A stretch of 64,000 bases of DNA from Branchinecta lynchi (lineage: Eukaryota; Arthropoda; Branchiopoda; Anostraca; Branchinectidae): positions 3,242,715 through 3,306,714 of the forward strand of contig JAKZAP010000008.1 of the NCBI GenBank assembly GCA_023053575.1. Reading direction: 5' to 3'. Shown here in pieces: positions 1 through 64,000 of this stretch (its first letter is position 1; the number at the start of each line of letters is the position of its first letter). The notes beneath the pieces are model-generated. The model ran no database searches, had not been told where the DNA came from, and was given only the letters and a program-made list of their open reading frames with translations. The position numbers and the translations under genes are program-made.

Positions 1-1118
1 TAAGTGGAGGGATGCCCATGACTTCCTTAAAGTTGTCCATCTGTCCGTCTGTTAGCACAATAACTCTCAAAAGGGTGGAGATATTTTCCTTAAATTTGGC
101 GTAAGGACTCTTTGGGTCAAAGTTCAAAGGTCAAGTTCCAAGATGGGCTCTGTAGCCATACATTTAGGGGCGGTGGAGGAGTTTCAAATTGAGGGACGAA
201 AAAAAGGATTTTATAAATCTACTGAGATAGCCAATTTAGGTATAAGGAGACATGCTGAAACTGAATAGGAAAATTATTTTCTCGCCGGAAAAGTAGTTCA
301 CGCGGAAACTCAGCAAATGGAAAGTTTTTGAAAAAAAAGTGTAATCAGAAGTAGATTAGTGGTTTAATTTAGGGGTAAGAAGACACTCCGACTACATATA
401 AAAAAAAAAATTTTTTGCCGGAAAACTAGTTCGTCTGGAATCCGGCCAAAACCCTTTTATTTTTGGTTTTATTTGAACTTGATTAGATGTTCAATCCAGG
501 GGTAAGAAGACATGCTGAATCCGTATATGACAATCATTTTCCACCCGGCGATATAGTTCGCCCAGAATCTGGCTGAAATCGGAAAAATTGTTATAAGTAA
601 AAGTTTTTCTGAAGTTGGTTAGAAAATCGTTGTTAATGAGGCATGCTGATTCCTTATGTAAATTATGTTCGCAGGACAAACCCGGAATCCCGCTAAAACC
701 TGAAAAATTTTTAAAAGTGAAAGTTTTATCTGAAGTTGGTTAGAGGTTCGATATAGGGGTACGGTATGGAGATATGCTGAATTCGTTTTTGATCTTTTTT
801 AAAAGAAAATCAGCTCGCCAAGAATCAGGCAGAAACCGGAAAATTTGTCAGAAGTAAGACAGCTGGAAGTTTTGATCAATTCCGTCAAAGAATATATGAT
901 GTAGGCTCTGTGTAGGCTATATGAGTAGAAACATCTGCTGAATCCATATCTGAACTTGGTTTTCTCAGATGGTTAGCCATTGACCTTAATCTGTTTCTAA
1001 ACTTCAACAGTTAAAATTTTCAAGAAGTCTGGCAAAGACCAGATATACACAAGATCCAACTGCCAGGGTGAGATATGAAATTTTTGGGGATCCCATTGAA
1101 ACCTTTGGTCTTGTTTTT
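1..1118 (-). repeat. 137-bp-monomer hairpin element, copy i
   Basis: Degenerate tandem monomers of about 137 bp fill this block; the recognisable phrase is aagaagacatgctgaat followed by the unit part cgcccggaatccggc. The left edge of the window cuts the element near its palindromic end (the first bases, taagtggagggat, are the sequence that follows the terminal palindrome in other copies). The far end is the half-palindrome GGGATCCCATTGAAACC near 1088, which also ends the copy at 55610-56840. It has no coding capacity. Comparison with the other copies gives orientation -. Monomers have drifted with many indels, so the copy is old. Confidence 0.75.
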
Positions 1119-1836
1119 CTGATTTCAGGAAGTCAAGAAAGTAATACTTTGGATATCATACCCTGACCACTGGAGTGTGCAAACGCACCCTCCATTAGGC
1201 CCCTACAAAGAAGTTTCTTTTTAACAAACATCTGTTAAGACAACTTCAAGCTTTAAGTTCCTATGCCTCTCCTTTATATAAGGATACAAATATATATTCA
1301 ACAATATACATTTCATCATTTCCCAACTTGTTTCATGACGTCACACTGACACTGACCTTACCAGTATCGAATAACTCGCTGAGACTGAGGTTTAGACCCT
1401 AGACTGGGCCTAATAATTCACATTCCTCAGCCAAGGTACGTTTCTCTAAATCAGTTTTATATATGGAAGTTAGCCTAGGAAACAGCTTCACACAGTTATA
1501 CGTTCAAGTTTTCTATTCACAGATAGCACTTACCATTTTAGGTTTTTTGACAAAATTTATTTAGGCAAGTTCAATCACAATCGCCGTCTTCTTCTTCTTC
1601 TGAACTTTCCGAAGTTTCCGAATTCCACAAATGATTGACGATCGTTTTTGCGCCAAATTTGAAACCAAGAAATGCGATCGTTTAGGGCAATGCAGTGACT
1701 GGTTTCCAAGTAATTCTAACGTGCATTGCAGAGAGAGTATCTCAAACCCTTAGGATTCGAACTGGAATAGGGTAAATCAAATCGGGAGTAAACGTAAGTT
1801 CCGTCATCTGGCCAACTACATCTGAACTTTGAAAGT
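1119..1836. other. 5' flank of CNTD1, no gene seen
   Basis: No reading frame with coding character or repeat family was recognised. The reverse strand near 1570-1640 can be read as a short acidic C-terminal-like peptide with a run of Glu codons from a CTT repeat, but no splice acceptor opens it, so it is not called. The stretch probably holds the promoter and 5' UTR of the CNTD1 gene that starts at 1837. Confidence 0.4.
1275..1343 (+). promoter_or_regulatory. TATA-like and CRE-like motifs upstream of CNTD1
   Basis: TATATAAG occurs at 1275-1282 and a perfect CRE palindrome, TGACGTCA, at 1336-1343, about 500-560 bp before the CNTD1 ATG. CRE sites are common in promoters of germline genes in mammals. 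Here both motifs could be chance, and the CRE lies downstream of the TATA box. Promoter function is an inference. Confidence 0.25.
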
Positions 1837-1876
1837 ATGACAAGTCCTGGAGGAAAAAAAGTTCTTCAAAAGGTTT
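1837..1876 (+). CDS. CNTD1: CNTD1 exon 1
   Basis: ATG at 1837 opens 13 codons (begins MTSPGGKK) and ends in phase 1 at the consensus donor GTAAGA. It was chosen because it joins exon 2 in phase; no family conservation is expected at this terminus, so the start is the least certain part of the model. Confidence 0.5.
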
Positions 1877-4800
1877 GTAAGATAATTTAATTTGACTTTC
1901 TCCTATACGGATCTGTGTACTCAGTCAGGGATTATTACTGTTATTGTGCAAGGAAGGCCAAACTCTATCACAAACTCTGATCGCACTTGGCCCATTGTCT
2001 CAATTGACTCAATCCCCAAATATAGCCTACAATTGATGGTGAACAAACACTCTAAACACAATTGATGAAATCACGACTCTTTTATTGGGGATTCCCCCTC
2101 AAAATTTGGAGCTTTTCGACAATTTTCTTGGCCATTTAGGCAAAGGCGCAAAATGGCCATTTCCCAAAAAAATGTTGCTGGGTTCCAGCTCAATCATTTC
2201 AGCGATAGTCGCTTGTCAAATTAAGGAGAGAAAGGGTAAATTTTGTTGGATGGAGGAAGCATGTGAACTATATTTCCTCCACTTCAGAATATATACAATG
2301 TAACTTTTCCCTTTGTTTGACAGCCTTTCTCGAAAGTGAGGAAGCTTAGACCCTAATCAATTTAAATAGATGGTAAGATTTCAGAAAACTGATAGCGACC
2401 TTGTGACACTTTAGCTGCGATAAAGCTAAAATCTTGAAAACAGAAAAACTGTGTCTCCATAGTTTCCAGCAGGTTTTTCGAACCTGTCCAGGAAAAGTTC
2501 AAGGCTTTACTCAAGGTCTCCAGGATGAGAACAACTGTAAGCTCTAATACCTTGGTTTCAGTTAGTCACATAGCTGGTTGTTTCTGACATCTTTTGTATT
2601 ATTGTGATTGAGTGGTCTATCACAGCCGCCACAGGGTGAGAAAATATAAGCTCTAGAACCTTAATTTCTTAGATTCAGTCATATAACTTGTTATTTCCGA
2701 CATGTTTTGCAATACTGCGGTAGAGAGACAGGTATCTTTCCCAATATCCATTTAGAAAAGAAGAAGATAGGCCTATTTTTGCAGTGAACCCAACTGTAGT
2801 AGTATTCATTTCAGGGGGATATACTTTTCCTTTCTTTTTCTAGCCAATGACGTGTGGAATGATCCTTTGAACCAACTGGGTCATGGCGATTTTGGTAAGT
2901 TACTTACAATAAGCAGAGCCCAATGATCGAGTAGTCCAGCTCTCGTCAGTTTTGGCCAGTTCTGACATCAGTTCAGTTAGTAAAAAATTTTCCGGCTCCA
3001 GCCGGATTCCCGTCGCACTACATGTTCGGGTAAAAAATGATTGTCATACACGGATTCACCATCTCTTTACCCCTAAATCGAATATCTAATCAACTAAAAT
3101 AAAACTCTAACTTTTAACAATTTTCGGTTTTGGCCGGATTCCGGGCGAACTACTTGTCTGGATAGAAAATTGTTTTCACATAAGTGTTCAGCATGTCTTC
3201 TTACCCCTAAATCGAACATCTAATCAACTCCAAATAAAACTTTTACTTTTAACAAACTTTCCGGTTCTGGCCGGATTCTGGGCTAACTACTTGTCCGGCG
3301 ATAAAACGGTCTTCACCATCGTGTTTAGCATGTCTTCTTACCCTTGATTCGAACATCTAATCAACTTCAAATAAAACTTTTACTTTTAACAAACTTTCCG
3401 GTTTTGGCCGGATTCCGGGCGAACTACTATTCCGATGACAAAATGATTGTCACCATCGTGTTCAACATGTCTTCTTACCCCATAATCGACTATCACATTA
3501 TCTGTTTAAAAATATTTAATTTGCCCCTTAATCTAAAACCCCTCCCCCACCCCTAAATGTAGGGCTAAATAGCCCGTCTACGAACTTGACCTTACTCTTG
3601 ACCCAAAGAATCCTCACACCAAGTTTCATCAAAATATCTCATTCCCTTCGAGAGTTACAGTGCGCACAGACGGACGGACGGACAGACGGACAACTTTTCC
3701 GATGTCATAGCTATCCCTCCACTTACGTTTTGGGATCCCAAAAACAACTTATTTTTGTATGATTTAATTGAATACATTGAATTATTTGTGTAGCCTAGTG
3801 TTAAGGGATTTTTTTGATTTTTTTTCACTATATGCTCTAGTAGTAACGTTCAAAATCTCTACGGCCGTCCCCACACCTCAAAGTTATGCTATGATGCGGA
3901 AAATCAGAATCTCGACACAAATGTGGTTTTTCAGTGGCCAGTGGTAAGGTTGGTGAACGCGTGGCTCACACATATGTTGACGAACGCCAAGCACATCATC
4001 ATCACTTTTGCCTGTCTCCTAACCGATTTCGTTTTCATCATTAGAACATTGACAATCTGCCATTTTATTTTTTGTAAGCCGTGTTCGTCAAGAATACAAC
4101 ACAGGGAGTGGCGAAACTAGGGGGGGGGGGGCAACTGGGACGTTTTTTATCATTCCGTTACCGACAAAAGCTCTGTAGGTAAAACATGAAACTTCTTGTT
4201 GGGAAATTGGCAGCGTTTGTCAGTGTGCAGGCGGTGCGTGGATTCAGTACTGACAAGAGCTCTGAAAAGTTGCGTTTGTATTGAGATTCAAATCCGCGTT
4301 ATAGTAGAATTTCCGCCGTTGATATCTTAACGTCATACTAGTGCAAATAGTGAAAAATTAAAAATCCCTTGACAATATGTTAAAACAATATGATGTAATA
4401 TTTAAATAATGCAGTGTGTTTAATTAAATGGTACAAATATAAGTTGGCTTTTCGGTTAAAATTTAAGCTTGCTTGGCAAATTTAACTCAAGATGTCGCTT
4501 AAAGTTTTGGCAGCTGCCCCCCCCCCCCCCCCCCCCCACGAAAATATTAGTCGGTAAAACGGATGTTTGTCGGTGCAAAGCACCGTCAAACGCTTTTATC
4601 ATTCCGTTACAGACAAAAGCTCTGTCGGTAAAACATGAAACTTCTTGTTGGGAAATCGGCAGCGCTTGTCGGTGCGGACGGTGTGTGCATTCAGTACTGG
4701 CAAGAGCTCTGAAAAGTTGCGTCTGTAATGAGATTCAGATCCGTGTCATAGTAGAAATTTGAGTTCTAAGGACGGATGATTAACCGTCGTGGATCGTGGA

Positions 4801-7800
4801 TGATTAAAGCCAATCGTTTAAAGGCTCTCTAAATGAAGCCTACAAGTTCGTAAAACGTAAGCGGTGCGCGAGTCATGGTCAGAATACACTGGTCCGGATG
4901 AAGAGTCCTGGCTTGGTCCTGGTTAAGCATTTTAGCGCCGAGTTCGATCCGCCGGACTCAAATTTAGAAGCTATTTATGAAAAATTACTTGGTCAGTCAA
5001 TATCCTCTCACAGTTTCGGTTTTGTTGAAGATATGACGATGCTGCGTCTGGCTGTTCGCCGGGTTCAGAAAAAGTATTCTCGTGGGATATATAAGCTGTG
5101 CGGTATGCATCTTGTTTACGGTACAGGATATTGATGAATCATCTCCTCATTTTATATCAGATTATATTTAAACTGGACTTGTTCCAGACACCTTTATTAC
5201 TGGAGTTTTAACTCCGGTTTTAAAAAAGAGCAAAGATCCAGCTCAGTGTGAATCTTACCGCCCTGTGTCACCTGTTTTGTGTAAATTAATGGAGTTTTGG
5301 GTAATTGAGGAGATTAATGCATTATGCTTGCCGCCCGATACACAGTTTGGGTTCAAGCGTGGTATGATTAGGGAACATGACACATGTTCATAGTATTGTA
5401 GCTAATGTATTCATAGATTTTGTTGAGATAGGAGAGACTGTGTATCTTGTAGGACATGATGTACGATGTGCCTTCAATTGGGTATACATTCTCATTGATT
5501 ATATTCTGCTAGCAGTAGAGGTCTAGACAAACCAGTTTGCGGTTTTAGTGGAGTGTTCTTTGGAACATTCCACTATTGCGAGCGCTTTAGCAGCTTTCGG
5601 CTATCGGTTTCCGGTTTTCACCGTATTTTTGGAGCTCGTAACCCATGAACCAGTGCCATTATCAAGTTCAAGCTTCATACACTAGTGGGTATTGGGATCA
5701 AGTTGTGTCTTTTGGGGGTCCTACCCCCCACCCCAACCCGGTTCAGGGGGAAATGGGCCCAGATTGCCCAGTGAATAATGTTCAGAACTTGACCAGAACT
5801 GAACATAGGACAAAGAAATTCCTTGTACTTGTAGATCCTAGGGCTGGGAAATTGCTTTTAAAGTTGCACCTCCCCCCCCCCCCCCACCCGTTCATGGGTA
5901 ACTGGGCCCAGATTGCCTATAGGAGAAAAGTTCGTTACCCATGACAGGAATCAAGAGGTATAATGTTGAAACTTGATAGGTTTGTGAGCATTGGGGTCTC
6001 TTTTTACTTTTTGCAGGTCCCAAAACCCCGCCCACACTTGGTTCAGGGGCAATTGGGCCCAGAATGCCCATTTTTAATGTTTTAACTTCACAATAACTGG
6101 AGATAAGGCGATGAAATTCCGTTGTGCTTTTGGATCATAGGGGTTGGGGAATTTGTGGAGTTGAACCATCCCCCACCCTCCCCGTTCGTGGGCAAGTGGG
6201 CCCAAATTGCCCATGAAAAAAAGTGTTTAAGCCGTGACTGGAATCAAACTCTAATCTCTATACTTGGGAAAAAAAGGTGTAAATACGCATTTCGATGGGT
6301 TCATGGACAGCTGGGCCCAGATTTCCCATGAGTTAAGTTCGTCTATGACAAGTCTCAAGCCCAACTCTTGTATATTGGGGAGTTATATCCATGGATGAGG
6401 GTTTTGGTGTAACAGAAACAAATAAGACGACGCAACGTACTTTAATCTTTAACGAACAGTTAGAAACTGGACTGTTTTGTCATATGATGGATGATATGCC
6501 GTTCTTAGTGAATTGTGACAAATGGGGTATTAAGCTGCTACGATTTCGTTTACTGCATTTGTTATTACCTTGCTAATGGAAAAGATGTTTAAAGGGTCGG
6601 ACTGGCTGGCAGACGATGGTTGGAACTCAGGCTATTCGTGCAAGATTTTCAACATTTCTTTGGACTTATACTTGTTGGTTTGTTTACATTCAAAGCTTTT
6701 AAAGTGGGATGATTACAAATTAGGTTATTTTAATACTTGTTTGGTTATTGGGGATGGGAAAGGTCTTGGTTCCAAAGCTGTTTGTATATAAAATGTGATA
6801 AACATTTTACTTTCAAACTCCACGTCTGAGCGCTTGCGCATTTGTTAGAAATGTGTATAAGAAACTGCATGTCAAAATCAGACTCAAATCTAATGATATT
6901 TCAGTTGTTCAAATCCCGTTTAAGAAAGGTATCCGCCAGGGTGCGATCACGTCACCACCATTGTATAATAACAGTGTAATTGATTCACAGACAAATGTTA
7001 TGACTACTTCTGTATTTCGTGGGTTGGATCTGTCATTACTGAATTATGCTGATGACATTTTAAATCTGACTAGAGCAGCTTCTATGATTGAAACAAATGT
7101 TCGGATTTTAAATGATGAATATGCAACTACAGGTCTGTCTGTCAATGCTAAAAAAGTGAAGTGCTGACATTCCGTGGCCCATAAAGATCTTAACGACATA
7201 GATAAATTTAAGCTTTGCGATCAAGAGTCGATGTCTCTCAGATATCTTAGACTTCCTATCGGTAGAGACATGGAGTCCGCTCGAGATGGACTTATTAGCC
7301 AGTTTTCACTTAGGACACGCAAAGCATATGGAGCACTTGTACCGTGCAAAGCGAAATATAACTGCCAGGTCCTAGCCCGCCTCTATTTGACTTTTGCAAA
7401 CCATCTTCTAGCACTATCCTCTGTTTGACCCGTATTTACGGCGACCGATAAGAAATGCATCCGTTCAATTTATTTCAAGTACGTCAAGTTTTTACTGGAA
7501 TTGCCATTCTGGATCAGATACGCTTATATTGCGAGAAAATACGGTATTGCAAATCCAAATCAGCATATGAAAGACCGGCGTAGTCGTTTTGCGGCGGGCT
7601 TGGAAATTAGCACAGTTTGTATCTTGCTATAGGCGTATTCTTGCCGTTCCTCCGGGGGGAGTCGAAGGCAACGGCTAGAATATAGGGAGTCACTCCAGCC
7701 GGACTCCGCGTACAGAAACAGTGAGAACACGGCTGGAATGCTTCCAAAATCGATTTTGTTCGAAAAAAAATATGCAGTTGACGAATTAGTCTGGATCCAC

Positions 7801-10800
7801 TTTATTTTTGGTTTTGTTTATTCTGATTGCTTCTAATTAATTTTACATTGCACTAAAACCAGCAAAAACGTATTCCCCTCCGAATCTGAAAGGGAGTCCT
7901 TTCTGATGACGGCGATGATGAACGGAGCATTCCCCGTGCGTGGTATCCACTCCTCAAGTGGAGTCCTCGGGAAACGGCGAAAATACGCCTTATGTTGTAA
8001 TTTAGTCTTTGTGTTTTATGTATTTAGCTGATGTAGATCTATTGCAGTTGTTGTTTTGTTTTTTCTTTCCTTTTTTTCTTCTTTTCATACTCCATTTAGG
8101 ACGCTTCATTTTCATACAAATGGATAATAAGTATATCATCATCATCTTACCTTTTTTTTGCACTTAATTCGAAACCCCCTCCTCTGCCTCTAAATATCGA
8201 AAGAACCCATTTACAACGTGGCGTGTACTTTGCTTGAACAACACATTTCTCTACCCCTTCGGCCTTCAACCCCCCGACAAGACAGATTTCAATGACTAAA
8301 CCCAAAGAATACGTACAAGAAACGTGACTCCCTCCGTAAACAAAGCGATCGTCCGACGCGCAGAGCTTTCGCCTGTATGGATAATAGTGCAGTATACATT
8401 TTGTCGTTTCCCTCTTTTGTTCTTTATTTCATTTTCTTCCATTTACTCCGTTCTTGTTCAGTTTGAATGTAACGGGTTATAAAGAATATATATATATACA
8501 TACACACAAAGGGGTAGGGTTGCCCCAGGACAGCCACCTGTTTTTTTTTCTTTCGAAAACTGATCGATAGATTTTATGAAATGGTTCACTAGACAGTTGT
8601 CGGATGCTTTCTGCCGTCTTACCCAGTAACATGCCAGCTGGGATCGCATACCCTTTTGTTTATCTTTAGTGTGTCCGAAAGTTGCAACAATAACATGTCT
8701 CCTCACGCTATATTGACTATATCATTGGGTTTAAAAATTTCATGCTAAACATCCGGATTCCGGGCGAACTACTTGTCCGGAAAAAAACAGTTTTCATTTT
8801 CGAATTCAACATATCATCTTACCCCAGAATGGAGTCTAATCCACATCAGATTCAACTTTAACTTTCTGCAAATTTTTCGGTTTTTGCCGGATTTTGGGGT
8901 GAATTACTTGTCCGGCGCGAAAATAATTTTCATATTCGGATTCAGCATAATTCCTTACCTCTAAATTGACTATCTCATTAGCTTTTAAAAAAAAAATATT
9001 TGTGCCCCTCAATTTGATACCCCCTCCCCCACCCCTAAATATACAGCTTTGGGGCCCAATCTACGAACTTGGCCCATCCCTTGACCGAAAGAATTGAAGA
9101 ATTCTCACTCCAAGTTTCATCAAAATATCTCATTCCCTTCGAGAGGTATCGTGCTCACAGACGGACGGACAGATGGACAACTTTTACGAAGTCAAAGGTA
9201 TCCCTTCACTTACATTTCGGGATCCAACAGACATGTGTGGAAATTACAAATCTGGAAAGGTTCATCTGTCGGGAATATTCTACTTCCTCTGGGTTTGCCC
9301 CGGGTATCGTTTTTATGGCACTTGAGCACACTCAAGTGCCATATAGCGATCGTAATTTCTGTCGGTCTGTCTGTCCGTCATTCTGTCGGTCTGTCCAGGT
9401 TTTGCTAGTTTGGGCACTTCCACACAAGCTAGGACGATGAAACTTCGCAGGCATATCAGGGACCCGACCAGATCAACTTACAAATAATCACTTCCCCAAT
9501 CCGACTGTCCCCGGATCGGGGAGTCCGGAAACTATAAAGCAAAAGGGGAGCAAAGCGTAACAAAGAGAGCGCTACCCAAAGGCGGGACCGATCCGCGGAC
9601 CTCTCGAGTCGCGAGTCCTGTGCTCTACCACGGGGCCAAGACTTGACGTATGAAAAAACGGGTGCGGGAGTAGATACGCTTTAAAGATTAAAGTAAGACC
9701 AAGTGGTCACAATGAAAGTGGTTAAACTAAACAAATCTCGTGAAACGCTTCCACATAAGCTAGGACAATGAAACTTGATAGGAATATAAGGGAACCGACA
9801 AGATTAACTTGGAAATAATCACTTTCCAGATCCGATCATAGTGGGGGGAGTGGAGGGATGGGAAATCCGGAAACTATTAACATGCATAACTTTGGAAAGG
9901 GTAACCGGACATGCGTGAAACTTGACATGTGTCAAGGACAAGTGTTTCGGATATTCAGTTTCAAATCCGGACCAGATTCGATACCTGTGGGGGGGGGGCG
10001 GCAGGGGCAACCCGAGGGGGGATGTCGAGGACCCCCTCCTCCTCAGCCCCGGGGGGGCTGCACCCCCAGCCCCCAGAAGGTCTGGGGAAGAAAATTGGGG
10101 TAATCCAACTGAACTTGATGATTTTTATGGAGTCGACCGGATTATTGCTTAGGTCAGGGAATTGACTGGATGATAGGGATCAGGGTATCTACCGGACTTC
10201 ACCCCAAGGAATCTACTAGAATTTTGGAATCTACCGGGATTTTGCTTAGGGAATCTACCTGAATTTTGCTCAGAATTTACCGGAATTTTGCTCAGGGAAT
10301 CTACCGGAATTTTGCTTTGGGAATCTACCGGAATTTGCTCAGGGAATCTACAGGAATTTTGTCAGTGCATTCACCGAAATCTTGATCAAGGAATCTACCG
10401 GACTTGTCTCAGGGAATTTACTGGAGGATGGATTAAGGGATCTACCGGACTTCGCCCCACGAATCTACTAGAACTTCAGAATCTACCGGGATTTCGCTCA
10501 GGGAATCTACCGGAATTTTGCTCAGGGAATCTACCGGAATTTTGCTCAGCGCATCTACCAAAATATTGCTCAAGGAAACTAGCGGAACTTGTCTCAGGGA
10601 CTTTACTGGAGGATGGATCAGGGGATCTACCGGACTTCGCCACACGGAATCAACTAGAATTTCGGAATCTATAGGGATTTTGCTCAGGGAATCTACCGGT
10701 ATTTTGCTCAGAGAATACCGGAATTTTGCTCAGGGAATCTACCGGAAAGTCTTTCCCAAGGAACCTATCGGAACTTGTCTCTAGGAATTTACTAGAGGCT

Positions 10801-13800
10801 GGTCAGGGAATCTACCGGACTTTGCTCCATGGAATCAACCAGAATTTGGCTCAGGGAAATACCGGAATTTTGTTTGCTTACCGGATAAGTATAGATTTAC
10901 AGCTTAACAGGATGGCCCTGGCACACAACTTACCAGAGCGATTCTTGCAGACAGACAACATTGCTGTGTACCGGAACATTCATCGAGTGATTCCAGTTTA
11001 TCTCCTAAGTTTCTGTAGCTTTCAAGAATTAGGCAACCTACTGAAATCCATCATTTCCAACTACAAATACTGTTCCAGGAATAATATCACTTTACCGTCT
11101 ACCCCAGTTTCGACAGCTTTCTCAGCTCCTTTCCGGTGTAAAGCCGAGAACAGTTCGAAGACGAGTTAGCCTTGTTCCGACATGATCTCAAGATCGCCTC
11201 GAAACAAGCAAAAAGAAAATATTCAAAGTTTTTCGTGAACTGAAAGAGTCTTACCGCTGGTGTCGAAAGCCTTCAAGCTGGCCAAGACAACCCCTGTTAC
11301 CTCAGAAAAAGGGGAAAGACTGTTAATTAAGCTTAGTGTTAGTTAAGAGCACTTTGTGTTCAACATTGACAGGCGTCTTTTACTAATCGCATTTGAACCA
11401 AACTAGTTGTCGAATGTGAAATTGGATGTGTTCTGAACAAATGGAAAACGCTTAGAACACGACGAATAAATGTGTAGGGTGGGTTGAGGGTAGAAGACTT
11501 TTTAGTTTTAACTGGCAATCTTAAAGTTTAACCGAATAGGTCTGAGGTCCAACACGTCTAGTAACCAGGGGCGTCAACTGGGGGGGGGGGGGGGGAGGGG
11601 GGACGCCCCCCCTCCCTAATGCTATCGGCCAGTCGGTGAAAAATAACCGGCGCCACGATTTTTCGTCAAAACAGTTGATTTTTTCCATGAAAACAGTCGG
11701 TTTTGGTGAAAATTGGTCGATTTTTCGACAAAATATCGCAGTTGGTTTTTCTGAAAATCAGTGGATTTTTCTGAAAATCAATCGATTTTTTTCAAAAATA
11801 TCATTTTTTGTTGAAAACAGTCGTTTTTTGTGCAGAAAAAGTCGGTAAAAATTACCAGCCAGTCGGTAAATGCCTCGTCCCCCCAAACAAATTTTGGCTA
11901 GTAACGCCTCTGCTAGTAACATTATTCACTTAAATATTCCTGAAAATCCGATAAAAATGCGTTACCTCGTTTCGCCTTTATCCAGGGATAGTCGATTTCA
12001 TAGAATGAACTTATTCTTTCTGATTTGTCATAGCTCTATGTGCTTGTCCCTCTATGCTTGAAATATTTACCAACTAGAAATGTCAGCCGTTGCCGAAAAC
12101 TAAGAATTATAAAATACTTTTCTACAGGTGTAACTTCTCCGATGTCGCATCAATCGCCTTGGAAATGTCGCCTTTTGTTTAAGTTCAAACTCTCCGCGTT
12201 TGGATGAATTTTGGTTGGTCATGCAAGCAGCGCACGCTCTGAACGTTATTACGAAAAATACAAAATCTCTCAGATGTGTCAAAATATTTCAGTATTCAAA
12301 CATCAGAATGAAAAACAAGCTGAATTTTCAGTAAAACTTCATCGAGCCTATTTTTTGTTGTTTGTGACACGATAGAAGTCAGGACACAACAGTAGGCCTA
12401 TTCTAGAGTTTCTGCTGAGATGGTGATTACGGAGACATTTCCGGTAAAATCTGGAAAAATTCCGGTAAAACTTCGACAAATTTCGGTAAAATTCAGAAGC
12501 CGCACCCCCCTATCAGGAAGGTTTCGGGACGCCCCCGGGGGGGGGGGGGGGGGGGGCGGGGGACGCTTCCACATAAGCTAGGACAATAAAATTTGGAAAG
12601 CATATCAGGGAACCGACCAGGTTAACTTGGAAATAATCACATATTAGGTACTTTCCTAGGTCGACCTGGAAATAGTTCCTTCCCCGACACGGTGATGCTG
12701 GGGGAGTGGAGGGATGGGGAATCCAGCATCTAGTGACATGCAGAACTTTAGAACGGGTGATCGGAAGTGAATGAAACTTGAGAAGTGTCAGGAACAAGTG
12801 CCTCAGATGATCAATTTCAAGTTCGGAACGAATCCTATAACTGGGGGGGGGGAGTTGGAGGGGGGTGCAAGAAATCTCGTGAAATGCTTAGAGTCGAGAG
12901 ATCGGGATGAATGAAACTTGTCAGGCATGTTAGGGACTCTTGTCAGATTGGCTTAAAAATAGTCCCTCCCCCGATCCGATCATCGTTGTGGGAGAAACAG
13001 TTACCAGTGAGTGGAAAACCATTTCAGATTTAGTAGATCAAGTCGATTTTCTGATGAAATGAATATCTGGAGAGAGATGCGGCCTTGACAACTGCAAACC
13101 GTATCTGAAAAACATGCTTACTGTTCTTACAAGTGCCATATGAGCTTTCAGCTCTTGTTCGTACAACGTACACAACAAAATATATTTACCTGGCTCAATA
13201 ACACAACATAAGTCTCTGTTTTAGGTGACCTTTTGGAAGATTGGATTGTATGTCTTTGGAAAGAAGTATCGAGTGATGAGCAAGCCAACCAGGTTCGAAT
13301 TCAGAGGAGTACAGTGATCTCGAAGATTTCATACATGTTATGTGAGAAATTAAAGCAACCGCGCGGGGTCTGGTACCACTCTTTGGAACTGTTTGAAAGG
13401 TAATCGACAATTCAGCTTCTTCAGATAGAGGCGAACAAAGCGCGTAGTGAAAACCGCAGAAACTGATTACGGGATTCGGTGTGGAACACTAAAAATATAA
13501 ATGAGCATATACTTGTTTAACTGAAAAGCCAGATTACTTTGGGATCCCAAAACGTAAGTGGAGGGATACTTATGACTTCGTAAAAGCTGTCCGTCTATCC
13601 CTCCGTCCGTCCGTCCGTCCGGCCAAAACCGGAAAGTGTGTTCAAAGTAAAAGTTTTGCTTAGAGCTCATTAGATGTTCAATTTAGGGGTAAGAAAACAT
13701 GCTAACATTTGTATGAAAATCAATTTATCGTCGGACAAGTAGTTCGCCCGGAATCCGGCCGAAACAGTAACATTTTTTAAAGTAAATGTTTTAATTTTAA

Positions 13801-16800
13801 GTTGATTAGATATTCGATTTAGCGGTAAGAGGACATGCTGAATCTGCATTTCACAATCATTTCTACCCTGACACAATACCAGGGATTGGAAACTTATCCT
13901 TATTCAACATGTGCAAGATAAAATAAGAATACGTATGATGCATCGCAGAGATGTTCTTGGTTCTGTGTTGCACTTCCTCACATTCTTTTTCCGTCTGCTT
14001 TCTTTTCTTCTTTCCGTCCTTCCGAACTCGCTGCGCTAAAAGTTACCTATTTGGATGTTTCTTCGTCGCTATCAAAAATCATCGACAACAGAACCCAACC
14101 AGCGCACGACCTTCTACACTGCTTCCTGGCCGACGATTGAAATTAAGTGTCTTTTTGTGTATGTTTATGTGTTTTATTTATTTTCTTCATTTACTCCGCT
14201 TTCTGAAAACGGCGGGTTATAAATAAATTACTTACTTACTTACTTATTATAAATTCTCTAAATTCCTTCTTGGTTTCCCGATTTCTGCGAGTAACTCTTT
14301 CCTAACTTCGAATTTTAAAGTGAAGAATCCTTTGGAAACTTTAAATAGTAAAATCCAGAACTTTCATAAAAAGGCTGACAACATTCTTCTTCATCACAAC
14401 CTTTTTCCTTTTTTCACGAAAAAGCGCCCTGATTAGTTTGTTTATTGTGAATTTAGTTTTTTTTTTCCATATATTTCGTTGTATATTTAGTAAGCTAATT
14501 TGTCTTTAATGGTCGGCTGTTTATTAGTATGTAAGTGGGTGTGAGTTTGATTGACATGTTGTTGTTCCTTTTTATACACTACTCTTCAGTTTTGAACGAT
14601 TCAAATAAATAATAATAATAACAATAATTGTTCGCCCAGTATCCGGCTGAAACCGGAAAATTTTGTTGAAAGTAAAGTTTTATCTGAAGTGTATTAGAGG
14701 ATCGACGTAGCGGTAAAGAGGCATGCTGAATCCGTATATAAAACTTATTTTCTCCTCGGACAAATAGTTCGCCCGGAATCTTGCCAAAACCTGAAAGTTT
14801 GAGAAATTGAATTCGGTTCTTTAAAAAAAAAATGCTTTTGAGCAAAATATAAATTTGCATAGGATCGTGACCGCGTTCTCATTTTTGTCTCAGGGGTTTT
14901 GCTTACAGATAAATTTCTAGTGCCCTTAAATTGCGTGCCAACACAGCCAAGTGCAAAAATGAAATACTTTGTACCAAACGATACAAGGCCGAGCCCAGGA
15001 TAATTTTTATCTCAAGGGCTTTGCTTAGAAAGGATTAGAACAAACCCACGAATTGGCAAATTCCATCTTTCATCCTCTGACCCAGCCTTGCAAGTGCCAT
15101 ATGAGCGAGAGAGAGAGAAATTTATTGAATAAATAAATAAAGCACTTCCTAGCTCTTGCTTTGAGCCGGAACCGTCTGTTTTTACCCTTTTAAGTGTCAT
15201 TTTTCGAGACAAAACTTCTGTTATGACCCTGTTACGTGTTATATTTCGCGAAAAGATAATACCACTGTTTCTCAACAGGTTCCTCTTCGAGTTATTCAAA
15301 GTGCTTGAGGCCCATGCGAAGACATCCAGTTGCGAGAAGAAGGCATGGGAGGAGCTAAAAGCGAGAAACAAAGAACAGATGCTCCTTAGGTTGGTCTCCT
15401 GTATTCAGATCGCCTCGAAGATAAACAATGCAAACAAGGTATAAAACAAACGAAACAACTGGAAAAGGCGTTTTAGTTGTTCGATTTTCTAGGACGTCCC
15501 TACATTTCCTTAAAATTTTGCGTTGTCCTCGTTCTTGCATTTCTTTCCCTGCACTTGTCCCTGCATACACTGTAAAAAGTTTCTCCGAATAAGGATGCAG
15601 TATTGGCTACTGGGATTAATCTTATCTCTATTGAGATAAAATTAATCCGGATTAGGGATAATCTTATATCAATAAAGACAAGATTAATCCCAGTAGCAAA
15701 TATTTTTTGTTACGTTGTATTCCTTCAAATACTGCGTTATCCCTCAGCACCTGTTAAGTGTTAATCCCGGTTTTCCTTGCCCTTCCTCGGCTGTGCTCAG
15801 CTGTTTCTGTTAACAGACGCTTTTAACAGCGAACCAGAGCAAAATAACACTAGACGACCAGACAACGAGACAGCAAACAACCAGAGCAAAACAACTCTAG
15901 TGTTGTTTTACTCTGGCGCGAACAGACGATCACGGTCGGGCGATCGTGGACTCGAATTCCTACCAGGCCGTTTTTGCATCATCGCCTCTTCCGTACGGAA
16001 AAGTTGATATTTTCACCACTTCATGGTGAAAGTGTAGAAAATCGGACCGAGAAAATCTAATCGTCTGCCCGCACCAGTAAAGTCGTGTCTACCTTTTTAG
16101 TTTTGTCTATCGGTTGTGACTCATGGGAGATCGGAAGCGGCAAGACATCGACATTGTCGATTCGTTGACGTCGAACGGAGGAAAAGCAGATGGGCTTTGG
16201 ATTTCTTTTGACTTTTGCTTAGAGTGTCTTCCTCTCACTAATAAAGACTCGAGTCTCATCTATGACCCTTCACAGAGAGCAAATCGCGGCTATGAACGAG
16301 ATTTTTCAATCGCAGGGACAGAAGATTTTTATCGCCTGGATGTTCACACTGAATTTCAATCAAGCAATCAATCAATTTTATTTAGAACCCTAATAGCACT
16401 AGGCTAACATGGGCCGGAAAAATAAACACTCACTACAATACAAGTAAGACGCAAACTAACAAACAATAAATAAGAAACGAACATAGATCACGAACAGTTA
16501 AAATGTTTAGTAAAATACGGAACAAATGAATTAAGGTATCTTTCGGAAGATTTCGTAGGTGGGGGAACAATCTTGGGTTTTGGGTCGTCCTTGCTTCGCG
16601 TATTCGGTCCATGAGAGGGTGTAAGGAAGTCTGGAAGGAGGGTCCTGTGGTGTTGAGAATTCAAAATTTGGTGGCCAAAACGCACGAGAAGATTATGTCT
16701 TCTTTCAGACAGTTTTTTTCGATATCGAGGATTTGAAGGCTTTCGTTATAAGATTTGTAATTGTGACCAAGTATTATTCTGCAGGCTCTCTTCTGCAGTC

Positions 16801-19800
16801 GTTCGATTTCGGCATCCTGAGATTTACTTAAGCCAGGATGCCAAATTTGGCAGCCGTACTCTGAAATGGGCCTTACATAATTTGTATAAAGTGTCACTAG
16901 TTCATGTCGTGGAACCCCAAACCGCTTCAGGTAAGAAAATGAACGAAGGGTGGCACAGCTATTTTTCACTATTTTTCCCACTTCACTTTTCCATTGGAGG
17001 TTATTATCCAGAATGATGCCAAGAATTTTTACAGAATTTTCAGTTTTCATCGACGATTCTGACTCGACTGTTTGTAGTACTTGTTTAGTGAAGTTAATCC
17101 TCATGACGTGACTTTTGGAGTTGCTGACTTCTAATTTGACATCCGAGCATTGCTGATGGAGATTGGCGATCATGTCATGGAGCATCCGATCTTCATTGCT
17201 TTGAATATCACGTAGAAGAGGAAGTGTGAGGTCATCAGTAAACTTTAAATGGTTTCCTATGTTCATCATGAGTTTGTTGACTACCATCAAAAACGCCAAG
17301 GGCCCGAGACGAGTCCCTTGTGGTGCGCCACAAGTTATCCTAACAGGCGGTGAAATGTCTTCATTGTTGAGCTGTACACCGTGTGATCGGTCAGTGAGAA
17401 AACTAGCGATCATCCGAACAAGGAATTTACGTGCACCCATGTCTATAGCAGCAATTACAACTTTTCCGTGATCGAGGTAGTCAAACGCTTTAATGAGGTC
17501 GGCGATCAGGAGGTCTACGTAAGAGTTTGCCTTTTCAAGATGCTTAAGGACGTCGTCAAGCAGGAGTGCGAGATAATGGATTGTGCTGTGACCAGGCCTA
17601 AAGCCAAATTGTCGAATGTCTAGAGAGTCTTCTATGTCACTGTACAGCCAGCGAAATAAGAAACCTTCAAAGACCTTTGAAAAAATCATTGTTTTCGAAA
17701 TTGGTCTCAAATCCGTAAGGCCAGTAGGGTTCGACGTTTTTGGAATGGGGGTGATGAAAGCTTGTTTAAAAGCTGACGGGTAAATTCCTTCTATCAAAGA
17801 CTGGTTGAATATAGCAGCAAGTGGAGCAGCCAATGCTTTTGCACAGGGGACGATAATCTTCGCCGGGACTTCATTTGGTGTGCTGGCCTTATTGAGATCA
17901 ATCTTACTTAGCTCATCTTTCACCTGCTCTGGAGAAATCGTTGGGATTTGAACTACCTCTTCTTCACGAGGTGGAAGCTCAGTGAGAGGCCCGTGTTTCC
18001 GGCAAATATCAGCAAAGAATGAGTTGATCTCGTCAGGAGAGAACGGTTCGCCATCATCCCGGAGAAGCTTCTTTTGCTTAATGTTTCTTCCCATCAATTT
18101 TTGGATGCTGCGGTGAAAGTTCTTGGGATCGCTTCGGAAAAGTTTCTCCGTAATGCTGATACCATGTTGTTTACGGGCATCCCGACACTTCCTGACTATG
18201 ATCTTGCCTATTTTCTTTGCCTCTTCTTTATTCCCGTTCGCAAAGAGACGATCCCTCTGTTTGATAAGGCGTCTTATCTCATCAGTTACCCACGGTTTAC
18301 CGCGAATATTTACAGTTTTCAGTTTTTCAGGAAAAAAAGCATCATATCCCTCCCACAGCAACTGAAGAAAGAGGTCAGTCATTGAGTTGGCATCATCAAG
18401 CTTCATCATATAGTTCCAGTTAAGGTTTTCAATTTCGTTTTTTAATTTCGTCGGCAACAGAACTTAACGCGAAAAATAACTAAAATAATTAAAAATAACC
18501 CTTAAAATAATTACGAATAAATTAATTTTTCTAAAAGTGAATCATCAAAAGGGTCGTCCATGTTGCTGCTGCGTGCATAAAATCGTACCGCCCGATTAAA
18601 GTTGAATTTTCCCCACATTGAAAATCGCCTGACGAAGCAACAGAAATTGGCGATTTTGAAGACGAAAATCTCGGCGATGGCCGATATCGCCTCAGTGTGA
18701 ACGTCTGTGGGAACCTAGGGTGAGTAAGACACCTATTGGTGTGGAATAAAATCCCAGCGAATGAAGGAATCGCACGCCTTCCAGTACTCCGACCGAATGT
18801 CTAGCTACATCTTTAATAGGTTTTCCTGTCTTCGTTAAAGTTTAACTGAAAAAAACAACTTATTTTTGTATCATTAATCAGAATCATTTTATTTTTCACA
18901 AACATTCGTTAAAATAGCCTGGGATGTCAAAACGTTAAATAAATGCACGAAATAAATACATTATAAGCAGTATTGGTTATAAGCACTAATAATACAATGC
19001 ATTTTTGGGATTGTGTTAAAGATTGACCGAAAATGGCTGGGATATGACAATCTAGTTACCGATCACTTATTCAATTAAACTGGCTTAAAGACCCGCTGAA
19101 AATGCGTTACTTCGTTGTTCCGCTATTCAAGAACAATCGATTTTGAATTATTGGAATTTTCGTGAAATTTGTGGTACCTCTATGTGCTTGTATTTTTGTT
19201 GTATCCCTACGAGAAAGATTTACGATTTTTTATTTGTTCAGGCCCTAAGCAATCTTCACCAATCTCTACACTTCCCACTTGAAAACCCTCTTTTCATAGT
19301 AGAATTTACGCTGTGGGGACGGCCGAAGATATTCTAAACGTCATAACTAGAGCAGATAGTGAAAAATAAAATAAGAAATGCCTTAGCAGAATCCAAATAA
19401 TTCAGTGTAGCCAATTAAATTACACAACAATAAAGTGGCTTTTCAGTTAAACTTTAAGGGATTTTTTCATTTTTCACTTTTTGCTCTAGAATGACGTTCA
19501 GAATATCTGCGGTCGCTCTCATAACGCAAATTTCTACTATGACGCAGACAAATTTAATCTCAATACATTCGCGGCGTTTCAGTGGCCAGAGATCAGCTTG
19601 TGGAATCTAACTCACTTTGTGAACACTTATTTTTCGTAAATTGTTTTCGTCCAGCGTACAACACAGATACAACCACATAGCCTACAAATCAGACAAGGAA
19701 ATTCTATTATTTGAAAATCGATTATTCACGAATAGCGGAGGGACGAAGTAACGCATTTTCCCCGGGTTTTCAAGCTTCTTTAAGTGAATTAGTGATGGGT

Positions 19801-22800
19801 AGCTAGATTGTCATATCTAAGCCCTTTTCAGCTAAACTTTAACGTTTCCAGTTATGTTTCTCTTCTGTTCATTTACCCATATAAACGAAACAAAAAATGC
19901 TGGTTTGCCATTGAAGTTTAACTGAAAAGCCAACTTATTTTTGTGTCATTTAATTGAAAACATTGAATTATTTGGATTCTGCAAAGATTTTTTGTCCACT
20001 ATCTACTCTACTTAAGGCGTTCATAATATCTGCGGCCGTCTCTACAACGGAAATTCTACTACGACGCGGGAAATTTTAATCTCAACACAGTAGCGGCTTT
20101 TTAGTGGGCAGTGGTGAGACTGGTGAAGATGCTTAGTGCCTGAGCAAAGCAAAAATCAAAAATATTTCTCGTAATGCATACAACAAAATACAAGCGCATA
20201 GAGGTACCACAAATCACACGGAAATTCTATTTTTGAAAATCTATTATTCTTGAATAGCGAAATAGCGAAGTAACGCATTTTCAGCGGATCTTCAAACCAG
20301 TTTTGGTGAGTAAGTAATGAGTAACTAGATTCCCCTATCCAAGCCCTTTTCAGTTAAACTTTAACGGGACACACGAAACAAAGCACTATCCTCCGCTGGG
20401 TTGGACTAAAACCAGGAAGGGAATACTAAAACGAGGAAGGGCATACGCCAGAATTCGGCGCACCGTTCCCTTCCTCTATTTAGTATTCTTTGAGGGGTCG
20501 GCAACTTTTCAAATTCAAAGTTCACCCTTCCTCGTTTTAGTATCCTGACATGGGTAGGCATTAAGTCCAGCGAGGGGTCGGCAACTAAGATGTTTCAAGT
20601 CAACTATTTCCTTCCTCCTCTGTCCTTTTAGTACCTTGAAAGTACTAAAACGAGGAAGGAAATTTGAAATTAGTCTTCTTTGAAGGGTCGGCTACTTTTT
20701 AAATTCAAAGTTCACCATAGTATCCTGACATGGGTAGGCATTAAGTTCAGTGAGAGGTCGGCAACTATAAAAATTCTAATTCACCTTTTTTTCTCGTTCT
20801 TTGGGTAGCGACTAAAATCCTCCGAGTCCAGTGATGGGTCGGCAAGTAAGATGTTTCAAGTCCACCATTTCCTTCCTGGTTTTAGTACTTTAAGGTACTA
20901 CCCATGACAAGCTACCAAAACGATGACAGAAACAGTAGACTTTATAATTTGATAGTTGCCGACGATGCAAAGAAGAATAATTTCCTTCCTCGTGTTCGTA
21001 CTTTCAAGGTACTAATACGAGGAAGGAAATGGTGGATTTGAAATATCTTAGTTGCCGACCCCTCGCTGGACTCGGAAGATTTTAGTCGCCTGCCGTCAGA
21101 ACGAGAAATGAAAAGGTGAATTACAATTTGTATAGTTCCCGATCCCTCGCTAGACTCGGAGGATTTTAGTTGCCGATAGTCGAAAAGAAGAATAATTTCC
21201 AATTTCCTTCCTTGTTTTAGTACTTTCAGGGTAGTAAAATGAGGAAGGAAATGGTGGACTTGAAATACAATTTGTATAGTTGCCGACCCCTCGCTGACCC
21301 GGGAGGATTTTAGTTGCCGAAGTTGCAAAGAGGGATAATTTAAAATTTTCTTCCTCTTATTAGTACTTTCAAGGTACTAAAACGAGGACGGAAATGCTGG
21401 ACTTGAAATATCTTAGTTGCCGATCCCTCGCTGGACTCGGAGGATTTTAGTCGCCTATCGTCAGAACGAGAAATGAAAAGGTAAATTACAATTTGTATAG
21501 TTCCCCACCCCTCACTGAACTTAATGCCTACCCATGTCAGGGTACTAAAAGGAGGAAGGGATGTTGAACTTTGAATCTGAAAAGTTGCCGACCCCTCAAA
21601 GAATACTAAATAGAGGAAGGGAACGGTGCGCCGAATTCTTGCGACAGCCTTCCTCGTTTTAGTATGACCTTCCTCGGTTTAGTATACCCTTCCTGGTTTT
21701 AGTATGCCTTTCTGCTTTTCTCGCGTTCCCTTCCCTTCCTGGTTTTAGTTGATCCCATCCTCCACTACCCTTCCTCTCGCCGAAACGGCCGAAAACCTGT
21801 CATCATGAAAGGCTTCCCCATGTCACAGTTGTATCATTTTCTCCCATTTCAACCAGTTTCTTGCCGCCTGTGATATTTTCTTTTTTGTGTAGGCTGTTAA
21901 CAAGAAGCAAGCCATGGAAGTGATCAATGGAGGTTTGAGGAAGTTCCAGCTATCGACCATTGTCAAATCCGAGGTTCGAGTCTTGGATATAGTCAGGTTC
22001 AGAGTATCGCCCACGACACTGCTGGTCTACTACGAAACTACGTTTTCTGCGATGGCTCTAGATTTGCTAAAACGAGGAGTGCAGTTTAGGACAGGTAACA
22101 GACGAGAAAATGAAAGTGTTGATCCCATTATGGTGTCGGCAAAGTAGCCGAATTACAACAAGGGCCCACAATAATTGTTAAAGAATTGTTTGTTCACAAG
22201 GCCCTTCTTCTGGCTTCTTCAAGGGCCGACATCTTCCTTAGGGTCGGTCTTCTCCACTATAACTTGCTCCTAAGGCGTATTCTCGCCGTTCCCCGAGGAC
22301 TCCATTTGAGGAGTTCCCGCGCTTTTGTTTGTCCCAGGGAATCACTCCCCCTATTCTCGCGAGTCCCCACGGACAGGGAATGCTCCGATTGTCGTCCGTG
22401 TCGTCACCATCATCAAAAAAGGAATCCCTTTCAGATCCAGAGGGGAATCAATTTCTGCTGGTGTTGGTGCAGTGTAAAAGTAATTAAAAACAATAAAAAA
22501 GGGGTACCTAATCTGTTTGTACTTGTGTAGTAATGACGGCAAGCTAAGAGTTTAACGCCAAATGTAATAATAATAATAATAAAAATAAAAATAAACAAAA
22601 CCAAAAATAATGTGTATCCAGACTAATTTCGTCAACTGTAATTGCTTTTAGAACAAAATCAATTTTGCTAAGCATTCTCTGTGTTTCTCGTTGTTTTCGG
22701 TACGCAGAGTCCGCGTAGAGTGACTCCCTCTATTCTCGCCGTTCCCTCCGACTCCCGGAGGAGTCCTCGGGGAACGGCGAGAATCCGCCTCTAGTCTGGA

Positions 22801-25461
22801 AATTTTCACCAACGGGTTTTTTCTCAGATCAACCATTTTGCTTTTATTAGTATTGCCACCGGAATATGATATGATATGCAGGCCCGTATCCAGGAATTTA
22901 TTTCGGGGGGGGGGGTGCCTTTCGGGGGAGGGTTTTGCCTGCTGGTCGGACAAAAAAGTACAAAAACACACAGATCAGAGGGAAAAGCCTATAAAAATTA
23001 TTATTTTTGTATGTTTCGGGGGGGGGGTCAACCCCCTCCCTGAATACGGCCTTGATGATATGATGTAATATTTATTGCAAAAAGCCAACTGGCCATAGCA
23101 ACTACAACAAAAATAAAATCATGTAGAAGAAAAACAAAACAAGAAACAATAGAAGGTGGAAATCCTAGATATGACTTAATAACACATACATTAGGTACTT
23201 CCGATGCTTCGGTGCCAACCGGACGAACACCGCCAAATTTCTCATTACTGCGAAACACTTATCTCCAGGCAGATCTACTAACCCTTCCTCCCCTGAAGCA
23301 CACCTCCCAAATATTTCCTCCCTCAATCCCCCCAACTCACCACATTCGCACATAAAATGAAGGCTACATAGTGTACGAGTGTAAAAACTGTAAAAGTGTA
23401 AAATGTACAGAGTGTTGCGCGGGCATTGCGCGGTGTAAATTCCGAAAGTTCCGGGCGCTAGGAGAGGTGCAGCCGCCACATGGTTGTCTCGAGGAGATGA
23501 CGGAGGTTCTTTGATGATGATGGTTATCGATTTGTGGTAAAGGTAGGTATAATGACCAGTAAACGGCCATGACGAAAACACCGGCTACCATAGACTTTGA
23601 AACATACAGTAACTGAATTTTTCAACACCACGGATCAAAACAAACAACATAGTAGAAAGCAAATCTTTTCTTTTACTTGAACTCCCAGAATTGTCAGACC
23701 GCATTGAATTAATTTTATCTTTCAAGGTGGCCGGTTTTTTGGTCTTCATACTCAAGCTGACTTTTAAAGAAAAGTCTTACGCGGCGACACTGTGACAGAA
23801 AACTTTATGTTCGTCGCAATCAGCACCTGAAAATGGTCTTGCACATGCAAAATTCATGGCGACTGAATAGTAGTGTTGGGCGATATTCAATATCGATAAC
23901 GATATATCGATATATCGGACCCAATATCGATATCGAATATCGAAACGTAAATATCGATATCGAAAACGATATTTTTTCATTCATAATTATTGTAAATAAT
24001 CCAACATAACCTACATTTATATATCCGAAATCGGACTAATATGTTTTCGTAATTCAGTTCTTATTTATTCGGAGTCTGGTATGATGCAGATGCTATTTAA
24101 CGACAATTTCGTTAGTAAATTTTGGCGAAACGAGAAGTATCCTATCGCGAAACAGACTAAAAAAATATCGATATCGATATATCGATTATCGAATATCGAA
24201 AGTGAAAATATCGATATATCGAAAAATCCAAATATCGCCCAACACTACTGAATAGCTTTTCATTGACTTATTCATTGTAAAGAGTCAGAGCAAGTTTCAA
24301 GGGCCGTTGTACTGGTCACTGTCTAGAATCGGCGCAAAAGCCAAATGATTGTGGAGCGCATAAATAAGAGGCTTGAAGGTTGAGTAAATTTTGCAGACGT
24401 CAAAACGACCTTCGATATGGGTTTGCAACTGCTCGATTTGGTATACTTCACCCGCGACCAGCTGTATGAAGATTTCCTAGCCAAAATCATCAGTGACGAA
24501 ACCGCAACGGGCGAAGAAGTCAAGTAAGTCTTGAGTTCATTCGTAGTGTATTGTTCTACATCGTTGGAGGATCTTTGAATCCGATTCCAGCTTCCGCTCT
24601 CCACAAATTCGAAGTGAATTGGTTTGATTTACAAGCCGTTAGCGGACTAGCCGCAATAGGCCAAGTAAGAATGAAGAAATGCATCAGGAGGCCTACAGCG
24701 AAATAACAAATAATGTAGTTCCTTTTCATCCACTTCTCATCGAGATATCCTGAAATGGATCAAATGTCAGATATATGGTGAAGCATATTCGAGGATCTTT
24801 TTTTTTTTTTTTTTTTTTTTTATTGCCGCGTAGCATCTTTTCCGTTCTTCCTGTCCAATATGATTTGGCCAGGTGACTCCAACGGTCCTAACATCTCGTA
24901 TTTTAATTTTTTTTTTTTTTTTTTCAATGACCGACCTATATATTTAGGGTCACTAAACCTACACTTTCCTCTATCTCTACATTTAATATTTTAATATGCT
25001 TTCTTATTCCCTCTTTTAACCCTTATTTCTCATTTTACCATTTTCAACACATCGTTAAAGCCTTTTCTTTACTTCGATTCGACGATCTTTGAGTCTGACT
25101 ATAGCTTCTGCGCACCACGAAATTCTCACAACTAAAGTTCGATTATTTTCTATTTCTACCGAAGAAGTTGATGCTGCCATCTGTGGTAGTTCGCATGCGT
25201 CAAAGCCGAAGATAGCTATGTGGTTAGACTATAAACGTCGAAAGCTTTCGTTTGGGTGCAGAAAGGTAAAGAAAGCACCAGAGATGTTTGGTAGAGGACA
25301 GTTAACTAATGCTCTATTAAAAAATTGCTATCATTGATGTAAGTTGCTTCTTAATTTTCCACCAGGCACGGAACAGAAATATAAGTTCGGGGTTCGAGCT
25401 TCTTGCGGCTCAAGTTGGCAGTTTGTGTGAGCTAGTGCCAATATTGCCAGAGAACCTGTGA
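1837..25461 (+). CDS. CNTD1: CNTD1, cyclin N-terminal domain-containing protein 1 (whole gene, 8 exons)
   Basis: Coding exons are 1837-1876, 2844-2894, 13225-13399, 15279-15438, 21893-22094, 24397-24523, 24591-24664 and 25366-25461, about 307 residues against about 330 in the human protein. CNTD1 is a cyclin-fold protein of meiotic prophase that helps turn MutS-gamma-marked recombination intermediates into crossovers; nematode COSA-1 is its counterpart. The match rests on collinear blocks: SYMLCEKL and SLELFERF in the first cyclin box, LRLVSCIQIASK, then SPTTLLVYYET, then LQLLDLVYF. All introns are GT-AG. Phases agree at six of seven junctions (1-1, 1-1, 2-2, 0-0, 1-1, then a mismatch, 0-0). 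The mismatch is between exons 6 and 7, where the frame is off by one base. Introns 2, 4 and 5 (10.3, 6.5 and 2.3 kb) are mostly transposons. The frame error could be a sequencing or assembly fault, an allele, or decay of the gene. Confidence 0.8.
2528..2745. repeat. 111-bp local tandem duplication
   Basis: Two diverged copies offset by about 111 bp share the phrase taagctcta..acctt and then a run like cagttagtcacatagctggtt. It lies in CNTD1 intron 1. No function is suggested. Confidence 0.5.
2844..2894 (+). CDS. CNTD1: CNTD1 exon 2
   Basis: A 51-nt exon between a strong polypyrimidine acceptor (TTTCTTTTTCTAG) and a perfect GTAAGT donor. It reads NDVWNDPLNQLGHGDF and enters and leaves in phase 1, matching exons 1 and 3. 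Such clean boundaries around a short open frame are unlikely by chance. Confidence 0.65.
2985..3743 (+). repeat. 137-bp-monomer hairpin element, copy ii
   Basis: About five monomers. The phrase catgtcttcttacccctaaa recurs at 3192, 3329 and 3466, exactly 137 bp apart. The right end carries a GACGGACGGACAGAC simple repeat (about 3665-3690) and then the palindrome TTTTGGGATCCCAAAA at 3728-3743. This is the cleanest copy for defining the palindromic end. Confidence 0.85.
3744..4470. repeat. MITE of the GTTTAACTGAAAAG family, inverted arrangement
   Basis: The left part (about 3745-3990) runs in + and the right part (about 4275-4470) is the same element in -, ending ..ggcttttcggttaaaattt. The body phrase ttgaattatttg..gcctagtg and the phrase acggccgtcccca match copies at 18.8-20.4 kb and 63.1 kb. 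Terminal sequences are worn here. Confidence 0.55.
4115..4790. repeat. Direct duplication of about 160 bp with homopolymer G and C tracts
   Basis: The segment starting cattccgttac..gacaaaag at 4151 recurs at 4600 (offset 449 bp) with about 90% identity by eye. G and C homopolymers at 4120-4131 and 4518-4538 flank one copy. The sequence at 4117 resembles a hAT-type terminus, but no matching right end was found. Confidence 0.5.
5547..6390 (+). repeat. 149-bp-monomer hairpin element
   Basis: It opens with a near-perfect palindrome at 5547-5574 (12-bp arms AGTGGAGTGTTC and GAACATTCCACT, 4-nt loop). The core GGGCCCAGATTGCCCA then recurs at 5755, 5904, 6055, 6198 and 6313, a period of about 149 bp that falls off at the end. 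Poly-C tracts occur in each unit. It interrupts the LINE reverse-transcriptase frame. The right end is uncertain. Confidence 0.65.
7631..7990. mobile_element. TIR element (AGGCGTATTC family), copy A
   Basis: Terminal inverted repeats AGGCGTATTCTTGCCG and CGGCGAAAATACGCCT, flanked by TAT on both sides. The interior is rich in CTCC/GGAG. No open frame, so it is non-autonomous. It is inserted in the LINE 3' region. Copy B is at 22273-22790 in inverted orientation relative to this one. Confidence 0.8.
8385..8500 (+). mobile_element. LINE 3' end fragment with CCGC..GCGG-type hairpin
   Basis: The sequence ttccatttactccgttcttg followed by aacgggttataaag matches the 3' UTR end seen in clearer copies at 13990-14245, 33390-33700 and 61620-61850. 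The rest of the 8150-8740 interval holds nothing recognised. Confidence 0.4.
8745..9228 (+). repeat. 137-bp-monomer hairpin element, copy iii
   Basis: About three monomers (gccggattttggggtgaattac, accccagaatggagtct), then the GACGGACGGACAGATGGAC simple repeat near 9160 and a worn terminal palindrome (CGGGATCCAA near 9218). It ends about 90 bp before a 144-bp-family element. Confidence 0.75.
9540..9655 (-). repeat. tRNA-like (SINE-type) promoter sequence
   Basis: On the reverse strand, TGGCCCCGTGGTAGAGC fits a pol III A box with one mismatch, and GGATCGGTCCC about 35 nt later is a weak B box in a small stem-loop. The block interrupts a 144-bp-family monomer between ccggaaactat and caaatctcgtg, as an inserted SINE would. 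No anticodon stem of normal shape forms, so it is not called a tRNA gene. Confidence 0.35.
10140..10890. repeat. 24-bp minisatellite with about 186-bp higher-order period
   Basis: The unit is TCTACCGGAATTTTGCTCAG plus about 4 bases. Because 24 is a multiple of three, every frame is open for long stretches, which gives spurious reading frames. A longer pattern (ggaggatgga..ggatctaccggacttcgcc) recurs near 10423, 10608 and 10795. Confidence 0.85.
10891..11565. other. Unidentified intronic sequence with a short open frame
   Basis: The frame that runs through the minisatellite stays open to 11169 and reads, for example, MALAHNLPERFLQTDNIAVY. No splice sites or family motif support it as an exon. 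The rest holds nothing recognised. Confidence 0.3.
11566..11912. mobile_element. hAT-type element with 8-bp duplication CTAGTAAC
   Basis: Target duplications CTAGTAAC lie at 11558-11565 and 11913-11920. The ends are CAGGGGCGTCAACT and, inverted on the right, CAGAGGCGTTACTA. The left arm carries long G tracts. The interior is a tandem of gtcggttttt/gaaaatc motifs. It has no transposase frame, so it is non-autonomous. Confidence 0.85.
11921..12520. other. No gene or named repeat seen
   Basis: AT-rich sequence with short tcggtaaaac-type repeats near 12440-12495. Some of the phrasing around 12130-12250 (cgatgtcgc, aatcgcc) recalls 16.3 and 18.6 kb, but it is too diverged to define an element. 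Confidence 0.4.
13225..13399 (+). CDS. CNTD1: CNTD1 exon 3, first cyclin box
   Basis: Acceptor CTGTTTTAG, donor GTAATC. The peptide has amphipathic helices of the cyclin fold: DLLEDWIVCLWKE, then VISKISYMLCEKLKQP, then YHSLELFE. This aligns with the human region reading FLLSEQ and AVEILERF. It ends in phase 2, which exon 4 completes to Arg. Confidence 0.85.
13538..13880 (-). repeat. 137-bp-monomer hairpin element, copy iv
   Basis: Starts with the palindrome TTTGGGATCCCAAAA (13538-13552), followed by a CCGTCCGTCCGTCCGTCC tract (13603-13620) and then two monomers. It lies between CNTD1 exons 3 and 4. Confidence 0.8.
13990..14245 (+). mobile_element. 5'-truncated LINE 3' end: conserved C-terminus, hairpin, TTAC tail
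   Basis: A short frame reads VTYLDVSSSLSKIIDN and then AHDLLHCFLADD and stops. About 70 bp later comes a hairpin with CCGCTTT and GGCGGG arms, then ttataaataaa and a (TTAC)n tail. Reverse-strand copies at 33390-33700 and 61620-61850 keep the same peptide, hairpin and tail, so these are retrotransposon 3' ends. Confidence 0.65.
14395..14625 (+). mobile_element. 5'-truncated LINE 3' UTR with AATAAT tail
   Basis: About 90% identical by eye to 63775-63990 (..gcactgattagtttgtttat..gttttgaaggattcaaataaa). Both end in ATAATAATAA-type tails, as expected for target-primed insertions. No coding sequence remains. Confidence 0.65.
14626..14830 (-). repeat. 137-bp-monomer fragment, copy v
   Basis: Two partial monomers (cgcccagtatccggctgaaac, gaggcatgctgaatccg) directly after the LINE tail, so the LINE seems to have inserted in or beside it. 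Confidence 0.6.
15086..15150. repeat. 144-bp-family right terminus, orphan
   Basis: CAAGTGCCATATGAGC is present but is followed at once by GAGAGAGAGA and an A/T-rich tail like a reverse-strand LINE end. No other part of the element is present. Confidence 0.4.
15279..15438 (+). CDS. CNTD1: CNTD1 exon 4
   Basis: The acceptor ends in CTCAACAG and the donor is GTATAA. The exon completes the ERF motif of the first cyclin-fold helix pair and carries AWEELKARNKEQMLLRLVSC followed by IQIASK, the most conserved stretch of the family (human LRLVSCVQLASK). It starts in phase 2 and ends in phase 0. Confidence 0.9.
15596..15710. repeat. Small foldback sequence
   Basis: Arms CTACTGGGATTAATCTTATC and GACAAGATTAATCCCAGTAG lie about 40 bp apart. 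This is a strong hairpin about 160 bp after CNTD1 exon 4. It may be a tiny MITE; no target duplication was recognised. Confidence 0.6.
16348..18470 (-). pseudogene. CR1/L2-like LINE, reverse transcriptase with FTDD box, 5'-truncated
   Basis: One frame, 18457 down to 16661 (about 598 codons), covers the linker after the endonuclease and the whole reverse transcriptase. In order it has LRPISKTMIFSKVFEGF, FGFRPGHSTIHYL, DLIKAFDYLDH, GAPQGTRLGP and the catalytic box KFTDDLTL. A 1- or 2-nt slip near 16680 moves the C-terminus (RYLNSFVPYFTKHFN) into another frame ending at 16488. The endonuclease is missing. The 3' UTR ends in a (ATTG)n tail near 16350-16375. It sits in CNTD1 intron 4. The relation to CR1/L2-type clades is inferred from motif order. 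Confidence 0.85.
18836..20363. repeat. Cluster of GTTTAACTGAAAAG-family MITEs
   Basis: A partial copy starts at 18836. A reverse copy runs about 19020-19465, a forward copy about 19459-19860, and a near-complete forward copy 19912-20363. Ends are AAGTTTAACTGAAAAG and CTTTTCAGTTAAACTTTAA. Shared body phrases include atatctgcggccgtc, gaaattctactacgacg and gcattttcagcgg. Copies are nested end to end. None encodes protein. Confidence 0.75.
20398..21756. mobile_element. Long foldback element, copy 1, 10-bp target duplication
   Basis: Duplications ATCCTCCGCT (20388-20397) and ATCCTCCACT (21757-21766) flank ends GGGTTGGACTAAAACC and, inverted, GGGATCAACTAAAACC. Inverted arms of more than 200 bp contain CTAAAACCAGGAAGGG and TAAAACGAGGAAGG modules. 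The middle repeats the same modules in both orientations (gttgccgacccctcgctgg and its complement). No transposase is present. Length of duplication, GGG start and long arms recall Mutator-like elements, which is an inference. It ends 137 bp before CNTD1 exon 5. Confidence 0.85.
21893..22094 (+). CDS. CNTD1: CNTD1 exon 5
   Basis: Acceptor TTTTTTGTGTAG, donor GTAACA. It encodes about 67 residues with VRVLDIVRFRVSPTTLLVYY, matching the human block VLKSLNFRINLPTPLAYVE. It enters in phase 0 and leaves in phase 1. A foldback transposon ends only 137 bp upstream (21756), so the polypyrimidine tract is intact but the intron is crowded. Confidence 0.88.
22273..22790. mobile_element. TIR element (AGGCGTATTC family), copy B
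   Basis: Ends AGGCGTATTCTCGCCGTTC and GAACGGCGAGAATCCGCCT, with CTA on both flanks. The interior around 22590-22680 is the reverse complement of part of copy A (the caaaaccaaaaataa and gacgaattagtctgga phrases). An (AAT)n run lies inside. Non-coding. Confidence 0.8.
22879..23054. mobile_element. hAT-type MITE with duplication ATGATATG
   Basis: ATGATATG at 22871-22878 and again at 23055-23062. Ends CAGGCCCGTATCCAGG and, inverted, CAAGGCCGTATTCAGG. Poly-G tracts lie near both ends. It is only 176 bp and landed in the tail of the LINE fragment that follows. Confidence 0.8.
23060..23370 (-). pseudogene. LINE C-terminal fragment with zinc-binding residues
   Basis: Reads FMCECGELGGLREEIFGRC and later DKCFAVMRNLAVFVRLA in -. 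It matches the fragment at 56227-56590 (ICHCEELKELRKEVFG, SKCFGELRRLGRFLKLA). Such C-terminal Cys-rich ends are found in several LINE clades. The upstream half to about 23590 may be more of the same. Confidence 0.6.
23871..24247. mobile_element. hAT-type element with duplication CTGAATAG and ATCGATA-rich arms
   Basis: CTGAATAG at 23863-23870 and 24248-24255 bounds perfect ends TAGTGTTGGGCGATATT and AATATCGCCCAACACTA. Both arms are dense in ATCGATAT palindromes, so the element can fold into an unusually self-complementary structure. It ends 150 bp before CNTD1 exon 6. Confidence 0.9.
24397..24523 (+). CDS. CNTD1: CNTD1 exon 6
   Basis: Acceptor ATTTTGCAG. It contains GLQLLDLVYFTRDQLYEDFL, matching human LTLLDLVYLLHEPIYESLL. 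The donor is GTAAGT at 24524, leaving two bases of a split codon. If it is not spliced there, the frame stops at once (TAA at 24525-24527). An hAT insertion ends about 140 bp upstream (24247). Confidence 0.85.
24591..24664 (+). CDS. CNTD1: CNTD1 exon 7, frame mismatch
   Basis: Acceptor GATTCCAG, donor GTAAGA. Only one of its frames is open: SALHKFEVNWFDLQAVSGLA, similar to the human EKFTSVKEDFMLLAVGIIAA region. That frame needs a phase-1 upstream exon, while exon 6 ends in phase 2. Read in phase with exon 6 it stops after about a dozen codons. The preceding intron is only 67 bp. A related copy of the acceptor region sits at 25078-25130. Confidence 0.55.
24798..25077 (-). mobile_element. Poly(A)-tailed retroposon(s) with 11-bp target duplication
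   Basis: ATTCGAGGATC (24787-24797) and ATTCGACGATC (25078-25088) flank a block that begins with about 25 T on the + strand. A second T run lies at 24907-24924, suggesting two minus-strand insertions, one in the other. It lies in the last CNTD1 intron. The body is not recognised; it may be a SINE or a LINE end. Confidence 0.7.
25089..25337 (+). other. Possible decoy exon after CNTD1 exon 7
   Basis: The acceptor region of exon 7 (ggatctttga..agctt) is repeated here, followed by an open frame SAHHEILTTKVRLFSISTEE with a GTAAAG donor at about 25266. It lacks the family residues of exon 7. It could be an alternative exon or a decayed duplication. Confidence 0.3.
25366..25461 (+). CDS. CNTD1: CNTD1 exon 8, C-terminus
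   Basis: Acceptor TTTTCCACCAG. It joins exon 7 in phase 0 and reads ARNRNISSGFELLAAQVGSL followed by CELVPILPENL and a TGA at 25459-25461. This corresponds to the human stretch with HECWSQVVGHLQSITGI. No AATAAA is seen before the foldback element starting at 25507. Confidence 0.6.
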   Translation, partial: ARNRNISSGFELLAAQVGSLCELVPILPENL

Positions 25462-25506
25462 TGATTGGGCACAAAGCCTGTGACACGAAACTGGGTCCTC
25501 TTTACC

Positions 25507-26037
25507 GGGATCGACTAAAACCAGGAAGGGACGGGAACGCGAGAAAAGCAGGAAGGCATACTAAAACCAGGAAGGGCATACTAAAACGAGGAAGGCTGTC
25601 GCCAGAATTCGCCGCACCGTTCCCTTCCTCTATTTAGTATTCTTTGAGGGGTCGGCAAGTTTTCAAATTCAAAGTGCACCATCCCTTTCTCGTTTTAGTA
25701 TCCTGACATGGGAGTTCAGTCAGGGGTCGGCAACTATAAAAATTGTAATTCATCTTTTTTCTCGTTCTGACGGTAGGCGACTAAAATCCTCCGAGTCCAG
25801 CGAGGGGTCAGCAACTATAATAATTCTATAACGAGGAAGGGATGGTGAACTTTAGGTCTGAAAAGTTCCCGACCCCTCGAAGAATACTAAACAGAGGAAG
25901 GGAACGGCGCAGCTTATGAGCTTTTCGCAGCCTTGAATTCAGGTGACATCCTTTCTCGTTTTAGTATGCCCGTCCTGGTTTTAGTATGCCTTCCTGCTTT
26001 TCGCGCGTTCCCTTCCCTTCCTGGTTTTAGTCGGTCC
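25507..26037. mobile_element. Long foldback element, copy 2, 10-bp target duplication
   Basis: CCTCTTTACC at 25497-25506 and 26038-26047 is an exact 10-bp duplication. Ends are GGGATCGACTAAAACC and, inverted, GGGACCGACTAAAACC. The same modules as copy 1 are present, but the centre is shorter. It lies 46 bp after the CNTD1 stop codon, so it may affect 3'-end formation. Confidence 0.9.
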
Positions 26038-26275
26038 CCTCTTTACCAACTATTAACAAGAAACCTTCATAAGATATAAAAGAAATTTTGATGATCCTAT
26101 GTTTCTTTTGCGCTCTTATCAGTCGCACAATTCTGGCTAGCTTCATCGAAAACCTGTGACGAATCGTCAAATTCTGCCACCAGTGGCGGCGACGGCTAGG
26201 GCCAGATACACCGATGCGGTTGCAACTAAATACGGCCCTGCCCGAGCTTCTTGGTATTTCGTGCCGACAAGTATA

Positions 26276-26400
26276 TAATAATAATAATAATGTACTTTAT
26301 TTCCTTAATAGCTTTTATTATACACGCACTGGATCGTCATTCACGCAAATAAAAGGTTTGAATCCAGCTGACCATTCACTCCAAAAGAAATTAAAAACCG
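26276..26400 (-). mobile_element. LINE 3' end stub with AAT tail
   Basis: (AAT)n at 26276-26291 is followed by tgtactttatttccttaatag, matching the 3' end of the large LINE at 27690. It is a very short 5'-truncated insertion. Confidence 0.5.
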
Positions 26401-26431
26401 GGATTTTCGGTTTTTTTTCAGCTAGTTATAC

Positions 26432-26592
26432 CTCTAAGATGATGTGCGAGGGATAATATAATTTTCGACATTTCGCTTGCACTTCCAGGAAACCGTATTT
26501 GAGAGAGTCCTTCCGTCCTGAGGTTGGTTTGCCGGAAGTGCAATCGAAATATCAGAAATTGTATTTATCCCACGCACATCATCTTAGAGGGA
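26432..26592. repeat. Inverted repeat around GATGATGTGCG
   Basis: Left arm ctctaagatgatgtgcgaggg..cttgcacttccagg, right arm ccggaagtgcaatcg..cgcacatcatcttagagg. A related single arm is at 62535-62600 in the last WDR18 intron of the window. Probably a dispersed foldback element. Confidence 0.6.
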
Positions 26593-26752
26593 TAAATAAA
26601 AAAAAAAAGAGGTATAAATAGCAGATCAAGAGAAAACCCCGCAAATCACTGTTTTCTATTTCTTTTGTCGCAATAAATCTGATAAGACTCAGGGGCGGAT
26701 CCAGGGGGGGGGCGAGGGGGGCGATCGCCCCCCTAGACGGGCTGCATTTTTT

Positions 26753-27660
26753 TTGTTTTGTTTACTGCACTTACGGAAGTCTGCATTAATGCATGACTTA
26801 GATCATAAGCAAGATGATCTAAAATGGAATAAGCAAGTTGACAGCATGCTTAAAAAAGGTAATATGGCAATCCGGTCACTTAAACTCCTGGCCCGTTATG
26901 GAGTACCCACTGACCATCTGTTGGTAATTTTTGTGACTTTTGTTCGTCCAACCCTGGAATACTGTTGCCAGGTTTGGCATTTCGGGTTGACCCGGGATCA
27001 GGCGGATATACTCGAACGGGTGCAGTATAGAGCCCTCCTTGTGGCCTCGAAGTCCCCTAAAGTCCCATTTTTCGAATTGTTGAAAAGATTTAATTTAGAA
27101 TTGTTAGCACAGCGCCGAAAAAAGTTGTGTTTCAGTTTTGGTCTAAAAACGTTGGAGAGCCCTGGCCTACGAGAAATTCTTCCCCCTGCATATCTACCTA
27201 TTAGGCCAAGACCGGCACGAGCTGCTGCCCAGCCTGTTCCAAAGTTGCAGCCAGTACCCTGTTCCCATGACCGATACAGAAAAAGTTTTGTTCCTTCGTT
27301 CACTGACCTTTTTTAACGGGCATTCCGAACCACCTCCATAATTTAATCGTATTTTTGTGTGTGTTGTTATTGAATTGTAAATATAATAATTTTTGATATT
27401 ATCTAGTTTTTAGTTTGGGGTGAATTTGACCGAATTATGAGTTTTGTTTATAGATGTTTTGATAAGTTGACATGTTACGTATGATTGAAGGTTTTACTTA
27501 GAGTTTTATTGTGAGATACATGTACACCAAATGAATAACATTAGTTATAGTTGTTTTAACATTAGTTAATTGTTAAGTTATACATGACGGAAGAAATTCA
27601 ATGTTCGGCTTCGTCCGTGAGCGAATTTTTGAAAATAAATTGAATTGAATTGAATCGAAT
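26753..27660 (+). pseudogene. LINE 3' fragment (reverse-transcriptase thumb and C-terminus)
   Basis: An open frame to 27316 starts in the palm/thumb boundary (DLKWNKQVDSMLKKGN) and continues VRPTLEYCCQVWHFGLTRDQ, to the terminal RYRKSFVPSFTDLF. The 3' UTR ends in a GAATT repeat near 27640-27660. It was 5'-truncated on insertion. Closest by eye to the LINE at 50345-52501. Confidence 0.8.
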
Positions 27661-27689
27661 GTTCTAACTACTGTAACTAGACTCTAGAA

Positions 27690-30600
27690 CCTTTTAATAA
27701 TAATAATAATAATAATAATTCCTTTATTCTCCATAATAGCATAAGAAACACGCTAGCTTCGGATAGTCAATTACATGTTAATATACTTATTTTCAACACA
27801 CTTAAAAAAAAAACAGCCTCAGGAATTAAAGTTACGTACAAAATAAGGTACAAATGAAGACAAGTACCGGTCAGTCGAATTTACAGGTGGCAGGCTTAGC
27901 TTTTGAAGACCGATTGACCGTGTAAACTGCCTAGTACAGGACTTCGGTCGTAAATCTGACACATATTCAGGCAAAATATCTCTGTGAGTTTCAGACGACA
28001 GACATTTGAACCCAAATTTCATCGTCAGGGCATGTCTTCTTTCTTTAAGGGTCGGTAGACATAATACACTAAGACTATCTTCATATGAAACATACTGGGC
28101 CCCTAAAATGATTTTGCACGCTCGCTTTTGGATACCCTCGAGCTTATCACTCAGAGTCGAGGTGAGGCCAGGGTGCCACACCGGACAAGCGTATTCCGCA
28201 TTTGGCCTAATGTAAGTGCAGAAAATAGACCTCAGTTGCTTGGGAGGAATCGCGAATCGACGTAACGCGGCAAACGACCGTAATAACAGAGCGCATTTCT
28301 GAACTATGGCCATGACGTGGGATTGCCATTTCAGGTCGCTCTCAACTGTAACGCCAAGGATTTTAACCTTGTCCTGAACAGTGAGGCCGATATCTTCAAC
28401 AGGTGGCAATTCACGCTTTAAAAACGACACTCTCATTACAACACTTTTAGGTAGGCTTACTGTTAACTTAACATCATCAAGGTCACGCGTCAGTGTAGAA
28501 AATATCTGTGAGAGTGGAGGCTGGGTCGACTGTGACGATAAAATTCGTAGCGCGAGACTGGACAGGTCGTCAGCGAACTTATAACGATTCAACAGACTTT
28601 TTAAAACTCGATTAAAAACTATAAGAAAAAGAATTGGTCCAAGCTTCGTCCCCTGAGGCGCGCCGCAAAAAATTTGGAGAAAGGACGAAACCCGATCTTT
28701 ATCCAACATAACGCACTGTTGCCGACCCGTTAAGAAGCTAGCTATCATCCGGATTAAAAATTGTAGAGCGCCCATAGTTCTAGCTTCTTGTAAGGTGATT
28801 TCGTGGTCAAGACTGTCAAAGGCCTTGACTATATCCCTGAGTCTTGACTGAGTTGGATCACAGCAAATTAAGCATAAGTTGAAGTTGGAGAGAAGCAACC
28901 GCCGAATAAAAAAAAAAAAAAAAAAAAGGCCTTGACTATGTCGCTTAGTATAATTTCGGCATAAGCATCATCGACTTCGAGATGCTTATGCACTTCATCA
29001 AGTAATCGGATCAGATAGTGTGTAGTACTATGGTCTGGACGAAAACCGAATTGGCGAGGGTCAATGTTAGGCTCAATATCCTCCCACAATAACTCAAAAA
29101 TAAAACTTTCTAAAACCTTCGACAAAATAGGCGTTTTTGAAATCGGTCGAAGGTCATTTACAGATTGCGGTTTTTTCCCTTTAGGTATGGGCGTGACATA
29201 AGCGCTCTTAAAACATTCCGGAAAAACGCCATCAATAAAACACTGATTGAAACAAGCGGTTAAAACAGGGCTAAGCTCACTCGCACATTCCACGATAAGC
29301 TCAGTAGGAATCTCACTCGGGTAGGATGCTTTCCGAGGATCAAGGTTACGGATTTTCTTTTCGACTGCACCGATCTCGAGAATGGGTATTTCAGACACTG
29401 AGGGCAGATCGGGCATCACACTAAGGGGAGGATGGACTCTACAAATGGCAACAAAATGGTCATTAATAAGGTCAGCACTTACAGGCTCCCCAGCTTGATC
29501 ATAAATAACCACAGGTTTTTGCTGTCTACCCATTATTTCTTGCACTTTCTTATGGAACGTGCGAGGGTCCGAGTTAGCAAGCTTGGCGACAGTAAAAATA
29601 CCATACTCTTTCCGCGCTTTGCGAGTCAAGGTCACTATTCTATTCCGAAGCCGTTTTGCTTCGTCTAGCATACCCCAAGCATAAAAACAATCACGTTCCA
29701 CCATGAGTTGTTCCATCTCCTTTGTCACCCATGGCTTGCTTTGGGGCTTAATCACTTTCCTCTTTTCAGGAAACACTTCTCTGTATTTATCATAGAGCTC
29801 TTCGGTCAGAGACGAGGTCATGGAGTTGCCGTCAGTAAGGCAAAGGACGTTACACCAGTTTTTGTTTTTCAACCACTCTTTGTACACAGTTACCTGGTTG
29901 GGAGTAAATGGCCGGTAGACAACCGTTCGTTTCTCTCTAACTGGTGCTTTTTCACTCGGTTCCCAAATAATGGTTAAGTGATCACTGAGACCGATGGGGG
30001 GGACACTGTATGGGGCATCGTAAAAGTCTGAGATGTTCGTAAATATTAGGTCTAACGTTCTGCTGTCACGTGTTTTCACTTTCACGATTTGACAGAGCGA
30101 TAATGTATCCGCTATCCACGACGGTCTGAGATCGTTAAAGTCACCAAGAACTGTTATTGCAGCGTAGGGATACTGGGAACGTATCGAGTCGACACATAGC
30201 TGCAAATACGTCACTAGGTCTTTCCGGAATGGACCCCTGGGCGGATAGTACAATACACCAAACACCATTGAAGATACCTCCTTCGGTAGGTACTTTGGTC
30301 TGGTCCATACCCACAGAATCTCAAACTCAGGATTCCGAGGAACTTTAGTGTTCAGTTGGCGGTTGGGGATTGATGAACGGCAGAGCAGACCAACCCCACC
30401 TCCATGACTCACAGGGTTTCCATCTTTGTCAAGTCTTGGTAACATGTACACATCATAACCCGAAACGTCGACTAGAGACTCAGTCGCGGACCAAGTCTCA
30501 GACAGGCATGCAACATCAACTGAGTGTTTCCTCAGTGTTAGATCAAGTTCTTCAAGTTTATTTGCGAGAGATCTCACATTTGAGAGGAGAACTTTCGGAA

Positions 30601-32100
30601 ATGGGTTTGAGGAACACTTTCTCTTTACCTCGCGGCCTACATGGGACGGCTGTAGCATCAGGGGTAGGAACCTGTTCGTAATCGGTATCGGGTGTTGGTA
30701 TATTGCGTTGGGAGGTGGTGGGTGTTGGTAAACTGCGTAGGGGGGTGGTGGGATTGCTGCAAGCTGGTGCTGGTTGCGAACAGAGGTTCCAGTCCAACTC
30801 ATGGGGGGGTGAGGTAACCAGGCTCGCTGGGATGGAGCTGGGGTGGCAGCGCTCAAGGGAGGAGGGGGAGGCCTCCGAATTTTCAGATGCATAAGCGGGA
30901 TTGGAGGTCTTCCCCGAGTTACTGCTCGGAGGAGTGACCCGTTTTTTGGCTGTTGATTCCGGGTCTTTCCTGGGGTTGCTCGACGGAACGTCCTGTCCTT
31001 GTTTCGAGACTTAGTGAGCCTAACACGGAAAGGCAGATGGAGGTTGGAGCAGCTTGAGTTAAAAACAGAGGCCACAGGCGTATTTGCGACACAACGATCT
31101 GTGAGGTAGGATGCATGCCTCGTCACTACATTGTCTATTAAAATAGTCGGCACAAATATGCAGGTAAGTGCACTCGCTCCTTGTGCATTTGCCGCGCAAG
31201 TAGTACTTGCAGACAAATTTACCTTTTCGGACCGCTTCGTTTTCAATGACCTCGCCTGATTCGGAATCGACACTTCCTGATGGGATAGTATCTGGGGAAT
31301 CGGTATGCACTGCGTCATTGGCCGTACCACAGTTTGTCCGTCTGTTTTGTCCCATAAAGTCAGTTCCTGATCTCGCCTTACTTCGGCAGTTATTACACGC
31401 AAATAGAAAAGCATGGCTAGAGGGCTTTAACATTGCCAGCACCAGCTCCGCGTCTATTGCGGCGCAAGCGGCATGTTGCCACTTACAGCAAAAATGGCAC
31501 TCGAAAGCTGGACTGCCCTCGGTGGAAGTATTGCAAGAGAGGCAGGGCTGGCTCACGGAAACACAGTTGCTGGAACGTTCAGTAACTCTAGTCGTCACCG
31601 TCGCTGACACTGGTGCTACATCAGAGACAGGGCTTGGTAACACTAGGTTATCAACTTCAGAAACTTTCACAGAATTGCTTGCCGAGACCGTAGGCTTGGG
31701 CGTTGCGTTAACACCTTTTGGACTTGCCACCGCTTTCGTTAGTGATCCAGCTTTGGGCGAGTTCGTTGCGGCTTGGGCATTGGGCGTTGCGTTAACACCT
31801 TTTGGACTTGCCATCGCTTTCGTTAGTGATCCTGCTTTGGGCGAGTTCACTACTAAGGTCACGTCCCTCGGTCGGCATGCCGGGCAGATATATGACTTTT
31901 CTAGTCCTGGCGAGTATTTTGTCTTTCCACAGGTAAAGTGGAGCCATTTATTGCACTTCGTACAGGCAACGCCACCTGTCAACTGGTCAACTTCTTCGAG
32001 CACACAGGGCAACACTCAGTTGTCATAATAGATGGCGCTGCTCTGCTGTGAGATGAAACGGGCTAGGTGACGCTAGCAGTTTAGCAAAATTCAGCTCAAA
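27690..32100 (-). pseudogene. Near-complete CR1/L2-like LINE: PHD finger, CCCH fingers, endonuclease, reverse transcriptase
   Basis: Reading from 32026 down: an ATG and CPVC open a PHD finger that continues, after a frameshift near 31985, as CTKCNKWLHFTC and CPAC (frame 32015-31059). Then come three CCCH fingers near 31200-31040, the third split by another one-base shift. The frame 31414-28868 holds an APE-type endonuclease (LSNVRSLANK, SETW, LGDFND, LIFTN, SDHLTI) and the start of the reverse transcriptase. The frame 28898-27819 finishes it (GAPQGTKLGP, KFADDLSS, RYLSSFVPYFVRNFN). The 3' tail is (ATT)n. A small insertion splits the DIVKAFD motif. Three lesions make this copy inactive. The ORF1-type fingers and the endonuclease-reverse transcriptase may have been one polyprotein. 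Confidence 0.85.
28833..28927 (+). mobile_element. 95-bp poly(A) insertion in LINE reverse transcriptase
   Basis: GGCCTTGACTAT occurs at 28821-28832 and again at 28928-28939. Between them is about 74 bp of foreign sequence ending in cgccgaat and about 21 A. This is a target-primed insertion of a short polyadenylated RNA or SINE piece. It breaks the conserved DIVKAFD block of the LINE at 27690-32100. Confidence 0.85.
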
Positions 32101-32773
32101 TTTTCATCAAATGTTCAACTGTTCGTCTCGAATTTGTGCTAACACATTGAAAACTGTTCCCAGGAGGATCGTCACGACAGTCTTTTAGATCACCTCCAGT
32201 ACTGGTTCGTTTGTATTTCAACTCATAATTCCACAATTGAAAACTAGTGGGTTTATAGTATCGACCACTAGATAGCACTTTTACACTATGTTCAACCCAC
32301 AGCTATTCTCTGTCAAGCTAGCCTCGACTATTTCTCACCTCATAGCATAGCAACAGTTCACCCGGTAAATTTTGCTAGATTCGAGACGCAACGCAACCGG
32401 ACCTGGTAAAAACAAACATTTCGTTCCAGTGTATAGTGAAATTTGAACATCCGTCACGAGGACTTTCGTCGTTTAAGCGATATTAATGTCGGAAAACGCG
32501 GACAAAAGACGCTTGACAGACAGGTTTGCGAACAGTGGAGCCAGGAAGCTTGAATTTTTCTTGTAAACAGTTGTAAGTTGATCAAGTACAGTTTTTGTAA
32601 GCATTAGTGTAATATATAAAACCACATTTTCGTTAAATAAGAGATTGACAGGGACACTTAAAACACGAAAAACATCAGCCTTGTGGCCGACAAAAAGGCC
32701 ACTACCCCCAGTCTTTTCGGTAAGAATCGCCCCCTCCCTAGAACGAAAGGCTGGATCCGCCCCTGATAAGACT

Positions 32774-33389
32774 TCTCGTAGGTGTACGTGTGGCTGCGAA
32801 AAACATTTGCAAGCTTTCAAAGTGTGTAATGTCATGTCGAAACTTTGTGTTAATGTGTTTTAGTTATTTTTGTAAAATGTATTGTAAATAATCCGCTGAA
32901 CCTAATGAGCGGGTTATACATAAATTATTACTATTGTCAGTATCACTGGTCGTTGGGAAGGGTGCTGCAGAAGAACACGTCATGGGAGCGGTATCCCGGT
33001 TCACGCAGACTACGTTTCTGCGTCGATACGTTTTTTTTCGACATTATTACAAAAATGTCACGTTTGCTTTTGCGCAGATCGTAATGCGATGGTGCCGACA
33101 AGACTTTTTCCAGTCATCGCACCCAGAAACATGACGAGGATCCCAACTTGCCGAAAAGGTGTTTTTTCGAATATAAGGGGATCTGGAGTCCGTAAGTCCT
33201 ACCCATAGAACTTACAACACAACAGGCAGGTAAACACAACCGTATAAGACATACATTGATCATCCCAACGGAGTAACCAATCATTGGTTTAATAAATTAT
33301 TTAACCCTTACGGGTCTAGTAATGTTGTAAAGACCTACAGACGAAACATTTCCAGACAGAGCTTGTGTCGCTACCTGAAACAGAACGAG
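32774..33389. other. No gene seen; LINE-type 3' end near 32855-32930
   Basis: The stretch gtaaataatccgctgaacctaatgagcgggttatac is a variant of the hairpin-plus-TTATA LINE 3' end. The rest shows no coding or repeat signature. Confidence 0.4.
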
Positions 33390-33700
33390 GAAAGTATAAG
33401 TAAATAAGTCAGTAATTTATTTATAACCCGCCGTTTTGAAAAAGCGGAGTAAATGAAAGAAAATAAATAAAACACAAAAACACACAGAAAAAGACACTTA
33501 ATTCTCAATCTTCGTCCAGGAAGCAGTGGACAACGTCGTGCGCTGGTTGGGTCCTGTTGTCCATGATTTTTATAGCGACGAGGAAACATCTAAAAGGGTA
33601 ACATTTGCGTCTTGGATTTTGAACTTCTCCCAATGTATGTGTGTTGTCGCAGATTATGCAGTATCTGTGAACGAAGCGTAAAGATTTCTGATCCGTTTGT
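33390..33700 (-). mobile_element. 5'-truncated LINE 3' end with hairpin and TTAC-type tail
   Basis: In - it reads VTLLDVSSSL, then after a one-base slip KIMDNRTQPAHDVVHCFLDED and stop. The hairpin (CCGCTTT..AAACGGCGG) and the degraded TTAC/TTAT tail follow. Same family as 13990-14245 and 61620-61850. Confidence 0.65.
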
Positions 33701-33982
33701 TTTTCAGGGAACGCTTTGAGGTAGTCATCAGAGACCGATTCCTCATGGCTGCTGCCATCATCCATGCCGCATCGGTGACTGTGAAACCGTCACTGCTTGA
33801 TGCGATTGAGAACTCGCTTTGGAGAACTGTCGGCATCGACCCAAGTGACTTCGCTGTCCTCTCTGGCTGCATTGTCAGGTCGTTTTTGGAAAATTAACCG
33901 TAAATATGCTTTGAAGTATGTGTCGATTTGTTTCTTCGTTTGTTGTACGTATTGATTTAACGAAAAGAAATACATGGTTTAG

Positions 33983-36271
33983 AACAAGAGCTACGAGCTC
34001 ATATGGCACTTGTACGAGTAGGATGTACAAGAAAGTAGATGAGAACGTCACAAAATACACCCGCCATCCAAAAATGCGGTTCGGAAATAGAAATAGGATA
34101 TTTAGTTTCACTCATTTCTGAGCTGTTCCGGCATCGTCTAGATTGTCTGTAGCAAATGCACATGACTGTTCAAACTTTCATCCCAATAAATCCATTTGTT
34201 TGATCCCTAGACGTGCTACAGGATTTCCGGTACTCACTCTATCTCCACCTACCGTGGCCCAATCTGGTTCGGAATAAAAAAAAAATCGACCACCTAAAGC
34301 ATCTTCTTTTATACCATCTATCAAGTTTCACTCGAATCTGAGCATTTTTGGAAAGTTCCGGTACCCCCCCCCCTCCCACCAACGATGTCGGAGCCGGTTC
34401 GGGCCCAATCTCTTAATTCCCTGTTCCTGTCCATCAAGTTTTACTGAAATTGGAGCATAGCCCATCTGCAAGTTTCCAGTACCCCCCCCTACCTTGGCCG
34501 AATCCGGCCCAGACGCCAAATAACAAATGTAGGCCGCATATACTCGGCATTGTCGAATTTGCATCTCATTCGGTCCATCCGTTTGGTTTTTGTGCATGTC
34601 AAAAGTCCCCCCACCCCCAATTCCCCTAATCGTGGTCGCATATGGTTCGAACGCATGTTTTACATGTCGAGGCCATCGATTCGTATCACCCATGAAGTTT
34701 CACTCGAATCAGACCACTCGTTCGCAATTTATAGAAGTCAATTTCCATATTTCTCTTCTCTTGCTCCCCAAAAAATGCTCGGATCTAGGAACGGAAGTTT
34801 CCGGGGGTATGTTGTGTCAGGTTCTTAAGTCAAGATAATTCGGGTCGCTAATATGCCTGCAAAGTTTCGTTGTCGTTTTACATCTGGAACTATTCTAACT
34901 CACGACTACCGGAATTCCAGGAAACCCCCTCCAACTCCCCCCACAGAGCCCCGAAACCATCTGGCTCCGTCAATTTCATCTAGGCCTAATGCTTGTTCCA
35001 TCCCTTAAGTTTCGTCCCAATCCCTCTGCTTTTAGAGTTTCTTGAGTTTTCCACCCCCACCCCCCATCCCCATAGGTATCGGACCCGACCCGGACGTGAC
35101 ACTGAACGTCCGAGGCGATAGCTCACCAGACAAGTTTCATTCAAATCCGATCACCCGTTCAAAAGTTATGCACGCCACTAGATTCCGGACTCCCCATCCA
35201 CCCACTCCCCCCACGATGGCCGGGTCGGGGAAACGGCTGTTCTCAAGTCAATCTGTTCGGATCCCTGACATACCAGCCAAGTTTCATCGCCCTAGGACAT
35301 CAGGAAGTATGCCGAACTCGCGGGATCGCTAGAAATCCGGACCCCCACCCCAACTCCCCCACAGTGCCCTGATCCGGTCCGGTTATGTCAATGACGTGTC
35401 TAGGACCTGTGCTTATTTTTCCCACCAAGTTTCATCCCGATCCCTCCACTTTAAGCGTTTCTCAAAATTTCCGGTTCCCTCCTCCAACTCCCCCCAGTGT
35501 CATCGGATCCGGCCCGGATTTAAAGTGAGATGTCTGAACACGAGGTCATCCTAAATATCAATTTTCATCAAGATCCGATCACCCGTTCGCAAGCTAAAAA
35601 TACCTAAAATTTTGGCTTCACCCTCCCTCCACTCCCCCCCCCCCAGATGGTCGAATCGGGGAATTGACGATTTACTATTTAATTTGGTCGGGTCCCAGAC
35701 ATACCTGTAAATTTCCATCTTCCCAGCACATCAGGAAGCACGGAACTCGCGGGATCACTACAAATTCGGACTTCTCCCCCCCCCCCCCAACTCCCCCAAA
35801 GTGAGCGGATCCGTTCCGGTTATATCAGTCACGTATCTAGGACTTTTGCTTGTACTTTCCACCAAGTTTCATCCGGATCCCTCCACTCTAAGTGTTTTCC
35901 AAGATTTCCGGTTTCCCCCTCCAACTCCCCCCAGTGTCACCGGATCCGGTCTGGATTTAAAATGGAGGGTCTGAGACACGAAGTCCTTCCATATATCAAG
36001 TTTCATTAAGATCCGATCACCCGTTCGTAAGCTAAAAATATCTCATTTTTCCTATTTTTTCCGGATCCCCCTCCCTCCACTCCCCTCCAGATGGTCGGAT
36101 CGAGGAAGCGACAATTTCTAATTTAATCTGGTCTAGTTCCTGATATGCCTGCCAAGTTTCATCGTCCTAGCTTATCTGGAAGTGCCCGAACTAGCAAAAC
36201 CGGGACCGACAGACCGACTGACGGACAGAAATTACAATCGCTATATGGCACTTGAGTAAGCTCAAGTGCCA
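33983..36271 (-). repeat. 144-bp-monomer hairpin element, copy 2
   Basis: It begins with the complement of the right terminus (AACAAGAGCTACGAGCTC at 33983) and ends with the palindrome (arms TGGCACTTGAG, 36246-36271) preceded by a GACCGACAGACCGACTGACGG tract. About a dozen monomers lie between, each with CAAGTTTCATC-type phrases and CCCCACTCCCCC tracts. It spans about 2.29 kb, with both ends present. Confidence 0.85.
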
Positions 36272-37390
36272 TAAAAACGGATCGAAATCCGCCGAATTGT
36301 ATAATGAATTCAATCATCCGCACCCTCAGTAGGTGATCAGACATACACAAATCCTCACTTTCTGGACACCGACATTAGGGTATGCACCAACATAGAAGCA
36401 GCTAGGGCATCACACCCTGAAACAAAGGCACAGTGCCCTTATGATAATGGGTTGAACAGAACTGAAGGTTAGTTTTGACACAGATTTGTATGGGGATAGT
36501 CTGCCCTCGCTCCGCAGCATAGTGCCACAACGTTGGAGCTGTGCCCCAAAACGGAGGGTTTGTGTTATATGACTTCCCAGATCTATCCGAATCCTGACAG
36601 GGTACCATTCTCGAATTGTGACAGCAAATTTATCAGAAGTAATCGGCGTATCCCCTGTTACATCCCTGTTACATCCAGCGTTTAGAACTCAAGCCTCTGC
36701 AATATTATTGCTCTCTAAAAATATACATAAGACACATTTTTGCTAAGTCGACTTGACGAGTCTAAAAGAAGACTGGTTTAGGTTGTTTTTTGAAAACCTG
36801 TCAACCGACTTTGCATACTTTTTCATCGCTAATAGAAGCCGCACTTAGTATAAGGTAGTTAAACCTCGTATTGCTTATTCTTTGGGTTACAAGCTACTAA
36901 GAAGAAAAAATCATAATATTCTGGGTTTTCGAAGAATACCTTAGAATTATCTTAAATCGCTCAGTCCAGCGACAAGGTGGGTGCTCCTACTGTAAATGTC
37001 ACTGGTCGGATGACTCGTAGAACTGCAGTCTGCTGATGATCTAGATCGGCCTACTAATCAGCGTTCCTTCCGAAGACCGCTCGCACTCCTCACGACCTGT
37101 TTCACAATCGCAAATCCCCTGGAAATCAATCCGAGTTACTCCAAGTTCTACTGCCAAAATATAAGAATTCCATTCCGTCCCGAATTTTAATTTCTCGCTG
37201 GCAATCTGACGGCAAAAAAAAAATGTTTATTTTCTAACATATTTTTCTGATTTTTCTCGAGACTCCGACTGGAATTCCTACCACTAGCCTGTTTTCCGCG
37301 CCATCATCAGTTCTATGCGTAAAAGTTGGTACCGAAGTTTCTTTCAACTTGACAAAACTGCAGAAAATTCGATGGGGAAATCCTGGTTAT
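36272..37390. other. No gene or named repeat seen
   Basis: No open frame with coding character. The stretch 37255-37385 (ggaattcctaccactagcctg..) resembles 15945-16035, so it is a diverged dispersed repeat. Confidence 0.4.
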
Positions 37391-37391
37391 A

Positions 37392-37533
37392 GGTGCATTT
37401 TTGTGTATGTAGTTTCACTGTAGTTGACATACTTCTGTGTCAGTTACACATACTGTATTTTCATGACTGAAACAAAAGTACGTCAAACTGCAGTGAAATT
37501 AAAACGAAACTATATACAAAAAAAAAACGCACC
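37392..37533. mobile_element. 142-bp foldback MITE downstream of CSN4
   Basis: Arms GGTGCATTTTTGTGTATGTA and, inverted, GGTGCGTTTTTTTTTTGTAT, then AGTTTCACTG inside each arm. TTATA lies on both flanks (37387-37391 and 37534-37538). Almost the whole element is a hairpin. Confidence 0.75.
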
Positions 37534-37768
37534 TTATACACCCATACCATTAGCGTTGATGAAGGGGTACGGATGTTAGCTGCAGACAAGGGACAGCCTA
37601 CGTTAACAAGCGAGTTTTAAGATAAATCTTGAGATAATTGTTCTTGGAAATCAGCGCTATAGTTTTAAATTGATGACTTTCCAATTATATAAAACAAAGA
37701 AGAAAATTATGTCTCTAAAGATCACGAAATCATGCCACCATTCCAGCCAGTCGGCTAAATGTTATTTG

Positions 37769-38968
37769 TTACTGCTCCATCTTTTTCTCGGCCCAATCCG
37801 GAGCCACCGCCGCAATCACATCCACTACCTTATTCACCTGCTCACAAAGTGTCTGAATCTGTTTATCCCAAGTTGGCAGGACTTTCCTCGTGTCGAAATA
37901 CACAAAACCATCAATCTGATCAATTGAACCCTTCATTCTTCCTTCTGTGATCATGTGGGAAGCAATTTTCTCAGCGCGTTCAGGGTCGACGTCCAGCAAA
38001 GCCCCGAGCTCGTGGATTCGAATGCTGTAGTAAAGCTTGGAGGCTGCCAGCAGGTTGTGCTCAACGACTGCTCGGTCAAGAATGGAGGATCCATCAGCAG
38101 TCAGCGCTTTTTGATGAGGCTGAAGCATGGCTTCGAACTCGGCAAGCTCTGATCGTCGAATTAAGCGATCGAGGTACATTTTTTCAAGTACGTTGTAAAA
38201 TGGCAGCTGTTGGCAACGCTCATCTTTGTACAAGTTAGCAAGCATTCGACTTCGTTGCTGACCCGCAGAGGCAAGAATCGTACAGATAACTGCGTTCTTC
38301 AGTGCAGTGATCTTTTCTGACTCGTGTATGATCCCCTTGTATGAAAGCTCGTTGTAGCGCTGCGCAGCTTCAAGAAATTTACGCCTGTAGTCAAGGACTC
38401 TCGCGTAGTTGACCTTGTAGTGGATCTGCAACTGCTCATCTTTTGTCTCCGAGTGGAGCAGGGATGCCCGGTTGATATATGCCTCAGCTTGGACCGGGTC
38501 GTCATCTTCCAAAAACAGCCTTGCGATTTTCAGATAGGTTTCCAGCTTGTAGTCGACACTGTACTGGCGCTGTCCACTTTCAATCGGGATACCGACGAGA
38601 ATATTAGCGGATTCACTCCAATTCTGCTCCCGCTCGTAAATGTCCGCCAGGTTTTGACGCAAAGTAGCAATCTGGTCCTCGAAAGATATGGCCCTCGATT
38701 GTGCTTTCTCTAAAATATAATGCGAAAGAATTTTCGCTGCTTCATCCGGCAATGTGGCAATAAAATTCTGCAAATCACCAAGTATAGGCCTGCTAACAAC
38801 CAAACTCACACTATCGTGGAGGAGAGAGTCGACTACAGCCTTCAGAGCTTCAAGCTGATTATCACCGTCTAGGGCCTGGATCGAACCAAGAACCTCTCTA
38901 TATTTGTCCGTCATCTCTCGGTGACTGCCTCCCAACTGTGATAGTTGTTGTCGAATCTGAAGAGCCAT
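37769..38968 (-). CDS. COPS4: COP9 signalosome subunit 4 (CSN4/COPS4)
   Basis: A 399-residue protein, against about 406 in human, collinear from end to end. The COP9 signalosome removes NEDD8 from cullins; CSN4 is a PCI-domain scaffold next to the CSN5/CSN6 pair. Diagnostic stretches are [66 protein letters not shown] and [16 protein letters not shown]. The N-terminal part is helical repeat, and the PCI domain takes about residues 195-360. The coding region has no intron, which is unusual for an animal gene of this length. The ATG at 38968 comes right after CTCTTTTCCAG, so a spliced 5' leader is likely. The next upstream sequence is a LINE remnant only 16 bp away. A retrocopy is possible, but there is no poly(A) tract or target duplication. 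Confidence 0.95.
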
Positions 38969-38984
38969 CTGGAAAAGAGCGTGT
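38969..38984 (-). promoter_or_regulatory. Splice acceptor immediately before the CSN4 ATG
   Basis: On the reverse strand the sequence is a pyrimidine-rich CTCTTTTCCAG joined directly to ATGG. It would accept either a 5' UTR exon or a trans-spliced leader. The WDR18 start has a similar arrangement. Confidence 0.55.
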
Positions 38985-41900
38985 CATTATGCCTCTCATG
39001 GACCTAACACGCGAAGCAAGAATGATCCGAAACCCAAGCTTGTTCTCCCGCCTACGAAATTTTCAGAAAAGGTACCTAAATTCATTCGTTCCGTATTTCA
39101 CTAAACATTTTAACTGTACTTGATTTATGTTCGTTTCATATTTTTGTGTTTTATTTTTATGGCACTTGAGCTTACTCAAGTGCCATATAGCGATTGTTAT
39201 TTCTGTCCGTCAGTCGGTCTGTCGGTCTGTCGGTCTGTCGGTCCCGGTTTTGCTAGTTCGGGCACTTCCAGATAAGCTAGGACGATGAAACTTGGCAGGC
39301 ATATCAGGAACTGGACCAGATTAAATTAGAAACTGTCGCTTCCTCGATCCGACCATCTGGAGGGGAGTGGAGGGAGGGGGAATCCGGAAAAAATAGGAAA
39401 AATGAAATATTTTTAGCTTACGAACGGGTGATCGGATCTTAATGAAACTTGATATATGGAAGGACTTCGTGTCCCAGACCCTCCATTTTAAATCCAGACC
39501 GGATCCGGTGACACTGGGGGGAGTTGGAGGGGGAAACCGGAAATCTTGGAAAACACTTAGAGTGAAGGAATCCGGATGAAACTTGGTGGAAAGAACAAGC
39601 AGAAGTCCTAGATACGTGATGGATATAACCGGAACGGATCTGCTCACTTTGGGGGAGTTGGGGGGGGGAGAAGTCCGAATTTTTAGTGATCCCACGAGTT
39701 TGGTGCTTCCTGATGTGCTGGGACGCTGAAAATTGGCAGGCACGTCAGGGACCCGACCAGATTAAATGGGAAATGGTCATTTCCCCGATCCGACCATCTG
39801 GGAGGGGGAGTGGAGGGAGGGGGAAGCCAAAATGTGTGGTATTTTTATCTTGCGAACGAGTCATCGGATCTTGATGAAATTTTATATTTAGGATGACCTC
39901 GTGTCTCAGACATCCCACTATAAATCCGGACCGGATCCGATGACACTGGGGGGAGTTGGAGGAGGGAACCGGAAATCTTGAGAAACGCTTAGAGTGGAGG
40001 GATCGGGATGAAACTTGGTGGGAAGAACAAGCACAAGTCCTAGATACGTCATTGATATAAGCGGACCAGATCCGGGCACTCTGGGGGAGTTGGGGGGGGG
40101 GTCCGGATTTCTAGCGATCCCGCGAGTTCGGCATACTTCCTTATGTGCTAGGGCGATGAAACTTGGCAGGTATGTCAGGGACCCGAACAGGTTCACTTGA
40201 GAACAGCCGTTTCTCCAATCCGACCATACTGGGGGGAGTGGATGGATGGGGAGTCCGGAATCTAGTGGCGTGTATAACTTTTGAACGGGTGATCGGATCT
40301 TGATGAAATTTTATATTTAGGATGACCTCGTGTTTCAGACGTCCCACTATAAATCCGGACCGGATCCGATGACACTGGGGGGAGTTGGAGGAGGGAACCG
40401 GAAATCTTGAGAAACGCTTAGAGTGGAGGGATCGGGATGAAACTTGGTGGAAGAACAAGCGCAAGTCCTAGATACGTCATTGATATGAGCGGACCAGATC
40501 CGGGCACTCTGGGGGAGTTGGGGGGGGGGGGGGTCCGGATTTCTAGCGATCCCGCGAGTTCGGCATACTTCCTGATGTGCTAGGGCGATGAAACTTGGCA
40601 GGTATGTCAGGGACCCGAACAGGTTCACTTGAGAACAGCCGTTTCCCCGATCCGACCATAGTGGGGGGAGTGGATGGATGGGGAGTCCGGAATCTAGTGG
40701 CGTGTATAACTTTTGAGCGGGTGATCGGATCTTGATGAAATTTTATATTTAGGATGACCTCGTGTTTCAGACGTCCCACTGTAAATCCGGACCGGATCCG
40801 ATGACACTGGGGGGAGTTGGAGGAGGGAACCGGAAATATTGAGAAACGCTTAGAGTGGAGGGATCGGGATGAAACTTGGTGGAAGAACAAGCACAAGTCC
40901 TAGATACGTCATTGATATAAGCGGACCAGATCCGGGCACTCTGGGGGAGTTGGGGGGGGGGGATCCGGATTTCTAGCGATCCCGCAAGTTCGGCATACTT
41001 CCTGATGTGCTAGGGCGATGAAACTTGGCAGGTATGTCAGGGACCCGAACAGGTTCACTTGAGAACAGCCGTTTCCCCGATCCGACCATATTGGGGGGAG
41101 TGGATGGATGGGGAGTCCGGAATCTAGTGGCGTGTGTAACTTTTGAACGGGTGATCGGATTTGAATGAAACTTGTATGGTGGGAAGAGCTATCGCCTCGG
41201 ATGATCATTGTTAAGTCCGGGTCGGGTCGGGTTATACCTGTGGGGATGGGGGGGGGGGACCCGAAAACTCAAGAAACGCTTAAAGCAGAGGGATTGGGAC
41301 GGAATTTAATGGAGAGAACAAGCATTAGGCCTAGATCCGAATTTGACGGAGCCAGATCGTTTCGGGGCTCTGTGGGGGGGGGGGTAGAGGGGGTTTCCTG
41401 GAATACTGGTAGTCGGGGGTTAGAATAGTTCCAGAAGTACTAAGACAATGAAACTTTGCAGGCATATTAGCGACCCGACATAATTGACTTATTTATTTAA
41501 ACTAGGATACGACCAACTAGGGTCAAACAAATGGGTGATAAGAGTCAATGGCCTCGACATGTAAAAGATGCGTTCGAACAAATGCGACCACGGTTGGGGG
41601 AATTGGGGGGGGGGGGGGGACTTTTGACATGCACAAAAACCAAACGAATGGCCCGAATGAGATGCAAGTTCGACAGTGCCGAGTTTATGCGGAATAGATT
41701 TGTTCTTTGGCGTCCGGGCCGGATGCGGCCAAGGTAGGGGGGGGGGGGTACTGGAAACTTACAGATAGGCTATGCTCCAATTTCAGTGAAACTTGATGGA
41801 CAGGAAGAGGGAATTAGGAGATATGACGTTTATGTTTTCAAGTCCTGTTCGGCCACAGTGGCGGGAATTGGAGGGAGATTGCCGGAAACTTTGAGGCTCG

Positions 41901-42490
41901 CATAGGAGTCAAACGAGTGCATCAGTTTAAATGAAACATAGAACTTAGAGAGAGCATATACCCTAGATGACATATTTTGGGCAAGGATCCGGATCCGACA
42001 ACGTTGGTGGGGGGAGGGCGTACCAGAATTTTCCAAAAATGCTCAGACTCGACCGAAACTTTAGCGGTGGTATAAAAGAAGATACTTTAGATGATCCATG
42101 TTTTAGTCCGAACCAGATTCGGCCACGGTAAGGTGAGATGGAGGGAGTACCGGAAATATTGTAGCACGTCTAGGGATCAAACTAGTGGATTTATTAGGCT
42201 GAAACTTGGAAGTTTGAACAGTCATGTGCATTTGATAATCGAGACGATGCCGGAACTGCTTAGAAGTGAGTGAAACAAACTATCCTACTTCTATTTCCAA
42301 ACCGCATCTTTGGATGGCGGGTGTATTTTATCACGTTCTCATCTACTTTCTTGTACTGCCTACTCGTAACAAGTGCCATATGAGCTCGTAGCTCTTGTTA
42401 TTGTTAGTGAGTGTTTGTTTTTCCTATTCCCGCCCGTTTTTTTAGCCTAGTGCTACTAATAAAATTGACTGATTGATCGATCGATGCCCA
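38985..42490 (+). pseudogene. LINE 3' end in two halves around an inserted 144-bp-family element
   Basis: The first half (38985-39159) encodes the C-terminal RYLNSFVPYFTKHFNC and the start of the 3' UTR. The second half (42400-42490) resumes with gttagtgagtgtttgttttt and ends in the GATT-type tail. Both halves match the LINE at 16348-18470 in order. The interrupted copy gives the empty-site sequence for the inserted element. Confidence 0.85.
39160..42399 (+). repeat. 144-bp-monomer hairpin element, copy 1, ends defined
   Basis: Left palindrome at 39160-39185, then the TCGGTCTGTCGGTCTGTCGG tract, then the array, then the right terminus CAAGTGCCATATGAGCTCG..GCTCTTGTT ending at about 42399. Repeats of GATGAAACTTGGCAGG fall at about 39284, 39725, 40155, 40587, 41017 and 41447, a 430-432 bp period. 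Each period holds three related subunits of about 144 bp (in one period, GATGAA at 40155, 40302 and 40436). Array parts are over 95% identical at 39.9-41.1 kb, indicating recent amplification or conversion. No protein is encoded; long frames here are by-products of a period divisible by three. Confidence 0.9.
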
Positions 42491-42624
42491 CTGAAGACGA
42501 CGCAGCTAAGTGCGAGGGTTTGCTCACTCTCGATGTCGCTGTACAGCAAGTGCCGGATGCCGGCACCAGTTGCCACGTGTTAGAATATTAAAATCAGCAT
42601 ACTGAAAGACGAATCGCCTAATTT

Positions 42625-42871
42625 ATGGCCGGCATCGTTGAGCGCACCGCTGATTTCGTTCGGTTCCGGGAAACGGTGCACAGCAAGTGCTTTGGATTGG
42701 GCAACCCCTCAGATATGTGCCCACAAAACAAACCCGTCGGATTGGTGCCCAAAAAACTCCATTTCACGTTCGCTAGGCGAATTCGGTATCGCGCGAAGAA
42801 AAAACTCCGCTTCGTTATTAGCGCCCCGCTATTTGACTCCAAGCCGAATTTTATTTGCGTCACGTCTAAAT
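42625..42871 (+). CDS. Possible first exon of an unidentified gene
   Basis: An ATG opens MAGIVERTADFVRFRETVHS; the frame stays open to 42969, and a GTAAGC donor lies in phase 0 at 42872. It would be head to head with CSN4, separated by only about 150 bp before the LINE insertion. I do not recognise the protein. GC content is higher than in surrounding DNA. It could equally be chance. Confidence 0.25.
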
Positions 42872-42980
42872 TCGTAAGCGGAAACAGTTTGCGTTTCTGC
42901 GATCTATCTACTAGTCCAGGCGCCGGGAACTTAGCATATCCTTTCTTGCTCCTGATAGCACAGCGCTGACGCTGCTCGTA

Positions 42981-43052
42981 GCCTCTATAGCTCAGTGGTA
43001 GAGCACTGGTCTTGTAAACCAGGGGTCCTGAGTTCAATCCTCAGTGGAGGCA
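42981..43052 (+). tRNA. tRNA-Thr(TGT)
   Basis: All arms pair: acceptor GCCTCTA with TGGAGGC, D arm GCTC/GAGC, anticodon stem CTGGT/ACCAG around loop CTTGTAA (anticodon TGT), T stem CTGAG/CTCAG around TTCAATC, discriminator A. It has 72 nt, no intron, and a TTTT terminator at 43061-43064. CCA is not encoded, as usual in eukaryotes. Confidence 0.95.
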
Positions 43053-43060
43053 AAATATGC

Positions 43061-43064
43061 TTTT
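43061..43064 (+). terminator. Pol III terminator of tRNA-Thr
   Basis: A run of four T eight nucleotides after the tRNA. Confidence 0.7.
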
Positions 43065-43660
43065 ACAGTTTGAACTTTTTACAACAACCCATAGCAATCC
43101 AGAAATGAACCATAGCAATCCAGAAATGACAAGCCTGCAATGGCCATAGAGTTATTATCAGTAAAAAATACAAAAATCTCGACGGAAACCATTTGGTAAT
43201 TTCGATAGGCCTATCCGATCGATCCTGTCGAAACCAAGTTCTAACAGGTGTCACTTTACTTGGTCCGAGACAAAAAAGCAACATTTGATTGGCGAAATTA
43301 CTCCCGCGAGGTTTACAATACTAAATGCAAAAATATAAAAATACAAAATTCAGTAATCTACGTGAACTATTGGCTTCCTATTATGCGCAAATCTAATTTC
43401 GGTTTGCCCACACCTAATTGGTAGTTACGTAAACCGCAAGAATGATTTTATGATCTCATCATAAAAACTGCGCCTATTGGAATTTTCTTCAGATAATAAC
43501 AGTAACAACAATAAACTAATGCAAAAAAATAGGTCTCTGGCCTTTCCAGTATCTCTTATTCAATCCTTATATTAATACATTATCTTTTTATCCCACGCAT
43601 TCAGCGGCGTCATTAGGGGCAGCTCCCGCCTGGTCTATATTCAAATAATGCGTAAAACGG
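43065..43660. other. No gene or named repeat seen
   Basis: AT-rich sequence without a supported feature. A 24-bp near-duplication (ccatagcaatccagaaatga) occurs at 43087-43129. Confidence 0.4.
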
Positions 43661-43669
43661 ATACGTCAG

Positions 43670-43745
43670 CTACGATGCTTTAGTAGCGATATTTCGGCCC
43701 TTCTTAGCAAGGGTCCTCATCAGGCTGTCAAAATTCAGGGTCAAC
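43670..43745 (-). mobile_element. Hammerhead-like motif of a Penelope-type element
   Basis: The reverse strand reads CTGATGAGGACCCTT..AGAAGGGCCGAAA, that is, the two invariant hammerhead core strings (CTGATGA and GAAA) around a stem II, followed by a GCTAC..GTAGC stem. Penelope-like retroelement terminal repeats are known to carry such motifs. A weaker copy is at 50235-50330. No Penelope reverse transcriptase was found. Confidence 0.4.
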
Positions 43746-44689
43746 GTCGGGGAAGAAAACAAACATGCAATCTGGCCTTCGAAGGGGGCCCAGAGCTACC
43801 GAGAAAAAACAGACAAACACCCAGAAAAAATCAGTTTCTCGCCTGAACTATGACATAAGTCGACCAAGGTCACTCATGAAAACTGAACCCTTTTAATCCG
43901 AGATAATCACCCACTGTTCGAGGATCAAGCCTGGGTCAGTCGTGTGCAGGGGCATCGCAAGTGCATTTTCGGTGGGAGGGGGGGGGGGTGCAGAGCCAAA
44001 ATTTGACCGAATCTTTCAAAAATTTACCGAATCCTAGAACTTAGAATTCGAGCTTTAAATTCTGGAATTACGTAGGAACAGTAACAATAAAGGGCAGCAG
44101 GAAAGACGATAAGCTAACTATTAGGCGGCGTTTTGGCAAAGCCCAAATGGAGAATATATTGCCGGGCATGATTGCAGTAACAGCTTCTATTTATTATAGC
44201 CAATAGAGAACTAAATCGAGCGCCACAGGCGAAAAGTTTTGAAATCCATTTTTTTCTGTAGGCTAAAATTTAACTGCTTCTCTGACAAATTCTATCATTT
44301 ACCGTTGATTAAATAACGAGACTCTAAGAAGTTCCAGAAACCGGATGGAGCGACGTTCCGGCAGCAGCAGCAACTGTAGTCTAGTCAATGTACTATACAT
44401 AATCACATAAAGAGAGCGTCGCAGGCGATTTTTTTTTTTGATTTGCCCTCCCAAAATTTAATTTCCATCCAACTTCTAGCTTTTAATTTTTCAAAATCTC
44501 AAACCTAAAACTGGCTTAAAACCCCCGACAAATATACGCGCCCTTCCACAAAATAGAGAATATTACGAAAAGTGCTGCAGGCGGAATTATTCGAAATATT
44601 TATGATTAGACATTCTTTTGGGGATCCAAAATAAAAGTAAGGACTATCGATGGTTTCATAGATCATCCCTTTTGTCTACGCCCAGTGCT
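43746..44689. other. No gene seen
   Basis: There is a possible hAT-type left end, CAGGGGCATCGCAAGTG, at about 43947, followed by a G tract, but no matching right end or target duplication was found. Otherwise nothing is recognised. Confidence 0.35.
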
Positions 44690-45230
44690 TCACTCGACCT
44701 CTTCTGAGGTTCGTGGTAACTTCCGAATCCTGGCAATTATAACGAATAATTACCGAATCCCAGTTATTATACCGAATAAGTTTAGACCAATAGCATGTTC
44801 AGGATTCTGTATAACTACCGTATCCCGGTTACTATATCGAATTGTTTTGGTATCGAAAGACTACCGAACAATATTCTTATTCGGTATACTTTGGTCGAAA
44901 CTGGAACAAAGTCAGGATTTGTTGTTAACTTCCGAATCCTGGAAATTATACTGGATAAATTACCGAATCCTAATCATGATACCGAATAATTTTGAACCAA
45001 TAGCTTATTCGGGATTCTGTGTAATCTCCATAAATATACCGAATAGTTCCGGCATATAAAAATTACCAAATAATTTCAGTAAATTCTCTCACCAAATTCG
45101 TGATAACTACCGAATACTGGCAATTATACCGAATCCCGATCATTATACCGAAGAGATTTGTACATATAGCCTATTTAGGATTCTGTATAACTACCGAATC
45201 CCAGTAAATATATCGAACAGTTCTCCGGAA
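44690..45230. repeat. CCGAATCC/ATTATACCGAATA tandem repeat
   Basis: Short units rich in taccgaatcc and attataccgaata make a larger unit that recurs at about 44786, 44992 and 45160 (gaccaatagc..attctgtataacta). The periods are uneven, about 206 and 168 bp. It leads directly into 144-bp-family monomers. Confidence 0.65.
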
Positions 45231-46880
45231 GTCTTATGAAAGGCTTAGAGTCGAGGGATCGGGATGGAACTTGGTGGGAAGAACAAGCATAAACCCTAGA
45301 TACTTAACTGAGAAAACAGGACCGGATCGTGTCAAAGTGGGGGGAGTTGGAGGGGTTTCCAGGAATTCCGGCGGTCTGTAGTTAAGGTACTTCCAGATGC
45401 GCTAGGACCATGAAACTTGGCAGGCATATTAAGGACCATATTAGCTTGGAAATAGTCCCTTACCCGATCCGATCATCGTGGGGGGAGTAGAGGGACGAGG
45501 AATCTGGAATCTAGTGATATTCATAACTTTGGAACAGGTGATCGGACGTGTACGAAACTTGACAAGTGTCAGGAACAAGTTCAGATGTTTAGTTTCAAGT
45601 CCGAACCGGATCTCATCATTGGTGGAGGGAAGCTCAAGCGGGCACCGGAAATCGTGAAACACTTAGAGCCGAGGGATCAGAGTTAAACTTGGTTGAACGA
45701 ATAAGCGTACACACCCTAGACACATTACTGACAAAACAGGACCGGATCATGCCACAGTGGGGGGGGGGGGGGTTGGAGGGGCTTTCCCGGAATTCTGGTG
45801 ATCTCGAGCTAGGGTGCTTCCAGACGTGTTCGGACCATGAAACTTGGCAGGCATAATAGGGAATCTACCATTTTCACTTGAGAATAGTCCCTTCTTCGAT
45901 CCGATCATCGTGGAGGAATACAGGGATGGGGAATCCGGAATCTGGTGACTTTCATAGCTTTGGGACAGGTGTTATGAACGTGCATGAAACTTGACAAGTG
46001 TTAAAAACAAGTGTCTCAGATTTTCAGTTTCAAGTCCAGACCGGGTCTAATCACTGGGGAGGGGAGAGCTGGAGGGCGCACGGAAAATCTCGTGAAATGC
46101 TTTGAGTCGAGGGATGTTAGTTGGAAGAACAAGCGTAAAGGCTAGATCCAGTATTGACAAAGCAAGACGGGCCTTGTCAATGTGAGGGGAGTTTGAGGGG
46201 TTTCCCGGAATTACGGTGATAGCGAAAGGTACTTCGAGATTTGCTGAGACGACGAAACTTGGTACGTATATTAGGGACTCGACCAGATTGACTTCAAAAT
46301 AGTACCTTCCCGACTCGATCATCGCGGAGTGAGAAGGAATCCGGAATCTAGTGACATTCATAACCTTGGAACGGGTGATTGTATGTAAATGAGACTTCAG
46401 AACAGATGCTCAAGAACAATTGTCTTAGATGTTCAATTTGAATTTTGAACTGGATCCAGTAACTGGTGGGGAGGAGCTGGAGGGGTGGCACTGGCATCAT
46501 TGTGAAACCCTTAGAGCCGATGGATTGGGATGGAACTTGATGGGGACAATATAGATAAACCCTGGATTCATTATTGACCGAGCAGGCCCGGGCCGGGGCA
46601 TTGTGGGTGGAGCTGGAGGGGATTTCCCCGAATGCCGGTGATAACGACTTAGGGTACTTCCAGGTTTCCTATGACGATGATACTTGGCAATCGTATCAGG
46701 GACCAGACCAGATTCACTTGGAAATAGTCACTTCCCCGTTTCGACCATGAATGGATGTGGAATTCGGAATCTAGTGGCATGTAGAACTTTCGCATGGGTT
46801 CCATTTCAACTTAGGACCAATTCCGATGCCAAAGTGGAGCTCGAAGGAGGCCACCGGAAATCTCGTGAAATCCCTTCCAA
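45231..46880 (+). repeat. 144-bp-monomer array without terminal palindrome
   Basis: About eleven diverged monomers (gatggaacttggtgggaagaa, catgaaacttggcaggcat, gatcggacgtgtacgaaact). Neither the palindrome nor the right terminus is present. Divergence is higher than in 39160-42399, so this is an older copy. Confidence 0.75.
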
Positions 46881-46989
46881 CTACTTCGTGGTATGACCAG
46901 TTGGGTCACATAATCATCACAGCTGGATATTTGCTCCTACCATTGATTGAGTCATACGCGAATCGGAAGAAGAGTAGCCTACGACAAAA

Positions 46990-47110
46990 CACATAACCCT
47001 TACTCTGAAACAGTTGTCAATGAGTGGAACAAAATTCGACATTTACTAGATCAATCCCGTCTTCTGGTGAAAGAAATATCGGGAGAGAAATCTGACTTTG
47101 ACATGTGCAG
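46990..47110 (+). other. Coding-like module shared with 13000-13100
   Basis: Reads SETVVNEWNKIRHLLDQSRL and onward to SGEKSDFD. At 12990-13100 a related stretch follows 144-bp monomers and reads GETVTSEWKTISDLVDQ, with a stop. Both lie just after the monomers, so the module may belong to a subfamily of that element. I do not recognise the peptide. Confidence 0.3.
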
Positions 47111-47302
47111 TTATAATATGACTGCAGTTATAATATAAATATGATTATTTTCAACAGTCATGTGTCCAAAAATATTCAAATTCTGTGTCTTTTCTTTATT
47201 TTGAAGCTGCTTTGAAGAGGGATTTTCTGGCGATTGACTTTGGTAACTCTACCTTTTTCATCATTTGTAAGACATAAAAAGACAGACTGAACCCATCCAC
47301 AG

Positions 47303-47569
47303 GGACGCTTGCAACCACCACCATCAGCCAAGAGGACGAGAAAAATTTATTCCTATCAATCTTCAGAATTGTCAACTCCCTCAAGCTTTCCGATACAATC
47401 CAACCCCAGCCGTGGAGGGCGACGATTACTGCTCATAACCAAGTATAAAACTGAAGAAAAGACTGAAGTGGAGCTTACCGCTGTGCGAAATGGCCATAAC
47501 CCTACCAAAAAAGAAAAAGAAGAGGCCAAGATGGAGCATTTGCTGTCCGGAGCGGTCCATATTACTTAA
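47303..47569 (+). CDS. Possible last exon of an unidentified gene
   Basis: Acceptor CCCATCCACAG. The frame reads GRLQPPPSAKRTRKIYSYQS, then a Ser/Pro stretch, then TKKEKEEAKMEHLLSG and TAA at 47567. The basic PSAKRTRK is like a nuclear localisation signal. A second frame in the same stretch is also open to 47442 with a GTATAA donor, which lowers confidence. It is not a known repeat. Confidence 0.35.
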   Translation, partial: GRLQPPPSAKRTRKIYSYQSSELSTPSSFPIQSNPSRGGRRLLLITKYKTEEKTEVELTAVRNGHNPTKKEKEEAKMEHLLSGAVHIT

Positions 47570-47734
47570 GAAGAAGAAGTCATGGCAGAATTTGAGCTAA
47601 GATTAAAATGAGGTGATCATGTTTGAAAAGAAAAATATGTTTAACTAGACATATTGAAGCAATATTTATTTATCCAATGTGTAAAATCATTCAATTAGCT
47701 TCAGTCTAGTAGGCTATATTTGCATTTTTACTGA

Positions 47735-48405
47735 TACCATGGTTTCTGTTACCACAGTAACTGGATCTGCAATTAGTCGTTTCTGCAGTTATTGTGGTAT
47801 CTGATAATGATGCTCTGCAAAAACGACTATTGCCAAAATTGCACTTTTTGAAGTCATCCCAAAAGAAAAACAGATATCCAGTTACATCACTAAGTGCTAA
47901 ACTTCTTTCTAACCATCTGACAAAATTTGATGAAAGTGAGATGACTTTTCAGATACCACGGTCGGACCGTAGTATCTGAATATCAGATACCACAATAACT
48001 GGCCAGATACCACAATAACTGCAAAAATTACTTTAGACAGTGCAGTCAACCACAAACCCCTGATTTTTGGATACCCTATGCCAAACGTTGGATATGTCTA
48101 GTGTTTGGCATAACCTATGCCTAACGCTGGATACACTATGCCAGATGCTGGATACTGTAACCCAGTGAAATATTGATGATTTGAGTGAAGCTAAAAAATC
48201 AACCAATCAGGACTTCTTTATATTGGGGTAGGTCAAGGTTAGGTTACCAACAGGTATCCAACGTTTGGCATAGGGTATCCAGCGTTAGGCATAGGCTATG
48301 CCAAATGCTAAATATACCCAGCGTTTGGCATAGGGTATCCAAAAATCAGGGATTTGTGGTAGACTGAGACAGTGGTATCAGATACCATGGTATCTGCAAA
48401 AAAGC
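47735..48405. repeat. GATACCAC/CAGTAACTG dispersed repeat, copy 1
   Basis: Contains actgataccatgg, gacttttcagataccacgg and many ataactg/gatacc words in both orientations. A partner at 54870-55160 matches it over about 250 bp. An hAT MITE splits it at 48043-48366; removing that MITE restores the match to the partner. Confidence 0.7.
48043..48366. mobile_element. hAT-type MITE with duplication AGACAGTG and very long inverted ends
   Basis: AGACAGTG at 48035-48042 and 48367-48374. Ends CAGTCAACCACAAA and, inverted, CAGTCTACCACAAA. Arms continue for about 45 bp (CTGATTTTTGGATACCCTAT..). The middle repeats a tatgccaaacg/cgtttggcata palindrome. Confidence 0.9.
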
Positions 48406-49554
48406 AACTTATGTTTGTCATACATGTTGGTTCTTTTTAAGCCACATAGATTATTCTGAAGGAAAGAATTCTCTTGAAATTTGAAATCTTGACAGGATTT
48501 CAGAGTTATCCAACCTCAGCTCAGACAAGATTCTTGGATACCCCTCCTATACCTGTCATATACTTAAGGCGTTTCTCTGTGCTCCCACAAACAGTTTGTG
48601 GGTCAACCTTTGGCTCGAAAAGAGTGTTTCCGCATTATTTTGTGCTGCCCATAAATGTGTTTCTGTTACCAACAAGATTTGTGTGGCTCACTTTGTGGCT
48701 CAATTCGACAATGAACTGGTGAGGTGATTGTCGACTTTGTGGCTCAATTCTGGCGGGAAATTCAAATTAAGCAGCAAAATGGTGTCTAAACAATAAAATT
48801 AAATACATTTTCAAGTATATAGACTTAAAACTGAGGATGTTTATTGTACAGAATGGTAAGGCAATAAGCCAGGAGTTTTATTTATTGAGATTTTACATGA
48901 ATTTTATTTTTATTTTTTAGATATTTGAAATTACCACCGAAAAAATAGACAAAATGGCATTTCCACGAGTTTCAAACTTGTGGCTCGACTGTGTGGCACA
49001 AAATCTTGTTTCCATGACAAACAATCAGAAGTGTGTGGCCCACAACTGTGTCGCGGAAAAACAACTTTGATGATGTGTTCAAAGAAGCATAGGCCTACCT
49101 CTACTGTATTCAAGAATTGCTTGGAAATCAGTACAAGATGAGCCCGGCCGTTCCCCTCTCCTAAGGTGAGCTGCTTCTGTCTTGTCTTGTCGGGTGTCAA
49201 TGCGCTCGGCTTTCGCCCTAAACGCGGCTGCTTCCTGGAAACTGCTTGGAAAAACCACAGGTAAACACAGATTTGAACAGTTCACTGAAGTTGCTCCTTT
49301 GGTCGAGCGCTATATCCCTAGTTTTATTGTAGAGAAATATTCTTAGATCTGACTGATGACAAAATAAAAAAAATAATAAAGATTTGTTTAACATAGCTAC
49401 TTATCGACCATTTCTAATCAGGAAAGCTTAATATTTTTCCATTTCCATTTATTTCGGTTTTAGAGCATCCACGTGGGTTCGGAAAAGAACGAGAACCTGT
49501 ACATCCAGCTAAATTCAAATATTTACAAACGCATGGCGTGAAGGCTGTGTAAAC
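48406..49554. other. No supported gene; loose inverted similarity
   Basis: Sequences near 48580-48730 and, inverted, 48950-49070 share tgtttccgc, ttgtgtggc and aacaagattt phrases, suggesting an old foldback element. No frame is convincing. Confidence 0.35.
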
Positions 49555-50040
49555 GGTATTGATAAACGTTGGTGTTATAATAGTTGCGTTTTTTATCTGA
49601 ATTCTCTGTTCGAAATTCTTGCTTCTAAATTTTCGTATGAATTACCTTTTGCTCATCTGACTTCTCATTAATTTATTTGTACTACATAGACTGCATAACA
49701 TAAACATAATGCGATAAACAAGACCCCCTGAAGCTAGCTCCATTCTCACTTTTGATGCGACGATAAACAAGACCCCCTGAAGCTAGCTCCATTCTCGCTT
49801 TTGACAAAAACAGTAATTTTACAGCTCAGTCCACAACCCTGTGTACGTGTTTATACCTGGTTTATACATATTGAACAATCAGAGAGGAGAATTGAGAATT
49901 CACCATCGGAGCAACTTCTCGATTCTACAGAACCGTAAGGCTTTCCCCATTCACCTGCCATTCATGCAAGAAAAGAGAATTCGCTTCATCTGTTTAGTCC
50001 AGAATCGCGAAATACGAGAATCGGGATTGGGATGAAAAAC
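49555..50040 (+). repeat. Dispersed repeat shared with 62900-63700
   Basis: Two segments match in the same order: gataaacg..tctgaattctc near 49560 and 62925, and cagagaggaga..gctttcccc near 49880 and 63580. At 63 kb they are separated by a MITE (63082-63547). Non-coding. Confidence 0.55.
49713..49810. repeat. 49-bp tandem duplication
   Basis: gataaacaagaccccctgaa..ccattctc occurs twice, starting at 49713 and 49762, with one or two differences. Confidence 0.85.
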
Positions 50041-50234
50041 ACCACTAATATGCTATAGTCGGTTAGAGGTACTGTACTTCTAATGCTTTCACTAGGGTAG
50101 TTAAAATGACTGGTTGTATCCAGTTGTATCCCATCATAATACAAATTCAAACATAAACAAAATTGTCTAATTGTATCCCCAGTATTGGGCTCCGTAACTA
50201 ACGGTACAAGAGCCAAATAATCCTTGTGCCCATA

Positions 50235-50330
50235 TAATCAGACAATGTTTAAAATGGATATGTCCGCTACAATGCTTTGGCAGAGAGATTTTGGCCCTAG
50301 TTCTTGTCAGATGTCGAATGCCAGGGACAA
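50235..50330 (-). mobile_element. Degenerate Penelope-type terminal motif
   Basis: Shares ggatatgtccgctacaatgc with ggatacgtcagctacgatgc at 43660, and the following cggccc/tggccct core, but the hammerhead CTGATGA is lost here (CTGACAA). Confidence 0.35.
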
Positions 50331-50344
50331 TGTGCAATGAACCT

Positions 50345-52501
50345 GCAATCTTTGTTTAGTAAGTAAGTAAGTAACGAATTTATTTCAAAAAACCACTATC
50401 ATGGCAATGCCAAATTTGGGTATTACGTCAAGTATAATGCACATTTTATAGTCTATACAGTTAATCATCAATTCGTCATCACAGACCTATTATAGTATAT
50501 AAATAAAAACCAAAAACAGAACACGGACGTTGGGATAATATCACAGACAGCTACCACCATCATTATAAATTTTGGTGAAACTCGGAACGAAGCTTTTTTG
50601 GTACCGCATATGTGTTGCAGGTACGGGGGACAACTTTGGAACCTTTGAACTTGCGACCCTCCCTGTCGGTTTCTTGTGTTTTCATAAGGAGGGGGAAGGA
50701 TATCAAATAGAACAGGATGGTGGAGGAGCTTAAGACCAACCGCTAAGCTCAGCCGCAGTCTCCGACTCTCAAGGGTTTCCATCTTAAACTTTTTTAAGAG
50801 AGCAGAATAGGGAACTTTGGGCTCACAACTTATTATTAGGAGTGCACGTTTCTGTATTCTTTCTATTTGTTGTGACTGTTCGGCAATAAGGGCAAAGTGC
50901 CAAACAGCAGCCGCGTATTCCAAAGTGGATCGAATGAAAGAAACGTAAATTCGGATAAGATGGGAATTAGGTACTTGGAACTTAGCCAGAAGTTTTAACA
51001 GCTGTAGACCAGCGTTTGCACGCTTTAGCATTACGTTGGTGTTGTCCTCCCATTTAAGATCAGACGTGATAGTTACACCAAGGAGCTTTAGCTTCTGTAC
51101 CTGTAAACCAGATGGCAGTATTTCTTCAAAGGAAATGCTAGTTTTGAGGAAGGAAAAGGTTAAAATTGCACTTTTGTCTTCGTTTACTTGCATGTCCAAC
51201 AACCTGGCTTCATCTTTAATGTCTTCTATTATGCCTGCAGCTTTGCTTTTAATATTTCTGTAGCATACTTCGGTTAAGCTTAAATCATCCACAAATTTCC
51301 AGCGATCCGGGTGCTCTTGCGCTATGTCATTCATCATGACAAGGAACAGGATAGGTCCAAGTAAAGTTCCCTGCGGAACACCACAGAAAATATCCGATAG
51401 TTCAGAGAACACGTTTTTGTACTTCGTTGTTTGTTTTCTATTCTTCAAAAATCCAACTAAAATATTTACAATAAAAGGACTGACCTTGAACTTTTCGATA
51501 AGTCTCTTAATCAAAATTGTATGATTAATGAGATCAAAACCTTTTCTAAAATCTATGGTTATTAAGTTAATCCACTTATTAGGGTCGTCCAAATTTTTTA
51601 AAATAAAATCAATTAGACTAATTAAGTAATGACTGGTAGAAGTTTTAGGACGGTTCCCGAATTGTCTCGGGTCGATCTGCGACATTATCTCTGCTTTCAA
51701 CCACGCGGATACAAAACTCTCGTAAATTTTGCTAAAAACTGGTGTTAGAGTTATAGGCCTAGTCCCATCAAAATCATTTTTTGCTTCTTTCGTCGGGATA
51801 GGCGTAATATAACCAACTTTCCAAATTTCAGGGTATGTACCTGTAAGGGAAATTGAATTAAAAATATCTGTAAGTGGACCTGCCAGTTCATTGGGAAAAG
51901 CCCTGATTAACTCGACGGGTATGTCAACAGGGGTTACACTAGTACGTTTTAAAGAACTTAACTTTTTTGAAACTTCGTCGCGTGAAATTCTTGGTACTTC
52001 TTTCTCATCAACTGGTTCTTGGGGAATACTTTCAACAACAAGAGGGGGAAGTGATTGGACTATTTTTGAAAGATGGGAATTTAACTGGTTTGCTGTGCTT
52101 TTATCATCTTGATCAAGATTAAAATCCATTGATTTCTCACTTTTTCCACAAAGGCGCTTAACATTTTTGTACCAGTTACTAGGTTTAGACTGAAACAGAA
52201 TTCCAACTTTATTTGAGTAAAAACTTGCTGCTGCATTTCTAGTTTCTTTTCGTATTCTATTTCTCAGCTTCTTACCTTCCTCCGTTTTTCCCTCCCTGAA
52301 CAGTTTAATTTTTTGACGAATTAGCTTTTTTATAGCAGCCGTAATGTATGGTCGATTAGTAGAGCATCTCTTGTAAGTCTTTTCTGGAAAACACTGTTCG
52401 TACTTATTTCTGAGTTGGTTTGTTCCTTCCTGAATTTTGTTCTTGATGTTCCACAGCCTGATAAGGACCCTTGACAAAAAGAACCAAACATTGCTGCCCA
52501 A
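50345..52501 (-). pseudogene. CR1/L2-like LINE, reverse transcriptase with FVDD box, 5'-truncated
   Basis: One open frame of 677 codons (52501-50468). The opening residues are probably flank; similarity begins at NKYEQCFPEKTYKRC. Then TRPITLTPVFSKIYESF, FGNRPKTSTSHYLISL, IDFRKGFDLINH, GVPQGTLLGP and KFVDDLSL follow, then the thumb RSTLEYAAAVWHFALIAEQS. The endonuclease is absent. The 3' tail is (TTAC)n at 50358-50375. The frame is uninterrupted, so the copy is fairly young. Confidence 0.85.
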
Positions 52502-52639
52502 GTATCTTAGCTGACATATCTATTTTGTGCATTAGTTACATTTTTGCAGATACCATGTCGGAATGTCGGAATCGTTTATTAATAAAACAGCTGTCGTAGC
52601 CTTCTCGTGGACGAGACGCTAAATTACGCTATTCTTTAC

Positions 52640-54851
52640 AAATTCAAAATAAATATATAGCAAGGTACTACACTTCTTTGTTATAACGGTCAGTAAAAAA
52701 CGGCACGAACGAGTGGGCGAACCGGTTTGTTCTGGTTTTCACAGGCACAAGCTTATTGCAGCGACGGGTACGACTAGTACTTGGGGCGTCAGGTGGAAGA
52801 ATGGATCTGTGTTTGTCACTAGCGAGCAGATTACGGCCGAAGTTCATTATAAGTTCTTTTCGACGGTCGAACAAGGTAGGTAACCGTAAGTCTCGTAGAG
52901 CTTGCTCGTATGTTAGGTACTTCGGGCCTAATGTTATTTTTGCCGCACGCTTCTGGACGGCTTCAATTTCCTCTGTTAGGTAAACGGTGTTCTGGATTTG
53001 AGGGCCCCACACTGGGCAACAATACTCGAGTATCGGCCTTACGTTAGTAACATAAGCTTGGCGGAGATCAGAAACGCTGAAACCCAGCCTGCGCATTGAT
53101 GTTAAGGTCAGTAGTGCGTAATGTCCTTTCTGCACGATTTTCTCAATATGTGGCCGAAAAGAGCAGTCACTGCTAAAAATGACGCCCAGGATTGTAGCTC
53201 CTTTAGAGACTGGGAATTGAGTGTCGGGTTGCGAAACGTCCCGTTTGAGCAGGTTAAACCTTACCACTTTGGATTTCTGCTGGTTGATTTCGAGGCTGTT
53301 TCTTTCGCATTGTGCTTTGAATTCAGAAAGTAAAGTTTGGCTAAACTGTGGTAGTGGAGTTGAACCTTCAATCCGGTACTTAAGGATTGCCGATAAGTCG
53401 TCAACAAACTTAAATCGTTCCTCGAAATCAGAAAGCACGGAATTGATCACGGCCAGGAAAAGTAGAGCTGCTAATTTTGTACCCTGAGGTGCGCCACAGG
53501 TAAGTTCAGTCCAGTCGGAGTTAACGTCGCTGCTGTAAAGTGCATAGACACACTGGCGTCTGTTACGCAAAAAGTCAATGACCAGCAATAGTGTATGCCT
53601 CATTGCGCCCATGGTTCTTAGGTTGGTAACAGCAACAAGATGCTTGATCAGGTCGAAAGCCTTACGAAAGTCGACCAGTAACAAATCGAGGATTACACCG
53701 CCTCTATCCAGCCATTCAAGGATTAGATGGAACAGCCTGACTAGGTAAACTGCGGTACTGCTGCCTCGGATACAACCATACTGGTAGACGTCCATGGACG
53801 GTGACACTTGGGACAAAAGTTGTCTATAAATGAATGTCTCAGCAACTTTTGCAAGGTTGGGCGTTACTGAAATAGGCCTTAGTTGATCGCAGGACTGGGG
53901 GGTTTTCACTTTAGGTATCACCCGAACATACGCTTTTTTCCACGCCCCTGGAAACTTTTGCTCTCGGAAGCACTGGTTTATTATCGAGGCGACGGGCTTT
54001 GCTAGAAATGGTGCGAACTCTCGGAGCAGGGATACGGGTAGCTCGCCAGGATACGAAGCACAGTTTTTCCTCAGTTTCTCTATCTCCTTAGACACTTCAT
54101 ACTCGGTAACTTCTGGGATGTCGTCACGGGGACAATCAGCCAGCAGCTCCTGAATTTCCGAGTCTGCAAGGGTAGGGTGGGTGGTTGAGATAGTAGTAAA
54201 AAACTGATTCACTTCCTGGGCGTTAGTCAGTGACCCGTCATTCTTAACAATCTTAACTTCATTAGAGTCACACTGTCCGGTCAGGCGCTTAACAGCTTGA
54301 TGCCACTTTCGCGATTCACCTGTTAAGAGGGGGGAGATTTTCTCGCGCGTATATCGCTTGCGGGCGGCTCTTATGCATGAAAGTATCTTGTTTCTCAGTT
54401 TGTTAGCATCTTCGGTGTGTCCCTGTGCAATCAAACGGCATTTACGCTTAATCCTGTCTTTGATGTTTCTGGTCAACCATGGTTTATCGGATTCACTGAC
54501 ATAAACTGTCTTTGTGGGAAAGTACTCGTGAAACTTGGAAAGTAGCACTGAGTATAGTTCCTCAACTTTTTGGTCTATAACTCGAATCTCACAGATGGCA
54601 CCGAAGTCAAAGTTTCCAATCCAGCGACCGTATGCGTTAACTGAATCAGCATTTATAGGTCTGGACGTTTTCTTTAGTTTCCTGGGTTTGGGTAAACTAG
54701 CCTTTGACTCCCAGAGAAGGACATTGTGGTCAGACTTCCCGAGGGGTCCGAGTGATTTTGGTGGTAAGTAGTAGTCACTCAGGTTTGTCAAAATGAGATC
54801 GAGGATACTACCGCTTTCGTGGGTCGGTGAAGTGACAACTTGTTTTAACAC
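52640..54851 (-). pseudogene. CR1/L2-like LINE, partial endonuclease plus reverse transcriptase with FVDD box
   Basis: Open frame 54851-52668, 727 codons. It starts in the last third of the APE endonuclease (LDLILTNLSDYY, SDHNVLLWE), then has LRPISVTPNLAKVAETF, YGCIRGSSTAVYL, LVDFRKAFDLI, CGAPQGTKLA, KFVDDLSA and ends RFAHSFVPFFTDRYNKE. The frame is uninterrupted. It lies directly 5' of the LINE at 50345-52501 in the same orientation, but they are different families. Confidence 0.85.
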
Positions 54852-54869
54852 GTGACAAGTGACAACTTG

Positions 54870-55160
54870 TATCTGTTACAGTGGTATCTGATATAGGATT
54901 GCTCTGCAGAACCGACTATTGCCGAATTTGCACTTTTCAAAGTCATCCCAAAAGAAAACTGATATCCAGTTACACCACTAAGTGCTAAACATCTTTCTCA
55001 CCAATCTGACAAAGTTTGATGAAAGTGAGATGACTTTTCAGTTACCACGACCAGTTACCACATTCTAACCGTAGTATCTAAATATCGGATACCACAGTAA
55101 CTGGCCAGATACCAAGATAACTGCAAAAACACCTTTTGACCGTGGTATCAGTTACCATGA
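54870..55160. repeat. GATACCAC/CAGTAACTG dispersed repeat, copy 2
   Basis: Matches 47790-48040 plus 48375-48400, for example aagtcatcccaaaagaaaac and gatgaaagtgagatgacttt. It gives the uninterrupted form of the site where the 48043 MITE landed. Confidence 0.7.
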
Positions 55161-55529
55161 TATTGCAATGTTTGGTTTCTGTGCTGAACCTGATGGCTAC
55201 AAGGTCTTTCAAAGTAAAAACTAAATTTTGGTGCTTCTCATGACATTATTTATTAAAAATGTGTCTGCAGGCAGACCTTGAAGCATTCTGCATTCAGTGA
55301 AAGTTCTAAGTTGTAGATGCAAAACAAAAGAATGGCAAAGGATGGGGGTTTCTGCTGAAAATTCCACAGAGAAGCTTGGAACAGTATAAAAGGCAGAATA
55401 AGTACAAGGGGTCCTTTAAGGCTGCTTACCCTAATTTTGCCTGTGTCTGATGTGTTTAAGACCAGCATATGCAGATATCTTTTCAACCCATGAACCAGAC
55501 AATATTAAAATATACATTAGCTTGATCTA
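55161..55529. other. No gene seen
   Basis: Sequence just upstream of the broken WDR18 exon copy. The end (atcttttcaacccatgaacc) resembles 57455-57480, so the duplication may start near 55470. Confidence 0.35.
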
Positions 55530-55600
55530 GAATTCTGTTTTGTGCTGTAGATTATGGAATGTGGCAAGAAAAGAATATCTATTTGTCACTAATCATTGAA
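55530..55600 (+). pseudogene. Broken duplicate of WDR18 exon 1
   Basis: The acceptor (TGTTTTGTGCTGTAG) and the following tggcaagaaaagaat..tatttgtcac match the start of WDR18 at 58365-58425. The start codon is changed (GTG in place of ATG) and the sequence leaves homology after about 35 bases, then runs into a 137-bp-family element. Confidence 0.65.
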
Positions 55601-55609
55601 GGCTCTTGT

Positions 55610-56840
55610 TTTTGAACTGGTGGGATATCTATGACTTCGTAAAAGTCGTCTGTCTGTCCATCAGTCTTATGAGCACGATAAGTTTCGAAGGGAATGATAT
55701 ATTTTGATGAAACTTTGTGTGAGTTCTTTGGGTCAATGGACAGGTCAGGTTCGTAGATGGGCTATGTAGCCCTACATTTAAGGGTGGGGGAGGGGTTTCA
55801 AATTAAGCGGCGAATTAAGAAGAGACATGCTGAACACGAATATGAAAATCATTTTCTCGCCGGACAATTAGTTCACCCGGAATCCGGCTGAAACCGGAAA
55901 CTTTGTTAAAAGTAAAAGTTGTACTTGAAGGTGATTAGATGTTCGAATTGGGGGTAAGAAGACATGCTGAATATATGTCTGAAAATTATTATCTTGTCGC
56001 AGAAGTAGTTCAACCGGAATCCGGTCAGAACTGGAAAATTTGTTGAACATAAAAGTTAAATCTGAAGTTGATTAGATGTTCAACTTAGGGGTAAGAAGAT
56101 ATGCTGAATCAGTATATGACAATAATTTTCTACTTCGGCATATATTTCACCAAGAATCCGATGGAAACTGGACAATTTCTTAAAAGTTAAAGTTTTATCT
56201 GAAGATGATTAGAGGTTCGGTATAGGGTAAGGAGATAAATAAATGAATTTATTCCCAATAAAGACCAAGGTCCATGGCGGGAAACATAATACAATAACAA
56301 AAAAAAAAATGAAAATATCATACACTCCGAAAACAACCCAAAATCAACTTCTATAAAAAAAAAATAGTTCACGGTGGGTCATAATAGCTAGCTTCAGGAA
56401 TCTACCCAGCCTTCGGAGCTCACCAAAACACTTACTTCCCATACATGAAACCAAATCCCTTTCCTCCCAAGCCTCCTGACCAAACACTTCCTTTCTTAAT
56501 TCTTTCAATTCCTCACAATGACATATCAAATGTACCGCATCCTCTCCTTCAATACCACACATTGGACAAAATTGGATTCATTTTTTAGCTTGTTTTTTTT
56601 GCTGGACAAGTAGTTCGACCGGAATTCTGCTGAAACAGAAAATGTGGCAGAAGTATAAGGCAGGGAAGTTTTGATCAGCCTCGTCAAAGTAGATTCAACA
56701 TATAGGGGTAAATATTCTGTTTAAAGTATTCTAAATACTAAAAATGCTCAAGGAGCATAGCAAAGACTGGATATTGACAAGACCAATTATCTAGATCAAA
56801 TATTAAGTTTTTGGGATCCCATCGAAACCTTTCAAGATAC
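55610..56840 (-). repeat. 137-bp-monomer hairpin element, copy vi
   Basis: gacatgctgaa-type phrases at 55824, 55961 and 56098 give an exact 137-bp period. The far end, GGGATCCCATCGAAACC, is at about 56815. A LINE fragment is inserted at 56227-56590. The palindromic end is replaced by the duplicated WDR18 sequence. Confidence 0.85.
56227..56590 (-). pseudogene. LINE C-terminal fragment inserted in copy vi
   Basis: Reads MCGIEGEDAVHLICHCEELK and SKCFGELRRLGRFLKLA in -, giving a C-x2-C..H..C cluster typical of LINE C-termini. The 3' end has ATAAATAAATGAATTTATT-type tail sequence. Pair of 23060-23370. Confidence 0.65.
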
Positions 56841-57149
56841 CGTTTATTTTCTGTATATTATCTTTACAGATAGATATTCAGCTATAAATAAATAAATACA
56901 CAACTTTTATTACATAGTCATAATAATTGTCGATTTCATTGCGATTTTTCACTCTCTGTTTATGCCTACATGTTCATGTAATGTACAAAATACTGCCTGA
57001 ACGAGCGCCTGATCGCGAAGACGCTTTGCATGGCACAAACTTGTTTTTGTGCCTTGTTGCATATCTTGGCTGTGGCGCCTCAGGTGGTAGAAGGTTTCGG
57101 TGCTTCCCCGACATAAATATTTGTTTACCAAAACTCATGGTTTAGTAGT

Positions 57150-57335
57150 GGCGTCTGCAAGACAGTCTTTGGAGTTGGAGCTTTTCGAGACTTTGGTCGT
57201 AATCGGACTGTTCCTGACCCAATATAATTTTTACGGCTCGTTTTTGTACGCTCTCCAACTCTTCAGATTGCTCTTGGGTCAACCCTGCGTGCCAAGCAGG
57301 ACATGTGTATTCGACAGTTGACCTTTGTACATTTT
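57150..57335 (-). pseudogene. LINE reverse-transcriptase thumb fragment
   Basis: The reverse strand reads VQRSTVEYTCPAWHAGLTQE and QKRAVKIILGQEQ, matching the VRPxxEYxxPVWHPGL and QKRA.KIILG motifs of the other LINEs. No 3' UTR was recognised. Confidence 0.7.
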
Positions 57336-57510
57336 ATAGCAGTTTAGTAATGATTAACTATTAAAACCCAAACGACGTTTAGGTTTTGTTCAGACTATTG
57401 TGCTATGATGCTGTGTTGCTGTGATGTTTTATTTTAACTACAAGCAGAAGAAGACACCTTTTCAACCAATGAGTCTGATAGAAAATATCAAGAATCACAT
57501 TGCTTGACTA

Positions 57511-58358
57511 AGAACGTGTCCGAAAGCTCCGAAACGAACGAAAATGCTGAATTATTTCAGCATTTTATGCAGCATTTCGCTTTCGGACTTAAATTTTTGC
57601 TCAGTTAATGCAGCATTAATTCAGCATAAAATTCATCGAAAAATTCAGCAAGAATGCTAAATTTTATGCTGAATTTTCAAGAAGAAACTCGGAGCATGGC
57701 GATTCTACCAGAGTTTTCGGCGGCAAACATAAAAAATTCAAAAAGAAAACTGACAATTCGGCAAACAGTCCAAATTCTAAGACAACTGGCAATCATGGCC
57801 AACGAAGAAAGTAAAGGTAAGAAGATAAGAATGTTGGATATCAGTAGCCCTGTTGGATCAGTAGCCCTGTTGGATATCAACGCCCAAGGCCACCAAGGCA
57901 AGTATCCACCAAAGTCCCGAAGCTCATGCCGATCGCATGTAACCGGGAAAGATATTGTAATAGCTTCATTCCGAAATTTGTTGATTTTTACAATAATGTT
58001 ATTTTGTCTTAGTTATTTTGTTATGAATTTTATTTCGGTTGTTGACTTCAATGGTTTACCTTTTATTTTGATTACGAATTTGATTTTGCAATTGTTGTAT
58101 ATATTACTTGACAAAGGTCAAACAATTTGGTTGGACAACTACGAAATTTTGTACCTGAATTATACAATAAATCAAATCAAATCAAAGCTGATCCATTTTG
58201 CCAGCTTTATACAGCTAATTCTTTTTTCTTCTCTTCTTCCTGACTTAAATTTTGGTATTCTAGAAGTGCCAGAGAAGAAAAAAAGGTAACAGCTTTCGGA
58301 CAAAAAAAGAAAAGAAAATGCAGCATTTATAGCACCAAAAAGCTTTCGGACACATTCT
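57511..58358. mobile_element. TIR element with TA target site
   Basis: Ends AGAACGTGTCCGAAAGCT and, inverted, AGAATGTGTCCGAAAGCT, with TA on each side (57509-57510 and 58359-58360). The upstream duplicate near 55520 shows the empty-site form gcttgatctagaattct. The interior has many gcagcatt/ttcagcat words. A 211-codon frame (57654-58289) inside is not similar to a known transposase, and its second half looks like a LINE tail ending (CAAAT)n at 58165-58185. Confidence 0.75.
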
Positions 58359-58391
58359 TAGAATTCCTTTTCATGTTTTAGATAATTGAAC

Positions 58392-58574
58392 ATGGCAAGA
58401 AAAGAATGTTTGTTTGTCACGGAGGCAACTGGGCTGCTTCAGAATATCCTTATCCTTGACAAACAAGAGAATCAAATTTGCACCTTCAAAGGAGGCTGTT
58501 CATCACCACATTCTCTCAGCTTCATTGGTGACAACTATGTGGCAGCTGCTGAAAAGCATAAGCCCCTCATACTG
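58392..58574 (+). CDS. WDR18: WDR18 exon 1
   Basis: 61 codons, MARKECLFVTEATGLLQNIL to GDNYVAAAEKHKPLIL, then donor GTAGGC in phase 0. It corresponds to the human N-terminus up to LLAAQLGKNYI. A broken duplicate lies at 55530. Confidence 0.88.
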
Positions 58575-61500
58575 GTAGGCACTTTCCTTTGTTGTCAATG
58601 GTGTTTTTAAACTGTGACTGACTTGTGACCAGGGTTGCCACATCAAAAATATTTAGAGAGTGACTCTTGGCCCAAAACAGGGAGTGAACTGGGAGTGAAA
58701 TCTATTTTCATGAAATGTTCACTTTTTGTGGGAATCGCCTCTGTAAAAATGACACATCTTAATTTTTCTTTCATGAAAAAAAAAACTTGAAATCGTCACT
58801 TCTGGTCGGAATCCCTGCTGCAAAAATTACACATTTGGTCATTTTCTGAAATAGACTGATTTGTATGTCCTACATAGGACAAGGGTGACAAGAACAAAAT
58901 AGAGTGACAATTCACACTATCGTGCAACATGTGGCAACCCTGCTTGTGACAACCCTTCCCCTTCTGTTTTTGGACCCAGAAGAACAGTTCTGACTGCTGT
59001 CATGGATTATGTTGTTGGTAGGCTAGTTATTGCCTAGACTCATCACCGTAATCAGTGTATTTCTTCTTGTAAGTCGCCTAAACCTATTCTCTTATGTCTG
59101 AAGAGATATGTCAATTGCTATTTTGCTGTAATTACGGGAAGTTCGGGCTCCTTTTGAGCAATCCATGCAGAATTGGTAATTAGAATAATTCACTCCATGA
59201 AGAATAAATCGGTACCTCCCCCTACTGCAAAAGTTTGCCAGGGCTGTAGCAATAGCGAGTGCATCTTTAAACGAAATTGACAAGATAGTTTTACTTTTTC
59301 AGGTAAGCAAGAGCCAACAGCCAAACTTTTGACCTATCTTTAAAACTTCAGGTTTGTTTCAGTATTAACACAGAATACACTGAATAGCGAATGTGAAGAA
59401 TGGGTGGTGTACAAAAAATGTTAATGATGGAGAATAGAGAGAAAATAAAGAAAAAAGAGAAAAATACACATCACAACTTTAATAAAATGCATAATTTAAA
59501 TGTGTGAAGTTAATTATTATGTAATTGATGTATACATTCTTTTTAGAGGGTGGGGTTCACAGCTTAGCTATTGGAAAGAGCAATTACGCGTATCTTTTAA
59601 TAGAGTGTAGTAGTTGAAAGAGCCCATCAGTTGTAGTTACCTCAGTCCAGCGCCAAATATGGTGCTGAAGGGCAAATTTTTACTACTTTTTTCAAGGAAG
59701 TCTATTTGTTTCGTTTTCACTCAGTAAGGCCGAATCATTTGCATTTCGTGCTTGTAAAAATCTGTGTAATGCCCACCCGTGGCTGATTAAACACTATTCT
59801 AATCTATTATATTCATGTCTGTCCAAAGTAGAGTGCATATACATGTTTTACCTTCCACGTGACAGGGGGAACTTGCAAGGGGGAGAAGATAGACGATAAA
59901 GTGGAATATCTTGTGAATAGCTTAGAACTATGAGCCTTGGGCCATTGCTGATGGTTAGCTTTTTTTCTCCAGGTTTGGTCGCTCAACCGGCAAGACCAGC
60001 AGACCTTGAGGATAGTCGCACCAGCCCCTGTGTTGTCTTTGGACATTGATCAGTCTGGGACGTTTTGCGCTGCTAGTTGCGGGGAGAAAATTCTGCTCTG
60101 GCAAGTTTCAACCGGCCATCTAGTGGCAACTGTTCTACGCCATTATCAGAACGTGAACGTACTAAAGTTCAGTGACTGTGGGAGTTTCCTGCTCTCAGGA
60201 GGAGGTGAAGGAATGGTCAACGTATGGAACGTTGGAGATTTGGTGGATCAGGTATTAAACATATTGAACATTAAAAATTAAAAAAGATATTAAACATGTT
60301 AACAGAGGGGAATAACGCTACTGAATGGTGGCGAAAGTAACCAGTGTGGGACGAAGGAAGGCGTCACTGGTGAGGTTCGATAGGTTTGACCAGTGAAACA
60401 TACTGGTACCACAGGAAATGTATTTTGGAGTTTCATAACCATGGATGATCAGTAAAGGAGATAACTGGTATTGCGGAAAACGCAGAGGAACTATCACCAG
60501 TTGGTATATGGAAATGATTATTGGGAACAGAACTTTACCTTTTACTTCTGCGAAGTCTTAGCACCAGCCAACATTATTCACAGATAAAGAAAATCAAACT
60601 CACCCTAACAGAACAGCAACAGTCCGTTAATTTCGTCCGAATATTGATTCTTCAGTGGGTCAAATAACATTGACCAGCTTAGTTTGTTTTTCTGCCTCTT
60701 GTTTTCTTTCTTCTTATAGTGTTTTCTTCTTCTTTCCTTTCTTTTTCTCTTAGTCCATTTACGCCTTGTGCTTTTGGATGGGCAAACAAAAATGAATTGT
60801 GATAATTGTTAGTGGGCACACCTTTCCTTCTTGAAAATATGGTGACTGTTCGTCAGAAATTAAATAAAATTCTGAAAACAGACTGTTGAAATAAATATAC
60901 ACTGCCAGATGTTTAGGTAAGCTAAGCTACAATTTGTATGAGAAAGAAATAAGCTGTGTTGTGTAAGTATGAAGGTGTAGTTAAGGTAGTAGCGTGTCGT
61001 GGTTATGTGTAGCGGGCGAGCATGGTAGTGGCTATTGGTTTGTGGATCTTAGCGCACCGAGTCTTTCCGAAGGCGATACTCAGTTCGTAAATCAATAACT
61101 AAATCACATTATTAAGGTTCGTACTTTGAAGATTGGTTGCTAAACACTTGTCACTTAATTTGCTCAGAACTCGGCTGAACTGAACTGAGCTGAGAACTGA
61201 ACTGAGCCCCAAGTCGAACTCAACTGAACTGGCTTCCCAACTGGGAAACCCGTCCTTTGGAGGGTCCCGACCTCGACCTCGAGATACTTCGCCCAAGAGG
61301 GTTACCTCTCCTTTCTTTTTCAACCAGTCCCATAAGGTCGATTACTTGGTGACCAATAGGGTTAGTTTATCCTGAGTCCTACTTTCCTTCGTTTGAAGAA
61401 AGGCTAGTAATCTTTTTCTGACTGGAAAAAAGCGTGAGCTTTGGGGTTAGTTCGGAAATAGAGAGAGATGAGGATAGAGTTTGTTTAGTAGGTTTGTTAT

Positions 61501-62350
61501 CAAAATATTTGTCTATCTTAAATGTAACCTCACATGTGTCTGTTTTTTTTTACTTTTTGTGACTCCACCTAAATATTTTTCTTTCTCTTTGCTTGCTCTC
61601 TTTCACTTTTAGAAGGCCATAGGCATTAAGTAAGTAAGTAATATATTTCTGACCCGCTATTTTCAAAAGCGGAGTATGTAAAATAAAATAAAGACCTTAA
61701 ATAAAACACAACAAAAACAAATAAAATATAAAGTTTTTCATTCTTCGGCCAGAAAAGAATGTAGAATGTCATGCGCTGGCTAGGCCTAGTTGTCCATAAA
61801 TTTTGGCAGAGCTGACGAAATTTCCAAAAGTGTGACCCTGGAACTGCTCCGTTAGCATGTGGCTATAGCATAAATTTTGCAAATAAATCAGGTTCTTTGC
61901 GTACTTATAATAGCACTTTCTCACCTATTGCAACTCCTTCTTCCGTAGAACATGTGCAACACCAGAGCATTGATTTGATTGACCAGAGATGCCCCCTATC
62001 ATTTAAACATGTGTGTTTTAGGACGTTGGAAGCCAAGTTGGTGAACCTCGCTTTTAGAGATGCCCCCTATCATTTAAACATGTGTGTTTTAGGACGTTGG
62101 AAGCCAAGTTGGTGAACCTCGCTTTTCCTTCACTCATCACACGGTCGCGGTGTCAGACCTATGGGTAGGCAAAGGAGGCCTTAGAAGTCGATTTGCGTCA
62201 TGCAGTAACGACCAGACTTGCATCTTGTATGATCTCGCCTCCGGGAAGTCGTTGCTGAAGATAGTTCTGGATGTTGGATTGCGAGCTGTGACGTCAGATC
62301 TGGTGGAATCTGCTTTGTATATTGGTGCAGCTGACGGGCGTATCTTTCAG
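58392..62350 (+). CDS. WDR18: WDR18, WD-repeat protein of ribosome biogenesis (exons 1-3; gene continues beyond window or is not found)
   Basis: Exons 58392-58574, 59973-60251 and 62093-62350 give 240 residues; the human protein has about 432. WDR18 works with TEX10, PELP1 and the SUMO protease SENP3 (yeast Ipi3-Rix1-Ipi1) in late 60S maturation. Exon 2 carries AAPVLSLD-type blade starts and ILLWQVSTGHLVATVLRHYQ; exon 3 carries SRFASCSNDQTCILYDLASG and RAVTSDL..ALYIGAADGRIFQ, which align with human SSLDQTVKLWEVSSGE and GSEGSIFQ. All introns are GT-AG and phase 0. The exon 1 acceptor TCATGTTTTAG lies 10 bases before the ATG, so a spliced leader precedes it. Intron 1 holds a hAT MITE, and intron 2 a LINE end and a duplicated acceptor. 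No further exon was found from 62351 to 64000. Confidence 0.9.
58630..58942. mobile_element. hAT-type MITE with duplication CTTGTGAC in WDR18 intron 1
   Basis: CTTGTGAC at 58622-58629 and 58943-58950, exactly 8 bp. Ends CAGGGTTGCCACAT and ATGTGGCAACCCTG are perfect inverted repeats. Inside are gagtgac/gtcact words. It lies about 55 bp after the exon 1 donor. Confidence 0.92.
59973..60251 (+). CDS. WDR18: WDR18 exon 2
   Basis: Acceptor TTTTTTTCTCCAG, donor GTATTA, 93 codons. It begins VWSLNRQDQQTLRIVAPAPV and contains two WD blades ending LLWQVSTG and VNVWNVGD. Confidence 0.92.
61620..61850 (-). mobile_element. 5'-truncated LINE 3' end with hairpin and TTAC tail in WDR18 intron 2
   Basis: In - it reads VTLLEISSALPKFMDN, a stop, then PAHDILHSFLAEE and stop. 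The hairpin (CCGCTTT..GCGG) is followed by (TTAC)n at 61627-61642. Same family as 13990-14245. Confidence 0.65.
61987..62128 (+). repeat. 71-bp tandem duplication over the WDR18 exon 3 acceptor
   Basis: agatgccccctatcatttaa.. through gttggtgaacctcgctttt is repeated exactly at offset 71 (61987 and 62058). Each copy has the acceptor and the first 12 codons. Only the downstream copy is followed by the rest of the exon. Confidence 0.95.
62093..62350 (+). CDS. WDR18: WDR18 exon 3
   Basis: Acceptor TGTGTGTTTTAG (second of two identical acceptors), donor GTAAGT, 86 codons from DVGSQVGEPRFSFTHHTVAV to GAADGRIFQ. Use of the first acceptor copy (exon start 62022) would hit a TAG after 11 codons. Confidence 0.9.
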
Positions 62351-62534
62351 GTAAGTTGCCACACAAATACTTGCCGGGTGAAATTATCAATTTTCTTGTT
62401 GTTGGTACTTGTCAAGTTTCCAGACTCCCCGCTCTCGGAAGCGGAGGTTGGATGCAAAATATTTGAAAACTGTTAAAGCCTAAAATAGAAAAAGCGAGAT
62501 TTTCGTTTTTTTTTTTCTTGATCAGCTAGTTACC

Positions 62535-62610
62535 CCTCCAAGATGATGTGCGAGGGATAAATAAAATTTCGGATATTTCTGTTGCACTTCCGGCGAACCG
62601 TCCTCAGCGA
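62535..62610. repeat. Single arm of the GATGATGTGCG repeat
   Basis: ccaagatgatgtgcgaggg..gttgcacttccggcgaacc matches the left arm of the inverted repeat at 26432. Confidence 0.55.
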
Positions 62611-63081
62611 AGAAAACAAAACTAAATCATAAAATCCACCACGATAACAAATCTCGTTTTTTCTATTTTATGAAATGAATGGTCAGCTTGGCTTCAAACC
62701 TTATATAGTGTCAAATCCATGGTAGATTAGTTGGAAAATCTTGCAAAATAGTAGTCGAAAACGCAACGACCTGCTTGTCCAAAATAAAAATAAAAAAAAC
62801 TAATTTTGAAGCTTCTCATGTCCTTATTTTAAAGAGTTATTGGCGACCTAAAGCGTCCGGCGAAGTTTCACTGCTTGACTTGCTATCTCGGTTCGGCCGA
62901 AAAAGCGCATCAAAAGATCGTCGGTGATAAACGAAACAATAGGTGTGTTTTTTGTCTGAATTCTCAACTCTTGCTGTTCAATTCTCGACTCTCATACAAA
63001 TTACATTTTTTGCGCCGTCTCACTTCGCCATTCTTACATTTGACAAAAAAAAACTAATTTGGCAACCCGGTAATACCTGTT

Positions 63082-63547
63082 TAAGGTTTAACTGAAAATT
63101 AAACCTTTTTTAACTGTGTCATTTAACTGAATACACTGAATTATTTGGATTCTGTAAAGGATTTTTTTTTAGTTTCCACTATCTGCTCTAGTTATGACGT
63201 TCAGAATATCTGCGGCCGTCCCCACAGCGTAAATTCTACTATGACGTCGGAAATTTTAATCTCAACACAGACACGGCTTTTCAGTGGGCAGTGGTGAAAT
63301 TGGTGAAGACTACTTAGTGCCTGAACAAAAAAAAAATCATAAATCTTTCTCGTAAGGCATACAACAAAAATACAAGCGCATAAAAGTAGCACAAATCACG
63401 TGGAAATTCCACTATTTGAAAATCGATTATTCGTGAATAGCGGAACAACCAAGTAACGCATTTTCAGCGGGTCTTCAAGCCAATTTAAGTGAATAAATGA
63501 TAGGTAACTAGATTCTCCTATCCGAACCCTTTTCGGTTAAGCTTTAA
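63082..63547 (+). mobile_element. MITE of the GTTTAACTGAAAAG family
   Basis: Ends AAGGTTTAACTGAAAA and CTTTTCGGTTAAGCTTTAA. The body matches 19912-20363 closely (gaattatttggattctg, atatctgcggccgtcccca, gcattttcagcggg). It splits the dispersed repeat shared with 49555-50040. Confidence 0.8.
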
Positions 63548-63774
63548 ACTGATTGAACATCCACCCTTTGCTGACCGATCAGAGAGGAGAACGGAGTATA
63601 AGAATCGAGACTCGAGAGTTAACTATCGAAGTAATTTATGGGTTCTTCGATCACGAAGCTTTCCCCGTTTTCGATTCTCCGTTCCATTAGCAAGCTTAGC
63701 TTCTAGGCATAAACAACACTTTTAATTACAAATACTTAATTATTTTAATTACAAACACAAATACAATTACTTTT

Positions 63775-63990
63775 AATAACAAAAAAGCGCACTGATTAGT
63801 TTGTTTATTTTGAACTTTGTTTTTTCCATGTATTTCGTTGTATACTTAGTAGGCTAATTTGTTTTTAATGGTCAGCTGTTTATTAGTATGTAAGTGTGGG
63901 TTAGTTTGATTGACATGCTGTTCTTCCTTTTTATACATTACTCTTCAGTTTTGAAGGATTCAAATAAATAATAGTAAAAATAATAATAAT
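63775..63990 (+). mobile_element. 5'-truncated LINE 3' UTR with AATAAT-type tail
   Basis: Matches 14395-14625 for about 210 bp, ending caaataaataatagtaaaaataataataat. Too short to assign to one of the coding LINEs in this window. Confidence 0.65.
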
Positions 63991-64000
63991 TGCGAAAGCT

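What the first reader, a model, noticed from the sequence alone, without database searches (positions are those of the whole stretch)
1..56840. Three unrelated repeat families share one architecture
The 137-bp family (ends in TTTTGGGATCCCAAAA), the 144-bp family (TGGCACTTGAG palindrome) and the 149-bp family (AGTGGA(G/A)TGTTC palindrome at 5547) have no obvious sequence in common. Yet each has one palindromic end, a core of 137-150-bp tandem monomers and a variable copy number. The first two also have a GTCC/GTCG tetranucleotide tract directly inside the palindrome. Convergent structure suggests one mobilising machinery that needs a hairpin end and tolerates or creates tandem cores. The monomer length is close to nucleosomal DNA, which may or may not matter.
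Basis: partly seen in the sequence, partly recalled or inferred. Interest (0 to 1): 0.85.

Follow-up and report, generated by a model that had tools for sequence, protein, structure and literature searches.

The report
Tandem-repeat-carrying Helentron-like elements (HINEs)
The three repeat families look like new members of a known class of parasitic DNA, non-autonomous Helentron-type rolling-circle transposons that carry short satellite-like arrays, here in what appears to be a crustacean related to the brine shrimp.

Summary
Families A (137 bp), B (144 bp, in 432-bp trimers) and C (149 bp) share no clear sequence beyond the GTCY tract of A and B. B has three copies with fixed ends on both sides: at 5', T5, a palindromic 13-bp-stem repeat and a GTCY tract; at 3', an 11-bp inverted copy of the 5' repeat, a GAGCTnnnAGCTC hairpin and TTGTT. 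C interrupts a LINE reverse transcriptase; read across it, the protein aligns gap-free to the three of four relatives that reach the junction. B3 has a diverged paralogous empty site. No target duplication was seen at 3 of 3 B sites, apart from T's that cannot be assigned. This is the layout of HINEs (non-autonomous Helentrons: oyster Cg_HINE, Drosophila DINE-1), where GTCY tracts, 138-181-bp monomers and coexisting unrelated families are published. Family A fits less completely. B3 and B2 differ mainly by about two 432-bp units. No Rep/helicase was found in the 40 reading frames scanned, and the genome could not be searched, so one partner or several is untested. New member of a known kind.

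The parts
9310..13159 (+). B1: family B element with both ends, interrupted by other sequence between about 10,010 and 12,560
   Evidence: T5-palindrome start at 9310 and terminal CTTGTT ending at 13159; B monomers on both sides of the interruption
33983..36277 (-). B2: family B element with both ends
39154..42399 (+). B3: family B element with both ends, inserted in what looks like the 3' tail of a LINE
   Evidence: joined flanks match a paralog at 16356-16556, realigned
39154..39189 (+). B3 5' end: T5, palindromic subterminal repeat plus its inverted partner (13-bp stem, 4-nt loop in the fold)
39213..39244 (+). GTCY tetranucleotide tract of B3 (those of B1 and B2: 9361-9376 +, 36203-36218 -)
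39422..41170 (+). B3 central array: 432-bp units of three ~144-bp monomers, 4.1 copies
42369..42399 (+). B3 3' end: ACAAGTGCCATA (inverted copy of the 5' repeat), hairpin GAGCT-CGT-AGCTC, TTGTT (same layout at 13129-13159 + and 33983-34013 -)
   Evidence: 11-bp inverted match, 0 of 5000 shuffles as long in each of 3 copies
5543..6843 (+). C element, inserted in a T run inside a LINE reverse-transcriptase frame (terminal T's not assignable)
   Evidence: gap-free protein alignment across the junction in 3 of 4 relatives; the fourth does not reach it
5546..5575 (+). C 5' palindrome (subterminal repeat and inverted partner)
6817..6839 (+). C 3' end: ACTCCAC (7-bp inverted match to the 5' repeat) and, read by eye, a GCGC-TT-GCGC palindrome
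   Evidence: weak: 128 of 5000 shuffles match as long, and the best hairpin that one search reported in this end was another one of equal stem (4 bp); fold not significant
1..1106 (+). A1: family A element, 5' tip cut off by the window start; 3' end 1081-1106
   Evidence: 5 monomer matches 244-859; 3' end shared with A5
2981..3746 (-). A2: family A, 5' palindrome 3728-3743, GTCY tract 3668-3691, four monomer matches, no 3' end found
8730..9233 (-). A3: family A, degenerate 5' palindrome, two monomer matches, no 3' end found
13537..14810 (+). A4: family A, 5' palindrome 13537-13552, tract 13605-13620, four monomer matches split by other sequence at about 13,830-14,625, no 3' end found
55610..56832 (+). 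A5: family A, decayed 5' end (start approximate), tract 55648-55667, four monomer matches, 3' end 56808-56832

Best explanation
The three families are HINEs: non-coding relatives of Helentrons, moved in trans by a Rep/helicase(-endonuclease) protein encoded elsewhere. The 5' subterminal repeat with its inverted partner, and the 3' subterminal repeat with its hairpin, would serve as start and stop signals for copying one strand, and the copy inserts between T residues without a target duplication. The interior is free to vary, so each family carries its own satellite-like array, which grows and shrinks by whole units. Shown here: both ends and the boundary for B, the boundary for C, T-rich ends, no duplication at B sites beyond unassignable T's, and a B2-B3 length difference of about two units. 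Inferred: the rolling-circle step, the trans-acting protein and its identity.
For: B: same layout in 3 of 3 copies, with 3' subterminal repeat and hairpin. B3 joined flanks match a paralogous site over the junction, 74% over 211 columns, E 4e-33 (where the joined piece still held three terminal element bases); with those left out the flanks still align across it. No adjacent repeat longer than 2 bp outside the terminal T's at 3 of 3 B sites. C: boundary inside a LINE frame, aligned gap-free to the 3 relatives that span it, flanked by TTTT and TTT. A: order 5' palindrome, GTCY tract, array, and a 3' end TTTTTGGG(G)ATCCCATYGAAACCTTT shared by two copies. B2 and B3 differ mainly by one 862-bp gap, close to two 432-bp units; B3 units 2-4 are 96-98% identical. 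The published HINE layout is the same: left repeat, inverted partner, mostly 4-nt microsatellite (GTCY, GTCC or GTCK in six elements), array, right repeat, palindrome, TT insertion, no duplication (PMC7492417; PMC4067079). The closest relative found for the window's COP9 subunit 4 frame is Artemia franciscana (81%, next listed 68%), whose genome is reported as 8.81% Helitrons (PMC11492255, passages).
Against: No Rep or helicase family in Pfam scans of 40 reading frames (33 of the 109 of 70 aa or more listed, plus 7 longer ones); the one Exo_endo_phos hit lies in a frame that also has a reverse-transcriptase hit. The other 76 of the 109 were only looked at, and the rest of the genome could not be searched. 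B: the 3' end alone folds weakly (0.018, 0.118 and 0.078 of shuffles as stable); the empty site is diverged and the alignment has a 13-bp gap about 14 bases before the junction and two 2-bp gaps just after it. A: its repeat is self-complementary, so subterminal repeat and palindrome cannot be told apart; the 3' fold does not stand out (0.088 and 0.670); no empty site is known for A; 3 of 5 copies show no 3' end. C: the 3' subterminal repeat is 7 bp and weakly significant, there is no GTCY tract, and only one copy is in the window. A short duplication made of T's (TT in B, TTT in C) is not excluded.
Confidence: 0.86

Rival explanations
1. The elements belong to Helitron2 (rolling-circle, palindromes at both ends, no endonuclease domain) rather than to Helentrons proper.
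For: [quoted passage not shown] without the coding partner the two cannot be separated here.
Against: GTCY tract, satellite cores and T-rich ends are the published HINE picture.
Confidence: 0.12
2. They are cut-and-paste MITEs or foldback elements with tandem cores.
For: Inverted repeats at both ends and non-coding interior. A duplication made only of T's is not excluded.
Against: No target-site duplication outside the T's at 3 of 3 B sites; in B the inverted repeats are subterminal and the two ends are built differently.
Confidence: 0.04
3. They are satellite arrays scattered by recombination or circular DNA, with no transposition; the palindromes are incidental.
For: B2 and B3 differ mainly by about two whole 432-bp units.
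Against: Fixed, non-repeat ends on both sides in 3 of 3 B copies, a paralogous empty site for B3 and an insertion in a LINE frame for C.
Confidence: 0.03
4. Canonical Helitrons (5' TC, 3' CTRR, insertion between A and T).
For: 3' hairpin and no duplication outside the T's.
Against: B starts TTTTTATGG and ends AGCTCTTGTT in 3 of 3 copies; no TC or CTRR termini.
Confidence: 0.02

Closest known systems
Cg_HINE elements of the Pacific oyster (PMC7492417)
   Same: Left subterminal repeat with inverted partner, GTCY/GTCC/GTCK microsatellite in six of the elements, tandem core with 138-181-bp consensus monomers, right subterminal repeat with palindrome, TT insertion without duplication, several sequence-unrelated families in one genome, some elements with two arrays
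   Different: The oyster sequences were not compared; five terminal strings of A and B searched in the paper library gave 3 papers, unrelated by title. Host appears to be a branchiopod crustacean; B's array is a trimeric 432-bp unit; C has no GTCY tract
DINE-1 and HINE-Mo (PMC4067079)
   Same: Palindromic subterminal repeats as in HINE-Mo, 3' palindrome, T-rich boundaries, microsatellites or tandem repeats in some copies, no evidence of target modification
   Different: Host; sequences not compared; partner Helentrons are identified there, not here
Pearl elements of oysters and ark clams (as described in PMC7492417; the original paper was not read)
   Same: Short arrays of up to six ~160-bp repeats; later re-categorised as non-autonomous Helentrons
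   Different: Monomer length and host; sequence not compared

Membership tests
HINE (non-autonomous Helentron) | Subterminal inverted repeats of about 11-15 bp at both ends | tested here: met
   B: 11-bp match, 0 of 5000 shuffles as long in 3 of 3 copies. C: 7 bp only, 128 of 5000. A: left end of A2 against the right ends of A1 (9 bp, 19 of 5000) and A5 (13 bp, 0 of 5000), but self-complementary. Met for B only
HINE (non-autonomous Helentron) | Inverted partner next to, or palindromic, 5' subterminal repeat | tested here: met
   B (3 copies) and C: 13-bp stems, 0 of 500 shuffles as stable; A weaker, 0.026 (A2) and 0.072 (A4)
HINE (non-autonomous Helentron) | Palindrome or hairpin outside the 3' subterminal repeat | tested here: met
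   B: GAGCT-3 nt-AGCTC in 3 of 3 copies, loop TTC in B1 and CGT in B2 and B3; folding alone is weak, 0.018-0.118. C and A inconclusive
HINE (non-autonomous Helentron) | Insertion in T-rich site, no target-site duplication | tested here: met
   B: 3 of 3 sites flanked by T5 and TT, no duplication over 2 bp outside them; paralogous empty site for B3. C lies in a T run. A duplication of T's is not excluded in B or C. A: no empty site
HINE (non-autonomous Helentron) | Microsatellite in the left flank | tested here: met
   6 of 6 tracts found lie at A or B left ends; C has none
HINE (non-autonomous Helentron) | Autonomous Rep/helicase/endonuclease partner with shared ends | not testable with these tools
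   None in 40 scanned reading frames; search of the own genome unanswered at 11 of 11 tries
Canonical Helitron | 5' TC and 3' CTRR termini | tested here: not met
   B termini in 3 of 3 copies
Cut-and-paste MITE | Target-site duplication | tested here: not met
   B 3 of 3 sites, none over 2 bp outside the terminal T's; a TT duplication cannot be excluded

The most novel reading that the evidence does not exclude
One Helentron protein in this animal recognises shape (a subterminal hairpin pair) rather than sequence, and so mobilises three families whose ends and cores share no sequence, each free to evolve its own satellite and, in B, a higher-order 432-bp unit.
Probability: 0.08. Interest if true: 0.6.

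Novelty: new member of a known kind. Interest (0 to 1): 0.27.

Why it matters
It appears to extend tandem-repeat-carrying HINEs to a branchiopod crustacean whose nearest sequenced relative found here has a large rolling-circle transposon load, and it gives exact ends for B (and a boundary for C) that can be used to look for the autonomous partner. That pairing is unresolved even in oyster, where 10 autonomous Helentrons could not be related to any Cg_HINE (PMC7492417 section 10). The B2/B3 pair is a small natural record of array length change by about whole higher-order units inside a mobile element.

Tried and rejected
Rejected: convergence of unrelated mechanisms (the layout is published as one class); the nucleosome idea (not needed); a motif GATGAAACTTGG seen by eye in the A left flank and in B monomers, because the A-B comparisons gave no signal beyond the GTCY tract and a paper search with four related strings returned 77 papers, of which the 20 listed showed by title only two repeat studies, both of plants; a family-A 5' end at 44616, because at least one of 300 shuffles scored higher (28 against a null maximum of 33, z 4.9).

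Led nowhere: two viral-contig scans with the B and A ends gave 0 matches. Three Pfam calls on 30 short reading frames (E up to 0.05) gave WD40 hits in one, a weak VanZ hit in another and nothing in the other 28. Paper searches for Artemia, Anostraca or fairy shrimp with Helitron or Helentron found 23 and 24 papers and listed 15 and 8; by title none of the listed describes such elements in Anostraca; of them the Artemia genome paper was opened at passages, the other two papers opened were PMC7492417 and PMC4067079.

Full report
What is there. Self-comparison of the window and Tandem Repeats Finder show dispersed tandem-core families. Family A has five copies (A1 1-1106 +, A2 3746-2981 -, A3 9233-8730 -, A4 13537-14810 +, A5 about 55610-56832 +) holding 19 monomer matches in all, split 5, 4, 2, 4, 4 (the grouping into copies is mine). 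Family B has three copies with both ends (B1 9310-13159 +, B2 36277-33983 -, B3 39154-42399 +). Family C has one (5543-6843 +).

Unrelated sequences. Eighteen comparisons of elements or parts of elements (nine pairs, both strands, 60 first-order Markov controls each) gave z above 4 in three: the GTCY tract for A2-B2, and poly-C runs for C-B2 and C-B1 on the minus strand. C against the left part of B1 on the plus strand gave z 3.8 and C against B3 on the minus strand z 3.6; neither was followed up. Six monomer comparisons gave nothing.

The ends. B begins with T5, then a palindrome of 13-bp stem, then a GTCY tract, in 3 of 3 copies. The fold of the right end alone is weak: 0.018, 0.118 and 0.078 of shuffles are as stable. 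The right module common to B1 and B3 is about 45 bp; the best match for the B1 tail upstream of it was instead at about 47006-47109. The six GTCY tracts found all sit at A or B left ends.

Boundaries. B3 lies in what looks like a LINE tail; its joined flanks match a second copy of that tail at 16356-16556 (74% over 211 columns, E 4e-33) across the junction (the joined piece there still held three terminal element bases). With these left out the flanks align across the junction too, with a 13-bp gap about 14 bases before it and two 2-bp gaps just after it. Outside the terminal T's no duplication over 2 bp was found at 3 of 3 B sites; a TT duplication cannot be told from T's of the element. C interrupts a reverse-transcriptase frame. 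Reading the flanks as one protein, an alignment to four relatives (two from Artemia franciscana, two unnamed) has no gap at the junction in the three that reach it. Four T's lie left and three right of C, where by my reading the frame needs about four, which fits T's carried by the element but also a TTT duplication.

Family A is the weakest case. Two copies share about 120 bp of tail and the end TTTTTGGG(G)ATCCCATYGAAACCTTT (z 20). The repeat is self-complementary, so which part is subterminal repeat and which is palindrome cannot be said. A scan for that end with up to four mismatches found it only in A1 and A5, so three of five copies show no 3' end.

How the arrays change. B2 (2300 bp as cut) and B3 (3248 bp as cut) are 91.7% identical over 2151 aligned columns, and the main difference is one gap of 862 bp, close to two 432-bp units; five smaller gaps of 16 to 155 bp, on either side, also occur. 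Units 2, 3 and 4 of B3 are 96-98% identical while unit 1 is 81% like them. That fits recent growth by whole trimer units, through unequal exchange or copying slippage; which of the two is not shown.

What it is. The published HINE layout (PMC7492417: abstract, passages, section 5 and part 1 of section 10; PMC4067079: passages and section 6) matches in the points tested for B, and in part for A and C. In oyster, 11 such elements carry 13 array clusters, six have GTCY-type tracts, and some are unrelated in all modules. So unrelated families with one architecture in one genome is the expected picture, not a new one. The oyster study could not relate its elements to autonomous Helentrons either.

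Host. The window's COP9 subunit 4 reading frame is 81% identical to that of Artemia franciscana and 68% or less to the others among the 120 listed of 1330 hits (only the 7995 candidates sharing most words were scored). The host is probably an anostracan or related branchiopod. Helitrons are reported as 8.81% of the Artemia franciscana genome (PMC11492255, passages).

What is missing. No autonomous partner: 40 reading frames scanned (33 of the 109, plus 7 longer ones), no Rep or helicase family; the one Exo_endo_phos hit is in a frame that also holds a reverse transcriptase. The genome itself could not be searched. Whether one or several partners serve the three families therefore stays open.

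Noticed in passing
37769-38983 (-): Uninterrupted 404-aa COP9 signalosome subunit 4 reading frame (PSMD12-CSN4_N, PCI and helix-turn-helix domains); no intron within it, possibly a retrocopy.
   Followed up: partly
10226-10872: A second array (24-bp GGAATCTACCGGAATTTTGCTCAG units, with a 186-bp period at 10296-10847) lies inside B1, either a second core array as in some oyster HINEs or part of a later insertion.
   Followed up: no
45225-47109: Element with B-like monomers and the B1-type tail, but with no B 5' or 3' end found; preceded by TACCGAATCC-like repeats and a weak A-like palindrome at 44616. Could be a chimera of modules or two neighbours.
   Followed up: partly
20405-21756 and 25507-26041: A different family with inverted self-similarity (ACTAAAACCAGGAAGGG ends) and its own 143-bp tandem unit at 21117-21462: perhaps a foldback-type element, another carrier of a ~140-bp array.
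   Followed up: no
61985-62126: Perfect 71-bp tandem duplication overlapping the start of a reading frame (62093-62473) with WD40 hits.
   Followed up: no
47948-47980, 15613-15648, 15881-15916, 48296-48333: Other long hairpins (stem 13-15) not belonging to A, B or C; 47788-48042 recurs at 54875-55144.
   Followed up: no
16661-18463, 27819-31426, 50468-54875: Reverse-transcriptase (LINE-like) reading frames on the minus strand.
   Followed up: partly
42981-43052 (+): tRNA-Thr gene (anticodon TGT).
   Followed up: no
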